Positions 1-64,000 of a stretch of 64,000 nucleotides of DNA are shown in pieces. A program made the translations under genes and the position numbers. The stretch lies in the NCBI RefSeq assembly GCF_024171735.1, contig NZ_JAMTCH010000004.1:372001-436000 (forward strand). The letters are read 5' to 3'. The notes below the pieces were generated by a model. It saw only the letters and a list, made by a program, of their open reading frames with translations. It was not told the origin of the DNA and made no database searches. Each line of letters begins with the position of its first letter. Position 1 is the first letter of the stretch. This stretch comes from Prauserella alba (GTDB taxonomy: Bacteria > Actinomycetota > Actinomycetes > Mycobacteriales > Pseudonocardiaceae).

Positions 1-76
1 CGTGCGCACCGGTTCCCGGTAGTGGAAACCGGCTTCGGCCATCCGCCGGGCGCGGTGCTCGATAGCATCGCCGCCC

Positions 77-682
77 ATGACCGTGATCGTCACCGTCGCT
101 CTCGCGTTCATCGGATACCTGGCCACCTACCTCAACGGCGTGCGGTTGGCACAACGCAACGAGCGACTGGCCAGGGTGAACCGCCAGCTGAGCGATTTCT
201 ACGGACCCCTCGTGGCGCTCACCGAGTCGAACAAGCGGATCTTCGAGGCGTTCGTGGAACAGAACGCCCGGCCGGGAGGCGTGTCGATCTTCGAGGCCGA
301 CACGCCTCCGACGGAGGCCGAACTCCGCGACTGGCGGTTGTGGGTGACCACCGTGTTCCTGCCCAACGTGCAGGCCATGCGCGATCTGGTCGTCACCCAC
401 GCCGACCTGCTGCTGGACGACGAGATGCCGCCGTTGCTGCTGAACCTGTGCGCACACGTGTCGGGCTACGAGATCACCGCCGCTCGCTGGGCGCAGGGTG
501 ACTATGCACAGCACCAGTCGGTCGTGTTCTTCCCCGGTGACGAGGTCCGCACCTATGCGATCGACGGCTTCGACAGGTTGAAGTGGGAACAGATCCGGCT
601 GATGGGACGCCGCCGCCGTGCCCGGGAGAAACGCCGCGAACAGCGACGCAAGCGGTCCCGCGCGACGACGACCGGCACATGA
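77..682 (+). CDS. Hypothetical membrane-anchored protein
   Basis: The 201-residue product is not recognised. It opens with one hydrophobic segment (about residues 2-17), followed by a mostly helical cytoplasmic part that includes an LSDFYGPL-like stretch. The last 25 residues are almost entirely Arg, Lys and Glu, which suggests contact with nucleic acid or phospholipid, though this is only inference. The ATG at 77 has no good Shine-Dalgarno, but it places the membrane segment at the N terminus. A further upstream start cannot be excluded, because the window begins 76 bases before it. The next gene on the same strand starts about 90 bases downstream. Confidence 0.6.
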   Translation: MTVIVTVALAFIGYLATYLNGVRLAQRNERLARVNRQLSDFYGPLVALTESNKRIFEAFVEQNARPGGVSIFEADTPPTEAELRDWRLWVTTVFLPNVQAMRDLVVTHADLLLDDEMPPLLLNLCAHVSGYEITAARWAQGDYAQHQSVVFFPGDEVRTYAIDGFDRLKWEQIRLMGRRRRAREKRREQRRKRSRATTTGT

Positions 683-760
683 CCACGGCGGGTGGCGCGG
701 ACGAGCAGATCCCCTCACCGGCAATGCTGCGAGCGAGCCCGGCGGGACGGTGTCCGCCGG

Positions 761-766
761 TACGCT
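761..766 (+). promoter_or_regulatory. Leaderless -10 hexamer for CPBP gene
   Basis: TACGCT ends 7 bases before the GTG at 774. The same TANNNT-N6/7-start arrangement recurs before the genes at 10464, 19024, 28584 and 61094. No convincing -35 is seen. Confidence 0.45.
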
Positions 767-773
767 CGCACGC

Positions 774-1454
774 GTGCTGACCGACGATGCGATGCCGGTC
801 GCCCGCCGCGACTCGCCGTCCGCGGCGTATCGGGCCTACCTGGCGTCGGAGTTCCTGGCGCTGTTCTTCGGTGTCGTCGCCGCGTTCGCGATGCTGGCCG
901 GCGGTGTCAGCCCCGTTCCGTTCCTGGTCGTGCTCGGTGTCGCCGGCGTGGCCTATCTGCTGCGCGTGGGTGAGTTCGACCGCCGTGACCTGTGGCGGGC
1001 CTCGGCGGTGCGCACTCACCTCCCGTCGATCCTCGGCCTGTGGGCGGTCGCGTGCGTGGTCGCCGTGGCCGGGGTGGCGGTGTTCCTGCCGGGCGACCTG
1101 TTCTCGCTGCCGCGCGAGGAGCCCGTCACGTGGGCGATCGTCGCGGTGGGCTATCCCGTGCTGAGCGTGTACCCGCAGGAATTGATCTTCCGTGCGTTCC
1201 TGTTCCGCCGCTACCGGCCCGTGTTCGGCTCGGGCGCAGGGATGATCGTGGCGAGCGCCGCCGCGTTCGGCTTCGCCCACATCATCTTCGGCAATCTGTT
1301 CGCCGTGCTCGCGACGACCGCAGGCGGCGTGCTGTTCGCGTGGCGGTACGCGCGCACCCGCTCACTGCTGGCCGTCTCGATCGAGCACGGACTCTACGGT
1401 GTCCTGCTGTTCACCGTCGGACTCGGCCGCTTCGTCTACCACGGTGCCGGCTGA
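774..1454 (+). CDS. CPBP family intramembrane metalloprotease
   Basis: This 226-residue polytopic membrane protein has the CPBP/CAAX-protease signature: an E-x3-R motif (ELIFRAFLFRR), a second block FGFAHIIFG with the metal-binding His, and a third C-terminal block around EHGLYG. Family members are type II CAAX prenyl endopeptidases, bacteriocin-immunity proteins or MroQ-like proteases; the substrate here is unknown. I chose the GTG at 774 because a TACGCT -10 hexamer (761-766) ends 7 bases upstream, an arrangement typical of leaderless actinobacterial transcripts. ATG 792 is the alternative start. An open frame extends further upstream but lacks sensible protein features. Confidence 0.85.
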   Translation: MLTDDAMPVARRDSPSAAYRAYLASEFLALFFGVVAAFAMLAGGVSPVPFLVVLGVAGVAYLLRVGEFDRRDLWRASAVRTHLPSILGLWAVACVVAVAGVAVFLPGDLFSLPREEPVTWAIVAVGYPVLSVYPQELIFRAFLFRRYRPVFGSGAGMIVASAAAFGFAHIIFGNLFAVLATTAGGVLFAWRYARTRSLLAVSIEHGLYGVLLFTVGLGRFVYHGAG

Positions 1455-1548
1455 CCCGTCCGAAACCACGGTCCGTCCGGACACGCGTGTCGCCCGCTGC
1501 CGTCACGGATGCCGGCGGGACCGTGCCGGCGCAGGGCACGGACGCCTC

Positions 1549-3120
1549 CTAGCCGAGTTGGAGGGCGAGGTAGAGGTCGACGCGGTCCGCGAAGCGTGCC
1601 AGGTCCTTGCCCGTGATCTCCTCGATCCGGCCGATGCGGTACCGCAGCGTGTTGACATGGATGTGCAGCTGCGCAGCCGCTTTGGCCCAGGAACCCGAGG
1701 TCTCCAGGAACAGCCACAGGGTGTGCACGAGGTCCGACTGGTGCCGCGCATCGTAGGCACGCAGGTCCCGCAGCAGCCGTTCGTGGAAGGAACTGCGCAG
1801 CTCGTCGGGCAACGCCGCGAGCAGCAGCGCGTGCGAGGACACCTCGTCGCCCGCCACTACCCGGACGCCGCCGCCGGAGCCGGGCTCGCGCCCGAGCCGG
1901 TGCTCGGCGAGCAAACGGGCGTGCCGGGCTTCCTCGATCGTCGAACGAAGCCGATCGGCGGGCGCCACACTGCTCACCCCGAGCGTCAACCGTCGCTGGC
2001 CGAGTGCCGGTTCGACGGCGGCGAGCTTGGCCCGCAGCGCGTCGACGATCTCCTGCTGGGCGGATGCGTGGGCGGCCAGCAGGGCCACCGTGTCCGCACC
2101 CGCGGAGCCGATCAGCGTCGTGGGCGCCAGTTCATCGCCGATCTCGGCCAGCAGTGCGGCGGCCAGCCCCGCGTCCTCCCCTGCCCGACAGGCGAGCACC
2201 CACACCGGCACCGCGGGATCGTGTCCGAGGGTCCCGAGCCGAGAAGCGATCTCGGCGGGCGGTGCCGAGGTGTCGAGCACCATCCGCAGGAGCATGTCGG
2301 TTCCCTGGCGGGCGACCCGGCGGCCCTCGTCCAGCCGGGCGCGAAGTAGCGCGACGGCCGTCCCGAGCTCACCGACCACCGCCTCCTGTCCGGCGGAGAA
2401 CCCGCGGTGGTCGGCGCCGAGCACGACGAACCACTGCGCTGCCCTGCTGCCGGTGTCCGGTCCGGCAGCGGTGACCGAGTAGGTGGTGCCACCGTCACCG
2501 ACGGTGAAGCTCGCGGGTACTCGCTCGGTCCGGATGAAGCGGCGTACCGCGTCGCGCCGGGCGGGCTCCGGCAGGTCGTCGACGTCCTGTCCGCCCGGGC
2601 TCGCCGCCGCGATGCTCCGGCCCGTCGTGGACAGCACCCAGCACTCGGTGCCGAGTTCGGCCGCCGCGGAGCGCAGTACCTCCCCGAGATCCGCGCCCTC
2701 TGCCACGTCCGCGACGAGGCGCCGCGACCGTCCGAGCATGCCGGTGCGTTCCGCGGTCACGCCGAGCACCACGCGGTCGGAGATCTCCGCGAAGCTCACG
2801 TCCAGCGGGACCTCGATCAGGGGAAGATCGTGCCGTCCGCACGCCTCGATCAGGTCGGGTGGAGCGGCCCCGAGCCGAGCGGTTCCGGAGATCAGACCGG
2901 CGACCCCGGCATCGACGAGCGCGGCGACGAAGGTTTCCGAATCGGAGGCCGACTCGTGCCACATCAGCCCGGTCAGCACAACCTCGCCACCGGACAGGTA
3001 GCGCCGTGGGTCGCGCAGGTCGGTCGTGTACACCCAGCGGACGACGCGGTCGAGCCCGGCCTCCCCGGTCAGCAGCTCCAGCCGCAGATCGGGGTCGTCG
3101 AGAAGAGTGCGAAGCAGCAT
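1549..3120 (-). CDS. pucR: PucR family transcriptional regulator of purine catabolism
   Basis: The 523-residue protein has the PucR layout. The N-terminal ligand-sensing PucR domain (about 1-125, with the YTTDLRDPRRYLSGGEVVLTG region) is followed by a central CdaR GGDEF-like domain. The C-terminal PucR-type HTH (about 455-515, around AAAQLHIHVNTLRYRIGRIEE) is intact. PucR in Bacillus controls uptake and degradation of purines in response to nitrogen availability. Here it is divergent from the xanthine dehydrogenase operon (160 bp apart), which supports regulation of xdh, deaminase and permease. ATG 3120 is preceded by GGGAGG at 5 bases. Confidence 0.92.
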   Translation of the reverse strand: MLLRTLLDDPDLRLELLTGEAGLDRVVRWVYTTDLRDPRRYLSGGEVVLTGLMWHESASDSETFVAALVDAGVAGLISGTARLGAAPPDLIEACGRHDLPLIEVPLDVSFAEISDRVVLGVTAERTGMLGRSRRLVADVAEGADLGEVLRSAAAELGTECWVLSTTGRSIAAASPGGQDVDDLPEPARRDAVRRFIRTERVPASFTVGDGGTTYSVTAAGPDTGSRAAQWFVVLGADHRGFSAGQEAVVGELGTAVALLRARLDEGRRVARQGTDMLLRMVLDTSAPPAEIASRLGTLGHDPAVPVWVLACRAGEDAGLAAALLAEIGDELAPTTLIGSAGADTVALLAAHASAQQEIVDALRAKLAAVEPALGQRRLTLGVSSVAPADRLRSTIEEARHARLLAEHRLGREPGSGGGVRVVAGDEVSSHALLLAALPDELRSSFHERLLRDLRAYDARHQSDLVHTLWLFLETSGSWAKAAAQLHIHVNTLRYRIGRIEEITGKDLARFADRVDLYLALQLG

Positions 3121-3266
3121 CGAGCACCTCCCTGGGCAGGTCGCGCAGGCTGCGCCTGTAGGAATCTACGATAGCCAGGTCGCCCGTGGCCGATGTTTTC
3201 GTCGGATCAACCGCTATCGCCGCGCCTCTCGTCGGCTGTGTACTGGGTCACAGCAATCCGAACGCT
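3121..3266. promoter_or_regulatory. Divergent pucR/xdh regulatory region
   Basis: This short region drives both pucR (minus) and the xdh operon (plus). A TAGATT hexamer on the minus strand (3167-3162) could be the pucR -10. A small GTAG-GAAT-CTAC dyad (3158-3169) overlaps it and is a candidate autoregulatory site. This assignment is inference from position only. Confidence 0.35.
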
Positions 3267-3280
3267 AGGAGGCGCAGGAC

Positions 3281-4162
3281 GTGGACTTTATCCGCGCCGC
3301 ATCATTGGACGATGCGCTGGCCATCAAGGCGCAGCGACCGGACATCACCCCGATCGCAGGCGGCACCGATCTCATGGTGGGGATCAACTTCGACCACACC
3401 CGCCCGAGCGGGCTGCTCGACCTGACCTCGGTGCCCGAGCTGGCCGAGTGGTCCGAATCGAGCGGCGTGATCCGCCTCGGCGCGGGGGTGCCCTACGCGC
3501 GAATCATCAGCGAACTCGGCGAGCACCTGCCGGGCCTCGCGATGGCCGCGCGAACGGTCGCGTCGCCACAGATCCGCAACCGTGGCACGGTCGGCGGCAA
3601 TCTCGCGACCGCGTCTCCGTCCGGCGACGCCCACCCGGCCCTGCTGGCCTGTGGCGCAGAAGTCGAGCTGGCATCGGTCCGCGGCACCAGGCGGATGCCG
3701 GTCGCCGAGTTCTTCACCAGCGTCAAGCGCAACGCGGCCGAGCCGGACGAGCTGGTCACCGCGGTGCACCTCGCCCGTGCCACCGGCCCGCAGCAGTTCG
3801 CGAAGGTCGGCACCCGCAACGCGATGGTGATCTCGGTGTGCGCGTTCTCCGTGGCGCTGCACCCCGAACGCGCCGAGGTCGGCACGGGTTTCGGATCCGC
3901 AGCACCGACTCCGCGCAGGGCCGCCGACGCCGAGGAGTTCCTCTCCGGCGAACTGACCTCACGGGGGATGTGGGACGACCCGCGACCGTTGCCGGACACG
4001 GTGATCACGAGGTTCGGAGAGCTGGTCGCGGCGGCCGCCGCACCGATCGACGACGTGCGGGGCACGGCGTCCTATCGCAGGCACGCACTCGGCGTCCTCG
4101 CACGGCGCACGGCCGGCTGGACCTGGGACGAGTACTTGACCGGGAGGCAGACATGCGCCTGA
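3281..4162 (+). CDS. Xanthine dehydrogenase FAD-binding subunit
   Basis: This 293-residue CoxM/XdhB-type flavoprotein is the medium subunit of a molybdenum hydroxylase. It passes electrons from the Fe-S subunit to FAD and on to NAD or another acceptor. The FAD-binding loops are visible as PIAGGTDLM (about 27-35) and RNRGTVGGNLATASPSGD (about 99-116). The C-terminal CO dehydrogenase flavoprotein domain follows, with RMPVAEFF and a degenerate core. GTG 3281 has AGGAGG about 9 bases upstream. It is the first gene of an operon, and its last 10 bases overlap the Fe-S subunit gene. Confidence 0.93.
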   Translation: MDFIRAASLDDALAIKAQRPDITPIAGGTDLMVGINFDHTRPSGLLDLTSVPELAEWSESSGVIRLGAGVPYARIISELGEHLPGLAMAARTVASPQIRNRGTVGGNLATASPSGDAHPALLACGAEVELASVRGTRRMPVAEFFTSVKRNAAEPDELVTAVHLARATGPQQFAKVGTRNAMVISVCAFSVALHPERAEVGTGFGSAAPTPRRAADAEEFLSGELTSRGMWDDPRPLPDTVITRFGELVAAAAAPIDDVRGTASYRRHALGVLARRTAGWTWDEYLTGRQTCA

Positions 4163-4623
4163 ACCTGACCGTGAACGGCAAGCTCTACGAGACGGACGAG
4201 GTGTGGGAAGGGGAGAGTCTGCTCCACACCCTGCGCGAGCGACTCGGCCTCCCCGGTTCGAAGAACGCGTGTGAGCAGGGGGAATGCGGTTCGTGCACCG
4301 TGTACCTGGACGACGTGCCGGTGTGCTCGTGCATGGTCGCCGCCGGGCAGGCGGAGGGGTGTTCGGTGCGCACGGTCGAGGGGCTGGCCGACGGTGAGCG
4401 GCTCGACACCGTCCAGCAGTCCTTTCTGGATGCCGGCGCCGTGCAATGTGGATTCTGCACGCCCGGCCTGCTGGTGCAGGCCCACGACCTCATCGAACGC
4501 AACCCGGAGCCGACCGACGCGGAGATCCGCGAATCGCTGGCCGGCAATCTCTGCCGCTGCACCGGCTACGAGAAGATCATGGACGCGGTGCGGCTCGCCG
4601 CGCAGCGGAAGGCGGTGTCATGA
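4153..4623 (+). CDS. Xanthine dehydrogenase [2Fe-2S] subunit
   Basis: This 156-residue small subunit carries two [2Fe-2S] clusters. The plant-ferredoxin-type cluster is bound by CEQGECGSC with a following Cys near residue 60 (VPVCSC). The second, helical cluster domain is bound by CGFCTPG and CRCTGY. It relays electrons from the molybdenum site to the FAD subunit. ATG 4153, with GGGAGGC upstream, overlaps the preceding gene, and its TGA overlaps the next ATG (ATGA). A much longer open frame runs upstream but is only a shadow of the FAD subunit. Confidence 0.94.
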   Translation: MRLNLTVNGKLYETDEVWEGESLLHTLRERLGLPGSKNACEQGECGSCTVYLDDVPVCSCMVAAGQAEGCSVRTVEGLADGERLDTVQQSFLDAGAVQCGFCTPGLLVQAHDLIERNPEPTDAEIRESLAGNLCRCTGYEKIMDAVRLAAQRKAVS

Positions 4624-6962
4624 GCGCTCACGTCAACGCACCGAGCAGGACATCTCAGGACCTCAGCGAGTCGATCACCGGCGGGGTCGGTGAGTCCCCG
4701 TCCCGCCCGGACGGCAACCTGAAGGTACGCGGCGACTACGCCTACTCCTCGGACCTCGGGGCCGAGGACATGTTGTGGGGCGCGACCCTGCGCAGCCCGC
4801 ACCCGTACGCGCGGATCACCGGTATCGACGTCGGGCCGGCGCTCGCACATCCCGGCGTGTACGCGGTGCTCACCCACGAGGACGTACCCGGTGACAACCG
4901 CTACGGACTCAAGATCGTCGACCAGCCGGTGCTCGCCGAGGACGTCGTGCGGTTCCGGGGCGAGCCGGTCGCACTGGTGGCCGCCGACGATCCGGAGACC
5001 GCTCGCCGGGCGCTGGAGTTGATCGCGGTCGACTACCAGGTGCTCGAACCGGTCACCGATCCGAAACGCGCTGCGCACGACCCGGCACTGCCGAAGCTGC
5101 ACCCCGACTCGGGGTGCGAGAACAATCTGGTCCGTTACCAGCCGATCGTCCGAGGCCGGCAGGACGTGCGTGCGGACGTCGTCGTGTCCGGCACCTACAC
5201 GCTCGGCATGCAGGACCAGGCGTTCCTCGGGCCGGAATCGGGCTTGGCGATCCCGGCCGAGGACGGCGGGGTCGAGGTGTTCCTCGCGACCCAGGACCTG
5301 CATTCGGACCGGAAGCAGACCGCGCGGGCCCTCGGCCTGCCGCCGGACAAGGTCCGGATGACGATGTCCGGTGTCGGCGGCGCCTTCGGCGGTCGGGAGG
5401 ACCTCTCGATCCAGGCCCACGTGTGCATGCTGGCTATGCACACCGGCAAGCCGGTGAAGATGGTGTACAACCGGGAGGAATCGTTCTACGGCCATGTGCA
5501 CCGGCACCCGGCGGAGATGTACTTCGAGCACGGTGCCACCCGCGACGGCGAGCTGGTCTACGTCAAGGCCCGGATGTACTTCGACGGCGGTGCCTACGCG
5601 TCCAAGACCCCGGTCGTCGTCGGCAACGCCACGACCCTGGGAACCGGCCCGTACGAGGTCCCCAATGTGGACATCGCGGGGTGGGGCGTGTACACGAACA
5701 ATCCACCGTGCGGGGCGATGCGCGGGCTCGGCGCCGTCCAGCCGGCGTTCGCCTACGAGGCGCAGATGGACAAGCTGGCCAGGGCCCTCGACATGGATCC
5801 GGTGGAGTTGCGGCAACGTAACGCCGTGGAACAGGGCTCCGTGCTGCACACGGGGCAGCAACTGGACTATCCGGCACCGGTGGGCGAGCTGCTCGAGCGC
5901 GCTCGGAAGCTGCCGATGCCCCCGGAACGGGACCCGGCTGCCGAGCCGGACATCCGGGACCTTCCCGGTGGCGCTGCCAACACCACGCACGGCGAGGACA
6001 TCGCACGCGGGGTCGGTTATGCCGCGATCATCAAGAACGTTTCGTATGCGGAGGGAGCCGACGACTACTCGACCGCGAGGGCGAGCCTGCAGGCTGTCGG
6101 CGGCGAGGCGGTGGCGATGGTGCACACCGCTGCCGCGGAGGTCGGCCAGGGCCTGGTCACCGTGCAGCAGCAGATCGCCCGAACCGAACTGGGGGTCGAG
6201 AGGGTGAACATCCACCCGAACGACACCAGCGTCGGCGAAGCCGGGTCCAGCTCGGCGTCCCGCCAGACCTACATCACCGGTGGCGCGGTCAAGGCCGCGT
6301 GCGAAGCGGTGCGGGAGACGCTGTTCGAGCGGGCCGCGGCCAAGCTCGGTCACACCCCGCCGGATCTCGCGGTCGTCGACGGGAAGCTCGTCTCCGACTC
6401 GCACGGCGTGCTCGCGGACGTGGTGGAGATCCTCGGCGACGAGGTCATCGAGTGCACGAGGGAGTATCACCACCGCCCGACCTACCCGCTCGACCCGGAG
6501 ACAGGGCAGAGCGAACTGGTACACGTGCAGCACGCTTTCTCCGTCCACCGCGCCGTGGTGGACGTGGACACCCAACTCGGCCTGGTCAAGGTCGTGGCGT
6601 TGGACTGCGTGCAGGATGTCGGCAAGGCGGTCAACCCGGATGCGATCGTCGGCCAGATCCAGGGAGGCGCCACCCAAGGGATGGGGCTCGCCGTGATGGA
6701 GGAGATCCAGGTTTCCGACGGCCTCATCCGCAATCCCTCGTTCACCGATTACCTCATCCCGACCATTCTCGACACCCCGCCGATGAAGGTCGACATCCTC
6801 GAGCGCGGGGATCCGCACGCCCCGTACGGCGTCCGCGGCGTCGGTGAGCCCCCGACCATCTCCGCAGGTCCCGCGGTGCTCGCCGCGATCAGGGCGGCCA
6901 CCGGCCTCGACCTGACCCACGCCCCTGCCGGCCCTGACCACATCACCGGCACTGCGGGTTGA
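4620..6962 (+). CDS. Xanthine dehydrogenase molybdopterin-binding subunit
   Basis: The 780-residue catalytic subunit of a xanthine/hypoxanthine dehydrogenase has the aldehyde oxidase/xanthine dehydrogenase a/b hammerhead domain (about 30-145). The molybdopterin-binding domain follows, with GVGGAFGGRE, MRGLGAVQ, AAAEVGQGL and the C-terminal VGEPPTISAGPAVLAAI containing the expected active-site Glu (GVGEPP). It oxidises hypoxanthine and xanthine to urate. No XdhC-type cofactor-sulfuration chaperone is encoded beside it in this window. The start ATG overlaps the stop of the Fe-S gene. Confidence 0.94.
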   Translation: MSAHVNAPSRTSQDLSESITGGVGESPSRPDGNLKVRGDYAYSSDLGAEDMLWGATLRSPHPYARITGIDVGPALAHPGVYAVLTHEDVPGDNRYGLKIVDQPVLAEDVVRFRGEPVALVAADDPETARRALELIAVDYQVLEPVTDPKRAAHDPALPKLHPDSGCENNLVRYQPIVRGRQDVRADVVVSGTYTLGMQDQAFLGPESGLAIPAEDGGVEVFLATQDLHSDRKQTARALGLPPDKVRMTMSGVGGAFGGREDLSIQAHVCMLAMHTGKPVKMVYNREESFYGHVHRHPAEMYFEHGATRDGELVYVKARMYFDGGAYASKTPVVVGNATTLGTGPYEVPNVDIAGWGVYTNNPPCGAMRGLGAVQPAFAYEAQMDKLARALDMDPVELRQRNAVEQGSVLHTGQQLDYPAPVGELLERARKLPMPPERDPAAEPDIRDLPGGAANTTHGEDIARGVGYAAIIKNVSYAEGADDYSTARASLQAVGGEAVAMVHTAAAEVGQGLVTVQQQIARTELGVERVNIHPNDTSVGEAGSSSASRQTYITGGAVKAACEAVRETLFERAAAKLGHTPPDLAVVDGKLVSDSHGVLADVVEILGDEVIECTREYHHRPTYPLDPETGQSELVHVQHAFSVHRAVVDVDTQLGLVKVVALDCVQDVGKAVNPDAIVGQIQGGATQGMGLAVMEEIQVSDGLIRNPSFTDYLIPTILDTPPMKVDILERGDPHAPYGVRGVGEPPTISAGPAVLAAIRAATGLDLTHAPAGPDHITGTAG

Positions 6963-7004
6963 TCGCCGCCGGCCTTCCGGCACGGACGAAAGGACGAACC
7001 ACGC

Positions 7005-7499
7005 ATGACCCTGTCCACACCGGACCTGGATCTCGAACGCGCCTGGATGACCGAGGCGATCCGGCTCGCCACCGACAGCGTGAGAAACGGCGGAGGGCCC
7101 TTCGGAGCCGTCGTCGTTCGGGAACGCGAGATCGTCGCGACCGGAAACAACCAGGTGACCGCCACATTGGATCCCACGGCGCACGCCGAGGTGACGGCGA
7201 TGCGTAACGCCTGCCGTGAACTCGGCACCTTCAGTCTCGCCGGCTGCGTCCTGGTGACCTCGTGCGAACCGTGCCCGATGTGCCTTTCCTCGGCTCTCTG
7301 GGCGCGGTTCGACCGAATCGTGTTCGCCGCGGACCGCGACGACGCCGCCGCGGGCGGCTTCGACGACAGGGCCTTCTACCAGCTCTTCGAGAAGAACCCC
7401 GAAGGCACCTGGCCGATCACGATGGACCGGATCGAGATGCCCAACCGCACCGAACCCTTCGACACCTGGCTGACCAAGCCGGACCGGATCGAGTACTGA
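7005..7499 (+). CDS. Guanine deaminase (CMP/dCMP deaminase fold)
   Basis: This 164-residue zinc deaminase has the HAE motif (HAEVTAM, about residue 65) and the PCPMC motif (about 92-96) that ligate zinc and supply the catalytic Glu. Its length and the C-terminal FEKNPEGTWP...FDTWL region match Bacillus GuaD-type guanine deaminases (about 156 residues), not tRNA adenosine or cytosine deaminases. It would convert guanine to xanthine, the substrate of the dehydrogenase encoded immediately upstream. ATG 7005 lies 42 bases after the xdh stop, with GAAAGGA in the gap. Confidence 0.88.
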   Translation: MTLSTPDLDLERAWMTEAIRLATDSVRNGGGPFGAVVVREREIVATGNNQVTATLDPTAHAEVTAMRNACRELGTFSLAGCVLVTSCEPCPMCLSSALWARFDRIVFAADRDDAAAGGFDDRAFYQLFEKNPEGTWPITMDRIEMPNRTEPFDTWLTKPDRIEY

Positions 7500-7506
7500 T
7501 CCGCTT

Positions 7507-7544
7507 CGGGTAGTGGCGCCGCGACCGGGCCGCGCCACTACCCG
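7507..7544 (+). terminator. Intrinsic terminator after xdh-deaminase operon
   Basis: A perfect 13-bp stem (7507-7519 with 7532-7544) and 12-base loop begin 8 bases after the deaminase stop. There is no long U tract, as is usual in actinomycetes. Confidence 0.75.
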
Positions 7545-7696
7545 ACAGGCCGACCCCGTGCCGAGCGGCGATCGCCGCTGGGCGGGAGAACCACGGCCAA
7601 TCGACGGACGGTGAGTCTCGCCAGCACCGATCCGCACTTCGAAACGCCCAGCAGTCCTGACAGGCCGAACGCGCCTGTCGGAGGGCGCCCACCGGC

Positions 7697-9175
7697 ATGG
7701 GAGAACTCATGACTCAACTGCGCACGGATACTGCGGGATCCGGAGGGCCCGGCGATTCGCCCGAGGCCCGGTCCCCGCTCGACCGATTCTTCAAGATATC
7801 AGCCCGCGGCTCCACGGTGTCCCGTGAGCTGCGGGGCGGACTCACGACGTTCGTCGCGATGGCGTACATCGTCATCCTCAACCCGCTGATTCTCGGCTCG
7901 TCCGCCGACATCACCGGGCGAGAACTGTCCACTGCGGAGCTGACCACAGCCACCGCCTTCACGGCGGCGTTCGCGACGATCCTGATGGGCGTCGTGGGTA
8001 ACGCACCCCTGGCACTGGCTTCAGGTCTCGGGGTGAACGCGATCGTGGCGTTCACGATCGCGCCGGCGATGACCTGGGAGCAGGCCTTCGGTTTGGTGGT
8101 GCTGGAGGGCATCTGCATCATCATCATGGCGGCCAGCGGGCTGCGGCAGAAGATCATCGATGCCATCCCGGACGCGCTGAAGACGTCGCTGACCGTCGGG
8201 ATCGGACTCTATATCGCGCTGATCGGCCTGGTGCAGGCCGGTTTCGTGACGCGCAACCCGGACGCGGCGAACACGACGGTGCCTGTCGGCATGGGTAACG
8301 GCGGCACCCTGCAGGGCTGGCCCATCACCGTGTTCTGCGTGACGCTGCTGCTGATGGTCGTCCTGGTGGCGCGCAAGGTTTCCGGAGCCATCCTGATCAG
8401 CATCGCGACCGGGACGGTGCTCGGCGTCGTGGTCAACTACGCGTTCGGGCTCACCGAGCGGGACTGGGGGTTGATTCAACCGAACCTGCCGGACACCCTG
8501 GTGGCTGCACCCGACTTCGGGCTCTTCGGCGATGTCGACCTCTTCGGCGGCTTCGCCGCAGCGGGCGGTATCGCAGCCACGATGTTCCTGTTCACACTGG
8601 TGCTTTCCGGATTCTTCGACGCCATGGGCACGATCACCAGTGTGGGCAACCAGGCGGGACTGGTCTCCGACGGCAAGGTGATCGGCATGGGCCGCATTCT
8701 CACCTCGGACGGGATCGCCGCTACGGCAGGCGGCATCACGGGTTCGTCGCCGAACACGGTGTTCATCGAATCCGCCGCGGGCGTGGGCGAGGGAGCGCGC
8801 ACCGGATTGGCCAGCGTAGTGACGGGCGGCCTGTTCCTGGTCGCGCTGTTGTTCACGCCGTTCGTGTCGGTGGTGCCAGCGCAGGCGGCCGCGCCCGCTC
8901 TCGTCATCGTCGGCGGGATGATGATGGCCCAGTGCACGAAACTGCCATGGGACGACCCGGACTACACCATTCCGATGTTCGTGACCATCGCGCTGATCCC
9001 GTACACGTACGTGATCACCAACGGCGTCGGGGCCGGCATCATCGCCTTCGCGGTGATCAAGCTGGCGAGGGGGAAGTTCAGGGAAATCGGCTGGCTGGTC
9101 GGGATCCTGGCGATCGTGTTCGCGATCTACTTCGGCATCGACGCGATCGAATCCCTGTTCGGAGTGGCTGAGTGA
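7697..9175 (+). CDS. NCS2/AzgA-type purine permease
   Basis: This 492-residue polytopic transporter resembles the AzgA-like branch of the nucleobase:cation symporter-2 family (hypoxanthine/guanine/adenine uptake). It shows RELRGGLTTFVAMAYIVILNP near the N terminus, the ASGLGVNAIVAFT motif, and the late conserved GSSPNTVFIESAAGVGEGARTG block. Roughly 12 hydrophobic segments can be counted. It lies behind the xdh operon's terminator, so it probably has its own promoter, and it would feed purines to the deaminase and dehydrogenase. ATG 7709 is an alternative start with a closer Shine-Dalgarno. Confidence 0.92.
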   Translation: MGELMTQLRTDTAGSGGPGDSPEARSPLDRFFKISARGSTVSRELRGGLTTFVAMAYIVILNPLILGSSADITGRELSTAELTTATAFTAAFATILMGVVGNAPLALASGLGVNAIVAFTIAPAMTWEQAFGLVVLEGICIIIMAASGLRQKIIDAIPDALKTSLTVGIGLYIALIGLVQAGFVTRNPDAANTTVPVGMGNGGTLQGWPITVFCVTLLLMVVLVARKVSGAILISIATGTVLGVVVNYAFGLTERDWGLIQPNLPDTLVAAPDFGLFGDVDLFGGFAAAGGIAATMFLFTLVLSGFFDAMGTITSVGNQAGLVSDGKVIGMGRILTSDGIAATAGGITGSSPNTVFIESAAGVGEGARTGLASVVTGGLFLVALLFTPFVSVVPAQAAAPALVIVGGMMMAQCTKLPWDDPDYTIPMFVTIALIPYTYVITNGVGAGIIAFAVIKLARGKFREIGWLVGILAIVFAIYFGIDAIESLFGVAE

Positions 9176-9207
9176 CCATGCACATCGGACACGGAAAGGA
9201 GCGATAG

Positions 9208-9582
9208 ATGGCTTTGCTGTTCCTCAACGGCGGCGGCATGCGCGGAGGACCGCTGAACCACCAGTTACAGGACGCCCCGCTCGTGGGCAGGGCGACGTCG
9301 GCACCGAAGTACCGATTCTACTCCGTCGGCGACCGGTTTCCTGCAATGGACGAAACGGAGTCGGAGGGGCGCGCCGTGGTGGGCGAGGTCTACGACATCT
9401 CGCTCGAGGTGTTGCGTGAGCACCTGATCCCGGCGGAGCCGCCGGAGCTGGAGATCGGCCTGATCGAGCTCGCCGACGGCGCCTCGTGCCTGGCGACGGT
9501 GCTGCGCAAGCCGTACCGGGGCGACGACCTGGTCGACATCTCGGACATCGGTGACTGGCGCCGCTACCGCGGATGGGAGTGA
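9208..9582 (+). CDS. Allophanate-hydrolase C-terminal-like (AtzF-C/GGCT fold) protein
   Basis: This 124-residue stand-alone protein resembles the C-terminal domain of allophanate hydrolase (AtzF) and related gamma-glutamylcyclotransferase-fold proteins. It has LFLNGGGMRGGPLNHQL at the start, a central GEVYDIS, and the closing pattern IGLIELADG...VDISDIGDWRRYRGW. AtzF acts at the end of urea/allophanate breakdown, so a role in ureide or nitrogen release after purine degradation is plausible but unproven. AAAGGAGCG precedes ATG 9208, and the gene sits 32 bases after the permease, so co-transcription is likely. Confidence 0.75.
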   Translation: MALLFLNGGGMRGGPLNHQLQDAPLVGRATSAPKYRFYSVGDRFPAMDETESEGRAVVGEVYDISLEVLREHLIPAEPPELEIGLIELADGASCLATVLRKPYRGDDLVDISDIGDWRRYRGWE

Positions 9583-9614
9583 CCCGCCGAGCGCGGCGAA
9601 CTCACCGCACGCGA

Positions 9615-10406
9615 TCAGCGGCGGCGGGGTTTTCCACCCCTGCCGCCGCTACCGCGCTTCCCCGGCTTTCCGGACTTTCCCGGCTTTCCGGGTTTTCCGG
9701 TACGGATTCGTTGTTTCCCGCCGGGCGACGTCGACTGTTCGGCTGCGGGTTTCGGCTGCTTGGGTGTCGGACCGCGGCCGCGGGTGCTGTTGACGGTCCT
9801 GCCGCGGACGATCCCGATGAACTCTTCCATCAGGTCCGACGTCTCGTCCTCGGGCCACGACAGGGCGACCTGGGACTGCGGCACCGGAAACCGCTCGGTG
9901 CCGGTCAACGGCCGGTACGTGAGGCTCTTGCGATGGTGCAGCCGGGCCAGCGACTGCGGCACGACCAGGACTCCCACGCCGGCCGACACCAGTTCGATGG
10001 CGCCCGCCGTGGTGTCGGGGCGGGCGATCGCCGGTTGCCCCGGCAGCTGTTCCCAGGTGAGCGTGTCGTCGTGGGGGTGCAGCACGACGTCGTCGGCGAG
10101 GTCGTCGACGGACAGCTCGTCGGCGACGGTGAGCAGATGCTCCTTCTCGACCACCACGACGGTCGTCTCGGTGTAGAGGGGAATCGCGTGCAGACCGGTG
10201 CGGTCGGTGGGCAGGCGGAGCAGGACGGCGTCGGCGTGGCCGTCGCGTACCAGGTCGGCGGCGTCGGCCGCCGCAACGCCGGCCAGTTCGAGCGGCACGT
10301 CGGGCACGCGCTCACGCCACATCCGCACCCACTTGTCCGGGGTCACCCCCGGGACATAGGCGAGCCGGAACGCCCGGGGCTCGTCACGCTCGTCGGTGGT
10401 GCTCAC
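9615..10406 (-). CDS. LysR-type substrate-binding domain protein without HTH
   Basis: Residues 1-195 of this 263-residue protein have the periplasmic-binding-like fold of LysR effector domains (RLAYVPGVTPDKWVRMWRERVPDV at the start, GVGVLVVPQSLARL in the middle). There is no N-terminal winged helix, so it is not a classical LysR regulator. The C-terminal 60 residues are disordered and strongly basic, built from GKPGK-type repeats, and may bind DNA or RNA. Such proteins are usually paired with DUF5997 in actinobacteria (from memory), and that gene lies divergently 57 bases away. Confidence 0.8.
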   Translation of the reverse strand: MSTTDERDEPRAFRLAYVPGVTPDKWVRMWRERVPDVPLELAGVAAADAADLVRDGHADAVLLRLPTDRTGLHAIPLYTETTVVVVEKEHLLTVADELSVDDLADDVVLHPHDDTLTWEQLPGQPAIARPDTTAGAIELVSAGVGVLVVPQSLARLHHRKSLTYRPLTGTERFPVPQSQVALSWPEDETSDLMEEFIGIVRGRTVNSTRGRGPTPKQPKPAAEQSTSPGGKQRIRTGKPGKPGKSGKPGKRGSGGRGGKPRRR

Positions 10407-10463
10407 GGCGTCAGATTACCGGGTGCGGTCGCCTCGCACGGTCGGCCGGATACGCTGGTCGAC

Positions 10464-10856
10464 ATGACGTCGCGCAAGACCACCCAGACGATGAAGCCCG
10501 CCACCGCGGCGAAGAAGCTGGGCGTCTACCTCGAAGCAACGCCCGCCGAGTTCCAGGAGGGCGTGGTCTCCCGCGACGAGCTGAACGCACTGCAGACCAG
10601 TCCGCCGGAATGGCTGCGGGACCTGCGCCGCAACGGCCCGCACCCGCGCCAGGTCGTCGCCGCCAAACTCGGCATCTCGATCGGCGGGCTCGCCCGCGCC
10701 GGTCTGATGGACCCGCTCACGACCGAGCAGATCAACGCGATCAAGGACGAGAACCCGGAGTGGCTCCAGCGCGAACGCGCCACCCAAGCCGAGGTGAAGA
10801 AGGAAGCTGCCAGGGCGAAGGAGAAGAGCTCCGAGTCCGACCAGCGGCGTTCCTGA
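10464..10856 (+). CDS. DUF5997 family protein
   Basis: This 130-residue protein of unknown function is found across actinobacteria. The recognisable core is KLGVYLEATPAEFQ, ELNALQTSPPEWLRDLRRNG, VAAKLGISIGGLARAG and a Lys/Glu-rich tail. The internal VAAKLGISIGGLARAG segment looks helix-turn-helix-like, so a DNA-binding or partner-binding role is possible. ATG 10464 follows a TACGCT -10 (10451-10456) by 7 bases, indicating a leaderless transcript. It is divergent from the LysR-effector-domain protein and convergent with the oxiA-like gene. Confidence 0.85.
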   Translation: MTSRKTTQTMKPATAAKKLGVYLEATPAEFQEGVVSRDELNALQTSPPEWLRDLRRNGPHPRQVVAAKLGISIGGLARAGLMDPLTTEQINAIKDENPEWLQRERATQAEVKKEAARAKEKSSESDQRRS

Positions 10857-10880
10857 GGCGAGCAGTGGGTCGGCCTCGTC

Positions 10881-10917
10881 GCTCACACCGGTCCCGGAGC
10901 ACCTGGCCGGTGTGAGC
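10881..10917. terminator. Bidirectional terminator between DUF5997 and oxiA-like genes
   Basis: An 11-bp perfect stem (10881-10891 with 10907-10917) with a 15-base loop lies between two convergent genes. Confidence 0.7.
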
Positions 10918-10934
10918 CTGGCGTCACCCCCGTC

Positions 10935-11426
10935 CTACATGTGGGCCTCGGCTTCGGCGACGGCCTTCCGGATCCGGGGATAGGTGCCGCAGCGGCAGAT
11001 GTTTCGGAGGGTGTCGAGGTCGGCGTCGGTGACGGCGCGCCCCTCGGACCGGACGCGGCGCACGAGGGCGACCGCGGCCATGATCTGACCGGGTTGGCAG
11101 TATCCGCACTGCGCGACGTCGTGGTCCAGCCACGCCTCCTGCATGGGATGCAGCTCCCGGCCGACCGTGGCGGGTAGCCCTTCGATGGTAGTGATCTCGT
11201 CCTCGGGGCCGACGTCGCCGACCGGCACCGAGCAGGGGTTGAACGCCTGGCCGTTGAGATGGCTGGTGCATGCTTTGCAGACGTTGATCCCACAGCCGTA
11301 TTTCGGGCCGGTGATGCCGAGGATGTCGCGTAACACCCACAGCAGCCGGACATCCGGGGCCACGTCGACGGTCATCTGCTCGCCGTTGACGCGGAAGGTG
11401 TGCTCAGGCAAGTAGGTCTCCTTCAC
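10935..11426 (-). CDS. oxiA: OxiA-like [2Fe-2S] subunit of aldehyde-oxidising molybdenum hydroxylase
   Basis: This 163-residue small subunit is of the isoquinoline 1-oxidoreductase alpha type. The first cluster motif is CGINVCKAC with a further Cys in NPCSV; the second is CGYCQPGQ and CRCGTYP. It overlaps the upstream large subunit by ATGA (start 11426, stop 11423). In Streptomyces sp. K30 the order lcp-oxiB-oxiA is known, and OxiAB oxidises the oligo-isoprenoid aldehydes released by Lcp. The same gene order here supports that role; the name rests on context plus family, not on close sequence comparison. Confidence 0.85.
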   Translation of the reverse strand: MKETYLPEHTFRVNGEQMTVDVAPDVRLLWVLRDILGITGPKYGCGINVCKACTSHLNGQAFNPCSVPVGDVGPEDEITTIEGLPATVGRELHPMQEAWLDHDVAQCGYCQPGQIMAAVALVRRVRSEGRAVTDADLDTLRNICRCGTYPRIRKAVAEAEAHM

Positions 11427-13720
11427 CAGGCATGATCCCTGCCGTCGGTGGGCGACTGCGGGACGGGCGGAACGGTCGGTTTCGGTTCGAACGACAATGT
11501 GTCGTGGTTGATGGGGAAGCTGGTCGGCATCGTTCCGGTCGCGCGACGATAGGCGCAGGCCACGGCCGAGACCGAGGCCGCCACGCCGAGTTCACCGGCG
11601 CCTCCCGGCTCGTCGCTGCTGTCGGGCAGCACGATGATCTGCAGTTCGGGCGGGGTGTTCCACTGCCGTGTGTAGAAGTAGTTATCCCAGCTGGCCTCGA
11701 GGAAACTGCCGTCACGCAGATGCAAGCTCGAGGTCAGTGCCAGCGCGATGCCGTCGTTGATGCAGCCCATCATCTGGGCCTCCAGGCCGCGGGGATTCAC
11801 GGCGAGCCCGACGTCGACAGCGAACACGACCTTCGTGACCCGCGGTCCGGCTACTGCGTTGCGGATCGGCCGTTCGACCGTCTCGCGGCGGCAGTCCAGT
11901 TCGACCAGGCATGCGCTGACGGCCTTGTACTCGGCGTGGAAGGCGATGCCCTGGGCCAGGCCGTCGGGCATCTGCCGCCCCCAGTCACCGGCCCGGGCGA
12001 CTTTCTCCAGGGCCCTCCGGGACCGGTCGTCTCGCAGGAATGCCCGCCGTAGCTCGTAGGGGTCCCGGTCCATCCTCGTGGCGAGTTCGTCGACCATGAG
12101 CTCCCGTGCGCACGTCACGTCCGGGGAGTACACGTTGCGCATGCTGCCGGTGTTGAATCCCTTGTCCGTTTCGGTTAGCAATCGGCTGTTGAAGCCGAAG
12201 TCGTACGACATGGTCTGCGACAGCTGGAAGAACGTCTCCGCGAACCCGATGTCGCCCACCGGCAACTGAGCTGCCGTCGCCGTGATGATCTCGCCGAGCC
12301 CGTGCCCGAGATCGGTGGAGACGCTGGTGTGCCGCTGGTCGTAGCGCAGCACCGTGTCGCCCTTGTACGAGATGCGGACGCGGGAGGTGGCCATGGGATG
12401 GGTCCGGCCCTGCCGGGAATCGTCTGCCCGGTGCCACATCAAGCGGACGGGCTTGCCGAACCGCTGGGAGGCTTCCGCGGCCTCGAGCGCACCATCGAAG
12501 AACAGCTTGCGGCCGAACGACCCGCCGCCCTCGGTGACGTGGACGGTCACCGCACGCTGCGGAAGTCCCAGTCGCGCCGCGACCGTCTGCTTGGCCACGA
12601 TGGGCGATTTCAACGACGACCAGATCTCGGCCCGGTCGGCACGGACGTCGGCGATCGCGCAGTTGGGTTCGAGTGCACTGTTGCTGCGGAAGTGGAACGT
12701 GAACGTCTCGTCCACCGTGTCGGTCAGCGGTGGTTTCCGGACCAGCGGCAGCTCCGCCGCCCGCAACTCCTCGCGAACGTCGTCGTCGGACTTGCCCTCC
12801 GCCGTGCCGGGCCGCCACGACACGCGGAGCGCACGCACCGCGTCGATGCACTGACCGAAGGTCTCGCCGCGCACCGCCACGCCGGTGGAGATCCGCGCGA
12901 CGTCGGTGATGCCCGGCATCCCGCGAACCTCGCCGAGATTGGCGACCGAGCCGACCACGCCGTTGACGGTCGGCGCGCGGCACACCATCGTCGGCAGTGC
13001 GTTCGGGACGTCGAGGTCGACGGCGAACTTCTTCTTACCGGTCACCGCCTCGAGTGCGTCGATTCTGCTGCGCGGGGTCCCGATGACCTTGAACGACTCA
13101 CGCTTACGCAGCTCCACGGCGACATTCTCGGCCCGGACGCTCGACGCCTTCGCCGCGAGCTTTCCGATGTCCACCCCGCGGCGGCCGGGACCGGAGACGG
13201 TCCCACCGTCGAGAGTGAGGCGAGTTGCGGGCACGCCGAAGTCCGCCGCGGCGGCGTCGAGCAGCCTCGTGCGGGCCACCGCCGCGGCAACCCGTACCGG
13301 GGTGTAGGTCGAGAAGGTCGTGTTGGAACCACCGGTGAGCTGGTTGAACACCAACTCGGGCCGCGCATCGGCCAAGGTGACGCGCACCCGTTCGAGCGGC
13401 ACACCGAGCTCCTCGGCGATCAGCATGGCCGTGGAGGTGGTGATGCCCTGCCCGACCTCGGCCCGCGGCAGCGCGAACGAGACCGAGCCGTCGGGGCCCA
13501 CCTCGACGGAGATCAGGTTGGCCGTCGGGGCCGCAGCGACGGTCATCATGTCGTTGAGGTCGACGATCTCGGTGATCTCCGGCGACGGCAACTGAGCGGG
13601 CGCCGGTGAGTGCTGGCCGGCCGACGCGGTGGGCGTACGGCCGAGTTCGGCGGCGGTGACCAGGGTCGGTGCTGCCAGCACATAGCCGAGAAACCGCCGC
13701 CGACCGATCGCATCATGCAC
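11423..13720 (-). CDS. oxiB: OxiB-like Tat-exported molybdopterin subunit
   Basis: This 765-residue large subunit belongs to the xanthine dehydrogenase/isoquinoline oxidoreductase beta family. It starts with a twin-arginine signal (GRRRFLGYVLAAPTLVTAAE), so the enzyme acts outside the membrane, where the large rubber fragments arise. Molybdopterin motifs are visible: RAEVGQGITTSTAMLIAEEL, GGGSFGRKLF, RNVYSPD and the C-terminal GAGELGVAASVSAVACA with its Glu. It lies 6 bases after lcp1 and overlaps oxiA, so translation is coupled. Distinguishing it from other isoquinoline-type aldehyde dehydrogenases depends on the adjacent lcp genes. Confidence 0.87.
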   Translation of the reverse strand: MHDAIGRRRFLGYVLAAPTLVTAAELGRTPTASAGQHSPAPAQLPSPEITEIVDLNDMMTVAAAPTANLISVEVGPDGSVSFALPRAEVGQGITTSTAMLIAEELGVPLERVRVTLADARPELVFNQLTGGSNTTFSTYTPVRVAAAVARTRLLDAAAADFGVPATRLTLDGGTVSGPGRRGVDIGKLAAKASSVRAENVAVELRKRESFKVIGTPRSRIDALEAVTGKKKFAVDLDVPNALPTMVCRAPTVNGVVGSVANLGEVRGMPGITDVARISTGVAVRGETFGQCIDAVRALRVSWRPGTAEGKSDDDVREELRAAELPLVRKPPLTDTVDETFTFHFRSNSALEPNCAIADVRADRAEIWSSLKSPIVAKQTVAARLGLPQRAVTVHVTEGGGSFGRKLFFDGALEAAEASQRFGKPVRLMWHRADDSRQGRTHPMATSRVRISYKGDTVLRYDQRHTSVSTDLGHGLGEIITATAAQLPVGDIGFAETFFQLSQTMSYDFGFNSRLLTETDKGFNTGSMRNVYSPDVTCARELMVDELATRMDRDPYELRRAFLRDDRSRRALEKVARAGDWGRQMPDGLAQGIAFHAEYKAVSACLVELDCRRETVERPIRNAVAGPRVTKVVFAVDVGLAVNPRGLEAQMMGCINDGIALALTSSLHLRDGSFLEASWDNYFYTRQWNTPPELQIIVLPDSSDEPGGAGELGVAASVSAVACAYRRATGTMPTSFPINHDTLSFEPKPTVPPVPQSPTDGRDHAW

Positions 13721-13726
13721 CGCGGG

Positions 13727-14959
13727 TCACTCCGGCCGGTTGTGGGTCGGGATCTCGATCTTCGTCTCCTCACCCTTGGTGAGGTAGAAGAGGATGTACT
13801 TCCGCAGTGCCTCGTCGATGGTCCACGCGACCTCCGGCACCATCGGCAGCGGAACGAGGCCTTCACGGAACTTCACCAGCATCGGCCACGCCTCGGAGAT
13901 GACGTTGTCCCACACGGGTTCGCGCTGTATGCCGTCCCAGTCGGCCACCTCGTCGCCGACCAGGTAGCGCGCGAGCGCGTTGCACAGCGGTCGGCTCAGA
14001 CTCAGCGGACTCGTCTGTTCGGCCAGCTGACTGAGCAGGACGTCGGTGAGCTTGACCCCTTCGGGTGTCGGCCCCATGTTCCTGGCCATGATCTGGTCCG
14101 ACTGCGCATACGCGGCGTCCCAGGTAGCCGGGATGTACTCGTCGGAGATGCCGAGCATGTGCGCGGTCACCTGCCACACGTGAAGGTAGGCTTCCGCGTC
14201 GTCATCGGACATCGGCACCTCCCATTCCCGCATCTTGCGCATCGCGAAGGTCGGCAACGTATGCCAGGTGACGAGCATGTCCTCCTGACTGATCGGGATC
14301 TCCTCCTCAGCGCCGTTGCGCCAATGCGGGGACTGCGGCAGCAGATGCCGGACCGCCGCGTGCACCAGGCGAGTCTTCACGCACTCGACCACGCACGTAC
14401 CCTCGGGCCGGTAGGCGTCCAGTGAACCGACCGCGAATCCGAACAGACTCGTCTTGGCCACGCGGTCCTCCATGTCCGCACCGCCGGCCGAGTAGTACAC
14501 CGAGCGGGCTTCCTTGGGGATCGCGGTCGCGAGGATTCCGCCACCGGGTCCGTTGCACAGGTTCAGGTAGATCCCGCGGCTCTTGTTGAACTCGGCAGCC
14601 CGTTCGAGCTTGTCGCGGTCGGCCCATTGCGGAAGCTGGCGTGCGTGCTCCATGAAGTCCCGCAGGTCGGAGGGCAATCCGCTCGGCAAGGGCTGCTCGT
14701 TACGTTCCCAGTTCCACAACGCCTCGTTGACCTTGGGGATGACGCCACGCTTGAACAGCGACTCGAGCAACGGATCGGCCTCGCTGTCCCACACCCAGTG
14801 CGGATCGGTGCCGTTCCCGTTCCCGGCCACGGAGCGGGCGGGCGACCAGTTCCAGCCGACCAGGGAGCGTGCTTGTGCGGGGGAGGCAGCGACGATGGCG
14901 CCGAGCGCAGCCAACCCTCCACCGGAAATGAGTGCCCGGCGTCGGTTGAAGTCCGCCAT
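13727..14959 (-). CDS. lcp: Latex clearing protein (rubber oxygenase), divergent paralogue
   Basis: This 410-residue haem-b rubber oxygenase of the Lcp/DUF2236 (MpaB-like) family cleaves cis-1,4-polyisoprene extracellularly to aldehyde- and ketone-ended oligomers. Residues 1-30 form a Tat signal (NRRRALISGGG...AQA). Residues equivalent to the essential set of Lcp from Streptomyces K30 (E148, R164, K167, T168 and haem ligand H198) are present as E150, R166, K169, T170 and H200, with identical spacing. The segment before E150 (NLCNGPGGG) differs clearly from the second copy, so substrate or product specificity may differ. AAAGGA precedes ATG 14959. Confidence 0.9.
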   Translation of the reverse strand: MADFNRRRALISGGGLAALGAIVAASPAQARSLVGWNWSPARSVAGNGNGTDPHWVWDSEADPLLESLFKRGVIPKVNEALWNWERNEQPLPSGLPSDLRDFMEHARQLPQWADRDKLERAAEFNKSRGIYLNLCNGPGGGILATAIPKEARSVYYSAGGADMEDRVAKTSLFGFAVGSLDAYRPEGTCVVECVKTRLVHAAVRHLLPQSPHWRNGAEEEIPISQEDMLVTWHTLPTFAMRKMREWEVPMSDDDAEAYLHVWQVTAHMLGISDEYIPATWDAAYAQSDQIMARNMGPTPEGVKLTDVLLSQLAEQTSPLSLSRPLCNALARYLVGDEVADWDGIQREPVWDNVISEAWPMLVKFREGLVPLPMVPEVAWTIDEALRKYILFYLTKGEETKIEIPTHNRPE

Positions 14960-15051
14960 TGCGTGTATTCCTTTCGAAGCTCAGGGATCTTCGTGAGGGA
15001 ACGCGCCTGCACATACGCCGGCGGCGAGATCGAGGCGCGGAAGTGCTCGCG

Positions 15052-16278
15052 TCAGGACGGGCGGTTGCCCTGTGGGATCTCGATGCTGATCGGATAGTCG
15101 GCCTCGGACAGATACAGCAGGACGACCTGCCGGATGAGTTCGTCGAAGAGCCAGTACGTCTCGTCCGACCCGGGGAAGTTGAGGCCGAACTCCCGTGCGG
15201 CGATGAACGGCGGCCAGAACGTCTCGATCATCGGGCCGAACACCGGTTCCCTGTCGATGTCCAGCCAGTCCGCGACCCGGTCGCCGAGCGTGTAACGCGT
15301 GAATGCGCCGAGCAACGGCTTGCTGAGCACGCTTCCGTCCAGTTCGGACCCTAGTTCCAACAGGATCCGCGCAAGATCGCGGCCTTCCGGAGTGGGAGAC
15401 AGGATGGGATCCAAGACCTGCTCGGCCTGACGGTCGGCCTCGTGCCACGACGCCGGGATGTATTCGTCCCGCACCCCGAGCATGTGAGCCGTGACCTGCC
15501 ACGAGTGCAGGTACGCTTCGGCGTCGTCGTCGGAGATCGGGATCTCCCACTCACGCATCTTCTGCATGACCGTAGTGGCCAGGCTGTGCCAGGTGACCAT
15601 GATGTCGGCCTGACTGATCGGAACATCCTCGGGAGCGGCCTGGTTCCACTGTGGAGACTGCGGCAGCAGGTGCCGGACCGCCGAGTGCACCATGCGCGTC
15701 TTCACGCAGGTAACGGTCATCTCCCCGCCAGGGGCGTAGGCGTCGCGGGTGCCGATGTCGTAGCCGAGCTTGGCGGTCTTGGAGATGCGGTCCTTCATGT
15801 TCGCGCCGCCGTAGGAATAATAGACCGCGCGCGCCTCCTTCGGGATGACGGTGCTCATCATCCCGCTCGCCATCGCGTACAACACGCCGAGGTACAGTCC
15901 GCGCCGCTTGGTGAAGTCGAAGGACTGTTCCAACTTGTCGTGATCGACCCACGACGGCAGTCTGCGGGCGCTTTCCATCAGTTCACGCACGTCGGCGGGA
16001 AGTCCGCTCGGCAGCTGCTGATCGTTCGTGGTCCAGGTACGGAGCAGCTCGTTGACACGCGAGACATCACCCCGGTCCAGCAGTGCCGAGATCACCCGGT
16101 CGACCTGCGGATCCCACACCGTGCGGGGGTCTGTGCCGGCGCCCGCTCCTGCCACAGAGCCCGCCGGTGACCACGTCCACAGCGCTTTCGCCTGGGCGGG
16201 CGCCGCAACACCCAACGCACCCAACGCCCCCAGTGCCCCGCCTGCGACCAGCGCCTTTCGTCTGCTCAGTTCTTCCAT
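15052..16278 (-). CDS. lcp: Latex clearing protein (rubber oxygenase), K30-like
   Basis: This 408-residue Lcp has a twin-arginine-type signal (SRRKALVAGGALGALGALG...AQA, residues 5-30). Residue numbering coincides exactly with the characterised Streptomyces K30 enzyme: E148, R164, K167, T168 and H198 are all in place (IPKEARAVYY, MKDRISKTAK, VKTRMVHSAV). It is the first gene of the lcp-lcp-oxiB-oxiA run and is divergent from a TetR regulator. The ATG at 16278 has AGGAG upstream; an open frame reaches further 5' to 16365 but would bury the Tat signal. The paralogue follows after 92 bases. Confidence 0.93.
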   Translation of the reverse strand: MEELSRRKALVAGGALGALGALGVAAPAQAKALWTWSPAGSVAGAGAGTDPRTVWDPQVDRVISALLDRGDVSRVNELLRTWTTNDQQLPSGLPADVRELMESARRLPSWVDHDKLEQSFDFTKRRGLYLGVLYAMASGMMSTVIPKEARAVYYSYGGANMKDRISKTAKLGYDIGTRDAYAPGGEMTVTCVKTRMVHSAVRHLLPQSPQWNQAAPEDVPISQADIMVTWHSLATTVMQKMREWEIPISDDDAEAYLHSWQVTAHMLGVRDEYIPASWHEADRQAEQVLDPILSPTPEGRDLARILLELGSELDGSVLSKPLLGAFTRYTLGDRVADWLDIDREPVFGPMIETFWPPFIAAREFGLNFPGSDETYWLFDELIRQVVLLYLSEADYPISIEIPQGNRPS

Positions 16279-16310
16279 GGTCCGCACTCCTCGTTGAGTT
16301 GCCGATGACC

Positions 16311-16364
16311 GGACAGATACCGTGCCGATTGATACGGTGATACAAACTGCGATTCCGCGTATCA
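16311..16364. promoter_or_regulatory. Candidate TetR operator in tetR-lcp intergenic region
   Basis: The 140-bp divergent gap holds GATAC at 16316, 16331 and 16339 and its complement GTATC at 16359. TGATAC (16338-16343) and GTATCA (16359-16364) form an inverted pair 15 bases apart. The clustering of the same half-site suggests an operator for the neighbouring TetR protein, which is an inference. Confidence 0.4.
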
Positions 16365-16418
16365 TGAGAGCATATGGTTGCTCAGAACACCAGACCTGCC
16401 GTCGACGAAAGGTGATCC

Positions 16419-17102
16419 GTGGAACCGACCCTGCCCGGCGCTGTCGCGTCCGGCACTGGCCTACCCGCGTCGCTGCTCGAACGCGTATTCAGCGAGACCA
16501 GCGAGAACGACGTCGAGGACGCCGCTACCACGCGGGTGCTCGACGCGGCCTACGAGCAGTTCTGCCGGACGGGGATCCGCCGCTCGACGATGGACGACGT
16601 CGCACGGCGAGCGGGCATCTCACGGATCACCGTGTACCGGCGGTTCTCGACGAAGGACGCGCTGGTCGAACACGTGGTCCGGCGCGAGTTCCGGCGTTAC
16701 TTCGACCAGTTCCTGCTCGACATCAGGCCCGCGCGCAGCGCAGCCGAACGGGTCGAGCTGGGTTTCGCCAGCGCGCTGCGCTCTATCCGGCACAACCCCC
16801 TCATCGGCGGTCTCCTCGAGGTCGACCCGGACCTCGTAGTGCCCTCATTACTCGGCGCCGACGGCCGGACGATGGCGACGGTGTCCCGGTTCGTCGCCGA
16901 CCGCCTGCGCACGGAGCAGCATGCGGGCACGGTCTCCGGTGAGGTGGACGTGGACCTCGCGGCCGAGATGATGGTCCGCATGTCGGCATCGTTCCTCGTC
17001 ACCCCGAGCGGACTCGTCGACCTGGACGACGACGGACAGGTCCGCGCGATCGCCAGGCGATTCCTGGTCCCCATGCTGGACCCGCCTGCGACGGCGCGGT
17101 AA
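16419..17102 (+). CDS. TetR/AcrR family regulator, LcpR-like candidate
   Basis: This 227-residue regulator has an N-terminal TetR HTH at about 45-85 (RRSTMDDVARRAGISRITVYRRF) and a C-terminal ligand domain ending near residue 220. The 35-residue extension before the HTH is a little long for the family. GTG 16419 has GAAAGG about 6 bases upstream. It is divergent from the lcp-oxi cluster. In Gordonia polyisoprenivorans a TetR protein (LcpR) next to lcp1 controls rubber oxygenase expression, so the same role is likely here, with a rubber-derived oligomer or acyl compound as possible ligand. Confidence 0.82.
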   Translation: MEPTLPGAVASGTGLPASLLERVFSETSENDVEDAATTRVLDAAYEQFCRTGIRRSTMDDVARRAGISRITVYRRFSTKDALVEHVVRREFRRYFDQFLLDIRPARSAAERVELGFASALRSIRHNPLIGGLLEVDPDLVVPSLLGADGRTMATVSRFVADRLRTEQHAGTVSGEVDVDLAAEMMVRMSASFLVTPSGLVDLDDDGQVRAIARRFLVPMLDPPATAR

Positions 17103-17122
17103 CACCGCGCTCGGGACAAGAC

Positions 17123-17165
17123 AGGGCCCTCGGCCGGAACGTGATGCTCCGGCCGAGGGCCCTGG
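17123..17165. terminator. Bidirectional terminator, 17-bp perfect stem
   Basis: Arms 17123-17139 and 17149-17165 are perfectly complementary around a 9-base loop. The hairpin lies between the convergent tetR and MBL-hydrolase genes. Confidence 0.85.
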
Positions 17166-17177
17166 GACTCCGTCCGC

Positions 17178-17804
17178 TCAGTAGCCGCGGGCGATCCATT
17201 CTTCGAGGTGGGGCGCTTCGGTGCCGATCGTGGTGCCGTCACCGTGTCCGGTGTGGACACGAGTGTCGGCGGGCAGGCTGAAGAGCCGGTCCCGGATGGA
17301 GCCGATGATCGTCGGGAAGTCCGAGAACGACTTGCCGGTGGCGCCCGGCCCTCCGGAGAACAGCGTGTCACCGGAGAACAGCGCCTTGGCCTCCGGCAGG
17401 TGCAGGCACATCGACCCGGGCGAGTGTCCAGGCGTGTGGATCGTCTCGATGTCGGTGCCGGCGACCGAGATCCGCCTGCCCTCCTCCAGCTCGCTGAACG
17501 GCGCGCCGGGGTGGGTCATCTCCCACAGCTGGCGGTCCGCGGGGTGCAGCAGCACCGGCGCGTCGAACTTCTCGCCGAGCTGCGGAGCGTGGGTGATGTG
17601 GTCGTTGTGCCCGTGGGTGCACAGCACGGCGACGACGTTACGGCCCGCGACGGCCTCGGTGATCTTGTCGGCGTCGTGCGCGGCGTCGACGATCACCACC
17701 TCGTTGTCGTCACCGATCAGCCAGACGTTGTTGTCGACCTCCCAGCTGCCGCCGTCGAGTTCGAAGACCCCGCTGGTGACGACCTGGTCGATGCGCGCAG
17801 TCAC
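17178..17804 (-). CDS. MBL-fold metallo-hydrolase linked to mycothiol formaldehyde oxidation
   Basis: This 208-residue metallo-beta-lactamase-fold hydrolase is of glyoxalase II type. The dinuclear metal motif HGHNDH is at about 75-80, with later His ligands in HTPGHSPGS and the C-terminal HTGHGDGTT. It overlaps the mscR gene by GTGA, an arrangement seen widely in actinobacteria. There it is thought to hydrolyse S-formylmycothiol or a related thioester after MscR oxidises hydroxymethyl-mycothiol. The substrate is inferred from this linkage. Confidence 0.88.
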
Positions 17805-18886
17805 ACGACCACCACCGAACGCAGCACCTCACCGGCGTGCATGGTGTGGAAGGCCTTCTCGACGTCGTCGAGCGCGATCCGCTCCGTGACGAACTTGTCG
17901 AGCGGCAGCCTGCCCTCCCGGTACAGGTTGACCAGCATCGGGAAGTCCCGCTCGGGCAGGCAGTCGCCGTACCAGGACGACTTGAGCGAGCCGCCGTGGG
18001 CGAACACGTCGATCAGCGGCAGCTCCAGGCGCATGTCCGGGGTGGGCACGCCGACCAGCACGGCGGTGCCCGCGAGGTCACGGGCGTAGAACGCCTGGGT
18101 CCACGTCTCGGGCCTCCCGACGGCGTCGATGACGACGTCGGCGCCGAAACCGCCGGTCAGGGCCTGGATGGCCTCGACGGTGTCGGTCTCGGCGGCGTTG
18201 ACGGTGTGGGTGGCCCCGAGGTCGACGGCCCAGTCGAGCTTCTTGGGGTCACGGTCGACCGCGATGATCGGCGACGCACCGGCCAGGCGCGCGCCCGCGA
18301 TGGCGGCGTCACCGACACCGCCGCAGCCGATCACGGCGACCGAGTCCCCGCGCCCGACGCCGCCGGTGTTCACGGCCGAACCGATGCCGGCCATGACACC
18401 GCAGCCGAGCAGGCCTGCCACCGCGGGATCGGTGTCGGGATCGACCTTGGTGCACTGCCCCGCGTGCACCAGGGTCTTGTCGGCGAACGCGCCGATCCCC
18501 AGCGCCGGGGACAGTTCGGTGCCGTCGGGGAGGGTCATCTTCTGCGTGGCGTTGAACGTGTCGAAGCAGTACTGCGGGCGGCCGCGCTTGCAGGCCCGGC
18601 ACTGTCCGCACACGGCGCGCCAGTTGAGCACGACGAAGTCGCCCGGCTGCACGGAGTCCACGCCCTCACCGACGCTCTCGACCGTGCCGGCGGCCTCGTG
18701 GCCCAGCAGGAACGGGAACTCGTCGTTGATCCCGCCGTCGCGGTAGGTCAAGTCGGTATGGCACACGCCGCACGCGGCGATCGCGACGACGACCTCACCG
18801 GGTCCGGGGTCGGGGATGACGATGTCGGTGAGCTCGACCGGAGCTCCCTCGGCGCGGGCGATCACGCCGCGAACGTGTTGTGGCAT
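17801..18886 (-). CDS. mscR: S-(hydroxymethyl)mycothiol dehydrogenase (formaldehyde dehydrogenase)
   Basis: This 361-residue zinc-dependent medium-chain dehydrogenase matches the MscR/AdhE2 group. The catalytic zinc site is C-G-V-C-H-T-D (about 39-45) with GHEAAG; the structural zinc Cys cluster is [15 protein letters not shown] (about 94-108). The NAD site [11 protein letters not shown] lies near residue 195. It oxidises the spontaneous adduct of formaldehyde and mycothiol, the actinobacterial counterpart of the glutathione route. With the methanol dehydrogenase at 48-49 kb it forms a methanol-to-formate path. AAGGA lies 9 bases before ATG 18886. Confidence 0.92.
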
Positions 18887-18912
18887 CGGGGCAGTTCCTT
18901 CGGATCGGCGAA

Positions 18913-18940
18913 CAAGACATGCGCATCACCGCATGCCTTG
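18913..18940. promoter_or_regulatory. 11-6-11 inverted repeat upstream of mscR
   Basis: CAAGACATGCG (18913-18923) and CGCATGCCTTG (18930-18940) form an inverted repeat with one mismatch, 27 bases before the mscR start. It could be an operator or an mRNA leader hairpin. Confidence 0.4.
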
Positions 18941-18972
18941 CCGACGGTAGTGCGCCGGACCACGCGCACAAC

Positions 18973-18988
18973 CTGTCCGGACGGACAG
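18973..18988. promoter_or_regulatory. C1-regulon palindrome, copy 1 (mscR / LuxR-kinase divergent promoter)
   Basis: CTGTCCGGACGGACAG is a two-fold symmetric 16-mer apart from its centre. On the minus strand it reads CTGTCCGTCCGGACAGGTT. It lies about 86 bases before mscR and at about -36 to -51 relative to the leaderless start of the regulator at 19024. Matching sites occur at 36853 and 49508. Confidence 0.6.
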
Positions 18989-19023
18989 CAATACCTCGAC
19001 CTCCGACGAGTTAGGCTGGGCAG

Positions 19024-20298
19024 ATGTCGAACGAACCGGACCCCGCCACCGCCCTGACCGGGCTGCGAGAGGTCCTCGACGGGCCGCTGCACGACATCGC
19101 CCGCCGCCTCTCCCACCTCATCGCGAGCCGGTGGCCGCACACCGCCCTGATCGTATTCACCCGCGAGTGCGCGGGCCGTCCGCGCAAGGTCGCCGGCGAC
19201 GTCGACATGCTCAACAAGGTCACCATCAGCGAGCTCGAACAGATCAAACAGGAACTCGACCCCGGCATTCCCGTCTGCTCGACGTTCGCGATCGCGGGTC
19301 AGCGACGGACGGTGTGGACGGTGCGCGACCCGTCGGACATGCTGCTCGTCCTGGTTCCCCGCTCCCCCGGCCACCCGCTGCCCCAGCCCGGCCTGCTCAC
19401 CGCGCTGTTCGGCATCGTCGCCACGTCGATCCGCCAGCAGGTGGCCCAGGCCAGCCCCGACTACCTCGCCGAGTCCCGCGCGGCCGCGCTCGAACGTGAA
19501 CGCACCATCACCGAACTGGCCACCGCGCACGAGTCCACGCTGGTCGGGCTGCTGACGACGTTGCGCTCGACCGAGCTGGACGACACCCGTGCGCGGGTGG
19601 CGGCGACGGACGCCGCATCGTCGGCCCTGGTCTCGCTGCGCACCGCGCAGCGATCCGAACAGGCACTGTCCAATGAGGCCACCTCGGCCGCGTTCACCGC
19701 GCTGCGCAACGAGATCCGGCAGATATTGCGGCACCACCAGGCGCCGATCGAGTTCGCCGCGCCGACCGGCACGGGCAGCAGAACTCTGCCCGGCGACATC
19801 GCGCACGCCGCCCGCGCGATGACCCGCACGGCGGTGCTGGCGCTCACGGCCGATCCCGAGTTGGCGCGGCTGCGCATCGCGTGGACCTGCGACGACGCGA
19901 CGCTGCTGGTCGACGTGCGAGATCAGAGCACGGGCAACCTCGACGCCGAGGGACTGCATCGGCAGCTCCAGGGCCGCGCGCGGACGCTCGGCGCCACGGT
20001 CGGCGTCGACGCCACACCGGGCTGGGGCAGCCGCGTCACGATCGAACTACCGCTCGACCCACCGGCCGACACCGGTGTGGAGACCCGGCTGACCGACCTC
20101 AACCGGCGGGAACGCGAGGTACTGGACCTGCTCGCGCAGGGCAAGCGCAACAAGGCGATCGCCGCGGACCTGGGCGTCACCGAGAGCACCGTCAAGTTCC
20201 ACGTCACGCGGGTGCTGCACAAACTCGACGTCAGCACCCGCGGCGAGGCGGCCGCGCTGGCCCTCACCGCGGGCGCCGACTCAGCGGTACGCGCGTAA
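19024..20298 (+). CDS. Fused kinase-like/LuxR-HTH transcriptional regulator
   Basis: In this 424-residue protein, residues 1-140 look like a GAF-type sensory region. About 150-230 is helical, where a HisKA_3 dimerisation helix would lie, but I see no clear phospho-acceptor motif. About 260-345 resembles an HATPase_c lobe ending in the G-W-G-S-R-V-T-I-E-L-P pattern. Residues 360-415 are a full LuxR HTH (LTDLNRREREVLDLLAQGKRNKAIAADLGVTESTVKFHVTRVL region). A sensor and DNA-binding output are thus fused in one chain without a receiver. It is divergent from mscR, so control of formaldehyde oxidation is likely. A TAGGCT -10 (19012-19017) lies 6 bases before the ATG, implying a leaderless transcript. 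Confidence 0.8.
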   Translation: MSNEPDPATALTGLREVLDGPLHDIARRLSHLIASRWPHTALIVFTRECAGRPRKVAGDVDMLNKVTISELEQIKQELDPGIPVCSTFAIAGQRRTVWTVRDPSDMLLVLVPRSPGHPLPQPGLLTALFGIVATSIRQQVAQASPDYLAESRAAALERERTITELATAHESTLVGLLTTLRSTELDDTRARVAATDAASSALVSLRTAQRSEQALSNEATSAAFTALRNEIRQILRHHQAPIEFAAPTGTGSRTLPGDIAHAARAMTRTAVLALTADPELARLRIAWTCDDATLLVDVRDQSTGNLDAEGLHRQLQGRARTLGATVGVDATPGWGSRVTIELPLDPPADTGVETRLTDLNRREREVLDLLAQGKRNKAIAADLGVTESTVKFHVTRVLHKLDVSTRGEAAALALTAGADSAVRA

Positions 20299-20476
20299 CG
20301 CCCGCGCACGGCGCTACGCCGGCCACGGTCGGTCAGCAGCGACACCGGTTCGCCACTCGGCGCCCCGAACGCGGCAACCAGCACGGAACCGTCGTGCATC
20401 CGCCCACGGTCACCGGCATCAGCATCGCCAGGAAGGCGCGCGGCCGGCACGCGGTCTTCCGACAGCCGAACGGGAG

Positions 20477-21367
20477 TCAGCCGGCCCGGCGGCCGCCCGA
20501 CGGTGGCCGGGGCAGGACGATCGGCGTGCCGGTGAGCGGGTCGTCGATGACGGCGCAGCTGAGCGAGAACACGGATTCGATCGTGCCGGGCTGCAGGACG
20601 TCGGCGGGCGGACCCTCGGCGGCGATGCGGCCGTCCTTGACCGCCACGAGGTGGTGGGCGTAGCGGCCCGCGAGGTTCAGGTCGTGCAGGACGAGCACGG
20701 TGGTGCGGCCGAGCGTGGCGTTCAGGTCGGTGAGCAGTTCGAGCAGGTCGACCTGGTGAGTCAGGTCGAGGTGGGCGGTGGGCTCGTCGAGCAGCATGAC
20801 GTCGGGGTCCTGGGCGAGTGCGAGCGCGAGCCATGCCCGTTGCCGCTGACCGCCGGACAGTTCGTCGACCGGCCGTTCGGCGAGGTCGGTGATGCCGGTG
20901 GCCGCCATCGCCGCCGTGATCGCGGTGTCGTCGGCGTCGGTGTGGTGGCGGAACCAGCGCTGGTGCGGGTGCCGCCCGCGGCCGACGAGGTCGGCGACGG
21001 TGATGCCGTCGGGTGCGAGGGGCTGCTGGGGAAGCAGACCGAGGCGCCGGGCGAGCGTTTTGGTGGCGAGCCGCGCGATGTCCTGCCCGTCGAGCAGGAC
21101 GGTTCCGCGGCGCGGGGTCATCAGCCGCGCCAGCCCGCGCAGCAGCGTCGACTTGCCGCTGCCGTTGGCGCCGACGATGACCGTGATCCGGCCGGGTGGG
21201 ACGGCGACGGAGACGTCCTGCACGACGGGCGCCGCGTCGTAGCCGAGGGTGAGCCCCTCGGCCGACAGTTCCGTGGCCGGCTGCGTCGTGGCCGGCTGTT
21301 CCGCCGGGCACGCGGTCGAGGTCGGGGGCGTTGTCGAGGTCGTGGTTGTGGTCGTGTCCGGGTTCAT
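20477..21367 (-). CDS. btuD: Cobalamin ABC transporter ATP-binding protein (BtuD-like)
   Basis: This 296-residue FecE/BtuD-type ATPase has a Walker A GANGSGKST at about 76-84, signature LSGGQRQR, Walker B VMLLDEPTAHLD and an H-loop His in VLVLHDLN. The first 30 residues are Thr/Pro-rich and disordered. Alone it could serve iron-siderophore uptake, but the operon is headed by a cobalamin riboswitch, so B12 import is preferred. ATG 21367 overlaps the stop of the upstream permease (ATGA). It is the last gene of the four-gene operon. Confidence 0.9.
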   Translation of the reverse strand: MNPDTTTTTTSTTPPTSTACPAEQPATTQPATELSAEGLTLGYDAAPVVQDVSVAVPPGRITVIVGANGSGKSTLLRGLARLMTPRRGTVLLDGQDIARLATKTLARRLGLLPQQPLAPDGITVADLVGRGRHPHQRWFRHHTDADDTAITAAMAATGITDLAERPVDELSGGQRQRAWLALALAQDPDVMLLDEPTAHLDLTHQVDLLELLTDLNATLGRTTVLVLHDLNLAGRYAHHLVAVKDGRIAAEGPPADVLQPGTIESVFSLSCAVIDDPLTGTPIVLPRPPSGGRRAG

Positions 21368-22413
21368 CCGGTGTGTCCGATCCGGTTGGCGCGAGCGAGC
21401 AGGTAGAGCAGGACGGGGGCGCCGAGGACTCCGGTCACGGCGCCGACGGGCAGTTCGGTGGGTGCGAACAGCAGCCGCGCGACGAGGTCGGCGCCGGTCA
21501 CGAGCAGTGCACCCGTCGCGGCCGCAGGGCCGAGCGCCGCCGACCTGCCCGCCAGCAGCCGCCGCGTGATCTGCGGGGCGACGAGGGCGATGAACCCGAT
21601 CGGCCCCGCCGCCGCAGTGGCCATGGCCGCGAGGGCCACTGCGGTGATGATCAGGGCGAGCCGGATCCGATGTGCCCCGCCGATGAGTGTCCTGGCCAGG
21701 TCGTCGCCGAGTTCGAGGACGCGGAGGTGCCTGCCCAGCACCAGCAGCACGGGAACGGCCGCCGCCAGGGTGGCGACGATGATCGTGACGTGCAGGGCGC
21801 CACGGTTGGCGAGGCTGCCGGTGAGCCACGACGCGGCGCTGAGCACCTGGTGATACTCGGCCCGCACGAGGAGGTAGGAGATCGCCGACGAGAGCATCGC
21901 CGCGATGCCGATGCCCACCAGCACGAGCCGGTAGCCGTTCAGCCCGCGATTGAGTGCGACGAGCACGATCGCCGCGGACGTCAGCATCGCCCCGGCCAGC
22001 GCCCCGAACACCAGCGACGCCCCGGCGCCGCCGACGACGGTCATCACGAGCAGTGCACCGAAGGACGCGCCTGCGTTCACCCCGATCACGTCGGGGCTCA
22101 CCAGCGGGTTCGCCGCGATCCGTTGCAGGATCGCGCCCGACAAGGCGAAGGCCGCGCCGACCCCGAGACCGGTCACCGTGCGGGGCAGCCGGTCCCGGAC
22201 CACCACGTCGTACTCGATGAGCGTGCCTCCCCCGCCGAGCACCCGCAGTGTGTCGGCGAGCCGCAGGTCGAACTCGCCGAGGCCGAGCGAGGCCACGGCG
22301 AGCGCCAGCGCAGCCAGCCACAGCGCCGACGTCAACAGCGCCGAGCGCCTGCTCAGCCGCAACGCGACGGTTCCGCGGGCGGCGTGCACGACGACGGTGT
22401 CCCGGGCCGTCAC
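21364..22413 (-). CDS. btuC: Cobalamin ABC transporter permease (BtuC/FecCD family)
   Basis: This 349-residue polytopic permease of the BtuC/FecCD fold has around ten hydrophobic segments. It shows the typical RLPRTVTGLGVGAAFALSGAILQRIAANPLVSPDVIGVNAGAS region and the cytoplasmic coupling stretch GPIGFIALVAPQITR. GTG 22413 overlaps the preceding permease stop (GTGA), and the gene's own stop overlaps the ATPase start. Having two different permease genes suggests a heterodimeric channel, as in FepDG, which is less common for B12 systems. Confidence 0.9.
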   Translation of the reverse strand: MTARDTVVVHAARGTVALRLSRRSALLTSALWLAALALAVASLGLGEFDLRLADTLRVLGGGGTLIEYDVVVRDRLPRTVTGLGVGAAFALSGAILQRIAANPLVSPDVIGVNAGASFGALLVMTVVGGAGASLVFGALAGAMLTSAAIVLVALNRGLNGYRLVLVGIGIAAMLSSAISYLLVRAEYHQVLSAASWLTGSLANRGALHVTIIVATLAAAVPVLLVLGRHLRVLELGDDLARTLIGGAHRIRLALIITAVALAAMATAAAGPIGFIALVAPQITRRLLAGRSAALGPAAATGALLVTGADLVARLLFAPTELPVGAVTGVLGAPVLLYLLARANRIGHTG

Positions 22414-23558
22414 AGCTGCGCCACCTTCCGGCGGCGCACCAGGTAGAGGAACAGCGGCCCGCCCGCGAGCCCGGTCACGATGCCCACCTGCAGTTGCTCG
22501 GGCTGCACCAGCAACCGGCCCGCGACGTCGGCGAGGAGCAGCAGGGCCGGGCCCAGCAGAGCCGACAGCGGCATGATCCACCGGTAGTCGGGGCCGACCA
22601 GCAGGCGTGCGATGTGCGGAACCGCCAGGCCGACGAACGCGATGGGCCCGGCGATCACGGTCGCCGCACCGGCGAGGAGCAGCACCGATACCGCCGCGAG
22701 CACGCGGACCGCCACCAAGCGTGTCCCCAGGCTGCGCGCCATGTCCTCGCCCAGCGCGATCGTGTTGAGACTGCCACCGACCGCCAGCGCCAGCACGAGG
22801 CCGATCGCCAGGACCGGTCCGACGGCTGTGGCCTCCGCCCCGGCACGGGTGAGCGAGCCGACGGCCCAGAACCGGTACTCGTCCAGCGTGGCCGCGTCGA
22901 GCAGGGTGATGATGGTGGTCATCGAGCCGACCATGGCGGTGAGCGCCGCCCCTGCCAGCGCCAGTTTGACCGGCGTCGCTCCGCCCCGGCCGAGCGATCC
23001 GAGGACGTAGACGAAAAGGGCGGCGGCTCCGGCCCCGGCGAACGCGAACCACAGGTGGCCGCCGGCCGCGGTCACCCCCAGTGCGATCGCGGTCACCACG
23101 GCCAACGACGCGCCCGCGTTGATGCCCAGGATTCCCGGGCCCGCCAACGGGTTGCGGGTGAGGCCCTGCATCACCGCACCGGCTACGCCCAGTGCACTAC
23201 CGGCCAGCAGGCCCGAGACGGTCCGCGGGATTCGCACGTGCCACACGACCGTCTCGACGTCCCCGTGTCCCGGCGAGACGAGCGCCGACAACACGCCCGC
23301 CGGCGAAACCGGATAGTTTCCGACCACAAGGGACAGTGCGCACGCAGCGGCGAGCAGTGCCACCGTCGACACCGCCCAGGCCACTGTGGACCAACGCCCG
23401 GAGCTGCGCCCCTGCACCCGTGTTGCCTGCGGTGCCGGCGCTGCTTGTGGTTCCGGCGCCGTCCCGGGCACGCCACCGCTCGGCGACGCGTCCCCGGCGG
23501 CGGGCGACGGGCTGTCTACCGGCCGCGCCGCCTCGGTCGCGGAGCTCCCCTTGTTCAC
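22410..23558 (-). CDS. btuC: Cobalamin ABC transporter permease, second subunit (BtuC/FecCD family)
   Basis: This 382-residue FecCD-type permease has a 50-residue Ala/Pro-rich cytoplasmic N terminus before the first membrane segment. Conserved blocks include RIPRTVSGLLAGSALGVAGAVMQGLTRNPLAGPGILGINAGASL and GPIAFVGLAVPHIAR. GTG 23558 lies 10 bases after the binding-protein stop. It pairs with the next permease gene to form the transmembrane pore. Confidence 0.9.
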   Translation of the reverse strand: MNKGSSATEAARPVDSPSPAAGDASPSGGVPGTAPEPQAAPAPQATRVQGRSSGRWSTVAWAVSTVALLAAACALSLVVGNYPVSPAGVLSALVSPGHGDVETVVWHVRIPRTVSGLLAGSALGVAGAVMQGLTRNPLAGPGILGINAGASLAVVTAIALGVTAAGGHLWFAFAGAGAAALFVYVLGSLGRGGATPVKLALAGAALTAMVGSMTTIITLLDAATLDEYRFWAVGSLTRAGAEATAVGPVLAIGLVLALAVGGSLNTIALGEDMARSLGTRLVAVRVLAAVSVLLLAGAATVIAGPIAFVGLAVPHIARLLVGPDYRWIMPLSALLGPALLLLADVAGRLLVQPEQLQVGIVTGLAGGPLFLYLVRRRKVAQL

Positions 23559-23568
23559 CGGGTTTCCC

Positions 23569-24696
23569 TCAGTCGACGAGAGCGGGGTGCAGCACGGACG
23601 CCACCAGTTCGATGCTGTGGGCGGCGCGGACTCCGGCGCTGCGGTCGGCGAACAGGAACGGGTGCACCGCCCTGTCCTGCACGGCGGTGACGCCGGAGAG
23701 GGCCGGGTCGCGCAGGATGGCGTCGACCTCGGGGCGGGCGTCCTGTTCGGTCATGCTCGCGTCGCAGCACGCGTCGGTGAGGATGACGTCGGGGTCACGC
23801 TTGACCAGTTCCTCGGCGCCGACGTCGATGTTGCGCTTCCTAGACAGGTCGGCGAAGGCGTTCGTGCCGCCTGCCCGTTCGATGATGTGCGAGCCGAAGT
23901 CGATGCCGCTCGCGATGCTGTAGCTGCCGTCCTCGTTCGGGGACACGATGGCGACCGACGGCCGCTCGGCGTCGGCGACCTGCTTCTCGACGGCGGCGAT
24001 CCGCTGCCGCATGTCGGCGATCACGGCGTCCGCCTTGTCCTCGACGCCGAACAGGGCGCCGAGGTCGCGCAGGTCGCGGTAGATGTTCTCGACCTTCACC
24101 GTGGCCGGGTCGATCGACTGGTCGGTGAGGCCGTCCTCGCTGGGGCAGAGCGGCGAGAGGATCCAGCTCTGCACGCCGACCCCCCGCAGACTGGCACGTG
24201 TGCCGACCGAGCTGTCCGCGCTCTGTTCCGCGAAGAATCCGTTGAAACCCGACAGCACGAAGTCCGGTTTCTTCTGCAACAGCGCTTCTCTGCTGGGAAG
24301 ACTGGGAACGTAGTCCACATCGGCCTGACGGTCGGCGTACTCCGGCAGCACCTTCGCGTCCAGGAACGCCGTGCCCACGATCCGGTCGCTCACACCGAGG
24401 GCGTGGGCCAGTTCGATGGCGGGTTGGTAGGCGGCGTAGATGCGCTGCGGCGGATCGGCCACGGAGACGTCGATGCCGCAGTTGGTCCTGCTGATCGCAC
24501 CCCCCTCGGCCGAGGCGGAGTCCGGTGGTGGCGGCGCGCAGGCAGTCGCGGCGACCAGGACCGCGGCGAACAGGGAAACGATCGCGCCAGGGTTACGCCT
24601 CCGGCGCAGTACAGGATGGCGTCTCCGGCGCAGGGTGATTGTGCGCCTCCGGCGCAGAGTGAACGAATCGCGCCTTCGGCGCAGCGGCAATGACAT
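23569..24696 (-). CDS. btuF: Cobalamin-binding lipoprotein (BtuF-like)
   Basis: This 375-residue periplasmic-binding-type lipoprotein has a hydrophobic stretch ending in VAATAC around residue 55, a usable though non-ideal lipobox. The TroA/BtuF fold follows (PQRIYAAYQPAIELAHALGVSDRIVGTAF...PDVILTDACCDAS). The positively charged n-region is unusual: four repeats of a Leu-Arg-Arg-Arg-Arg unit are encoded by a tandem array of GC palindromes (24596-24685). I chose ATG 24696, because a longer frame would run into the riboswitch aptamer (24760-24916). Ligand assignment as B12 rests on that riboswitch. Confidence 0.87.
   Translation of the reverse strand: MSLPLRRRRDSFTLRRRRTITLRRRRHPVLRRRRNPGAIVSLFAAVLVAATACAPPPPDSASAEGGAISRTNCGIDVSVADPPQRIYAAYQPAIELAHALGVSDRIVGTAFLDAKVLPEYADRQADVDYVPSLPSREALLQKKPDFVLSGFNGFFAEQSADSSVGTRASLRGVGVQSWILSPLCPSEDGLTDQSIDPATVKVENIYRDLRDLGALFGVEDKADAVIADMRQRIAAVEKQVADAERPSVAIVSPNEDGSYSIASGIDFGSHIIERAGGTNAFADLSRKRNIDVGAEELVKRDPDVILTDACCDASMTEQDARPEVDAILRDPALSGVTAVQDRAVHPFLFADRSAGVRAAHSIELVASVLHPALVD
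24596..24685. repeat. Tandem GC-palindrome repeats inside btuF signal region
   Basis: Four copies of a palindromic core of the form GCGCCTCCGGCGCAG (starting near 24596, 24619, 24643 and 24670) are spaced 24-27 bases apart. On the coding strand each gives CTGCGCCGGAGGCGC, that is Leu-Arg-Arg-Arg-Arg. A related palindrome occurs at 35278-35300. Confidence 0.75.
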
Positions 24697-24739
24697 CGTC
24701 AGCCCGCCCCTCCAGGTCCTCGTGGATCGGGTCATCGGT

Positions 24740-24756
24740 GTGCGAGCGGGTCGCAC
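24740..24756 (-). promoter_or_regulatory. Hairpin between B12 aptamer and btuF start
   Basis: GTGCGA and TCGCAC pair around a 5-base loop just downstream of the aptamer. It may be part of the riboswitch expression platform; the ribosome-binding region of btuF follows about 40 bases later. Confidence 0.45.
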
Positions 24757-24759
24757 GGT

Positions 24760-24916
24760 GCCGTGGCCGGTCTCCTGGCTGACGGGTCGTACGCGCTGCG
24801 CCTGCCTTCCCGGAACGTTCGTTCCAGTGGCTTGCATGCTGAACGGCACAGCACTTCCCGAATCACAGTGGCGAGGGCCGCTCCGGTTTTCCACCGGATT
24901 CCCGTGCACCACGGCG
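24760..24916 (-). promoter_or_regulatory. Cobalamin (adenosylcobalamin) riboswitch aptamer
   Basis: Read on the minus strand, the region contains the diagnostic cobalamin-riboswitch order. The P1 arm GCCGTGG (24916-24910) is followed by GGGAATCCGGTG, AAACCGGAGCGGCCC and CGCCACTGTGA. A variable arm with GCCACTGGAA comes next, then the B12 box AGCCAGGAGACCGGCCAC and the closing P1 arm CCACGGC (24766-24760). It lies 64 bases before btuF and would shut off the btu operon when intracellular B12 is high. This is what identifies the downstream FecCD-type transporter as a cobalamin importer. Confidence 0.93.
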
Positions 24917-25054
24917 GTGTGAACCTAACAGACCCACACGCCACCCGGGGTGTGTCGGCACCCACACGGCGCAGAATGCCCTGGTCGAGGTTTCGACCGG
25001 CCCCGCACCGGCAACCTCCACCCTGCAGAGTCCCCGGGTGAAAGAAGCGGACGG

Positions 25055-27013
25055 ATGCCCCGCAACGTTGCACAGAAGCTGATCGCCGATCATCTCGTGG
25101 CCGGCACGATGACGCCGGGCGAGGAGATCGCGCTCCGGATCGATCAGACGCTGACCCAGGACGCGACCGGCACGCTGGTCATGCAGGAGCTGGAGGCCCT
25201 CGACCTGGACCGGACCCGCGCCGACGTGAGTGTCCAGTACGTCGACCACAACCTGTTGCAGGCCGACGAGCGCAACGCCGAGGATCACGCGTTCCTCCGT
25301 TCGGCGTGCCGCCGGTACGGCATCTGGTACTCGAAGCCGGGCAACGGCGTGTCACACCCGACGCACATGCAGCGGTTCGGCGTGCCGGGCGCGAGCATGG
25401 TCGGTTCGGACTCGCACACCCCGGCGGCCGGCTCGCTCGGGATGCTGGCGATCGGGGTCGGTGGACTGGACGTGGCCACGGCAATCGCCGGTGAGCCGTT
25501 GTACGTGCGGATGCCGGAGATCTGGGGCGTGCGGCTGACCGGTGAGCTTCCGCCGTGGGTGTCGGCCAAGGACGTGATCCTGGAGATGCTGCGCAGGCAC
25601 ACGGTGTCCGGGGCGGTGAACCGGATCATCGAGTACCACGGACCCGGTCTGGACACGTTGTCGGCGATGGACCGGCACGTGATCGCGAACATGGGCGCCG
25701 AGCTGGGTGCCACGACGACGGTCTTCCCCGCCGACGACGCGGTGCGGCGATTCCTGCGCACCGAGGGCCGGGAACGGGACTTCGTGGAGGTCGCCGCCGA
25801 CGAGGCGGCAGAGTACGACGTCACCGACGAGATCGACCTGTCGACACTGGTGCCGCTGGTCGCGAAGCCGTCGGCGCCGGACAACGTCGTCGAGGTGCGC
25901 GAGGTGGCCGGTACGCCGTTGGGGCAGGCGATCATCGGCTCGTCGGCCAACCCGGGGTTGCGCGACTTCGCGATCGCCGCCGCGATGGTGCGCGGCAAGC
26001 AGACGGCCGGTGGGGTCAGCTTCGACATCAACCCGACGTCGCGGGAGATCTTCGCGGATCTGACGAAGATGGGCGCCACGTTCGATCTGGTGTCGGCGGG
26101 TGCGCGGATCCACCAGGCGGGGTGCATGGGGTGCATCGGGATGGGACAGGCTCCCGCGGTGGGGCACAATTCGCTGCGCACGTTCCCGCGGAATTTCCCC
26201 GGTCGTTCGGGCACGCCGGAGGATTCGGTGTGGCTGTGCTCGCCGGAGACGGCCGCGGCGAGTGCGCTCAAGGGTGTGATCACCGATCCGCGCGATCTGG
26301 GGATCGAGGAGCCCGCGCTGGCGCTTCCCGAGCACGCGACGATCAACCCGGACATGCTGGAGGAGCCGCCTCCACCCGAGGTGTCGCGCCGCGCGGAGCT
26401 GACAAAGGGTCCGAACATCTCGTCGCTGCCGGAGTTCCCGCCGTTGCCGGATCGGGTCGAGGCGCCGGTGCTGCTGAAGGTGGGCGACGACGTGTCGACC
26501 GACGAGATCTCCCCCGCCGGGGCCGCCGCGTTGCCGTACCGGTCGAACGTGCCCGCGCTGGCGGAGTTCACGTTCACGCGGATCGACGCCGATTATCCGG
26601 CGCGGGCGCAGGAGACGGCCGGCGGTTCGGGGCACGTGATCGTGGGTGGCCGCAACTACGGCCAGGGTTCGTCACGGGAGCACGCGGCGATCACGCCACG
26701 GCATCTGGGCCTGCGCATGGTGATCGCGGTGTCGTTCGCGCGGATCCACTGGCAGAACCTGGCGAACTTCGGCATCCTGCCGGTCGAATTCGCCGGCCCG
26801 GACGACTACGCCCGCATCGACGCCGACGACACGCTGGTCGTCGAAGACCTGCGCCGGCTACTGGGCGAGCCGGATGCCACGCTGTCGGTGTTGAACGCCA
26901 CGAAGAACCAGCGCTACGAGGTGCGGCACACCCTGTCGCAACGCCAACGCGACGCCGTACTCGCCGGTGGGAAGATCCCGTTGTTGGCGCAGGGGTCGGC
27001 GACCGTGTCGTGA
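25055..27013 (+). CDS. Aconitate hydratase (Aquifex-type, short)
   Basis: This 652-residue aconitase catalyses citrate-isocitrate isomerisation in the TCA cycle. It is of the shorter, Aquifex/mitochondrial-like type, compared with about 900 residues for AcnA/IRP1. Key features are VGSDSHTPAAGSLGMLAIGVGG (about 112-133), the two cluster Cys in CMGCIGMGQ (about 360-368) and a third cluster Cys expected earlier or in VWLCSPETA. The swivelling C-terminal domain carries GGRNYGQGSSREHAA with the substrate-binding SSREHAA loop. ATG 25055 is preceded by AAAGAAGCGG. The gene is divergent from the riboswitch-controlled btu operon. Confidence 0.92.
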   Translation: MPRNVAQKLIADHLVAGTMTPGEEIALRIDQTLTQDATGTLVMQELEALDLDRTRADVSVQYVDHNLLQADERNAEDHAFLRSACRRYGIWYSKPGNGVSHPTHMQRFGVPGASMVGSDSHTPAAGSLGMLAIGVGGLDVATAIAGEPLYVRMPEIWGVRLTGELPPWVSAKDVILEMLRRHTVSGAVNRIIEYHGPGLDTLSAMDRHVIANMGAELGATTTVFPADDAVRRFLRTEGRERDFVEVAADEAAEYDVTDEIDLSTLVPLVAKPSAPDNVVEVREVAGTPLGQAIIGSSANPGLRDFAIAAAMVRGKQTAGGVSFDINPTSREIFADLTKMGATFDLVSAGARIHQAGCMGCIGMGQAPAVGHNSLRTFPRNFPGRSGTPEDSVWLCSPETAAASALKGVITDPRDLGIEEPALALPEHATINPDMLEEPPPPEVSRRAELTKGPNISSLPEFPPLPDRVEAPVLLKVGDDVSTDEISPAGAAALPYRSNVPALAEFTFTRIDADYPARAQETAGGSGHVIVGGRNYGQGSSREHAAITPRHLGLRMVIAVSFARIHWQNLANFGILPVEFAGPDDYARIDADDTLVVEDLRRLLGEPDATLSVLNATKNQRYEVRHTLSQRQRDAVLAGGKIPLLAQGSATVS

Positions 27014-27045
27014 GCGGCTGGTTCGTTGGTGGATGTCCTCGTTCA

Positions 27046-27234
27046 TCATCGGCCACGGCGGCGCCGCCTGGGGCGGTGTCGCGCTCGGCGGTGACGACGG
27101 TGGCGACGTCGCACGGTTCGTCGCCGTGCGGATGGTTCGTCGAGGGCTCCGGGAAACAGCCACGGTGCGACGGTGACCGCGACGGCGACGGCGAAGTCGG
27201 CGAGGACGCGCAGGGTGCGGCGGATACGTCTCAC
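27046..27234 (-). CDS. Possible small membrane ORF
   Basis: This 62-residue frame starts at GTG 27234, ten bases after the mannosyltransferase stop, with GAGGTGC upstream. It has one hydrophobic segment (about 10-30: LADFAVAVAVTVAPWLFPGAL) followed by an Arg/His-only tail that may simply be GC-rich out-of-frame sequence. It is unrecognised and may not be real. It is the only candidate in the 27014-27243 gap. Confidence 0.25.
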   Translation of the reverse strand: MRRIRRTLRVLADFAVAVAVTVAPWLFPGALDEPSARRRTVRRRHRRHRRARHRPRRRRRGR

Positions 27235-27243
27235 GACCGCACC

Positions 27244-28470
27244 TCAGATCGCGTACGGCCACACGGTGAGCGCGTAGGCCGAGAACCAACAACCTGCCGC
27301 CGCGGCCACGCCCGTCACGACGAGGGCCGTACCGGTACGCCTGTCGGCGAGCCCTGCCGCGACCGGCAACAGCAGCACGGGCACGGCGACGAGCAGCAGG
27401 CGTGGTGTGCTGATCACCAGCCCGCCCGACCCGGCGGCGAGGACGACGCTTCCGGCGGCGAAGGCGGTCAGTGGCCACGGGGCGGGCCGCGCCGCCAGTA
27501 CGGCGGCGAGGACAGCGGCGCCGACGGTCACGGCCGCACCGATCAGGTCGTACGGATGCACTTCGCCGCCGAACGCGCCCGTGATCCAGTCGAGCGTGTC
27601 CACGCCCCAGTCCCAGGACACGCCCCATCCCCGGAGTTGAATCTCCTGCCACGTGTGCCCGGTCGCCAGGTACACGGCCAGCCACCAGCCGAGCAGGCCC
27701 AGCGGTGCGAGCATGGCACCCGCGGCTGCCCGCCACCTGTCACGCCGGGTCCATGCCGCGTGCAGTGCGGCCACGACGACGATGACGATCAGCACGGCCG
27801 CCGACGACCGGGTCAGCCCGGCGGCCAGCGTACAACCGCCGGCGAGCAGCCAACGCCGCTCGAGGACGCCGACCAGCGCCCACAGTGCGAGTGCGGTGAA
27901 CGTGGCCTCGGTGTAGACCATCGACAGCACGCCCGACATGGGGGCGCCCGCCCACAGCGCGACGAGCAGCAGCCCGACGCGGCGTCGCGGGTCGACGTGG
28001 CCGGCGATGCGCATCACGGCGGGCACGGCAGCGACGCCCGCGAGGGTCGACACCACGAGACCCGCCGCGTCGAGGGAGATGCCGAACGTGGCGACGATCG
28101 ACATCGCCGCGGGGTACATCGGGAAGAACGCGTACGGAGCGTCGGGGTACGGCTCGCCGTCGATGTCGAGGCTGAATTCGCCGTGACCGGCGTAGCCGTG
28201 TTCGGCGATGCCGAGGTACCACTGGCCGTCCCACGCCGTCATCCGGTCAAACAGACTCGCGTCGTGGACGGCGGACATCGCGGCGAGTACTGCGACGCCG
28301 ACGAGCCGCAGCGCGAGATACACGAGCACGGGCGGTGCGGCGCGGCGAATGCGGGCGGCGGCCGTGTTCGCCGATCTGCTGCCGATGTGGGTCACGTGCG
28401 GTCCAGTCCTCGTCTTCGTCGGGATCGTCCGCACATTCGTCGGTGATCGGCCCGGGGTTAACGGGGACAT
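27244..28470 (-). CDS. PIG-V-like mannosyltransferase, polytopic membrane protein
   Basis: This 408-residue glycosyltransferase of GT-C type is related to PIG-V/GPI mannosyltransferase II-like proteins. The signature is a lumenal or extracytoplasmic loop right after the first membrane helix with WDGQWYLGIAEHGY (W-D-x2-W/H-Y-x2-I-A). FFPMYP follows, then about ten hydrophobic helices. It probably transfers mannose from polyprenyl-phosphate-mannose to an envelope acceptor. ATG 28470 has a weak ribosome site; GTG in the GPHVTHIG region is an alternative start. No other glycosyltransferase is adjacent. Confidence 0.8.
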   Translation of the reverse strand: MSPLTPGRSPTNVRTIPTKTRTGPHVTHIGSRSANTAAARIRRAAPPVLVYLALRLVGVAVLAAMSAVHDASLFDRMTAWDGQWYLGIAEHGYAGHGEFSLDIDGEPYPDAPYAFFPMYPAAMSIVATFGISLDAAGLVVSTLAGVAAVPAVMRIAGHVDPRRRVGLLLVALWAGAPMSGVLSMVYTEATFTALALWALVGVLERRWLLAGGCTLAAGLTRSSAAVLIVIVVVAALHAAWTRRDRWRAAAGAMLAPLGLLGWWLAVYLATGHTWQEIQLRGWGVSWDWGVDTLDWITGAFGGEVHPYDLIGAAVTVGAAVLAAVLAARPAPWPLTAFAAGSVVLAAGSGGLVISTPRLLLVAVPVLLLPVAAGLADRRTGTALVVTGVAAAAGCWFSAYALTVWPYAI

Positions 28471-28583
28471 TCATCCGTTATGCGCGTGAAGCCGGCGTCG
28501 GCGCTCGGCCGTACGGGGTGAGGACGCCGCCCGGACGTCTCGTGCGCGCGCTCGTGTCGGTGGCCACGGCTACGGTCGGTTGC

Positions 28584-29756
28584 ATGCTGACGACGCTGGC
28601 CGTGCAGAACTACCGTTCGCTGCGGGATCTCGTGCTGCCGTTGGCGCAGCTGACCGTAGTGACGGGCGCCAACGGCAGCGGCAAGTCGAATCTGTATCGA
28701 GCGTTGCGCCTGCTGGCGGACGCGGCGCGCAGTGGGGCCGTCGCGGCATTGGCTCGTGAGGGCGGCTTGCCGTCGACGTTGTGGGCGGGTCCCGAAACGA
28801 TCGGCCGCGCGGTGCGGGAGGGCAGCGCGCCGCCGCAGGGCACTGTGCGGACGAAGTCGGTGGGTCTGCGGCTCGGCTTCGCCGGTGACGAGTTCGGCTA
28901 TGCGCTCGACCTGGGGATGCCGGTCCCGGACAAGTCGGCGTTCAACCGGGATCCGGAGTTCAAACGGGAATGCCTGTGGAGCGGCCCGGTAATGCGTAAG
29001 GCCGCGTTGTTGGCCGATCGGGACGGCCCGGTGGTGCGGACCCGGGACCAGGACGGAGCATGGGGCCGCGAGCCGCATCGGATCGCGGTGACCGACAGCA
29101 TGCTGACGTCGTTCGCCGATCCACGAGTCTCACCGGAGGTGCTGGTGGTGCGGGAGCGGATCCGGTCGTGGCGGTTCTACGACCATTTCCGCACCGATGC
29201 CGACGCCCCGGCCCGCCAGGTGCGCGTCGGGACCCGCACTCCGGTGCTCGACCACGACGGTGGCGATCTGGCCGCTGCGTTGCAGACGATCGAGGAGATC
29301 GGCGACAGGGACGCGCTGCACACGGCGGTCGAGAACGCGTTTCCGGGCTCCCGGCTGTCGGTGCGGGTCGGTGAGGACGGCCGGTTCGAGCTGCAGCTGC
29401 ACCAGTACGGGTTGTTACGGCCGTTGTCGGTGGCGGAGCTGTCGGACGGGACATTGCGGTACCTGTTGTGGGTGGCAGCGTTGCTCAGTCCGCGCCCACC
29501 TGAGCTGCTCGTGTTGAACGAACCGGAGACGAGCCTGCATCCGAGTCTGCTGCCGGCGTTGGCAGCGTTGATCGCGACGGCGGCAGAACGCACGCAGGTC
29601 GTCGTGGTGAGCCACGCCCGCGAGCTGGTCCGGTCGGTGGAGGCGGCCACCGACGACGCGAACCTGATGGAGCTGGAGAAGGAGTTCGGCGCGACGGTGC
29701 TCGCCGAGCGGCCGGGCGTGCTCGACCGTCCGACATGGCACTGGCCGAAGCGGTGA
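28584..29756 (+). CDS. Solitary AAA/SMC-like ATPase
   Basis: This 390-residue ATPase of the RecF/OLD-like AAA family has the N-terminal LAVQNYRSLRDL, Walker A GANGSGKSN (about 28-36), an ABC-type signature LSDGTLRYL, and Walker B LLVLNEPETSLHPSLL with a following switch His in VVVSHARELV. There is no TOPRIM nuclease domain and no partner gene, so it resembles single-gene AAA ATPases of unknown function, some of which act in defence. A TACGGT -10 (28571-28576) lies 7 bases before ATG 28584, suggesting a leaderless transcript. A longer upstream frame was rejected. Confidence 0.8.
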   Translation: MLTTLAVQNYRSLRDLVLPLAQLTVVTGANGSGKSNLYRALRLLADAARSGAVAALAREGGLPSTLWAGPETIGRAVREGSAPPQGTVRTKSVGLRLGFAGDEFGYALDLGMPVPDKSAFNRDPEFKRECLWSGPVMRKAALLADRDGPVVRTRDQDGAWGREPHRIAVTDSMLTSFADPRVSPEVLVVRERIRSWRFYDHFRTDADAPARQVRVGTRTPVLDHDGGDLAAALQTIEEIGDRDALHTAVENAFPGSRLSVRVGEDGRFELQLHQYGLLRPLSVAELSDGTLRYLLWVAALLSPRPPELLVLNEPETSLHPSLLPALAALIATAAERTQVVVVSHARELVRSVEAATDDANLMELEKEFGATVLAERPGVLDRPTWHWPKR

Positions 29757-29900
29757 GCGACGAGCCGACGCTCACGAACTGATCGTGCACGAAGCCGTGG
29801 CCACAGCCAAGTCTCGGACTGCACCCACCAGTCAGGGAAGCTGCCCGGACAACACCCGCACGATCCCCTTCATGTCGACACCGAAAGGGGCGATCCGGTG

Positions 29901-29930
29901 ACCGGCCCACGCCCAACGGCGCGGGCCGGT
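29901..29930 (-). terminator. Terminator after MmpS-like gene
   Basis: ACCGGCCC (29901-29908) pairs with GGGCCGGT (29923-29930), just beyond the stop of the minus-strand gene ending at 29952. Confidence 0.5.
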
Positions 29931-29951
29931 ACTCATGTCACCCTGTCCGGT

Positions 29952-30578
29952 TCAGCCGCCGAAGCCGTCACAGGATGCCGTCGCGTACTGACCGTTGGCG
30001 GTGCTGGTCTTGGCGTTCTCACCGTCGACGGTCACCGTGCAGGTCACGCTGCCGCCCTCCGCACCGGTCATGACGGTGAGACTGCCACCCTTGAACAGAC
30101 CCTTCGTCGTGAGATCCTTCGACCACGGCAGCTCGGTGACGTTCTCCTCGCTCGTCGACGTCGTCCCGTCGCCGTACGTGGTGTAACTGATGGTGGCGTT
30201 CGGCGCGTCACCGGTGACCTCGTAGTGAATCGCGACTTCACGGTTGGCCTCTTTGTCGACCTCGTTGGCCGCGTTGCCGAAGGCAGTGAGCCACAGGATG
30301 CAGATGACCAGCCCGACAGCCGACACCACGACACCTGCGATCGAGAGGCCCTTGTTGGTCGCTTTCCCGCGTCGGGCCCTGCTGAGCCCGATCGACGACA
30401 GAATGAGCCCGAGAATGACCAGCGGCCAGGCAACCACGCCGATCAAGGGCAATGGCGAGAAGATCAAACCGATCAGGCCGACGACGAAGCCGCTGGTACC
30501 GAGTCCGTTGCGCGGCGGCTCCCCACGGGGCGGCTCGACGGCTCCTGACGAGGACGAATATGGCGTTGGTGTGGACAT
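29952..30578 (-). CDS. DUF4190 membrane protein with MmpS-like C-terminal domain
   Basis: In this 208-residue protein the cytoplasmic Pro-rich N terminus is followed by the double-helix DUF4190 membrane hairpin (about 28-105, GTSGFVVGLIGLIFSPLP... and GLSIAGVVVSAVGL). The extracytoplasmic domain (110-208) resembles MmpS accessory proteins: IHYEVTGDAPNATISYTTYG, ELPWSKDL, GSVTCTVTVDG and the final YATASCDG with paired cysteines. MmpS proteins assist MmpL export, but no mmpL is nearby. The start ATG has AAAGGAAGTGTC upstream. Confidence 0.72.
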   Translation of the reverse strand: MSTPTPYSSSSGAVEPPRGEPPRNGLGTSGFVVGLIGLIFSPLPLIGVVAWPLVILGLILSSIGLSRARRGKATNKGLSIAGVVVSAVGLVICILWLTAFGNAANEVDKEANREVAIHYEVTGDAPNATISYTTYGDGTTSTSEENVTELPWSKDLTTKGLFKGGSLTVMTGAEGGSVTCTVTVDGENAKTSTANGQYATASCDGFGG

Positions 30579-30731
30579 GGTGACACTTCCTTTATGATTC
30601 GAACGCCGAACCGTTGAGCTGATGTCGACGTCGAGTGGGGACGGGTGCGGTTCCGCCCGCTCTCTGGATTCGCCCGAGCGGGCGCGGCGAGCAACCGTCC
30701 GATAGGGACGGTCGCCACCGGAACCACTGGG

Positions 30732-31274
30732 TCATTCCTGAAACCACATGCATGAGCCGTCGACGTTGAAGAACTCACCCTCTTCGACAGTCACCGACGC
30801 CTTGCCCATCGGTGTTCCGTTCGTGATGACCGACTCGAACTCGCCCGAGTCGTCGCGGGTGCGCTCCCAGTAGCAGCCCGCCAGGTCACCCGGCTCCGGC
30901 CCGTCGGTCACGTACCTACCCGGCGGTGTGTCCACACCAACCTGGTACATCCCCATCATCAATCCCACCTCCTCCGACTCGCCCGTGGTGGCATTCGGTG
31001 CCGGCTCGGCCGGTGCGGACTCGGTGACGGTCTCGGTCTCGGTGACCGGCGGCGGGGCGGACTCCGTCACAGTCTCGGTGCTCGGCGGCGCAGACTCCGT
31101 CACGGTGTCAAACACCGTCTCCGCGGGCGCTGCTGCAGAGGAAACCTGCTCCCCATCGGCGAAGCCAACCGACACGGCACCGATCCCCACACCCAACAGC
31201 AGCGCCGCACCTATCGCGACCACCAGCGGCCACCGCCTACGCCGCGCCATGACATCACCCGTGCGCACCCGCAT
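30732..31274 (-). CDS. Hypothetical single-pass exported protein
   Basis: This 180-residue protein has an Arg-rich start, one membrane anchor (about 15-38) and a Thr/Glu/Ser/Pro-rich stalk with repeated TVTESAPP units (about 55-90). The compact C-terminal domain (PGRYVTDGPEPGDLAGCYWERTRD...ASVTVEEGEFFNVDGSCMW) has two Cys likely to form a disulphide. The domain occurs in many actinobacterial surface proteins of unknown role (from memory). AAGGAAG lies 8 bases before ATG 31274. The 374-bp gap upstream is A+T-richer around 31440-31560 and holds only a weak hairpin near 31447-31469. Confidence 0.65.
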   Translation of the reverse strand: MRVRTGDVMARRRRWPLVVAIGAALLLGVGIGAVSVGFADGEQVSSAAAPAETVFDTVTESAPPSTETVTESAPPPVTETETVTESAPAEPAPNATTGESEEVGLMMGMYQVGVDTPPGRYVTDGPEPGDLAGCYWERTRDDSGEFESVITNGTPMGKASVTVEEGEFFNVDGSCMWFQE

Positions 31275-31648
31275 GATCGTTCTTCCTTCCAGGAACTTGC
31301 TCGTCGAGCGCAGCGGAATCACCGGGGCCGTGGGCGCTATCGCCGGGACGACCGTCCGGCAAGGTGTTGATTACCAGCTGTCGACGCATTCGGCAATTCG
31401 ATGCCTTGTCCTGCTCAAACCCCCAAGAAAACCGACCCAGTAGAGTTTCGGATCATTGTCGAATCCGAACCTGTCTCAGTTCATCGCTTCGGCACCGAAA
31501 AACGCAACACCCAAGTACAATTTCTCGACCGGAACAGCTTTGTGGTTCGGCAAATTGGACCGCATCCGGAGAACCTGCACTCGTCGGACGAGAGCCGGGT
31601 CAGCGAAATCACGGGCATGGCAGCAGGTACGAGAAGGCAGCGCACTCA

Positions 31649-32536
31649 TCAGTACGTCCACTCCCAGCCGGACGGCCCGTTCGCCATCGCTCCCGGGTCG
31701 AGGGCGAGCGTGCCGCTCGCCTCGGGGACGACGATCTCGATGGTGCCGCTGTACTTCTGGTTCACGCCGAAGTTGGACGAGAGCTCGTCCTCGAAGTCGG
31801 TGCACGACCCGATATCCGCCGGGTGCGACACGCCGTCGGCCCCGATCTCGACGAAGCTGAACGGATTGACCACGCCTGCCGCGTCCATGGCCGCGAGCTG
31901 ATCGCTGCCGGTCGCGACCCGCACGTGCAGCAGCAGCGTGTGACCGGATTCAGGTGGCATGCCGTAGGCGTGGCAACCCGGGTCGACCTCGATACTGTCG
32001 ATGGCGAACGACGTCCCGCTGGACCCGCGGGCGTCCCCGGGCGGCCCGACCCAGGCCTTGTCCTCGAGCTGCATGGGAATGTAGTTGCGCTCGTTCGTCT
32101 CGGGCTGCGTCACGTCGTCGACGGACGTCGAATCGGGCAAGGACGGTGCGGATTCGATCGAGGTCGACGTGTCCTCGAGGGAGGCGTCGAACTCGTCGGT
32201 GATGCGGTCCAGCTCCTCGACCGCATTCTGCTGCACCACCACCGTGACGGCCACCGCGGCGACGCACAGCACGACGCCGATTCCCGCGACGACCTTCTTA
32301 CTCCCGAACAGGGCGATGATACCGAGAACGAGGCCGACGCCTGCGGCGATGGCGGTGATGTTGTTGAAGATGATCACGGGTGATCCGACGAGGCCGACGA
32401 TCCCCAGGATCAGACTCGACCACGCGAGACCGACGAACTTCGCGGGCTTCTGCTGCATGCCGGGACTCTGCGGGGCGGGGCCCTGCGCACCAGGAGGCGT
32501 AAAGGGCGGCTGCTGCGAGTACGGGTTGTCAGACAT
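31649..32536 (-). CDS. Membrane protein with DUF4352-like extracellular domain
   Basis: This 295-residue protein has a Pro/Gln-rich cytoplasmic N terminus, then a two-helix membrane region (about 38-105, FVGLAWSSLILGIVGLVGSP... and VVAGIGVVLCVAAVAVTVVV). The linker is acidic (about 110-150). The extracellular domain is DUF4352/Ig-like (FAIDSIEVDPGC...LLLHVRVATGSD...). It shares its general design with the two preceding envelope proteins. ATG 32536 is preceded by GGGGACA. It lies 122 bases downstream of the ECF sigma gene and could be in its regulon or operon. Confidence 0.65.
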   Translation of the reverse strand: MSDNPYSQQPPFTPPGAQGPAPQSPGMQQKPAKFVGLAWSSLILGIVGLVGSPVIIFNNITAIAAGVGLVLGIIALFGSKKVVAGIGVVLCVAAVAVTVVVQQNAVEELDRITDEFDASLEDTSTSIESAPSLPDSTSVDDVTQPETNERNYIPMQLEDKAWVGPPGDARGSSGTSFAIDSIEVDPGCHAYGMPPESGHTLLLHVRVATGSDQLAAMDAAGVVNPFSFVEIGADGVSHPADIGSCTDFEDELSSNFGVNQKYSGTIEIVVPEASGTLALDPGAMANGPSGWEWTY

Positions 32537-32658
32537 GGTTGTCCCCACTTCGGTAGTGCAAGAACTGCGGTAGGCGATGACTGCGGTGGTGCGTGAGCTG
32601 TTCGGTGGAGCGGAAAGCTGAGGTACCCGGATTTCCTGCCGGGAATGCGCGGGAACCG

Positions 32659-33231
32659 CTACGCCGCGCAGGACTGAGAGGTAAGAACGCGGCGTAGTTT
32701 TTCGAGCGCTCGGTGTTGCGTGACCCGTACCGAGGCGGGTGTCGAACCGATGGCGCGTGCCGTTTCGTCAGCGGACAGCCCGGCCACGAGCCGCAGCACG
32801 AGAATGTTTCGCTGCGATTCGGTCAGCCCTTCGAGAAGTTTTTCGAGCCGCTGACGTTCGTCGGCCTGGAGCGCCACGGCCTCCGGCCCGGGACGGATGT
32901 CCACAGTGATCGGCAGGTCGTCCATCGGTGTCGTGGGTTCCCGCTGCCGCTTGCGGTAGAAATCGGCGACCTTGTGCGAGGCGATGCCGAACATGAACGA
33001 CGTGAACGCGGAGCGGTCCGGCCGGTAGGACGGCAGCGCCTGCATCACGGCGATCAGCACCTCCTGCGTGATGTCGTCGGCGGAGGCGTACGTGCTGAGC
33101 CGTCCACCCACTCGCGCCCGGCAGTACCGGGCCACCCGTGGCTGGATCGCCCGCAGCAGCGCCGACACGGCGGTCCGGTCACCGTCACGGGCGGCGAGGG
33201 CGAGCTCGTCGAGATCTTCCCCGGATTCCAT
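32659..33231 (-). CDS. ECF RNA polymerase sigma factor, SigD/ShbA-like
   Basis: This 190-residue sigma-70 family factor has a region 2 around ADDITQEVLIAVMQALPSYR (about 50-70) with the FTSFMFGIASHKVADFYRKRQRE core-binding and -10 recognition helix. Region 4 is at about 130-185 (LTESQRNILVLRLVAGLSADETARAIGSTPASVRVTQHRALEKLRR). Pattern and length resemble mycobacterial SigD and streptomycete ShbA. No anti-sigma factor lies adjacent. ATG 33231 with GGGAG five bases upstream is preferred over the longer frame beginning at 33291. Confidence 0.87.
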   Translation of the reverse strand: MESGEDLDELALAARDGDRTAVSALLRAIQPRVARYCRARVGGRLSTYASADDITQEVLIAVMQALPSYRPDRSAFTSFMFGIASHKVADFYRKRQREPTTPMDDLPITVDIRPGPEAVALQADERQRLEKLLEGLTESQRNILVLRLVAGLSADETARAIGSTPASVRVTQHRALEKLRRVLTSQSCAA

Positions 33232-33373
33232 GGCGACTCCCAGTAGTGGTGTTCGGCCGCAGATACAGCGACCCGACCTGTTGACGTTCATAGTTCAGCA
33301 CACGTCGATGTTCACAGTCAACAGTGCTTCTTGATTCTGATACGCTCACAGACCAAGACACTTGGGAGGTGGC

Positions 33374-35275
33374 ATGTCAGACGAGGCGTGGGTGACGGCC
33401 GCGGAGATCGCGCGACTGGCGAACGTGGGACGGGCAGCCGTGAGCAACTGGCGTAAGCGGCACGCGGACTTCCCCGAGCCCGTCGCGGGAGCGCGCGGCG
33501 CACCGACGTTCCGGCTGGACGAGGTGCAGCGCTGGCTTCGCGCGCAGGGAAAACCGATCGGACCGTCGCCTGCCGACGTCGTGTGGCGTGCGCTCGCCGC
33601 GGGCCGCAGTGACGCCGTCCCCGTCGAGCTGGCCGCCGACATCGCCGACCACCTGACCGGTCACTGGAACGTCGACCTGCCGGGGGAGGTCCGTGCGGCT
33701 CTGGAGGAGCTCGACGACACGCCCCCCGGCGAGGTGATCGAGGAGCTGTGTACACGGATTTTCGACCGACAGCAGCGGCAGCACCTCGTCACTCCCCCAC
33801 CGCTCGCGGAGTTGATGATGGGGTTGGCCGGCGAGCCGAACTCGGTGTTCGACCCGGCCTGCGGTGCGGGCAACATCCTCCGGGCCGCCGCGGCGGCCGG
33901 CGCGGAAACCCTGTTCGGACAGGAGATCGACGACGCCATGTCCCGGATCGCGCGCGCTCGCCTCGCCGAACACGACGACGTCGAGGTCGCGACCGGGGAC
34001 GCGCTGCGCCATGACGTGTTCACAGGCCGGCGATTCGATGCGGTCGTGTGCGACCCGCCGTTCGGTTACCGCGATTGGGGGCACGAGGAGCTCGGCCTGG
34101 ATCCGCGGTGGGAGTACGGCCTGCCGGTGAAGGGCGAGCCGGAGTTGGCGTGGGTGCAGCACTGTCTCGCGCACGCCGAATCCGGCGGATCCGTGGTGGT
34201 GGCGCTGCCGGCGAGTGCAGCGGGGCGCAGGTCGGGACGGACGATCCGGCAGGCACTGCTGCGGCGGGGCGCGTTGCGCGCGGTCGTGGCGCTACCAGCG
34301 GGCGTGTTGATGTCTACGGGCATCGCCTTGCACCTGTGGGTGTTGCGGGATCCTGCCGAGCAGGCCGCGGAGCCGGTGTTGCTCGTGGACACAACGCGGC
34401 ATCGGCCGTCTCGGCGCGGCCACGTCGACTGGAATGCGATCGAGCGGGATGTCGTGGCGGCCTGGCACGAGTTCTGTGAACACGGCGCGGTCGAGGAGGT
34501 GGCGGGGCGGCACCGGACGGTGGAACCGATCGAGCTGCTGGACGAGGACGTCGACGTGACGCCGTCGCGGCACCTGCCGCAACCGCTTGCGGAGGTCGAT
34601 CTGGGCGCGTTGGAGCGGGAGCGCGACGAGCTGGCACGGACGCTCTCGGAGTTGGACGACTTGCTACCTGCGGTGCGGGAGGCGACCGGCCGTGCGGGCA
34701 TGTATTCGACGATCAACGACCTGGGCCGCGCCGGGGCGCTGACGTTGCGGCAGCGCACGAGCCCGTTCGACACGGCCGAGGACGGCGACGGTCCGCGGGT
34801 GTTGACGGGGCGTGACGTGGCGACCGGCCAGGAACCGACGTTGCGCTACGCGGGCGACGACCCCGGCGAGCTGACGCCGTTGCAACCGGGTGATCTGGTG
34901 GTGCCGCTGGTGGCGGCGGGTGACGGCACACCGTCGACGCTGGTGGTCGAGGCCGCGGATCTGGTGCTGGGTCCGAACCTGTCGCTGCTGCGGGTGGATG
35001 GCGACAAGCTGGACGTGCATTTCCTCGCGGGCCAGTTGCGTGCGAGCAGCCGGGCGCGGGCGCTGAGCACGACGGCGTCGGGCGTGCACCGGCTGGACAT
35101 CCGCCGGGCGGAGGTGCCGGTCCTGCCGCTCGACCGCCAACGCGAACTGGGCGAGGCGTTCCGCAAGCTGACCGAATTCGAGACCCGCCTACGCCGGGCC
35201 GGCGACACGGGCCGCCACATCGCGACCCACCTCACCACCGCCCTCGCCGACGGCACCATCGAACCAGGCGAGTAG
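33374..35275 (+). CDS. Orphan N6-adenine DNA methylase with N-terminal HTH and target-recognition-like domain
   Basis: In this 633-residue protein, residues 1-55 are an HTH of MerR/excisionase type (VTAAEIARLANVGRAAVSNWRKRH). The methylase domain has SAM motif I FDPACGAGNIL (about 160-170) and catalytic motif IV as DPPFG (about 227-231), where type I HsdM enzymes usually have NPPF/Y. The C-terminal 200 residues resemble an HsdS target-recognition domain with a coiled linker. No restriction nuclease is adjacent. ATG 33374 has GGGAGG; an in-frame TTG 12 bases earlier is unlikely. It may be regulatory or belong to a defence island. Confidence 0.85.
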   Translation: MSDEAWVTAAEIARLANVGRAAVSNWRKRHADFPEPVAGARGAPTFRLDEVQRWLRAQGKPIGPSPADVVWRALAAGRSDAVPVELAADIADHLTGHWNVDLPGEVRAALEELDDTPPGEVIEELCTRIFDRQQRQHLVTPPPLAELMMGLAGEPNSVFDPACGAGNILRAAAAAGAETLFGQEIDDAMSRIARARLAEHDDVEVATGDALRHDVFTGRRFDAVVCDPPFGYRDWGHEELGLDPRWEYGLPVKGEPELAWVQHCLAHAESGGSVVVALPASAAGRRSGRTIRQALLRRGALRAVVALPAGVLMSTGIALHLWVLRDPAEQAAEPVLLVDTTRHRPSRRGHVDWNAIERDVVAAWHEFCEHGAVEEVAGRHRTVEPIELLDEDVDVTPSRHLPQPLAEVDLGALERERDELARTLSELDDLLPAVREATGRAGMYSTINDLGRAGALTLRQRTSPFDTAEDGDGPRVLTGRDVATGQEPTLRYAGDDPGELTPLQPGDLVVPLVAAGDGTPSTLVVEAADLVLGPNLSLLRVDGDKLDVHFLAGQLRASSRARALSTTASGVHRLDIRRAEVPVLPLDRQRELGEAFRKLTEFETRLRRAGDTGRHIATHLTTALADGTIEPGE

Positions 35276-35277
35276 GC

Positions 35278-35300
35278 ACGTTGCGCCTCAGGCGCAACGT
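35278..35300 (+). terminator. Terminator after adenine methylase gene
   Basis: ACGTTGCGCC and GGCGCAACGT form a perfect 10-bp stem with a TCA loop, followed by TTTCC. It starts 2 bases after the stop. Confidence 0.8.
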
Positions 35301-35479
35301 TTCCGTCCATGACGAGTGCCGATCATCGCGAGGTGGAAGCCGCGTCAACGGACGGCCGTTCAACTGTTCGATTCCTGACCGGTCCGCGAGAGTGCAACAC
35401 GTCCACGCAAGTGCACCATGCGTCTGCTTGAGCGGACGACACGCGGCTCTGATCGCGCGTACCCACGTTCCACGAGGGC

Positions 35480-35575
35480 GCAGCACAGTCCCCGGAAAGG
35501 GGAACACGGACCCCTGAAACGTCAACACGCGCCCCGGAAAGTGCAACACGGGCCCCTGGACCCGCAACACAGCCG
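35480..35575. repeat. 21-bp imperfect tandem repeat
   Basis: About five units with a 21-base period carry the landmark AACACG (or a variant) at 35482, 35503, 35524, 35545 and 35566, each preceded by CCCC(T/G)GAAA-like sequence. Related single units occur near 35391-35420. It lies between two convergent genes, and the translated minus strand shows a 7-residue period that I regard as non-coding. The rest of the 35301-35630 gap shows no gene. Confidence 0.75.
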
Positions 35576-35630
35576 CCGCGCAGGGCGGCCGGAGAAGCCG
35601 CGAGGCCTGGCCAGCCGCCGGCCCCGCGGG

Positions 35631-36566
35631 TCAGCCGGACTGGGAGGCGCCGGCGTTGGCCAGGGGGAGGATCGGGTAGGCGACGCGGACGCCGGCGGCG
35701 TCGAGGCCGGCCTTCAGGTGGGCGCGCAGGTCGCGGCCGATCGACCACTGGTCGCCGGGCTGTGTCATGACCATGACCCGCACCGTGACGGCACCGTTGC
35801 CGATGCCGACCACACCGGTGATGTCCGGGCGCTCGATGATCTTCGGCGCGAACGCCGGGTTGTCGGCGAACTCGTCGATGCTGCGCTGGATGACGGCCTT
35901 CGCCTCCTCCAGGTTCACCGAGTAGTCCAGCGGCAGCTCCACGACCGCGTTCGCCCAGTCCTGGTTCATGTTGCAGACACGCATGATCTCGCCGTTGCGC
36001 ACGTGCCACAGCCCGCCGTTGAGGTCGCGGATCTTCGTGATCCGCAGCGTGACCGCCTCGACCGTGCCGACGGCATCGCCCACGTCGACGACGTCGCCGA
36101 CGCCGTACTGGTCCTCGACCATCATGAAGATGCCGGACAGGAAGTCCTGGACCAGGCTCTGCGCGCCGAAACCGATCGCCAGGCCGATGACACCGGCGCT
36201 CGCGATGATCGGGCCGATGTTGATCCCGAACTGGCCGAGGATCGTCACGAACGCGATCCCGAAGATCACGAACGACGCGACGCTCTTGAGCACCGACGCG
36301 ATCGTGCCCGCCCGCTGCCGCTGCCGTTCGCCGCGACCGTCGTTGCTCTGCTTGATGACCCGGCTCGCCGCCTTGGCCTTCGCCTTGTCGATCCGCTCGC
36401 GAGAGTTGACCATTCGCTTGGCCAGCTGGTCGATCACGCGGCCGACGATCGCGCGCAACACCAGGGCGATCACCACGATGATCGCGATGTTGATCAGACC
36501 GGACACCATCTCCGTGGAGTTCTCATTGAACCAGTCCACGAACGCATTGGCCTGGACACGAGGCAT
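35631..36566 (-). CDS. Small-conductance mechanosensitive channel (MscS family)
   Basis: This 311-residue MscS channel protects against osmotic downshock. Membrane helices are at about 20-40 and 88-130; the pore-lining TM3 carries the Gly/Ala-rich IGLAIGFGAQSLVQDFLSGIFMMVEDQ signature (about 125-150). The beta domain follows, with VGDVVDVGDAVGTVEAVTLRITKIRDLNGGLWHVRNGEI. A basic, Lys/Arg/Glu-rich loop joins TM1 and TM2. ATG 36566 is placed after GGGGAG; the longer frame upstream is Arg/Pro-rich and was rejected. It is divergent from the ercA-like operon. Confidence 0.92.
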   Translation of the reverse strand: MPRVQANAFVDWFNENSTEMVSGLINIAIIVVIALVLRAIVGRVIDQLAKRMVNSRERIDKAKAKAASRVIKQSNDGRGERQRQRAGTIASVLKSVASFVIFGIAFVTILGQFGINIGPIIASAGVIGLAIGFGAQSLVQDFLSGIFMMVEDQYGVGDVVDVGDAVGTVEAVTLRITKIRDLNGGLWHVRNGEIMRVCNMNQDWANAVVELPLDYSVNLEEAKAVIQRSIDEFADNPAFAPKIIERPDITGVVGIGNGAVTVRVMVMTQPGDQWSIGRDLRAHLKAGLDAAGVRVAYPILPLANAGASQSG

Positions 36567-36851
36567 GGGCACGGGTCTCCCCTCTTCCGCGGGCAGCGGA
36601 CACGACGTCACCTGGCAGGGTAGGCAGCCACCCACCGGCCCTCCGCACGCGGGGCGCCGTCGAGGCCGTAACCGTCCTGTGACCAGCCGATCCGGGCGCG
36701 GGCCATCGAAGATCCGGGGCGCGGGCCGTCGAAACAGCACCTGCGGACGCGCAACGACAATGTCATCCGTGTCTTCACCGGCAACGTCCTCGCGTTCGCC
36801 ATCCGAAGGCAGCGCGGCGCACCCGCATTGCTGACAAGCCTCCTGCGACCC

Positions 36852-36869
36852 CCTGTCCGATCGGACAGG
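36852..36869. promoter_or_regulatory. C1-regulon palindrome, copy 2 (ercA-like/kinase/regulator promoter)
   Basis: CCTGTCCGATCGGACAGG is a perfect 18-bp palindrome about 100 bases before the GTG of the ercA-like gene. The 401-bp gap (36567-36967) between mscS and this operon holds no gene. Confidence 0.65.
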
Positions 36870-36967
36870 TACCCGCTACCGCAAACGGAGGGTGTGCCTG
36901 CCGTCCGACCAGCACTAGCCTGAGAACAGTCCAGCACCGCGGCTGGAAGATGAGGAGGCGTTTCCGC

Positions 36968-38317
36968 GTGCTTCATCCGACCCGGGCCGCGCCGGAACTG
37001 TCCGACGACGTCGGGCCCCGCGCCCGGCTACCGCGACTGCCGGCCCCGCCGCCCATCGAACCGGACGACCGGAGCGCCGAAGACCGGGGCGCCGAAGATC
37101 GGGGCGTCGAAGATCGGGGCGTCGAGCTGGCAGGCCCCGGCACTGCGCCCGCATACCCCGACCGGTCCACGGGGCTGGCGAAGTTCCACGTGCCCGAGAT
37201 CGTGTTCGGCCCGCACGCGCTGGCCGAACTCGGCCACTGTGCGCTGCGCGTCGGCGCGCGCAGGCCGTTCCTGGTCACCGACCCCGGCATCGTGGCGGCA
37301 GGCTGGGCCGCCGAGGCCGTCGACCACCTCCGCGGCGCCGGGCTGCAGCCCGTGGTGTGGTCGGAGGTGACGCCCAACCCCAAGGACGGCGAGATCGCCG
37401 CCGCCTACGAGCACTACCTCGACAGCGGCGCCGACGTCATCCTCGCCGTCGGCGGCGGCTCCTGCATCGACGCGGCCAAGGGCGTGGCGATCCTGTCCTC
37501 CAACGGGGGGACGATCCTCGGCTACGCCGGAGTCGACAAGGTGGTGCAGCCGATCCCGCCGCTGGTCATGGCGCCGTCGACGTCGGGAACGGGCGCCGAC
37601 GTGTCCCAGTTCGCCGTCATCACCGACACCGAGCGGCACATCAAGATCACGATCATCAGCCGGACGCTCGTGCCCGAGATCTCGGTCATCGACCCGCGAC
37701 TGCTCACGACCATGCCCGAGGAGCTCAACGCGGCCACCGGACTCGACGCACTCACCCACGCCGTCGAGGCCTACGTCTCGCGGGCGCACAACCGCCTCAC
37801 CGACCACCACGCGCTGCACGCCGCTCACCTGATCACCGGCAACCTGCGCGACACGACGCTCCAACCGCGGCGCGCCGCCCCCCGGATCGGGATGGCTCAG
37901 GGCGCCCTCGAAGCAGGCATGGCGTTCACCAACGCCATCCTCGGCATCACACACGCCATGAGTCACCAGGTCGGCGGGCTGCTCGACGCCCCGCACGGCG
38001 TGCTCAACGGCGTCCTGCTGCCCCACGCGATCCGGTTCAACGCCGCCGAGGACCCACACCGCTACGTGCCCCTCGCCGCGGCCGTCGGCATCGACGTCGA
38101 AGGCAGGCCCGCCGACGAGGTGGCCGACGGGCTCGCCTCGTTCATCCGCACGCTGGCCGACGACGTCGGCGTGCCGAAAGGCCTGTCCGACCTGGGCGTC
38201 AGCGAGGCCGACCTGCCGACCCTCGCCCGCACCACCCTCGCCGACGCCTGCCTCGCCACCAACCCGCGGGAGGTCGACATCGCCGACGTGTTCGCCCTGT
38301 TCCGGCAGGCCCTCTGA
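36968..38317 (+). CDS. ErcA-like iron-containing alcohol dehydrogenase
   Basis: This 449-residue group III Fe-ADH has a cofactor loop VGGGSCIDAAKG (about 162-173). The metal site is formed by the D-x3-H in TGLDALTHAVEAYVS and the later His of ITHAMSHQVGGLLDAPHGVLNGV. Its IVAAGWAAE, TPNPKDGE, GYAGVDKV and TSGTGADVSQF blocks recall ErcA, the Fe-ADH with a regulatory role in Pseudomonas ethanol oxidation. Like ercA it is next to a sensor kinase and regulator. The N-terminal 60 residues are an extra Pro/Asp-rich extension with a 5-residue GAEDR/GVEDR tandem repeat. GAGGAGG supports GTG 36968. Confidence 0.85.
   Translation: MLHPTRAAPELSDDVGPRARLPRLPAPPPIEPDDRSAEDRGAEDRGVEDRGVELAGPGTAPAYPDRSTGLAKFHVPEIVFGPHALAELGHCALRVGARRPFLVTDPGIVAAGWAAEAVDHLRGAGLQPVVWSEVTPNPKDGEIAAAYEHYLDSGADVILAVGGGSCIDAAKGVAILSSNGGTILGYAGVDKVVQPIPPLVMAPSTSGTGADVSQFAVITDTERHIKITIISRTLVPEISVIDPRLLTTMPEELNAATGLDALTHAVEAYVSRAHNRLTDHHALHAAHLITGNLRDTTLQPRRAAPRIGMAQGALEAGMAFTNAILGITHAMSHQVGGLLDAPHGVLNGVLLPHAIRFNAAEDPHRYVPLAAAVGIDVEGRPADEVADGLASFIRTLADDVGVPKGLSDLGVSEADLPTLARTTLADACLATNPREVDIADVFALFRQAL
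37070..37128 (+). repeat. 15-bp tandem repeat in ercA-like coding region
   Basis: Four near-identical units of the form GGCGCCGAAGATCGG encode Ala/Val-Glu-Asp-Arg-Gly repeats in the N-terminal extension. Confidence 0.7.
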
Positions 38318-38358
38318 CCGGGGGACGCCGTGACGCTCATGAACGCTGTGAGGAACCG

Positions 38359-39756
38359 ATGACCTCGTCCGCGCACTCCAGTTCCAGGGACAGCCGCTCC
38401 AGGGACAGCGGCGCTGTGCGCTCCGGCTTCGGCCGCGACGAGGCCGACCTGGGCGCACTCACCGGCGTGCGCTCGGGCAAACGCTCCTTCTACCCCGAGT
38501 ACGTGCGCTCGGCCGAACGGCTGGAGAACGCGGTGCGCGCCCTCGACAGCATCTCGCGGGCACTGGTCCGCACGGCCGAAGGTCCACGCGAACTCGTCGA
38601 GGCCGTCGCGGCCGCGGCGGCGGACCACCTGCGCGCGGAATGGCTGCTGGTCGCGGTCGCCGACGGGGCGCTGCAGGCCGCGCGGCCACGGTTCCTCGTG
38701 CTCCACGGCGGCGAACTGATCGACGACGAACGGTCCCTGCCCGCCGAGGCCCTCCCCCACCTGCACGTGCTGCGGGCACGGCCGTGGGAGGCCGAGGACG
38801 AGCCCGGCGACGGCATCGTGCGCGTGTCGATGACCCTGGACGGCGAGCCGATGGGCGGCATCGCGGGGCTGCCAGGCAAGGCGGTCGAGGTCGCCGACAC
38901 CGACCTGGCCATCCTGCGGGTGCTCGCCAACCAGGCGGCGGTCGCGCTGCACAACTCGTTCCTGCTGCACGCGGCGACCACGCTGCGCGGCAAGACCGAA
39001 CGGCTCTCCGAGGCGGCCGAACAGCAGGCCAAGGAGCTCGCCGACACGCAGCAGCGCCTCATCGAGTCGATGCAGCGGCAAGCGCTGGACGACGAACGGC
39101 ACCGCATCGCCCGTGAACTGCACGACAGCGTCACCCAGGACGTGCTGTCGGCGGGCATGACCGTGGAGGTGTGCCGGGCGGAACTGGCCGCCGGCGGCGA
39201 TCACGACGCACTGGTCGATCAGCTCAGCGCGGCCAAGGACCTCACGGGGCACGCGGTCGAGCGGCTGCGCGCCGCGATCTACGCGCTGCACAACGGTGCA
39301 GAGGAACCTCCCGGATCGCTGCCCGTGCTGCTGGAACGGCTCTCGTCGGTGCACCTTCCCAGCGACCTGAAGGTGCAGGTCCGCATCGTGGGCAGCCCCG
39401 TGCCGCTGCCCGGCGAGGTCGAACACTCACTGCTGCGGCTCGCGGGCGAGGCGCTCTTCAACACCGTCATGCACACGACCGCCGACGAAGCGCTGGTGCG
39501 GCTGCAGTACCTGCCGGAGCGGATCGTGCTGTCGATCTCCGACAACGGCGAGGGCGACCCGGCCCAGCTGCGCAGGACACTCAAGCTCACCGCGGCGACC
39601 GACCTGGCGGGCGTGCACCGCGGCCTGGCGAACATGCAGGGCAGAACCCGCGAACTGGGCGGCACGATGTCGATCCGGCGTTCCGAGCTCGGCGGGATCA
39701 TGCTGGTACTCGATATTCCGCTCCCCCTGCGGAGGCACGGAAAGGCGGCATCATGA
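38359..39756 (+). CDS. GAF-type sensor histidine kinase (LiaS/NarX class)
   Basis: In this 465-residue kinase, residues 1-45 are Ser/Arg-rich and 55-205 form a GAF domain (LVRTAEGPRELVEAVAAAAADHL...VLANQAAVALHNSF). A coiled linker is followed by HisKA_3 with phospho-acceptor H255 in DDERHRIARELHDSVTQ. The C-terminal HATPase carries the ISDNGEGD and GLANMQGRTRELGG blocks. It is cytoplasmic, since no membrane helix is seen. GAGGAA lies 5 bases before ATG 38359; the gene sits 41 bases after the ercA-like gene and overlaps the response regulator (ATGA). It likely senses alcohol/aldehyde status, possibly through ErcA. Confidence 0.88.
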   Translation: MTSSAHSSSRDSRSRDSGAVRSGFGRDEADLGALTGVRSGKRSFYPEYVRSAERLENAVRALDSISRALVRTAEGPRELVEAVAAAAADHLRAEWLLVAVADGALQAARPRFLVLHGGELIDDERSLPAEALPHLHVLRARPWEAEDEPGDGIVRVSMTLDGEPMGGIAGLPGKAVEVADTDLAILRVLANQAAVALHNSFLLHAATTLRGKTERLSEAAEQQAKELADTQQRLIESMQRQALDDERHRIARELHDSVTQDVLSAGMTVEVCRAELAAGGDHDALVDQLSAAKDLTGHAVERLRAAIYALHNGAEEPPGSLPVLLERLSSVHLPSDLKVQVRIVGSPVPLPGEVEHSLLRLAGEALFNTVMHTTADEALVRLQYLPERIVLSISDNGEGDPAQLRRTLKLTAATDLAGVHRGLANMQGRTRELGGTMSIRRSELGGIMLVLDIPLPLRRHGKAAS

Positions 39757-40496
39757 ACACCCCACCGTCCAGGGCGATGCACCCGGACCCTGCACCGGCA
39801 CAGCGCCCGAACCGCGACGCCGAACGGCTACCGGACACCCGCAAGCAGGACACGGGCAGGCAGGACCGGCTGAGCATCGTGCTCGTCGACGACCACGCCA
39901 TCGTCCGCCAGGGTCTGCGATCCATTTTGGACCGCGAGGAGGACATGCGGGTGGTCGGTGAGGCCGCGACGGCCGCCGAGGCGCGTACGGCGCTCGAACA
40001 GTTGCGCCCCGCCATCGTGCTGCTCGACCTCAAACTCGGCACCGGCTCCGACACCGAGGGCCTCGACCTCTGCTCGGAGATCACCCGGCGCTACCCGGAG
40101 GTCGGCGTGCTCGTGCTGACCACGTTCCTCGACGACGCCTACGTGCTGGAGGCCGTGCACCGCGGCGCGAAGGGGTACGTCATCAAGGACGTCGACACCA
40201 GCGAACTCGTCTCGTCGATCCGGACGGTCGCGCGTGACGAGAGCGCGTTCGACTCACGGTCGGCGTCGGTGATGGCCCGTTCGCTCCGCACGACACCGGA
40301 GGAACCCGCGCTCACCGAACGCGAACACCGGGTGCTCGAACTGCTCGCGTCCGGACTGAGCAACCGCATCGTCGGCACGACGCTGTTCATCTCCGAGACC
40401 ACGGTCAAGTTCCACGTCCGCAACATCATGCGCAAACTCGGCGCCTCCACCCGCGCCGAAGCGGTCTACGAGGCCAGCAAGATGGGGCTCATCTGA
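39753..40496 (+). CDS. LuxR/NarL-type response regulator
   Basis: In this 247-residue response regulator a 38-residue flexible N-terminal extension precedes the receiver domain. The receiver has acidic pair D46/D47 (VLVDDHAIVRQGL), phosphorylation site D92 (VLLDLKLG) and K-switch VIKDVD. The LuxR HTH is at about 185-240 (LTEREHRVLELLASGLSNRIVGTTLFISETTVKFHVRNIMRKLGASTRAEAV). It is co-translated with the kinase. It is one candidate for binding the CTGTCCG-N2-CGGACAG palindrome that precedes this operon. Confidence 0.9.
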   Translation: MNTPPSRAMHPDPAPAQRPNRDAERLPDTRKQDTGRQDRLSIVLVDDHAIVRQGLRSILDREEDMRVVGEAATAAEARTALEQLRPAIVLLDLKLGTGSDTEGLDLCSEITRRYPEVGVLVLTTFLDDAYVLEAVHRGAKGYVIKDVDTSELVSSIRTVARDESAFDSRSASVMARSLRTTPEEPALTEREHRVLELLASGLSNRIVGTTLFISETTVKFHVRNIMRKLGASTRAEAVYEASKMGLI

Positions 40497-40505
40497 GGCA
40501 GACCC

Positions 40506-40533
40506 GGACCACGGCGCCCAACCACCGTGGTCC
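40506..40533 (+). terminator. Terminator after response regulator
   Basis: GGACCACGG (40506-40514) pairs with CCGTGGTCC (40525-40533) around a 10-base loop. It lies 10 bases after the stop and separates the operon from the convergent lower-GC cassette. Confidence 0.7.
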
Positions 40534-40552
40534 GACGCCGAACTGTTCGGAC

Positions 40553-41173
40553 CTAAACACCAGTGTCGCCCCGGCGGGACCGGGGAGGATTCGGGTATTC
40601 GTCAAGCTTTAGTACGCGGTATGTCTCCGGGTCGATCGTTGCACCCACAGCCACGGAATGACGAATTCCGTTGAATACCAAGTCCCACAATAGTGGATTC
40701 TGCTGATAATCCGCTATATTGCCGCGATCGACGTTTCCTCGCTGGTCTTTCAGGATTAGTTCCCAGCTACCCGGAGTTCCTGAGGTTTTGACCTCTACCA
40801 GCTCATACGTATGGACCACATCGCCGCCTGCGTTTACCCAATCGGCGCCAGCGGCCATTTTGGTATTCCGCGGAAGAAACCAGAACGCAACGCCCACGGC
40901 CGCGATAAACAGCCACATCGGCCAGTAAAGCATCCAGTCCAGTCCCGACTTTAACATAAGGAAAACGATGATCAAGACGACTATCGTGGCTGCTGACCAC
41001 CATCCGGCTTTTCGAGTGCCGTAGAGCCATTCCAGTGCTGCGCTAGGGCCGCTTGGAACCTTGCTGGCGTCGTAAGGTTGCGGCTCCCTGCGGCCGTTGA
41101 AGTGGCCGGGAGCGGCCGGCGGTCTGGGCTCTCCCGTCTGCGGGTCGGGCTTCGGCGGTAGGTCAGTGTTCAC
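40553..41173 (-). CDS. Hypothetical membrane protein, last gene of T7SS-like cassette
   Basis: This 206-residue protein has a Pro-rich N terminus, two close membrane helices (about 58-78 and 82-102: WWSAATIVVLIIVFLMLKSGLDWMLYWPMWLFIAAVGVAFWFL) and a soluble C-terminal domain with no recognised family. Base composition is clearly lower in GC than the flanking genes, with A/T-ending codons near the 3' end, which suggests transfer. It lies 9 bases after the WXG-type protein gene. It could be its membrane partner or immunity protein, purely by position. Confidence 0.6.
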   Translation of the reverse strand: MNTDLPPKPDPQTGEPRPPAAPGHFNGRREPQPYDASKVPSGPSAALEWLYGTRKAGWWSAATIVVLIIVFLMLKSGLDWMLYWPMWLFIAAVGVAFWFLPRNTKMAAGADWVNAGGDVVHTYELVEVKTSGTPGSWELILKDQRGNVDRGNIADYQQNPLLWDLVFNGIRHSVAVGATIDPETYRVLKLDEYPNPPRSRRGDTGV

Positions 41174-41182
41174 AGCTACCTT

Positions 41183-42424
41183 CTACCAGTTTCCCGTGGT
41201 GAACTTGGACAGCAGCTTCAAGTCAGGTAGCCACGGGTTGGTTTCGGCATTCTGGTAGCCTTCCTGAGACATTACGTCGAGAGCTGCCTTGACATCGTCA
41301 CTAGCGAAGTTCTCGATCAGGAAGCCGGTCCCGGTCGCCGCGATGAACCCGGCCAGAGCTCCGGGCGGACCGCCGATGGCACTACCGGCGGCGGCCCCGG
41401 CAACGATGCTGCCGCCGTTAGACAGCACAGTGACCGTCGGGTCCTTGCCTTGTGCCAAGTCGTCAACGAGGCTGAACCCGCCCAGCGTCGTCCCGACCGC
41501 GGGAAGCTTCGCCAGCAGTGGCTTCGCACCGGCCAGGTATTTCGCGTTCCTCGGTACAAAATTGGCGAGAGTGCTTGTGAGCGCCTTCTTGACCCCGCCG
41601 GGCAGCTTGTTCAGCCATTTGCCGAACTTCTTGCCCTCGGCCTGTGCCGCTTGGACGTTGGCCTTCGAGTTCGCGACCAGGGAGGCAACCAGATAGCGCG
41701 CCTGGTTCGACGATCCACGGGTGGCGTCGTCGGCAAGGTCACCCAGCTTGCTGCCGAGTTGGCGGAAGTTCGAGGCGGTGGTCTTGAAACTGTTGTGCGC
41801 CGCGATGTGCGCTGCCGCGAGCCCGGTGCCAAAGTCAGGCGCGTTGATGTACCACTTTTGGCCGACGTTCTTCAGGTAATCGAGGAGCATGCTCTGCGAG
41901 TCGGTCTCGATCTTCCGAGCTTCGGTCACCACGGTGCCGGCTTGCGTGTAGGCCTTGGCCTTCTTCACCCAGGCGGTGTAGGTATCCCATTGGGCGTCGA
42001 AGCGCTCTTTGTCGTCGCTGCTGATCGCCCCGCTCTTGGCGTGCCGGTGTGCTGGTTCGGGCTTCGGCGGCGGTTCGCCCGGTCCTTGAATCTCCTTGTC
42101 CGTGACGGTCAGGCCGCCCTTCTTGGCGATCTCGACGGCCTGCCCCATCCGGGCGTTGGTCGTATCAATGTCGGCCGCGTGCAAGTCGATCGCGTTCGCC
42201 AGACCGCCGTAGCCGGCGCTCAGATCGTCGATCTTGGGCTTGAAATGCAGCATGTTCCGCCGGAACGCGGTTGCCCCTTCGCCGTCCCACCCGTCCTCGG
42301 AGTTGTTCGACGCGCTCGTCACGTCCTCGTGGCGCGCCGATACCTTCTTGCCGGCTGTGCGTAGCCAGCCTGCGACCTCACGAAGGCTGGCTGATTGCGC
42401 CTCGACCTCGATGTTCAACGCCAT
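41183..42424 (-). CDS. Large WXG100-like type VII secretion substrate
   Basis: This 413-residue protein begins with a WXG100-like helical hairpin (about 1-95). The turn carries W-D-G (GWDGEGATAFRRNM, about 48-61), and the second helix has LANAIDLHAADIDTTNARM. The middle is helical and Lys-rich. The C-terminal 100 residues contain a Gly/Ala hydrophobic stretch (VAGAAAGSAIGGPPGALAGFIAATGTGFLI) that looks membrane-inserting. This suggests an exported effector, but no known toxin motif is seen. GAGGGGGAA precedes ATG 42424. The upstream gene encodes a small EspC-like partner. Confidence 0.7.
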   Translation of the reverse strand: MALNIEVEAQSASLREVAGWLRTAGKKVSARHEDVTSASNNSEDGWDGEGATAFRRNMLHFKPKIDDLSAGYGGLANAIDLHAADIDTTNARMGQAVEIAKKGGLTVTDKEIQGPGEPPPKPEPAHRHAKSGAISSDDKERFDAQWDTYTAWVKKAKAYTQAGTVVTEARKIETDSQSMLLDYLKNVGQKWYINAPDFGTGLAAAHIAAHNSFKTTASNFRQLGSKLGDLADDATRGSSNQARYLVASLVANSKANVQAAQAEGKKFGKWLNKLPGGVKKALTSTLANFVPRNAKYLAGAKPLLAKLPAVGTTLGGFSLVDDLAQGKDPTVTVLSNGGSIVAGAAAGSAIGGPPGALAGFIAATGTGFLIENFASDDVKAALDVMSQEGYQNAETNPWLPDLKLLSKFTTGNW

Positions 42425-42437
42425 GATTTCCCCCTCG

Positions 42438-42737
42438 TCAGACCGGTCGGTTGTCACCCTGCTCCGGCTTCGGAAGGTGGTCGGTCGACCACTGTTCCTG
42501 TGCCTCGTAGTCGGTCCGGCTCTGCTCCACGGCGTCGCCAATCGAGTGCAACCCGGCCACCAACTGGCTCGACTGTTCGGCCAGATGGGCGATCACCATC
42601 GCAATTGCGGCACTCGGTTCCCCGGCTTTGACATCCTCCGGCGGCTGCTCGGTGGCACCCAACTTGTCGGCCGCGCTGTGGAACGTCGCCGACACGGTGT
42701 TCAGCGTGTCGGCCTCGACCCGGTGACCCCCGGTCAT
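42438..42737 (-). CDS. Small ESX/EspC-like secretion-associated protein
   Basis: This 99-residue all-helical protein begins HRVEADTLNTVSATFHSAADKLGA and contains a second helix with LAEQSSQLVAGLHSIGDAVEQSRTDYEAQE. This is the pattern of EspC/WXG100-type small partners of type VII substrates, including a Y-x3-E-like end (YEAQE). It overlaps the preceding gene by ATGA and lies 13 bases before the large WXG-like gene, so the two products probably form a complex. Confidence 0.72.
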   Translation of the reverse strand: MTGGHRVEADTLNTVSATFHSAADKLGATEQPPEDVKAGEPSAAIAMVIAHLAEQSSQLVAGLHSIGDAVEQSRTDYEAQEQWSTDHLPKPEQGDNRPV

Positions 42738-43108
42738 GAGTCCTCCCCGTACTCGCCGTACTGCCGAATCTCCGGCGCCAAGGTCGCATCCCACAACACC
42801 AGGTCAGCGCCGACCTGATGCTGCAACTCCTCCAGACCGGCGGTGTGGAACCCGATCCACGGCTGCTCCTCGCCGCATCCGTCAACCAAGAGGTCTAACG
42901 AGGAGTACACCAACAGCGCGACTGACGCGTCCTCCAGCTCACGCAACACCACCGTCAGATCCTCGCCGCGCATCGGCGCCGCCGCCGGGACATAGACGAC
43001 CTGCGGCGCCTCCTCGGTCATCTCCGCACCGAGCACAGGCCGAGACACCTCGGCCGTGACCTCGGACTCGGGCACGTTGGCCTTCGTGCCATACCGCGAC
43101 CCACGCAC
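42734..43108 (-). CDS. SAV_915-like (SseB-related) small protein
   Basis: In this 124-residue protein, residues 30-124 (VVYVPAAA...LTVVLRELEDASVALLVYSSLDLLVDGCGEEQPWIGF...GADLVLWD) resemble the SAV_915/SseB-type domain common beside actinobacterial type VII cassettes. GTG 43108 has GGGGGAGG eight bases upstream and is preferred over the TTG at 43129. It is the first gene of the four-gene cassette. The 43109-43321 gap upstream shows nothing recognisable. Confidence 0.65.
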   Translation of the reverse strand: MRGSRYGTKANVPESEVTAEVSRPVLGAEMTEEAPQVVYVPAAAPMRGEDLTVVLRELEDASVALLVYSSLDLLVDGCGEEQPWIGFHTAGLEELQHQVGADLVLWDATLAPEIRQYGEYGEDS

Positions 43109-43321
43109 CGACTGACCTCCCCCGTTCAATCTGGCCGTCGATGCCGATTACAACAACAACCAGCCAACGAGACAGAGCAGAAAGTCACAGCTCACCCAGA
43201 CAGAGTAGGAGGGGACCGGGCGGCACCACTCAGGCGCTCAGATCAACCCAGCTCCAGTGCGTCCGTACGCGCCCTGAGACGCCATCTGAGAACCCACCCC
43301 GGGGGAAGGACACCCTGGTGG

Positions 43322-44164
43322 TTATCGGCCCGGCAGGTCGGTGGCGGCGAGCTCCGACAGCGCGCCGGTCAGCTGCCGCACGAACCGCAGGCGACGCTGT
43401 TCGCTGATGCTGTCCAGCGACAGGTAGGGGTTGAGGTCCTCCAGCTCGACCAGCAGCAACGTGCCCTCGGCGGTGCGGCACGCGTCGACGCGCTGGATGC
43501 CGTGGCGCATCCCGTTCCAGTCGATGAAGCGCTGGGCGAAGTCCAGGTCAGCCTGGGTGGGCTCATACGCCCTCAGTTGCCATCGTTGTGCGGGGTCGGG
43601 TGTGTACAACGCGTATTCGAAGGTGCGGTCGATGAAGTAGAACGAGACCTCGTAATCGATCGCGACGTGCGGCTGGATCAGTACGTCGCGATCGTCGATA
43701 CCGCGGAGCTGCGTCGGGTCCAGGATCCTCAGGCCCACCGAGTCGGCGCCGAACTTGGGCTTGACCACGTAGGCATCGCTCTGCGGGAGCCGGTCCAAGT
43801 CGTCGACACCCTCCACCGTGGGGACCACCGGGTAACCGGCGCGACACAAGTCGACGAGATACTGTTTGCCCGCCATGTCGGCTTTCCCCGTCAGCTCGTT
43901 GAAGACCCGCGCACCGGTGGCCAGGGCATGGTCGCGGAACGCACGGTATTGCTCCGGGTAGTAGATGACCGGACCACTGTTGCGGACGAGCACGACATCG
44001 AACCGGTCCATCAGCGCCTGGGCGTCCCTCGGATGGCAGAGCGCGACGTCGAAGGCCTCGCGCAATTGAGACGACAGGTAGATGTCCTCGTCACAGTACC
44101 GGCGCCCCCGCGCTTCGTACGACAGATCGGTCACGAAGAGCACGCTGGGCCTGCCGGAAGACAT
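43322..44164 (-). CDS. ATP-grasp (RimK-like) ligase, orphan
   Basis: This 280-residue protein has an ATP-grasp-like layout. An N-terminal Rossmann-like part (VLFVTDLSYEARGRRY...VVLVRNSGPVIYYPEQY) is followed by the ATP-grasp core: AYVVKPKFGADSVGL (about 150-165), IQPHVAIDYEVSFYFIDRTFEYAL and the metal-binding VELEDLNPYLSLD (about 247-259, E and N ligands). The substrate is unknown; relatives ligate amino acids or peptides. ATG 44164 and GTG 44179 are both possible starts. It lies between the T7SS-like cassette and the mftM-like gene, separate from both by about 100-200 bases. Confidence 0.7.
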   Translation of the reverse strand: MSSGRPSVLFVTDLSYEARGRRYCDEDIYLSSQLREAFDVALCHPRDAQALMDRFDVVLVRNSGPVIYYPEQYRAFRDHALATGARVFNELTGKADMAGKQYLVDLCRAGYPVVPTVEGVDDLDRLPQSDAYVVKPKFGADSVGLRILDPTQLRGIDDRDVLIQPHVAIDYEVSFYFIDRTFEYALYTPDPAQRWQLRAYEPTQADLDFAQRFIDWNGMRHGIQRVDACRTAEGTLLLVELEDLNPYLSLDSISEQRRLRFVRQLTGALSELAATDLPGR

Positions 44165-44266
44165 GCCCCAATGTCTCACACGCCTGCCCGGTCACCGGCG
44201 AACACAGCAGCAGCACGCCTCCCTGTCACACGCACTCGACGTCCGGCAGACGCACCCTCAGAGCCC

Positions 44267-45268
44267 TCACGCGTCGGGCGCGGTTTCGACGACGAGCCAG
44301 CCGCCGTGGTGTTCGGCCACGGTGAACGGCAAGCCCGTGCGAGTTCCCAGGCGGGCCAGTTCCGCACCGTCGAACCGGCGTACGTGGCCGAAACAAGTGT
44401 CCGGTTCGTCCTCGAACGGCACGGCGACGACCACCCGGCGGGCGGCGAGCCGCACCGCTTCGGCGAGTACGGCGGCACCGGCGCCGGCGTCGAGGTGCTC
44501 CAGCAGGTGCAACACGGTCACGGTGTCGGCCGCACCGGCTGCCAACGGCACCGAGGCCGCATCGCAGGCCAGCGTCGACAACGGGACGCCCTCGCCGCGG
44601 GCGATCCGCGACAGCAGTCGCATGCTTCCCGGCACGACGTCGGACGCCGTCACGGAGTAGCCCGGCTCGGCCGCGAGCAGCAGCGGGAAGAAACCGAAAC
44701 ACGAGCCGAGGTCGAGCACCCGGCCCGGCGGCACGAGCGCCCGCGCGTACTCGTACACCGGCTCCAGCCCGCCGGTGGGACCGCGGTCCGATCCGTGCAG
44801 CCGCGCGAGCGTGTTGCGGTAGAAGGTCCGCCACGCCGCGAGCCCTCCGGGCACGGTAGAGCGGACGAGTCCGACGAACACCCGCTCGAACAGCTCCTGC
44901 TCGGCCACGAACCCCGGCCGGAACAACTCGTCGGCGACCAGCTCCGTCAACCCGTCCTCGATGTCACCGTGGCCGAGCCGGTGACTCACGACGAGCCGCG
45001 CATCGCCCCCGTGCAGCCGAAAATGCGTCGTGCGGGCGGAAACCGGCCCGAGCTGGCTCCCCAGCCACCCACCGCGGTGCACCACCCGGACCCGCTCGTC
45101 CCGGTACTCACCCGGCGGGCACGGCGCCAGCGGGTCCAGCGGAGCGGGGCCGGCAGCCGGAGCAGCGCGGTCCGGCGGAGCGGCGTCATCGGGCGGCGCC
45201 GGCTGGTCCCACGAGGCAGCGTGGCCGAGCGGAGCCGGCTCGGCACGGGCATGCAACGGGCTCGTCAT
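44267..45268 (-). CDS. SAM methyltransferase, mycofactocin-oligosaccharide methyltransferase MftM candidate
   Basis: This 333-residue class I methyltransferase has a Pro/Ala-rich N terminus (about 1-50), then a helical substrate domain and a SAM-binding fold with motif I VLDLGSCFGFFPLLLAA (about 182-198). DVVPGSM and TVLHLLEHLDAGAG follow. The placement next to VWA, MoxR and methanol dehydrogenase genes parallels the M. smegmatis locus holding MSMEG_6237 (MftM) and MSMEG_6242 (methanol dehydrogenase), as I recall it. MftM methylates a glucose in the mycofactocin oligosaccharide. Its start overlaps the VWA gene stop (ATGA). Confidence 0.75.
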   Translation of the reverse strand: MTSPLHARAEPAPLGHAASWDQPAPPDDAAPPDRAAPAAGPAPLDPLAPCPPGEYRDERVRVVHRGGWLGSQLGPVSARTTHFRLHGGDARLVVSHRLGHGDIEDGLTELVADELFRPGFVAEQELFERVFVGLVRSTVPGGLAAWRTFYRNTLARLHGSDRGPTGGLEPVYEYARALVPPGRVLDLGSCFGFFPLLLAAEPGYSVTASDVVPGSMRLLSRIARGEGVPLSTLACDAASVPLAAGAADTVTVLHLLEHLDAGAGAAVLAEAVRLAARRVVVAVPFEDEPDTCFGHVRRFDGAELARLGTRTGLPFTVAEHHGGWLVVETAPDA

Positions 45269-46758
45269 CGGACGGCCGCAGGCAGGTCGCGTGCGGCGTT
45301 CTCCAGTCCGGCGACGTCGCGCACCACGCGAACCCGGCTGCAGTGCTCGGCGTAGTCCGGCAGATCGCACGCACCGAGGCCCCACGAATGGCGCGGTTCC
45401 GGGGTCAGCCACAGCACGTCCCTGGCTTTGCGCGCGATCTCCTCGAACGCGACGAGATTCGGATCGTTGCCGTTGCCCCGGCCGTCCCCCAGCACCAGCA
45501 CGGTGGTCCTGCGGTTCACCGCGGTGCCGTGCTCGTCGAGGAACGCGCCGAACACGGAGCCGTAATCGGAGTTGGCGTCGACGTCGATGACATCGCCCCG
45601 GAACAGCGTCTCCAGGGCCTGGTCGATCCGCTGCTCGGCGAACAGACCGGTGATCTCCGCGATCTCGGCGACGAACGCGTACGAGCGGACCGACGAGAAC
45701 AGATCGTGCAGCCCGTACAGCAGGTGCAGCGTGAAACCGGCGGTGGCGCGCACGGAAAGGCTCACGTCGGCGAGCACGACGAGCCGCGGCTTGTCCTCCC
45801 GCTGGTCGACGGTGACAGGCCGGAACGGCACGCCGTCGTAGCGCAGGTTCCGGCGCATCGTGCGGGCCGGATCGATGCGGCCACGCGACGCGGGCCGTTT
45901 GCGGTGCGTCACGGCGCCGCGCAGCGAGGCGACAATGGTGCGCAGCGCGTCTTCCAGCTCGTCGTGGCCCCGCTCGGATCCCCGGTCGGACCGGGAGTTC
46001 TCCGCGACGGACTGCTCCAGCAGCATCAGGTGTTCCAGGTGACGGCGCAGCGCCTCGGGCAGCCGGGCGAGGGCCCGCTCCCCCATACCGGACCGCAGGG
46101 CCGCCGCATCGGTCTCGTCGCCTTCGTCGTCCTCGCCGGGGCCGCGCTCCAGCCAGTTGAGCAGCGCGTCCTGTTCGGCCAGGCTGAGGGTGGCCTCCAC
46201 CGGGTTTCCCTGGGCCTTACCGAGTTCGCCGGGCGCGACGCCGTGGCTGCGGTCGATCTCCAGCAGCACCTCGTTCGAACCGTCCATGGTGGACACGTCC
46301 TGCTGCGAGAACACGAGCTCGTCGTCGGTCTCGTTGTCGAGCACGATCGGGTTGAGCTCGGGGTGCGGGCTGTAGCGCTCGATGAGGTCGTCCTCGTCGA
46401 ACAGGTCGCCGAGGTCGGCGTCGGGGCTTTCCATGTCGGCCCGCGGCGGGCGCTGGCCCGCCTCCTCGGCGATCGTGAAGTCGTCGAGCAGTGTGGTCGT
46501 GCCGGTGTTACCCGGGCCGTCGCCGCGTTCGTCGCCGAAGCGGACGTGGGCGAAGAAGGCGTCGAAGAGTTCGTCGAACGTCGCGTTGTCGCGGTGGTCC
46601 TTGACCAGCGCGCAGCGCAGCCCCTCGCGGAACAGTTCGCGGTCACCGATCATGGCCGGATCGGCCACGCAGCGGGCCGCGTCGACGATCTCGACCGACG
46701 AGATCCGCAGCCCCGCACTGCGCAGCAGTCGCACGAACCGATGCAGTCCGGTCAGCAT
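45265..46758 (-). CDS. VWA-domain protein (CoxE-like)
   Basis: This 497-residue protein has a helical N-terminal half with an acidic middle (about 100-270) and a C-terminal von Willebrand A domain. The domain has a MIDAS motif DVSLS (D-x-S-x-S, about 337-341), followed by the conserved D in VLVLGDGRGNGNDPN and the late WLTPEPRHSWGLGACDLPDY. VWA proteins of this type work with MoxR ATPases to remodel or insert metals into target enzymes, as in CoxDE and NorQD. Here the target may be the neighbouring Fe-type methanol dehydrogenase, inferred from gene order. Confidence 0.88.
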   Translation of the reverse strand: MLTGLHRFVRLLRSAGLRISSVEIVDAARCVADPAMIGDRELFREGLRCALVKDHRDNATFDELFDAFFAHVRFGDERGDGPGNTGTTTLLDDFTIAEEAGQRPPRADMESPDADLGDLFDEDDLIERYSPHPELNPIVLDNETDDELVFSQQDVSTMDGSNEVLLEIDRSHGVAPGELGKAQGNPVEATLSLAEQDALLNWLERGPGEDDEGDETDAAALRSGMGERALARLPEALRRHLEHLMLLEQSVAENSRSDRGSERGHDELEDALRTIVASLRGAVTHRKRPASRGRIDPARTMRRNLRYDGVPFRPVTVDQREDKPRLVVLADVSLSVRATAGFTLHLLYGLHDLFSSVRSYAFVAEIAEITGLFAEQRIDQALETLFRGDVIDVDANSDYGSVFGAFLDEHGTAVNRRTTVLVLGDGRGNGNDPNLVAFEEIARKARDVLWLTPEPRHSWGLGACDLPDYAEHCSRVRVVRDVAGLENAARDLPAAVR

Positions 46759-46767
46759 GGCCGCGGC

Positions 46768-47997
46768 CTACCGCTTGCCGCGACCGTGGTTGGCCGCGAA
46801 GGAACGTTCACCCTGGCTGCTGCTCACCGACCGTTGCGGCGCCGGGGTGCCCGTGTTCTCCCCGTAGTAGCCCGCGCCGTGTCTGCCCGGCGTGTCCCGC
46901 GCCGCGCGCAACGCGGCACCCGCCCCCTCGTCGTCCGGATCGACTCCGGGGACGGGCGCGCGCCGCTCCCCCTCGACCGGAGCCCGCCGATCCTCACCGG
47001 CCGGACCCGGTTCGCCCTGCTCCCGCAGCTCACCCGAATCCCGCAGTCCACTCGAATCCCGCAGCTCACCCGAATCCCGCAGCACCCGCATGGCGCGCTC
47101 GACGTCGCGCTCGTACTTGGCCACGACCGAGATCGTGTCCGTCAGCAGTTCGGTGTCCGGTTCGGACGCCCCGAGCACCGCGAGCGTCCGTGCCCAGTCG
47201 ATCGCCTCGGAGATGCCGGGCGGCTTGCGCATCCCTTGTTCGCGCAGCTCGCGTACGACGTCGACGAGGTGGGTCGCCACGGTTTCCGGCAGGCCGGTGC
47301 TCTTCGACCGGATGATGTCCAGCTCCCGCTCCGCCGACGGATAATCCAGCGACAGGTGCAGGCAGCGCCGTTTCAGCGCCGCCGAAAGGTCGCGGGTATT
47401 GTTGGAGGTCAGCACCACGTACGGCATGTGCTCCGCGGCGAACGTCCCGAGCTCGGGAACCGACACCTGATACTCGGCGAGCAGCTCCAGCAGCACCGCT
47501 TCGAGCGCCTCGTCGGCCCGGTCCACCTCGTCGATCAGCAGTACCACGGGCTCGGGGGAACGGACGGCACGCAACAGCGGCCGCTCCGCGAGGAACCGCT
47601 CGGAGAAGAACACGTTGTCGTGCTGGCCGATCGCCTCGACCGCCGACGGCAGATCGTCGGCGTCCGCGACCACCTGCCCGATCTTCTCCCGCAGGATCTG
47701 CGTGTACAGCATCTGCTTGCCGTAATCCCACTCGTAGAGGGCCTTCGTCTCGTCCTGGCCCTCGTAGCACTGGAGACGCAGCAGCCGCCTGCCCGTCGCG
47801 GCGGCGAGCGCCTTGGCGAGCTCGGTCTTGCCGACCCCGGCGGGCCCCTCCAGCAGCAGCGGTTTGCCCAGCTGGTCCTGGAGGTAGACGGTGGTCGCGA
47901 GTGGACGGTCGGCGAGGTAACCGACGTCGGACAGCAACGAGGTGACCTCGCCGACGGAGGAGAAGGAATGGGGGCGGTGACCGTTTCGTGAGCTCAC
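46768..47997 (-). CDS. MoxR-family AAA+ ATPase
   Basis: In this 409-residue protein, residues 10-290 form a MoxR AAA+ module with Walker A GPAGVGKTE (about 46-54), Walker B VVLLIDEVDRAD, sensor 1 TSNNTRDLS and arginine-finger region ALKRRCLHL. The C-terminal 110 residues are disordered and contain a hexapeptide tandem repeat (LRDSGE/LRDSSG, four units; 18-bp repeats near 47020-47090). It partners the VWA gene 9 bases downstream. GTG 47997 is preferred; GTG 48009 is the alternative. A 23-bp hairpin separates it from the methanol dehydrogenase gene. Confidence 0.88.
   Translation of the reverse strand: MSSRNGHRPHSFSSVGEVTSLLSDVGYLADRPLATTVYLQDQLGKPLLLEGPAGVGKTELAKALAAATGRRLLRLQCYEGQDETKALYEWDYGKQMLYTQILREKIGQVVADADDLPSAVEAIGQHDNVFFSERFLAERPLLRAVRSPEPVVLLIDEVDRADEALEAVLLELLAEYQVSVPELGTFAAEHMPYVVLTSNNTRDLSAALKRRCLHLSLDYPSAERELDIIRSKSTGLPETVATHLVDVVRELREQGMRKPPGISEAIDWARTLAVLGASEPDTELLTDTISVVAKYERDVERAMRVLRDSGELRDSSGLRDSGELREQGEPGPAGEDRRAPVEGERRAPVPGVDPDDEGAGAALRAARDTPGRHGAGYYGENTGTPAPQRSVSSSQGERSFAANHGRGKR
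47020..47092 (-). repeat. 18-bp tandem repeat in moxR coding region
   Basis: About four units resembling CAGCTCACCCGAATCCCG (plus strand) encode the LRDSGE-type hexapeptide repeat in the disordered tail of the MoxR protein. Confidence 0.65.
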
Positions 47998-48021
47998 GCG
48001 GGCAAACACCTTTCGGCCTGG

Positions 48022-48070
48022 GCCATGGGTGTTCCGCGGTGCGGCGCCCGCACCGCGGAACACCCATGGC
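48022..48070 (-). terminator. 23-bp perfect hairpin between methanol dehydrogenase and moxR genes
   Basis: Arms 48022-48044 and 48048-48070 are perfectly complementary with a 3-base loop. The hairpin starts 15 bases past the dehydrogenase stop and ends 24 bases before the moxR start. There is no U tract. It could be a partial terminator or a 3' mRNA stabiliser that keeps dehydrogenase mRNA abundant relative to moxR-VWA-mftM. Confidence 0.75.
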
Positions 48071-48085
48071 TGAACTACAAGCGGC

Positions 48086-49378
48086 TCAGGAGATGAGGTC
48101 GTCGAGGTCGCCGTTGAAGCAGTGCTCGACCACCGGCCGCACGGTCTCGAACGTCGTCTCCTTCGGATTGCCCGGCGTGCAGGAGTCACCGAGGATGTGC
48201 TTGGACACCCGGTCCACGTCGTTCGCGTCGCCCTTGATGGTCGAGGCCTTCTTGTAGAAGTCCGTGGGACCGGTGCCGAGGCGGTTCTTCGGGTGGGTGT
48301 CCTGGGTGATGTCGGTGAACCGCTCGGTGATGCCCACGTCGCGCAGCAGCCGGATCGCCGCCGCCACGGCCGCATCGGCCGCCTTCACGTCGTTCATCCC
48401 GGTGGTGTCCACGCCGAGGGCCCCGGCCAGCCGCGCGTAGCGCTTGTACGCCACGGGCAGGTTCCACGCCCACACGCGCGGCAGTGCGATCGCGTTGTTG
48501 AGGCCGTGGTGGGTGTCGTAGAACGCGCTGACCGCGTGGGAGACCGAGTGGATGACGCCGAGCCCACCGGAGTTGAAGGCCTGCCCCGCGGTGTACTGGG
48601 CGTACATCATGCCTTCGCGGGCGGGCAGGTTGTCGGCGTGCCACGTCGCCGTACGCAGGTGCTCACCGACCAGCTCGGCCGAGTACAGCGCGCTGCCGAG
48701 CGACGGCGTGAAGTCCAACCTGGACACGTACGGCTCGGAGGCGTGCGCCAGCACGTCGAAGCCGCACTGCGCGGTGAAGTGCGAAGGGCACTCGTAGTAC
48801 AGCACCGGGTCGTCGACGGCCAGCGTGACGACCGAGTGGTCGTCGAACGCGACGTACTTGTGCGGGTTCGCGGGGTCCGTCGTGGTGTCGGTGATGACGT
48901 ACGCCCACGAGGTCTCCGAGCCCGTACCCGCCGTGGTCGACACGGCGATGTGCGGCGGGTTCTTCGGGTTCTCCGACTTGTTGAAGCCTTCGAACTCGTT
49001 GACGTTGCGGCCGTCGTGCGCCACCGAGATCCGCGCGCCCTTGCACGCGTCGTGGGAGGAACCGCCGCCGATCGAGATGAAGCCGTCACAACCGTCCTGC
49101 TGGTAGATCGCGACGGAGTCCATGACGTTGTAGTCCTTGGGGTTCGACTCCACCTTGTCGTACACGGACGGTTCGAGCCCGTGGTACTTGAGCGACTCGA
49201 CGAGCTTGTTCACGATGTCGGTGCCGCGCAGTCCGGAGGTCATCACCAGCGGCCTGCGCATCCCGATCTTCAGCGCTTCCGGGCCGATCATCTCGTGCGA
49301 GCCGGGGCCCAGCAGCGCTCGCGGAATCGGGTGGAATTCCTTGAGGGGAAACGGCTTGAGAAGTTCGTCGACCTGCAT
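48086..49378 (-). CDS. mno: NDMA-dependent (mycofactocin-linked) methanol dehydrogenase
   Basis: This 430-residue group III Fe-type alcohol dehydrogenase closely resembles Mno/Mdo enzymes of Amycolatopsis and mycobacteria. These keep NAD(P) tightly bound and use mycofactocin (or artificial NDMA) as electron acceptor. Features are the MQVDELLKPFPLKEFHPIPR start, dinucleotide loop GGGSSHDACKGARI (about 101-114), TAGTGSETSWAYVITD, and metal ligands in GFDVLAHASEPYVS and HSVSHAVSAFYDTHHGLNNA. It oxidises methanol or other short alcohols to aldehydes. AAAGGG precedes ATG 49378. The mycofactocin biosynthesis genes are not in this window. Confidence 0.93.
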   Translation of the reverse strand: MQVDELLKPFPLKEFHPIPRALLGPGSHEMIGPEALKIGMRRPLVMTSGLRGTDIVNKLVESLKYHGLEPSVYDKVESNPKDYNVMDSVAIYQQDGCDGFISIGGGSSHDACKGARISVAHDGRNVNEFEGFNKSENPKNPPHIAVSTTAGTGSETSWAYVITDTTTDPANPHKYVAFDDHSVVTLAVDDPVLYYECPSHFTAQCGFDVLAHASEPYVSRLDFTPSLGSALYSAELVGEHLRTATWHADNLPAREGMMYAQYTAGQAFNSGGLGVIHSVSHAVSAFYDTHHGLNNAIALPRVWAWNLPVAYKRYARLAGALGVDTTGMNDVKAADAAVAAAIRLLRDVGITERFTDITQDTHPKNRLGTGPTDFYKKASTIKGDANDVDRVSKHILGDSCTPGNPKETTFETVRPVVEHCFNGDLDDLIS

Positions 49379-49507
49379 TGGCTGACCCTTTCCGTCGTGA
49401 CACGTACCACGCTGAAGCTATGGCCGTGGTCACTCCGGCCCAAGGGGTCCGAGGCCGAAACCGCTCACCGGCGGAGGCAGAACGCCCCCGTGGGACGGGA
49501 ACCGACC

Positions 49508-49523
49508 CCGTCCGTTCGGACAG
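49508..49523. promoter_or_regulatory. C1-regulon palindrome, copy 3 (upstream of methanol dehydrogenase)
   Basis: CCGTCCGTTCGGACAG, extended by GTTCCCGC, matches the copies at 18973 and 36853 with one outer mismatch. It lies about 130 bases before the dehydrogenase ATG. Confidence 0.6.
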
Positions 49524-49540
49524 GTTCCCGCACGCGCGAA

Positions 49541-49576
49541 GAACCGCACCGCCGCGATCGTGCGGCGATGCGGTTC
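49541..49576 (-). terminator. Terminator after ferredoxin-reductase gene
   Basis: An 8-bp plus 6-bp stem with one mismatch (49541-49555 with 49562-49576) lies 20 bases after the stop at 49596. Confidence 0.6.
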
Positions 49577-49595
49577 GTCGGGCGGCGGCGCGGCC

Positions 49596-51113
49596 TCAGG
49601 CCCGGCGGAGCAGGCCCGCCCGCTTCCGCGGCTGCCGCGGCTGCACCCGGTTGCTGCGCACGTCGTCGAGCAGGGCGGCGACGGTCTCCTGTGCACAGGT
49701 CTTGTTCGCCCCGATTCCGCCGGAGGGGCCGCGTTTGATCCACCCCACGACGTACGTGCCGTCCCGGCCCTGCACCCGGCCGGCCGTGTTCGGGATCGTG
49801 CCCGCCGCCTCGTCGTAGGGCAGTCCCGGCACCCCGACACCGCGGTACCCCACGGCCCGCACCACCGAACCCGCGGCGATGTCCACATCGGATTCGGTGC
49901 CGCTCGTGCGCAGTCCCGTCACCCGGTCGCCGCCGAGTACTTCGAGCGGCGAGGAGTGGAACCGCAGCACGATCCGGCGCCGACCCCCCACGGGCGGCGC
50001 CGACCAGTCGACGGGTTCCTGGACGAGACTCCGCAGCAGCTGCGCCTTCTCCCCCGGCTCGGCGGCGTCGATCGCCTTCGCCACGCGGTCGTCGTGGCTG
50101 TCGACCACGACGTCGAAGTCCGGATGCCGCGTCAGCGCGAGCAGTTCGGGCTCGGTGTAGGCGGCGTGTTCCGGTCCGCGACGTGCCAGCAGCACGACCT
50201 CCCGCACCGAACTCGACCGCAGCCGCGCCAGCGCATCCCGCGAGATCGACGTGGCTTCGAGCCCGCCCGGATCGCTGGACAGGATGCGAGCGACGTCGAG
50301 GGCCACGTTGCCGTTGCCGATCAGCACCGCCCGCTGCGACGACAGGTCGACCACGTCGCGGCTCGCGTCCGGGTGGCCGGCGTCGGGATGGCCGTTGTAC
50401 CAGGAGACGACGTCGGTCGCGGCGACGCTGCCGGGCAGCTGCTCCCCTTCGATGCCCAGCGACTTCGCCGACGACGCGCCGACGGCGTAGATGACGGCGT
50501 CGTGCCGCGCGGCCAGCTCGTCGACCGTCACGTCCCTGCCGACCTCGACGCCCAGCCGCAGGGTGAGCCGCGGGTGCTCGCGGTAGCGCGCGAACGTCTC
50601 GTCGATCCGTTTCGTCGACGGATGGTCCGGGGCGACGCCGAAGCGGATCAGCCCGCCCGCGACGTCCAGCCGGTCGATCAGCGTGACCCGTGCGCTCGTG
50701 TGCAGCAGCAGATCCTCGACTGCGTACATCCCCGCGGGCCCGCTGCCGACGACGGCGACGTCGAGCGCGGGGAAGTCGGACGAGATCGTCCGGTCGAACG
50801 TGGGCGCGCCCCAGTTGTGAAAGACCGGCGAGGACCCGAGCACGTCCCCTGACACCGGCTTGCCGTCGTAGAACCGGGCGTTCACGTCGGCGTACGGCTT
50901 GAGGGATTCGCTCAGTGTGTCCACCGGGAAGATGGCCTCCACCGGGCACGCATCGGCGCACGCGCCGCAGTCGATGCAGCTGCGCGGGTCGATGTAGAGC
51001 ATGTCGGTGGTGCCGAAGTCCGGTTCGTCCGGCGTGGGGTGGATGCAGTTGACCGGGCACACCGCGACGCACGAGGCGTCGTTGCAGCAGGTCTGCGTGA
51101 TCGCGTAGGCCAT
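49596..51113 (-). CDS. Ferredoxin-fused NADPH:ferredoxin reductase (FprB/adrenodoxin-reductase type)
   Basis: In this 505-residue protein, residues 1-65 are a bacterial 2[4Fe-4S]-type ferredoxin (C-C-x4-C-x3-C and CIDCGACADACP). Residues 110-505 are an adrenodoxin-reductase-like flavoprotein with FAD loop VAVVGSGPAGMYA (about 117-129), NADPH loop VLIGNGNVALDVARIL and the C-terminal VVGWIKRGPSGGIGANK. It moves electrons from NADPH to an iron protein. It lies 16 bases after the AurF-like oxygenase gene, the obvious electron acceptor. Length agrees with mycobacterial FprB-like proteins. Confidence 0.9.
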   Translation of the reverse strand: MAYAITQTCCNDASCVAVCPVNCIHPTPDEPDFGTTDMLYIDPRSCIDCGACADACPVEAIFPVDTLSESLKPYADVNARFYDGKPVSGDVLGSSPVFHNWGAPTFDRTISSDFPALDVAVVGSGPAGMYAVEDLLLHTSARVTLIDRLDVAGGLIRFGVAPDHPSTKRIDETFARYREHPRLTLRLGVEVGRDVTVDELAARHDAVIYAVGASSAKSLGIEGEQLPGSVAATDVVSWYNGHPDAGHPDASRDVVDLSSQRAVLIGNGNVALDVARILSSDPGGLEATSISRDALARLRSSSVREVVLLARRGPEHAAYTEPELLALTRHPDFDVVVDSHDDRVAKAIDAAEPGEKAQLLRSLVQEPVDWSAPPVGGRRRIVLRFHSSPLEVLGGDRVTGLRTSGTESDVDIAAGSVVRAVGYRGVGVPGLPYDEAAGTIPNTAGRVQGRDGTYVVGWIKRGPSGGIGANKTCAQETVAALLDDVRSNRVQPRQPRKRAGLLRRA

Positions 51114-51129
51114 GGTTGCCGAACCGGGG

Positions 51130-52044
51130 TCAGAGCAGGTTGGCGCGCTTGTAGATGCGCTTCGACGCCGGAGTCAGCAGGCCCGCCGAGTTGAGGAACT
51201 CCATCAGGCCGGAGCAGCTGGACCGCAGCATCGCCTTGTGGTTCTCGTTGCTGCGCGCCTCCCGGATGGCCCGCTTCGGGTCGAGGCCCGCGTTCTCGTA
51301 CACCTTCGGGTTCCACATGGCGTCGACGATGAAGTAGGCCACGATCGCGATGTTGACGGCGTTGATGTGGCGGCGCAGCTTGCCCGCGCTTTTCATCCGC
51401 TCCTTGGTCTCCTCGCGGGCGAACTTCATGTGCCGCGATTCCTCGACCACGTGGATGTTGTTGATCGTGCGCACGAAGGGAACGACGCGCTCGTCGCGCA
51501 TCCAGTCGCGCTGCATCACGTCGAGGACCTCCTCGGCCACGAGGATCGCCGCGTAGGCGGCCTCACCGCGCGCGGTGGCTGCGTAGATCCGGCCACCGTG
51601 CACCGCGTACCACTTCGGACGGTAGGCGGGCGCGTTCAGCTTCTCCGCACCGCGGGCGAACATGATCGAGTGGCGGCACTCGTCGGCGATCTCCGTCAGG
51701 GCCCACTGGAATTCGGGCGAGGTCGGGTCCTTGGCGTAGAAGTCGCGCAGCACCATCTGCTGCAGGATCATCTCGAACCAGATGCCCGTGCTGGCCACCG
51801 ACGCCGCTTCCTGGCGCGTCAGCTCGCGTCGCTGGTCCTCGGTCATCTCGTCCCAGTAGGGCGTGCCGTAGAGCGTGCTCCACTCCGGAGACGTGCCCCA
51901 GTACGAGGTGTCGAGCGGGGTCTCCCAGTCGACCTCGGTCGCGGGGTCGTACGACAACATTTCCGAGGAGTCCAGCAGCCGCTGCGCGACCGAGTCGTGG
52001 TCGTGCTGCGCGTCCGCGTCACTGCGGTGGTCGACGCTGGTCAT
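51130..52044 (-). CDS. AurF-like diiron oxygenase
   Basis: This 304-residue ferritin-like diiron protein of the AurF (p-aminobenzoate N-oxygenase) family carries the paired metal motifs ADECRHSIMF (about 115-124) and VEESRHMKFARE (about 194-205). The helix with EEVLDVMQRDW supplies a further carboxylate. AurF oxidises aryl amines, but other family members act on lipids or unknown substrates, so the substrate is open. Its reductase partner is the next gene. ATG 52044 follows GGGAGC. The promoter region carries a GTTAC-type palindrome. Confidence 0.85.
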   Translation of the reverse strand: MTSVDHRSDADAQHDHDSVAQRLLDSSEMLSYDPATEVDWETPLDTSYWGTSPEWSTLYGTPYWDEMTEDQRRELTRQEAASVASTGIWFEMILQQMVLRDFYAKDPTSPEFQWALTEIADECRHSIMFARGAEKLNAPAYRPKWYAVHGGRIYAATARGEAAYAAILVAEEVLDVMQRDWMRDERVVPFVRTINNIHVVEESRHMKFAREETKERMKSAGKLRRHINAVNIAIVAYFIVDAMWNPKVYENAGLDPKRAIREARSNENHKAMLRSSCSGLMEFLNSAGLLTPASKRIYKRANLL

Positions 52045-52072
52045 AGGAAGCTCCCTGACGACGAGAATGCCT

Positions 52073-52103
52073 GTTACCAAGATTTACTGTTACTCAAGGT
52101 AAC
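52073..52103 (-). promoter_or_regulatory. GTTAC-type palindromic operator upstream of diiron oxygenase
   Basis: GTTACTCAAGGTAAC (52089-52103) is an inverted repeat with 5-bp arms, and a third half-site GTTAC lies at 52073. The motif is TetR-operator-like and 45 bases before the start codon. No regulator gene is adjacent. Confidence 0.55.
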
Positions 52104-52274
52104 ACGACGTTCGGGGCAGGGCCAGCTCGGCACGTTTCCCCAGGACAAGTGGCAGATCAGGGGTTCAGGGCGGGCCATCGTCCGGCATCGCGGTCACACC
52201 CGCGACGGCATCATCGAACGAATGACCGCGACCATGTAGGCACAGGCTCGCAGCGTCGACGCCACGACGTCGCG

Positions 52275-52326
52275 TCGGCGGGCCGGGAGCGCCTCCCCCG
52301 AGACGCCCCACCTCCCGGCCCGCCGA
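52275..52326. terminator. 15-bp hairpin in intergenic region
   Basis: Arms 52275-52289 and 52312-52326 pair perfectly around a 22-base loop. With the next hairpin (52358-52389) it fills the otherwise gene-free stretch 52104-52492; either could end transcription from the universal stress gene. Confidence 0.5.
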
Positions 52327-52357
52327 CCCCCTCACCGGCGCCCCTGGACCTCTCGCC

Positions 52358-52389
52358 GCGCAACGCCCGGCTCCCCCTGGGCGTTGCGC
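52358..52389 (-). terminator. Terminator downstream of universal stress gene
   Basis: GCGCAACGCCC (52358-52368) pairs with GGGCGTTGCGC (52379-52389), loop 10 bases, about 100 bases after the stop at 52493. Confidence 0.6.
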
Positions 52390-52492
52390 TCCCTCGACGG
52401 GCGGGAGGAACAGCGGCTCGGCGACCGAGCGCCCTCTGCAACTGGAGCGACGCGCGAACCTTGCTGCGAGCCGGCCGGGGCTGCCACCCGAG

Positions 52493-53398
52493 TCACCGAT
52501 GCCGCTCGTGGCGCACCACCATGACCGGGCACCGCGCATGGTGGATCATCGCCTGGCTCGTCGACCCCAGCAGCAACCCGCGGAACCCGCCCCGGCCGCG
52601 GCTGCCGACCACCAGCAACGACGCGGTGTCGGACCACTCCATCAACTGGCGCCGGGGCCTGTCCCGCTCGATCACGCGCTCGACCACGACGTCCGGGTAC
52701 TTCTCCGTCCATCCGGCCAACCGCTCCGCGAGCACCATCTCGTGATGCTGCTTCTTCGGCTCTCCCTCGAAATACACCAGCGCCTGGTTGAGCGCGCTGT
52801 CGTACTCGATGTCCAGCATGGCGTTCACGGCCACGAGCTTCACGTTTCGCAGCGAGGCCTCGTGGAAGGCGACCGCGGTCGCCTCCTCACTGACCGGACT
52901 GCCGTCCACCCCCACGACGACAGGCCCGTCCTCCGACGCCGGTGTCCCGTCGTCACGGTGCCGGATGACCACGACCGGGCACTCCGCGTGGCCGGTCACG
53001 GCTATCGCCGTGGAACCCGCCAGCATGCCGGCAAACCCGCCCACACCTTCTGCGCCCAGCACGAGCATGGCTGCTGAACGGGACTCCTCGATCAACACCG
53101 AGATCTCGTCGCCGGACGACATCTCCACCTCGATGTCAGCCGGCCAGCCGGTCGCCTCGGCCTCCTGTTGTGCCGCGGCGAGGACGTCTTTGCCCTCCGC
53201 ATTCAGCCGTTCGAACACGTCCCGGGAGAACACGGGATCGACACTGAACCCACGCAGCGAGTTGGCGGCGTGCACGATCCGCAGCCTCCGCTGTCTGCGT
53301 GCGGCCAACCCGGCCGCCCAGCGCACTGCCTCACGCCCCTTCTCCGACCCGTCCGTTCCGACGACGATCGGGCCGTCGGCCAGTTCGCCCGCGCTCAT
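52493..53398 (-). CDS. Tandem-domain universal stress protein
   Basis: This 301-residue protein consists of two UspA domains: residues 1-148 (PIVVGTDGSEKGREAVRWAA ... GGFAGMLAGSTAIAVTGHAECPVVVI) and 150-301 (PVVVGVDGSPVSEEATAVAF ... GRGGFRGLLLGSTSQAMIHHARCPVMVV). Each has the ATP-binding G-x2-G-x9-G-S/T-like motif. Such double Usp proteins are typical DevR (DosR) regulon members in mycobacteria. GGGAGGT precedes ATG 53398; the upstream frame to 53779 crosses the regulatory region and was rejected. It is divergent from the second Usp gene. Confidence 0.92.
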   Translation of the reverse strand: MSAGELADGPIVVGTDGSEKGREAVRWAAGLAARRQRRLRIVHAANSLRGFSVDPVFSRDVFERLNAEGKDVLAAAQQEAEATGWPADIEVEMSSGDEISVLIEESRSAAMLVLGAEGVGGFAGMLAGSTAIAVTGHAECPVVVIRHRDDGTPASEDGPVVVGVDGSPVSEEATAVAFHEASLRNVKLVAVNAMLDIEYDSALNQALVYFEGEPKKQHHEMVLAERLAGWTEKYPDVVVERVIERDRPRRQLMEWSDTASLLVVGSRGRGGFRGLLLGSTSQAMIHHARCPVMVVRHERHR

Positions 53399-53490
53399 CG
53401 TGACCTCCCATGGGCCGGTTGACCTGCGCCGACTTCCTGCGCAGCGGCGATCGGTGCCGAATGTATGACGCACCGGAGGGTCGTCGATGC

Positions 53491-53524
53491 TGCCGAAAGT
53501 CCCCGGCCGCAGGGACCTTCGGCA
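53491..53524. promoter_or_regulatory. Paired DevR/OsdR-like boxes between two usp genes
   Basis: GGGACCTTCGGCAA on the plus strand (53512-53525) and GGGGACTTTCGGCA on the minus strand (53504-53491) point outward toward the two usp genes. Together they make a 12-8-12 inverted repeat with one mismatch. The form resembles actinobacterial DevR/OsdR sites. Confidence 0.6.
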
Positions 53525-53651
53525 ACCGCCCCCGATGTCTCGATCGCCGAGGTGACCCCGTCTTCGCGACGCCGGTGACCTAAGACTCTGTCGACCAGCC
53601 CGGCGCGGGCGCAGCATCGAGAACACAGCGCCGAAGCCGGGAGAAGCAGCC

Positions 53652-54128
53652 ATGCACCAGAACGAGCACGCCTCCGCGCAACGGATCATCGTGGGATTCG
53701 ACGGCTCGCCGTCGGCCGACCGGACACTGCAGTGGGCGACCGAGCACGTCGGCCGATGTGGCGGGGAGGTCGAGGTCATCGCCGTGCGGGAACGGGACGA
53801 CCTGCTTCCCGGGACGTCCTACACCTTCCAGCCCCACGGCCGCAGGGCCGTCCGGGACGAGGTCGGGGTGCGAGACTACCTGCACGAAACCGTGATCGCA
53901 GCCGTGGGCGAGGCACCCGTTACCGAGTCCGTGGTCACCGGCGACCCCGCCATCGAGCTCGTCAAAGCCTCCGCGGACGCGGATCTGCTCGTGGTCGGCG
54001 CGCACCGGCGCGGCGCCCTGTCCGAGATGCTGCTCGGCAGCACCTCGGCCGAGTGCATCCGCCACGCGCACTGCCCCGTGGTCGTCATCCCGGCCGGGCT
54101 CGACGACAGCGACGGCTTCGACGGCTGA
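53652..54128 (+). CDS. Single-domain universal stress protein
   Basis: This 158-residue UspA-fold protein starts RIIVGFDGSPSADRTLQWA and ends with the nucleotide motif LVVGAHRRGALSEMLLGSTSAECIRHAHCPVVVI (G-x2-G-x9-G-S-T-type spacing). It is likely ATP-binding and induced under hypoxia or stationary phase, given the DevR-like box 127 bases upstream. GGGAGAAGCAGCC precedes ATG 53652. The CBS protein gene follows after 29 bases. Confidence 0.9.
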   Translation: MHQNEHASAQRIIVGFDGSPSADRTLQWATEHVGRCGGEVEVIAVRERDDLLPGTSYTFQPHGRRAVRDEVGVRDYLHETVIAAVGEAPVTESVVTGDPAIELVKASADADLLVVGAHRRGALSEMLLGSTSAECIRHAHCPVVVIPAGLDDSDGFDG

Positions 54129-54157
54129 CCGGGAACGGCATCCTCGTAGGCGAGATC

Positions 54158-54547
54158 ATGACCAGCCCGGTGGTAGCCGTGACCACCGATGCGACTCCGC
54201 TCGAGGTCGCAGCCGTTCTCCACCGGCACGGCTTCACGACGGTTCCGGTCATCGACCGGAACGGCTTGCTGGTGGGCCTGATCGGCGAAGCCGAGACTGC
54301 GCGGTTCTTCGTCGCAGAGGCCCGTTCGGCGAACACCTCCCGCGCCGGTTCGGCCGGTCGACTCATGCGCACCTCGGCGGAGTTCGTCCGACCGGACACC
54401 ACGGTCGCCGACGCGGCGACAACGATGATCGACAGCGCCGAGCGCTGTCTTCCCGTCGTCAGCGACGGCCGGATGCTGGGAATCATCAGCTGGCGCGACG
54501 TCCTGCGCAACGTGCTGGCGGCCACCAACCATCCACAACGCCGATGA
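54158..54547 (+). CDS. Tandem CBS-domain protein
   Basis: This 129-residue stand-alone CBS pair (Bateman module) has MTSPVVAVTTDATPLEVAAVLHRHGFTTVPVID in the first repeat and LMRTSAEFVRPDTTVADAATTMIDSAERCLPVVSDGRMLGIISWRDVL in the second. It probably binds adenosine nucleotides, as related DosR-regulated CBS proteins do. ATG 54158 trims the usual residues before M-T-S-P; no better ATG or GTG lies in frame just upstream, and AGGCGAG is at the right distance. It is co-oriented with the usp gene. Confidence 0.85.
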   Translation: MTSPVVAVTTDATPLEVAAVLHRHGFTTVPVIDRNGLLVGLIGEAETARFFVAEARSANTSRAGSAGRLMRTSAEFVRPDTTVADAATTMIDSAERCLPVVSDGRMLGIISWRDVLRNVLAATNHPQRR

Positions 54548-54565
54548 GACACGGGACGCGAACGC

Positions 54566-55546
54566 TCACCCGACAATCGCCGTAGCGGTGAGAAAATAGA
54601 TCACAACAGACAACAGGTCCTGGATGACAGTCGCCAGGGGCCCCGAACCGTAAGCCGGATCCACGCCGATCCGCGACAACAGCCACGGCAGTGCCAGCGC
54701 GACCAACGTCGCGATGGCACAGGCGGCCAACAGCGCCAGCGCGACGGCGAACGCAACCTCCGCATCGCCCCACAGCCACCAGGTCGCCGGCAACGCCATT
54801 CCCGCCAGCACTACGCCGAGCAGCACCCCGGTCACCGTTTCGCGAGCAACGGTCCAGCTGACGGGGACACCGACGGAAAGTCCGCGCACGATCAGGGTCT
54901 CGGTCTGCGTTCCGACCGCGTCCGCCAGGTACACCACCGCGGGCACGAAGAAGGCCAACAACACCTGTCGTTCCAGCACTGCTTCGAACGCACCGACCAC
55001 GCCTGCCGACAGCAACGCCCCCACCAGTCCGACGAGCAGCCATGGCAGCCGGTGCCACAACCGCAGGCGGACCCGTTCCCCGCTGGCACGCCTCGCTGCC
55101 GACGCCGCACCGAGGAATCCACCGAGCCGGGCGAGGTCTTGGTCGTGCTCGGCCAGCAGGACGGCCATCAGGCGCTGCGGAGCCACGATTCCCGCGAAGC
55201 GCCCGTCGCCGTCCACGACAGCCAGTGCCGGTTCGGCATGGTGCACCGCTGTCCACGCCGCCCGCTCCTGCGGCGCGCCAGGCGCCACGGTTGTCGGCGC
55301 GGGGTTCATCACCTGCCGCACGCTCGCCCCTTGTGGCGCAGCCAGTAGCCGTTCGACCGTCAGCACTCCGACGAGGCGCTCACCGCGGCAGACCGCAAGG
55401 ACCGCAGCACTGTCGAACCGGCGTCCTCGTAACGCCGGTATCACTCCGTCCACGGGATCCTCCGGCGCGACGACCGGAATCCGCATGCTGGCGTGTGCGG
55501 CAACCGCACCCAGATCGTCGTTCCCCTGCTGCTGGGCCTCAGTCAT
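54566..55546 (-). CDS. MgtE-like divalent cation transporter with CBS domains
   Basis: In this 326-residue protein, residues 20-140 contain two CBS repeats (IPVVAPEDPVDGVIPALRGRRFDSAAVLAV... and VRQVMNPAPTTVAPGAPQERAAW...). About 180-326 hold five hydrophobic helices of MgtE type (FFVPAVVYLADAVGTQTETLIVRGLSVG; DPAYGSGPLATVIQDLLSVVIYFLTA). The order matches MgtE without its N domain. It would import Mg2+ or a related cation. ATG 55546 is uncertain, with GTG 55552 close by. A candidate DevR box lies 117 bases upstream. Confidence 0.85.
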   Translation of the reverse strand: MTEAQQQGNDDLGAVAAHASMRIPVVAPEDPVDGVIPALRGRRFDSAAVLAVCRGERLVGVLTVERLLAAPQGASVRQVMNPAPTTVAPGAPQERAAWTAVHHAEPALAVVDGDGRFAGIVAPQRLMAVLLAEHDQDLARLGGFLGAASAARRASGERVRLRLWHRLPWLLVGLVGALLSAGVVGAFEAVLERQVLLAFFVPAVVYLADAVGTQTETLIVRGLSVGVPVSWTVARETVTGVLLGVVLAGMALPATWWLWGDAEVAFAVALALLAACAIATLVALALPWLLSRIGVDPAYGSGPLATVIQDLLSVVIYFLTATAIVG

Positions 55547-55662
55547 GCGCACGGTCCACGATCGCCTCCCGCCGTGCATGGGAACCGTCTCCGAACACTC
55601 CTGACCGCGCACACTACGAACGGTCCTTCGAAGGCCGCTGCGTACGTTGGTCACTCGACCTC

Positions 55663-55676
55663 GGGACTTACAGCCC
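55663..55676. promoter_or_regulatory. Candidate DevR box in mgtE-devR intergenic region
   Basis: GGGACTTACAGCCC resembles the dyad GGGACTNNAGTCCC bound by DevR/DosR. It sits in the 338-bp gap between the divergent mgtE-like and devR genes, the rest of which shows no gene. Confidence 0.5.
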
Positions 55677-55884
55677 TGCCGTTCGGTGCCGCCGACGAGA
55701 AACATGGTGCCGGCTCCAATGCCACCGAAAGGTCGGACCGATCCCCTTCACGTTGCATGCGGGATGCCCGGCAGAAGACGAGACCCGGTGTTCGGTCCGC
55801 GACCGTGCCCGGCGACGGCCGGGATCGTAGGCTGGTGCTTACACCGCAACAGCGGCCACAACGGAACCACCCAGGCGGTACGGG

Positions 55885-58352
<2,468 letters not shown>

Positions 58353-58369
58353 CCCACCCCGAACGGGCG

Positions 58370-58408
58370 TCGCGGCACCGGACCTGCTTTCGCCGTCCGG
58401 TGCCGCGA
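58370..58408 (+). terminator. Terminator after devS
   Basis: A 13-bp perfect stem (58371-58383 with 58395-58407), extended by one T-A pair, with an 11-base loop, 18 bases after the stop. Confidence 0.8.
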
Positions 58409-58492
58409 TCGCCTCCCCCTCCGGGCCCGCCGTGATTCCCACGATGCACCGCGACACCATCGCCGAGGAAGAACCCGAGGTCGTCGATAGAA

Positions 58493-58506
58493 GTGACTTT
58501 CGGCCC
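58493..58506. promoter_or_regulatory. Possible DevR-like box before small ORF
   Basis: GTGACTTTCGGCCC resembles the boxes at 53491-53525 and lies about 30 bases upstream of the small frame at 58537. Confidence 0.35.
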
Positions 58507-58536
58507 TTCACCCCGCCGACTTCGGAACCGGCATGA

Positions 58537-58806
58537 ATGGTCGCGCGCCTGTCCCGGCGGAGGGGAGGTGGCCGCTCCATCCAGGACTCCGAGAAGGATC
58601 GGCAGGAGTTCGCGGCTGCGCAGGCCATGCTGTGCTCGATGTCGAAAGAAGACCTGATGGCCTTCACGTCCCTCGGGAGCATGGCAGGCCCGGACGAAGC
58701 CGTGAGAACGGCGAACCAGCTCGGTGCGCTGGGGAGTTCGGATGCGGGAAGGGCCGCGACGACCTCTGCAAGGTTCCTGCCGCAGCGGAGACCCTTCGTA
58801 CCCTGA
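58537..58806 (+). CDS. Hypothetical small protein
   Basis: This 89-residue frame has the expected third-position GC and a helical middle (EKDRQEFAAAQAMLCSMSKEDLMAFTSLGSM). It has no recognised family and only a weak ribosome site. It lies in a stretch where neighbouring frames are decayed, so it may be a remnant. A DevR-like box 30 bases upstream is the only sign that it could be expressed. Confidence 0.35.
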   Translation: MVARLSRRRGGGRSIQDSEKDRQEFAAAQAMLCSMSKEDLMAFTSLGSMAGPDEAVRTANQLGALGSSDAGRAATTSARFLPQRRPFVP

Positions 58807-58875
58807 CCCGGGCCCACCTCCTATTTTCTCAGAGGAGTTCGAGAGCCCGCAGGCTGCTGCCGAGGACCCACTGTG

Positions 58876-59480
58876 GCCGGCTTGGCCGGCACCGTGTACG
58901 CCTTCGGCGACTGTGACCCGGCCCTGGTCGACTGGCAACTCCAGATGAATACCTACGGCTACGACTTCCAGGGAACCGGGTGCTACTACCGGGAGAGCAG
59001 GGCTGCGGTTCTGGACCTTTCAGGAGGCCAACGACCTTGATGGGTCCGGCCGGATCGGACCTGCGACATGGGAGGCGGCTTGGTCCGGCGTTCCTCCCGC
59101 TCGGTGAACCAACCACCCAGCTGCCGGTGTCGGAAGACGGCGATCGCCTCGTGCATGCTGCACTCGCCGCGTTCCTCGTGTTCGCCGACGACTGGACCAT
59201 CACCGTCCGAGATGCGGCCGCGCCCGTCGACGGCACCACGCGTCCGCGGGCTCCAGGGGCTGCTCCGGGACTTCGTGGACTCCGTGGACTTCGACGCCGC
59301 GCAGGACGGCGCCATCGGCATCACCCCGGCCGGCCGGTGGCCGTTCCACCTACCGTCGAGGTTCTCGAGCCAGGAACCATCGGACGATCTCGAACACTGG
59401 GACCACGTCGCGGGGGTGCCCCCGCGAGTTTCCTTGAGCGAGCCTTCGGCACGCGGGCAGGGTTGGTTCACTCTATTGTG
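58876..59480 (+). pseudogene. Decayed region with frameshifted peptidoglycan-binding-like fragment
   Basis: From GTG 58876 one frame gives a plausible start (AGLAGTVYAFGDCDPALVDWQ, then QMNTYGYDFQGTGCYYRES) up to about 59022. The continuation QEANDLDGSGRIGPATWEAAW is in the next frame, which implies one extra base near 59018-59022. Joined, the two resemble a PG_binding_1 repeat (G-x-I-G-P-x-T-W). A second disrupted unit follows in two frames: PLGEPTTQLPVSEDGDRLVH at 59090-59150, then LRDFVDSVDFDAAQDGAIG at about 59265-59320. It ends just before the DUF222/HNH gene. Confidence 0.45.
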
Positions 59481-59508
59481 CAATGGTGTATTCGTACACC
59501 AGTTCGAT

Positions 59509-60843
59509 ATGGTGGGGGTTGTGGATGACATGGGGGACGACAGAGTTGGTGACGGCGGTGTTGGTGAAAGGATCGAGCAGTTGCGGGGCCTGCGGGTTCG
59601 GCGGGCGGGCCTCGACGCTGAAGAACTGGCGCTACTGGCTGATATCTCGGCGGCCGTGGGTGATGACCGTGGGTTGGCGGAGGAGCTGACGCCGGTGTTG
59701 CGGGTCTCGACCCGGGAGGTCGAACGCCGCATCGACGACGGCAAGTCGTTGACGCGACGGATGCCGCAGCTACTCGCATCGATGCGCACCGGCGAGCTGG
59801 AGGCGTACGGGGCGCGGCGGGTGCTGACCGTGGTCGATCCGCTCAATGACGACGCGGCCCGGCAGGTCGACGAGGTGCTGGCCGAGAAGCTGGTGGAGGC
59901 GCCGGAAACGGCGTGGCAGCCGGGAAACCTGGCCCAACGGGTACGCCGGTTGGTGGAGAAGGTCGACCCCGGCGGGCAAACCGAACGTGCACGGCGGGCG
60001 CGGACGGAACGGAAACTGGAGCTCACGCCGGGCGAGCATGCGATGTCCTCGCTGGAAGCGCACCTGCCCGCGGAGGTTGCGGCGGCCTGCTATTCGCGGG
60101 TCGATGGGATGGCACGATCGCTGCGCCGTGGTCGCGACGGGCGCACCCTGGAACAACTACGTGCCGACGTGACGGCCGACCTACTACTGGGACGCGATCC
60201 CGGCGTGACACCACCGGAGGCCGCGGCCATGGTCTATCTGCACCTTCCCGCCGACGCGGCCCTGTCGATCTCCGACGAGAGGTGCGAGCTGGACGGCTAC
60301 GGACCGATTCCGGCGCCGATCGCGCGGGAGATCATGACCAACGCCCGCAGCACCTGGCGGGCCGTGCTGTGCGACCCCGGCACGGGTGAGCCGGTCGATC
60401 TCGGTCGTACCCGGCGACGGCCCAGTGCGGTGATCCGTGACCTGGTGCGGGTGCGGGACCGTGAATGCGTCATGCCCTGGTGCCACCGACCCGCCCGGCA
60501 CTGCGACCACGACCACCAACACCCCTGGGCCACCCCCGACACCGGCACCGCCGGTGGCGCTGGTGGTGGGTCCACGTCGGTGGCCAACGGCGGCCCCCGC
60601 TGCCGACGACACCACCGCCTGAAAGACCAACCCGGCTGGAACACCCACTACAACCCGACCCACGGCATCACCCGCGTCACGACCCCACACGGAGCGACCT
60701 ACACCAGCCGCCGCGAACCCGTCCTCACCCCGAGTCGCACCACCCCGACACGCGAGGCCCCGACAGGCCGTCGAACCGCCCGGGCCGGACCCGCACGAGA
60801 CACCAACCAGGAACAGCAGAACAACGACACTCCGCCGTTCTGA
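59509..60843 (+). CDS. DUF222/HNH endonuclease (13E12 repeat family)
   Basis: This 444-residue protein has an N-terminal DUF222 domain (about 20-280: LLADISAAVGDDRGLAEELTPVLRVS..., ARRVLTVVDPLND). The HNH nuclease (about 330-385) has zinc or structural CVMPWCHRPARHCDHDHQHPW and CRRHHRLKDQPGWN. The Pro/Thr/Arg-rich tail is disordered. Members are multi-copy in actinobacterial genomes and look mobile, but no terminal repeats are visible here. Several starts are possible (ATG 59509, GTG 59521, ATG 59530). It lies beside decayed sequence. Confidence 0.87.
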   Translation: MVGVVDDMGDDRVGDGGVGERIEQLRGLRVRRAGLDAEELALLADISAAVGDDRGLAEELTPVLRVSTREVERRIDDGKSLTRRMPQLLASMRTGELEAYGARRVLTVVDPLNDDAARQVDEVLAEKLVEAPETAWQPGNLAQRVRRLVEKVDPGGQTERARRARTERKLELTPGEHAMSSLEAHLPAEVAAACYSRVDGMARSLRRGRDGRTLEQLRADVTADLLLGRDPGVTPPEAAAMVYLHLPADAALSISDERCELDGYGPIPAPIAREIMTNARSTWRAVLCDPGTGEPVDLGRTRRRPSAVIRDLVRVRDRECVMPWCHRPARHCDHDHQHPWATPDTGTAGGAGGGSTSVANGGPRCRRHHRLKDQPGWNTHYNPTHGITRVTTPHGATYTSRREPVLTPSRTTPTREAPTGRRTARAGPARDTNQEQQNNDTPPF

Positions 60844-60849
60844 ACGAAC

Positions 60850-60865
60850 CCGGCCATCGGGCCGG
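60850..60865 (+). terminator. Short hairpin after DUF222/HNH gene
   Basis: CCGGCC and GGCCGG pair around a 4-base loop 6 bases after the stop. The stem is short, so this is a weak call. The remaining gap to 61093 shows no gene. Confidence 0.35.
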
Positions 60866-61093
60866 TCGCACCTGGGAACTGTTCAAGAACGAGGGGTTGT
60901 TGTGGGTATGAAGAGACATCTCCACCGACGAGATCAACGACCAAGAAGATCGACTACCGGATATCGCAACGCCCTTCCTCACCTGACCGTCCGAACTGGA
61001 TGGACACGCCGAGCGCCCACCAGCATCGTCATCGATGCCCGCGCCGAACGCCGGGCCCCGTGACAGGCACTGCACCCGCGTAGCCTCCGGGGT

Positions 61094-61582
61094 GTGGAGC
61101 TGCTGCCGTTCGACGAGTACGTGCGTTCGCTGCCCCGGCGGCGCATGGCCGCGGGCGTACTGCTGCGCGACGACGCCGGGCGAGTGCTGCTCGTCGAACC
61201 GAGCTACAAGCGGTCCTGGGACATCCCCGGTGGCGTGGTGGAGGCCGGCGAGTCGCCGTGGGATGCCGCGATCCGTGAGGTTCGTGAGGAGATCGGCCTC
61301 GACCGGCGCCTCGGTCGGCTCCTGGTGATCGACAACCTGTCGGCGTCCGGCCGCATGCCCGAGGGTCTCATGTTCGTCTGGGACGGCGGGCCGGTCACCG
61401 AGACCGAGGTCGGCACCCTCACGTTCACCGGCCCGGAGATCGTCTCCGCCTCGCTCCACACGCCGGAGCAGGTCGCCGCGAAGGTGCCGCCGTCCCTGGC
61501 AGCACGCCTCGACGCCGCCGCCCACGCCGCCGACACCGGCATCCTCGCGCTGTGCCAGGACGGCCGCCGCACCACTGCCTGA
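61094..61582 (+). CDS. Nudix hydrolase
   Basis: This 162-residue Nudix protein has the Nudix box [24 protein letters not shown] (about 47-70; G-x5-E-x7-R-E-x2-E-E-x-G). It hydrolyses a nucleoside diphosphate linked to another moiety; the exact substrate cannot be told from the sequence. Leaderless expression is likely, since TAGCCT (61081-61086) ends 7 bases before GTG 61094. The downstream Tm-1-like gene begins 97 bases later and has its own ribosome site. Confidence 0.9.
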
Positions 61583-61679
61583 CCCGCCGCCTCCCCGGAA
61601 CCCGAGCTCTGGCATCGAACCGGCCATCGTGGTCAGATGGACGGTGATCACCGGTACCGCCACGCCGAAGGAGGCGTCC

Positions 61680-62936
61680 GTGGGCAGTGCGTACGTCGTA
61701 GGCACGTTCGACACCAAGGGCGACGAGCTGCGTTACGTCGCCGGACTGATCCGTGAGGCCGGGGTACCCGTGCGCACCGTCGATCTGGCCACCGGCGGAC
61801 AGCACGGCGGCAGCGGGCAACACGGCGGCAGCGCGAACACCGACGGCCCGTCCGACACCTCCGCCCCGTCCGACGCCGACGTCTCCGCACGCGAGGTCGC
61901 CGCCTGGCACCCCGGCGGCGCCGACGCGGTGTTCACCGGAGACCGCGGCAGCGCCGTCGCCGCCATGACCGAGGCATTCGCCCGGTTCCTGCCGGCCCAG
62001 CGGGACCTCGACGGCGTCGTCGGACTCGGCGGCTCCGGCGGCACGGCGCTGATCACACCGGCCCTGCAGGCACTGCCCGTCGGCGTTCCCAAGATCATGG
62101 TGTCGACCATGGCCGCCGGCGACGTCGGCGCCTACGTGGGCGCGAGCGACATCGCCATGCTGCACTCGGTCACCGACGTCGCCGGTCTCAACCGCATCTC
62201 CCGGCAGGTGCTCGGCAACGCCGCCCACGCGCTCGCGGGCGCCTGCGCCCACCCGGTGCCCGCGGGCGACCCCCGCCCGGCCGTCGGCCTCACCATGTTC
62301 GGCGTCACCACCCCGTGCGTCGACGCCGTCGCCCACCGGCTCGGTGACGCCTACGACTGCCTCGTCTTCCACGCCACCGGAACCGGCGGCGCGGCCATGG
62401 AGAAACTCGCCGACGACGGCCACCTCGCGGGCGTCCTCGACATCTCCACCACCGAGATCTGCGACCTCGTCGCGGGCGGCGTCCTGGCGGCCGGGCAACA
62501 CCGCCTCGACGCGATCGCCCGCACCGGAGTCCCCTACGTCGGCTCGTGCGGCGCCCTCGACATGGTCAATTTCGGCGCGCCCGACACCGTGCCCGACCGC
62601 TACTCCGGCCGCCTGTTCTACCCGCACAACCCGCAGGTCACGCTCATGCGCACGACCGCGGACGAGGTCCGCGCGATCGGCGAGTTCCTGGCACGCAAAC
62701 TCAACGCCTGTCACGGCCCCGTCCGTTTCCTGCTGCCGGAGGGAGGCGTGTCCGCATTGGATGCACCGGGCCAGGCGTTCCACGATCCGGAGGTGGACGC
62801 CGTGCTGTTCGACACCCTCGAACGAGAGGTCCACCAGACGGCAGACCGGCAACTGATCCGCTCGCCTCGGCACCTCAACGACCCGGAGTTCGCCGAGGAG
62901 CTCGTGGCAGCCTTCACCGACGCAGCAAGGAGTTAA
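61680..62936 (+). CDS. Tm-1-like ATP-binding domain protein (UPF0261)
   Basis: This 418-residue protein starts with [20 protein letters not shown], the signature of UPF0261/Tm-1-like proteins. Glycine-rich [40 protein letters not shown] follows, and a C-terminal [24 protein letters not shown] block. Tomato Tm-1 binds ATP and a viral replicase, but the bacterial role is unknown. GAAGGAGG supports GTG 61680. A Gly/Ser/His-rich insert (about 40-65) is unusual. It is co-transcribed with the PEP-hydrolase-like gene, its standard partner. Confidence 0.87.
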
Positions 62937-62937
62937 T

Positions 62938-63810
62938 GTGCCCCGGATCGACAGGCAGGAACTGCTCGCGAAGTTCACCGCGATGGCGGCGCGCGGCGAA
63001 CCCATCGTCGGCGGCGGCGCAGGCACCGGCCTGTCCGCCAAGTGCGAAGAGGCGGGCGGGATCGACCTCATCGTCATCTACAACTCCGGCCGGTTCCGCA
63101 TGGCGGGCCGTGGCTCGCTCGCCGGCCTGCTCGCCTACGGCAACGCCAACGACATCGTCGTCGACATGGCCGACGAGGTGCTGCCCGTCGTCGGCCACAC
63201 TCCCGTGCTCGCCGGCGTCAACGCGACCGACCCGTTCCTCGACACCGACCGGTTCCTGCACCGCCTGACCGACCTCGGCTTCTCCGGCGTGCAGAACTTC
63301 CCCACCGTCGGGCTCATCGACGGCACGTTCCGCGCGAACCTGGAAGAGACCGGCATGGGATACGCCCACGAGGTGGACCTGGTCGCCGCCGCCCGCCGCG
63401 CCGACCTGCTGACGACGCCGTACGTGTTCTCACCCGACGACGCACGGGCGATGACCGAGGCCGGCGCCGACATCCTCGTCTGCCACATGGGACTGACCAC
63501 CAGCGGCAGCATCGGCGCGGTCACCGCGAAAACCCTCGACGACTGTGTCGCGGCGATCGACGAGTGGTCGGCCGCGGCCCGCGAGATCCGCGACGACGTC
63601 CTCGTGCTGTGCCACGGCGGCCCCATCGCCACGCCGGAGGACGCCTCGTACGTGCTGTCACGCACCGAGCGCTGCCACGGGTTCTACGGCGCCAGCAGCA
63701 TGGAACGGCTGCCCGTCGAAGAGGCACTCACGGCACGCACCCGCGAGTTCAAGGCACTGGAGACCGAGAAGAAGCACGCCGAGAAGGCGCCGACCACGGA
63801 GGAGAAGTAG
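62938..63810 (+). CDS. Phosphoenolpyruvate hydrolase-like TIM-barrel protein
   Basis: This 290-residue TIM-barrel protein belongs to the PEP mutase/hydrolase-like family that accompanies Tm-1-like proteins. It has [28 protein letters not shown] (about 23-50), [36 protein letters not shown] and [14 protein letters not shown]. The catalytic activity is not established for this branch. GTG 62938 directly follows the upstream TAA, with AAGGAG across the junction, so translation is coupled. The Lys/Glu-rich C terminus runs up to the SRPBCC gene start. Confidence 0.87.
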
Positions 63811-64000
63811 ATGCCACGGCCCTACGCGAGCGGAATCGTGCCCGGCGACGTCGACGAGGTGTGGCGGCGCGTCCGCGACTTCAACGGCCTGCCCGCCTGG
63901 CACCCCGGCATCGCCAGCAGCGAGATCGAACCCGGCCACAGCGCCACCGAGGTCGGCGCCGTACGGAAGCTGACCCTCGCCGACGGCGGCGTCGTGCGGG
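63811..64000 (+). CDS. SRPBCC (polyketide cyclase/START-like) protein, partial
   Basis: The first 63 residues of this protein are present before the window ends. The start PRPYASGIVPGDVDEVWRRVRDFNGLPAWHPGIASSEIE matches SRPBCC-superfamily proteins with a hydrophobic ligand cavity. ATG 63811 begins immediately after the preceding stop, with GGAGGAGAAG upstream, which places it in the Tm-1-like/PEP-hydrolase-like operon. The ligand is unknown. Confidence 0.85.
   Translation, partial: MPRPYASGIVPGDVDEVWRRVRDFNGLPAWHPGIASSEIEPGHSATEVGAVRKLTLADGGVVR

What the first reader, a model, noticed from the sequence alone, without database searches (positions are those of the whole stretch)
18973..49523. 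One palindrome marks three distant C1/alcohol-oxidation promoters
The sequence C-Y-GTCCG-NN-CGGACAG-GTW occurs at 18973-18988 (mscR / fused LuxR regulator), 36852-36869 (ercA-like, kinase, regulator operon; a perfect 18-mer) and 49508-49523 (methanol dehydrogenase, one mismatch). All are in promoter gaps of genes in one inferred pathway: methanol to formaldehyde to mycothiol adduct. The two LuxR-type HTH proteins at 19024 and 39753 are the natural binders. This points to an operator of a coordinated methanol/formaldehyde regulon that I do not know as described. Caution: the inner core GTCCG-NN-CGGAC also appears at 1471-1482, between convergent gene ends, and my scan was by eye.
Basis: partly seen in the sequence, partly recalled or inferred. 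Interest (0 to 1): 0.85.

Follow-up and report, generated by a model that had tools for sequence, protein, structure and literature searches.

The report
Methanol-regulator operator plus a lookalike
Two of the three marked DNA palindromes look like the conserved landing site of a bacterial alcohol- and methanol-responsive switch, while the third, in front of a formaldehyde-detoxifying gene, looks more like the landing site of a related neighbouring regulator.

Summary
The palindrome is real: CTGTCCGNNCGGACAG has two exact copies in the 5.6-Mb genome (mscR/luxR gap, ercA-like promoter); the mno site has one mismatch. A matrix built from relatives ranks exactly these three first in the window (32.2, 24.8, 16.0; next 7.9).
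The ercA and mno sites are best read as operators of the MnoS/MnoR (NCBIfam MadS/MadR) two-component system. Boxes like ACCTG[T/C]CCGATCGG[A/G]CAGGT precede ercA-mnoSR and mno across actinobacteria (at least 14 of 18 bases in 48 of 64 and 47 of 53 promoters). MnoR binding to a palindrome upstream of M. smegmatis mno is published (PMC11303327), so "undescribed" does not hold for mno.
The mscR/luxR site differs. It lacks the outer GT. Diverged versions occupy the same place in 14 other luxR-mscR genomes, 21-22 bases from a mscR -10 in 16 of 17, also where no MnoR ortholog was found (6 of 17). All 19 fetched mscR promoters without that luxR lack it. It is most likely the operator of the LuxR protein at 19024-20298; added use by MnoR in Prauserella is possible, not shown. 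A fourth genomic MnoR-type box precedes a SCO4226-like gene.

The parts
36851..36870 (.). MnoR box of the ercA-like/mnoS/mnoR operon, CCCTGTCCGATCGGACAGGT
   Evidence: matrix score 32.2, first in the window; 1 mismatch to the 20-mer; boxes upstream of ercA in relatives
36916..36921 (+). predicted -10 TAGCCT of the ercA-like operon, 45 bases after the box
   Evidence: TANNNT at offsets 42-45 summed 38 over 49 loci; prediction only
36950..38317 (+). ErcA-like iron-containing alcohol dehydrogenase (in-frame GTG at 36968 behind GAGGAG may be the true start, by eye)
   Evidence: NCBIfam NF041833 456.9 bits, below its cut-off of 550; Fe-ADH domains
38350..39756 (+). MnoS/MadS sensor histidine kinase (start not determined; inside frame 37357-39756)
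   Evidence: NF047786 583.2 bits, cut-off 500; HisKA_3, HATPase
39753..40496 (+). MnoR/MadR NarL-type response regulator, proposed binder
   Evidence: NF047785 340 bits, cut-off 300; solved relatives DevR, VraR, NarL
49506..49525 (.). MnoR box upstream of mno, CCCCGTCCGTTCGGACAGGT
   Evidence: matrix score 24.8; boxes upstream of mno in relatives
49415..49420 (-). predicted -10 TAGCTT of mno, 85 bases after the box
   Evidence: TANNNT at offsets 83-85 summed 25 over 48 loci; prediction only
48086..49378 (-). mno, NDMA-dependent methanol dehydrogenase
   Evidence: TIGR04266 664.5 bits, cut-off 625
44267..48375 (-). MadB-like ATPase, MadC-like VWA protein and MftM downstream of mno, the likely rest of its operon
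   Evidence: MadB 375.7 of 475 and MadC 299.7 of 600, both below cut-off; MftM 338.6, cut-off 200; same order in relatives
18971..18990 (.). mscR/luxR operator, ACCTGTCCGGACGGACAGCA
   Evidence: matrix score 16.0; element present at the same place in 17 luxR-mscR genomes
18993..19012 (.). second, degenerate element 22 bp further towards luxR, ACCTCGACCTCCGACGAGTT
   Evidence: related element at +22 (16 genomes) or +21 (one) in the 17 gaps
18944..18949 (-). predicted -10 TACCGT of mscR
   Evidence: TANNNT 21-22 bases from the element in 16 of 17 genomes; prediction only
19012..19017 (+). predicted -10 TAGGCT of luxR, giving a leaderless start near 19024
   Evidence: at 21-22 bases in 7 of 17, at 17 in 3; prediction only
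17801..18886 (-). mscR, S-(hydroxymethyl)mycothiol dehydrogenase
   Evidence: TIGR03451 688.9 bits, cut-off 512.9
19024..20298 (+). LuxR-type protein with a kinase-like ATPase remnant; proposed binder of the mscR/luxR element
   Evidence: GerE domain; similarity to the MnoS ATPase end, 27% over 111 columns, E 3e-5; divergent from mscR in 17 of 17 ortholog loci

Best explanation
The sites at 36851-36870 and 49506-49525 are operators of the response regulator MnoR/MadR (39753-40496). When MnoS senses an alcohol it would phosphorylate MnoR; a MnoR dimer would bind the 9-2-9 palindrome with its NarL-type HTH and activate the ercA-like/mnoS/mnoR operon (autoregulation) and the mno operon. The site at 18971-18990, with a weaker one 22 bp further at 18993-19012, is a similar operator used mainly by the neighbouring LuxR protein (19024-20298). 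From there it would activate mscR (element centres -43.5 and -65.5 from the predicted mscR start) and, because the second element covers the luxR core promoter, probably restrain its own gene. The resemblance to the MnoR box follows from related recognition helices; in this clade the two specificities may overlap. Shown here: sequence, conservation, spacing, gene families. Inferred: binding, direction of control, signals.
For: Boxes of at least 14 of 18 bases upstream of ercA in 48 of 64 and of mno in 47 of 53 loci; random segments of the same loci 48 of 1280 and 45 of 1060, some hitting true sites. Matrix sites of at least 8: 127 within 520 bp upstream of ercA/mno, 31 elsewhere, in 64 loci. 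In 28 genomes 41 places at up to 2 mismatches against 5 control; in 35 genomes 317 against 117 at up to 3. Tandem spacings in phase at 10.5 bp; fixed -10 offsets. MnoR recognition helix TVKFHVRN in 55 of 64 loci, TVKFHVGN in 3, TAKFHVGN in 6. Published MnoR binding at M. smegmatis mno. For the mscR site.
Against: No binding data for this organism. 16 of 64 ercA and 6 of 53 mno promoters show no box of 14 or more, and the plasmid loci L139, L142, L203-L206 show none of 15 or more. The letters of the published motif could not be compared. The mscR site has the exact MnoR core, fits the luxR-type matrix only modestly (17.8 against 17.0-27.1 for its members) and is unlikely to arise from luxR-type columns by chance (5.8e-5 per site), which leaves room for MnoR there. 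Starts and -10s are predictions.
Confidence: 0.72

Rival explanations
1. One regulon: MnoR binds all three promoters, so methanol oxidation and formaldehyde disposal are switched on together.
For: Exact 7-2-7 core at mscR; third-best matrix score in the window. Within the Prauserella clade the four MnoR-positive genomes carry T at position 6 and the one MnoR-negative genome G, a base printed as 0.0 there in the MnoR matrix.
Against: Outer GT missing; exact core in 3 of 17 luxR-mscR genomes; element kept in 6 of 17 genomes without a MnoR ortholog; 19 of 19 fetched mscR promoters without luxR lack a box. M. smegmatis reported to have no evident MnoR sites outside the mno operon (PMC11303327).
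Confidence: 0.22
2. The palindrome is the operator of a TetR-type methanol regulator such as MdoR of Mycobacterium sp. JC1 (recalled from memory; no paper on it was found).
For: MdoR is recalled to bind inverted repeats near mdo; the window has a TetR-family gene at 16419-17102.
Against: The box travels with mnoSR and a MnoR palindrome is published in M. smegmatis; the TetR gene here is not adjacent to any of the sites. No MdoR sequence was compared.
Confidence: 0.04
3. Chance palindromes or hairpins without a regulatory role.
For: At up to 3 mismatches the window holds no excess over shuffles.
Against: Two exact copies in the genome, both in promoter gaps; conservation, fixed -10 spacing and phasing.
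Confidence: 0.02

Closest known systems
MnoSR two-component system and MnoR palindrome of Mycobacterium smegmatis (Dubey and Jain 2019, seen only through PMC11303327)
   Same: ADH-kinase-regulator genes beside mno; a palindrome upstream of mno (137 bp there; 127 bp between box and start codon here); regulator of the NarL type.
   Different: There the genes form one operon with one palindrome; here ercA-mnoSR and mno are separate units, each with its own box. Motif letters not compared.
NarL/DevR-type response-regulator operators
   Same: Inverted heptamers around a 2-bp centre (7-2-7, recalled for NarL); MnoR is related to solved DevR, VraR and NarL.
   Different: Different half-site, flanked by nearly invariant outer ACC/GGT bases.
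MdoR (TetR family) of Mycobacterium sp. JC1, recalled
   Same: Regulates methanol oxidation through inverted repeats, as I recall.
   Different: Another protein family; not compared here.

Membership tests
MnoR/MadR operator (36851, 49506) | Palindrome upstream of mno or its operon, at a conserved place | tested here: met
MnoR/MadR operator (36851, 49506) | Same letters as the published M. smegmatis motif | not testable with these tools
   2019 paper not held; no letters in the text searched; supplements not available
MnoR/MadR operator (36851, 49506) | Bound by MnoR | not testable with these tools
   needs a binding assay
MnoR/MadR operator (18971, mscR) | Outer ACC/GGT on both arms | tested here: not met
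   right arm ends CAGCA
MnoR/MadR operator (18971, mscR) | Conserved at mscR promoters of MnoR-positive genomes | tested here: not met
   30 mscR loci from 28 genomes; score 15 or more in 3, all luxR-linked; 18 further mscR matches were not fetched
MadS/MadR two-component system | NCBIfam curated cut-offs | tested here: met
   583.2 against 500 and 340 against 300
ErcA | NCBIfam curated cut-off | tested here: not met
   456.9 against 550; called ErcA-like only
MdoR operator | Bound by a TetR protein | not tested
   recalled family; no sequence compared

The most novel reading that the evidence does not exclude
In the Prauserella salsuginis clade one palindrome at -43.5 of mscR has become readable by two regulators with near-identical recognition cores, the alcohol-responsive MnoR and the local LuxR protein, so that formaldehyde disposal is tied to methanol oxidation through deliberate cross-talk at a shared operator.
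Probability: 0.28. Interest if true: 0.6.

Novelty: new member of a known kind. Interest (0 to 1): 0.45.

Why it matters
It extends a single-site observation in M. smegmatis to a defined operator (consensus, -10 spacing, helical phasing) found upstream of alcohol-oxidation genes in many actinobacteria, and so predicts further regulon members (a SCO4226-like gene here; aldehyde dehydrogenase, acetate-CoA ligase, mftM and mftD promoters in some relatives). It also points to a candidate regulator of mycothiol-dependent formaldehyde dehydrogenase, for which my one literature search found no description.

Tried and rejected
Scores among the 11: 16, 16, 15, 14, 13 and six of 11-12; among the 19: 13 or less. 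Of the 48 mscR matches, 18 got no locus and were not read. Kept as a rival.

One-mismatch sites at C1:1034349 (L003) and C2:1000156 (L005): matrix 2.6 and 1.8, inside coding frames. The four 3-mismatch places: 3.5, 7.7, 3.9 and 9.0, three inside predicted frames.

mft cluster: mftC is on contig C1:286454; none of the 8 places is near it; its promoter was not read. An E. coli-type promoter scan of 36700-37000 found none.

Limits of the counts: one search used 64 ercA and 53 mno regions out of 83 loci (no hit, under 55% identity or under 150 bp upstream were dropped), and its controls come from the same loci. The matrix was trained on 81 of those sites, including close relatives of this genome but not the window. 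One search left out five spacings above 62 bp and does not correct for ancestry. One search filtered on TVKFHV, so helices were recounted (L078 is counted). MnoR absence rests on draft genomes (one of the six has a 42% relative). The -10 counts are sums over offsets.

Full report
OBSERVATION. The three sites exist as described. CTGTCCGNNCGGACAG has two exact copies in the 5.61-Mb genome, both in this window. At up to one mismatch there are six places against two for the reversed control. The 20-mer ACCTGTCCGNNCGGACAGGT gives eight places at up to 3 mismatches against one control; the best four are ercA (1), contig C4:294395 (1), mscR/luxR (2) and mno (2). The genome is a Prauserella-like one: its closest named MnoR relatives are P. 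salsuginis (94%) and P. halophila (91%).

GENES. NCBIfam puts mscR, MadS, MadR, mno and MftM over their curated cut-offs; the ErcA-like, MadB-like and MadC-like proteins are below theirs (456.9 of 550, 375.7 of 475, 299.7 of 600). MnoS/MnoR of M. smegmatis are the same kind of system by gene order. PMC11303327 (outline and abstract, passages, and the MnoR-binding section seen) reports that MnoR binds a palindrome present once in that genome, 137 bp upstream of msmeg_6242 (mno); that MnoSR controls mno positively and also MSMEG_6239; and that no evident MnoR sites explain expression changes outside the mno operon. The 2019 source paper is not held and the motif letters are not in the text searched.

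CONSERVATION OF THE MnoR BOX. A scan with MnoR gave 79 loci; many show ercA-mnoS-mnoR facing mftM-madC-madB-mno. The best 20-mer match upstream of ercA has 14 or more of 18 bases in 48 of 64 loci, and upstream of mno in 47 of 53. Random segments of the same loci reach this in 48 of 1280 and 45 of 1060, some by hitting true sites. A symmetric matrix from 81 sites gives ACCTG[T/C]CCGATCGG[A/G]CAGGT; positions 2, 3, 7, 8, 9 and their mirrors are at 98-100%. In the window it ranks the three reported sites first (32.2, 24.8, 16.0; next 7.9). Sites of at least 8 in 64 loci: 127 within 520 bp upstream of ercA or mno, 31 elsewhere, a few of which are ercA sites missed by the gene calls. In 28 genomes there are 41 places at up to 2 mismatches against 5 control; by contig and position I assign 29 to the ercA/mno clusters, 2 to mscR/luxR and 10 elsewhere. 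Among ten further Mycobacteriales stretches, the nine with mno have a place of 13 or more upstream of it, and six of ten have one of 14 or more upstream of ercA; two with the one-operon layout (L270, L271) have it only upstream of mno, 142 and 144 bp from the mno match, much as described for M. smegmatis. Plasmid copies L139, L142 and L203-L206 show no box of 15 or more.

GEOMETRY. A TANNNT follows the ercA box at 42-45 bases (summed count 38 over 49 loci) or 22 bases (8), and the mno box at 83-85 bases (25 over 48); in the window 45 and 85. Tandem boxes are spaced 20-23, 29-32, 40-44, 51-56 and 62 bp, in phase at 10.5 bp (27 spacings, R 0.684, p about 3e-6; five larger spacings left out, ancestry not corrected). 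This suits an activator working from one face of the helix. In the window each of the two promoters shows only one strong box.

THE mscR SITE. LuxR orthologs (60-100% identity) were found in 17 of 150 family genomes, each divergent from mscR. The 17 gaps share an element: exact MnoR core in three Prauserella genomes, near versions in two relatives, diverged and often weaker palindromes (3-6 of 10 pairs) such as ACCTGGTCGTCGGACCAGTA elsewhere. A second related element lies 22 bp (16 genomes) or 21 bp (one) further towards luxR; in one of them it is ACCTGGACTTCCGGACAGGT, 15 of 18 to the MnoR box on the matching strand. Six of the 17 genomes have no MnoR ortholog (five no match at 1e-40, one only a 42% relative). 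A TANNNT for mscR lies 21-22 bases from the first element in 16 of 17; one for luxR at 21-22 in 7 and at 17 in 3. The two element centres are thus -43.5 and -65.5 from the predicted mscR start, which matches the 22/44 offsets of tandem MnoR boxes at some ercA promoters, while the second element covers the luxR core promoter. All 19 fetched mscR loci without the luxR neighbour score 13 or less of 18. The site fits both matrices modestly: MnoR 16.0 (27 of 117 promoter best sites score that or lower), luxR-type 17.8 against 17.0-27.1 for its members. MnoR and LuxR are 46% identical over the HTH. MnoR reads TVKFHVRN in 55 of 64 loci (TVKFHVGN in 3, TAKFHVGN in 6); LuxR shares TVKFHV and varies after it (TR, TG, AG and others; 24 of 26 loci read). 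I therefore read the element as LuxR's, with possible cross-use by MnoR.

FOURTH SITE. C4:294395 (score 28.7) lies 112 bp upstream of a SCO4226-like (PF14026) gene; the P. salsuginis ortholog has a weaker box (19.0) 127 bp upstream. An ortholog was found in 3 of 25 genomes searched; the third shows no box.

NOVELTY. A MnoR palindrome at mno is known. I did not find in print (open-licence papers only) its spread across actinobacteria, its phasing, a separate box for ercA-mnoSR, or the mscR/luxR element with its regulator. Confidence was set slightly lower for the combined reading than for the MnoR part alone (about 0.9), because the mscR part is weaker.

Noticed in passing
18913-18940: A second inverted repeat, CAAGACATGCG-N6-CGCATGCCTTG, lies just downstream of the predicted mscR -10 and its GCAT cores recur in the aligned gaps; place of a repressor site or leader element.
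   Followed up: no
G000 C4:294395-294414 (L208:1501-1520): MnoR-type box upstream of a SCO4226-like gene, with a weaker one at the P. salsuginis ortholog.
   Followed up: partly
L068:5113, L075:5194, L070:5155 and similar in Saccharopolyspora: MnoR-type boxes (matrix about 14.5) beside an ExaC-type acetaldehyde dehydrogenase and a GAF-domain protein.
   Followed up: partly
L032:18912: Box (20.9) between an acetate-CoA ligase and a GAF-domain gene in Amycolatopsis sp. GM8.
   Followed up: partly
L043:11719, L044:9725, L073:4631: Boxes upstream of mftM where mno is absent from the locus (26.5; 16.9) and of mftD (15.3).
   Followed up: partly
55873-56502: A second response regulator with 37% identity to MnoR lies in the window.
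   Followed up: no
17178-17804: A metallo-beta-lactamase-fold gene overlaps the end of mscR by 4 bases, a likely operon partner.
   Followed up: no
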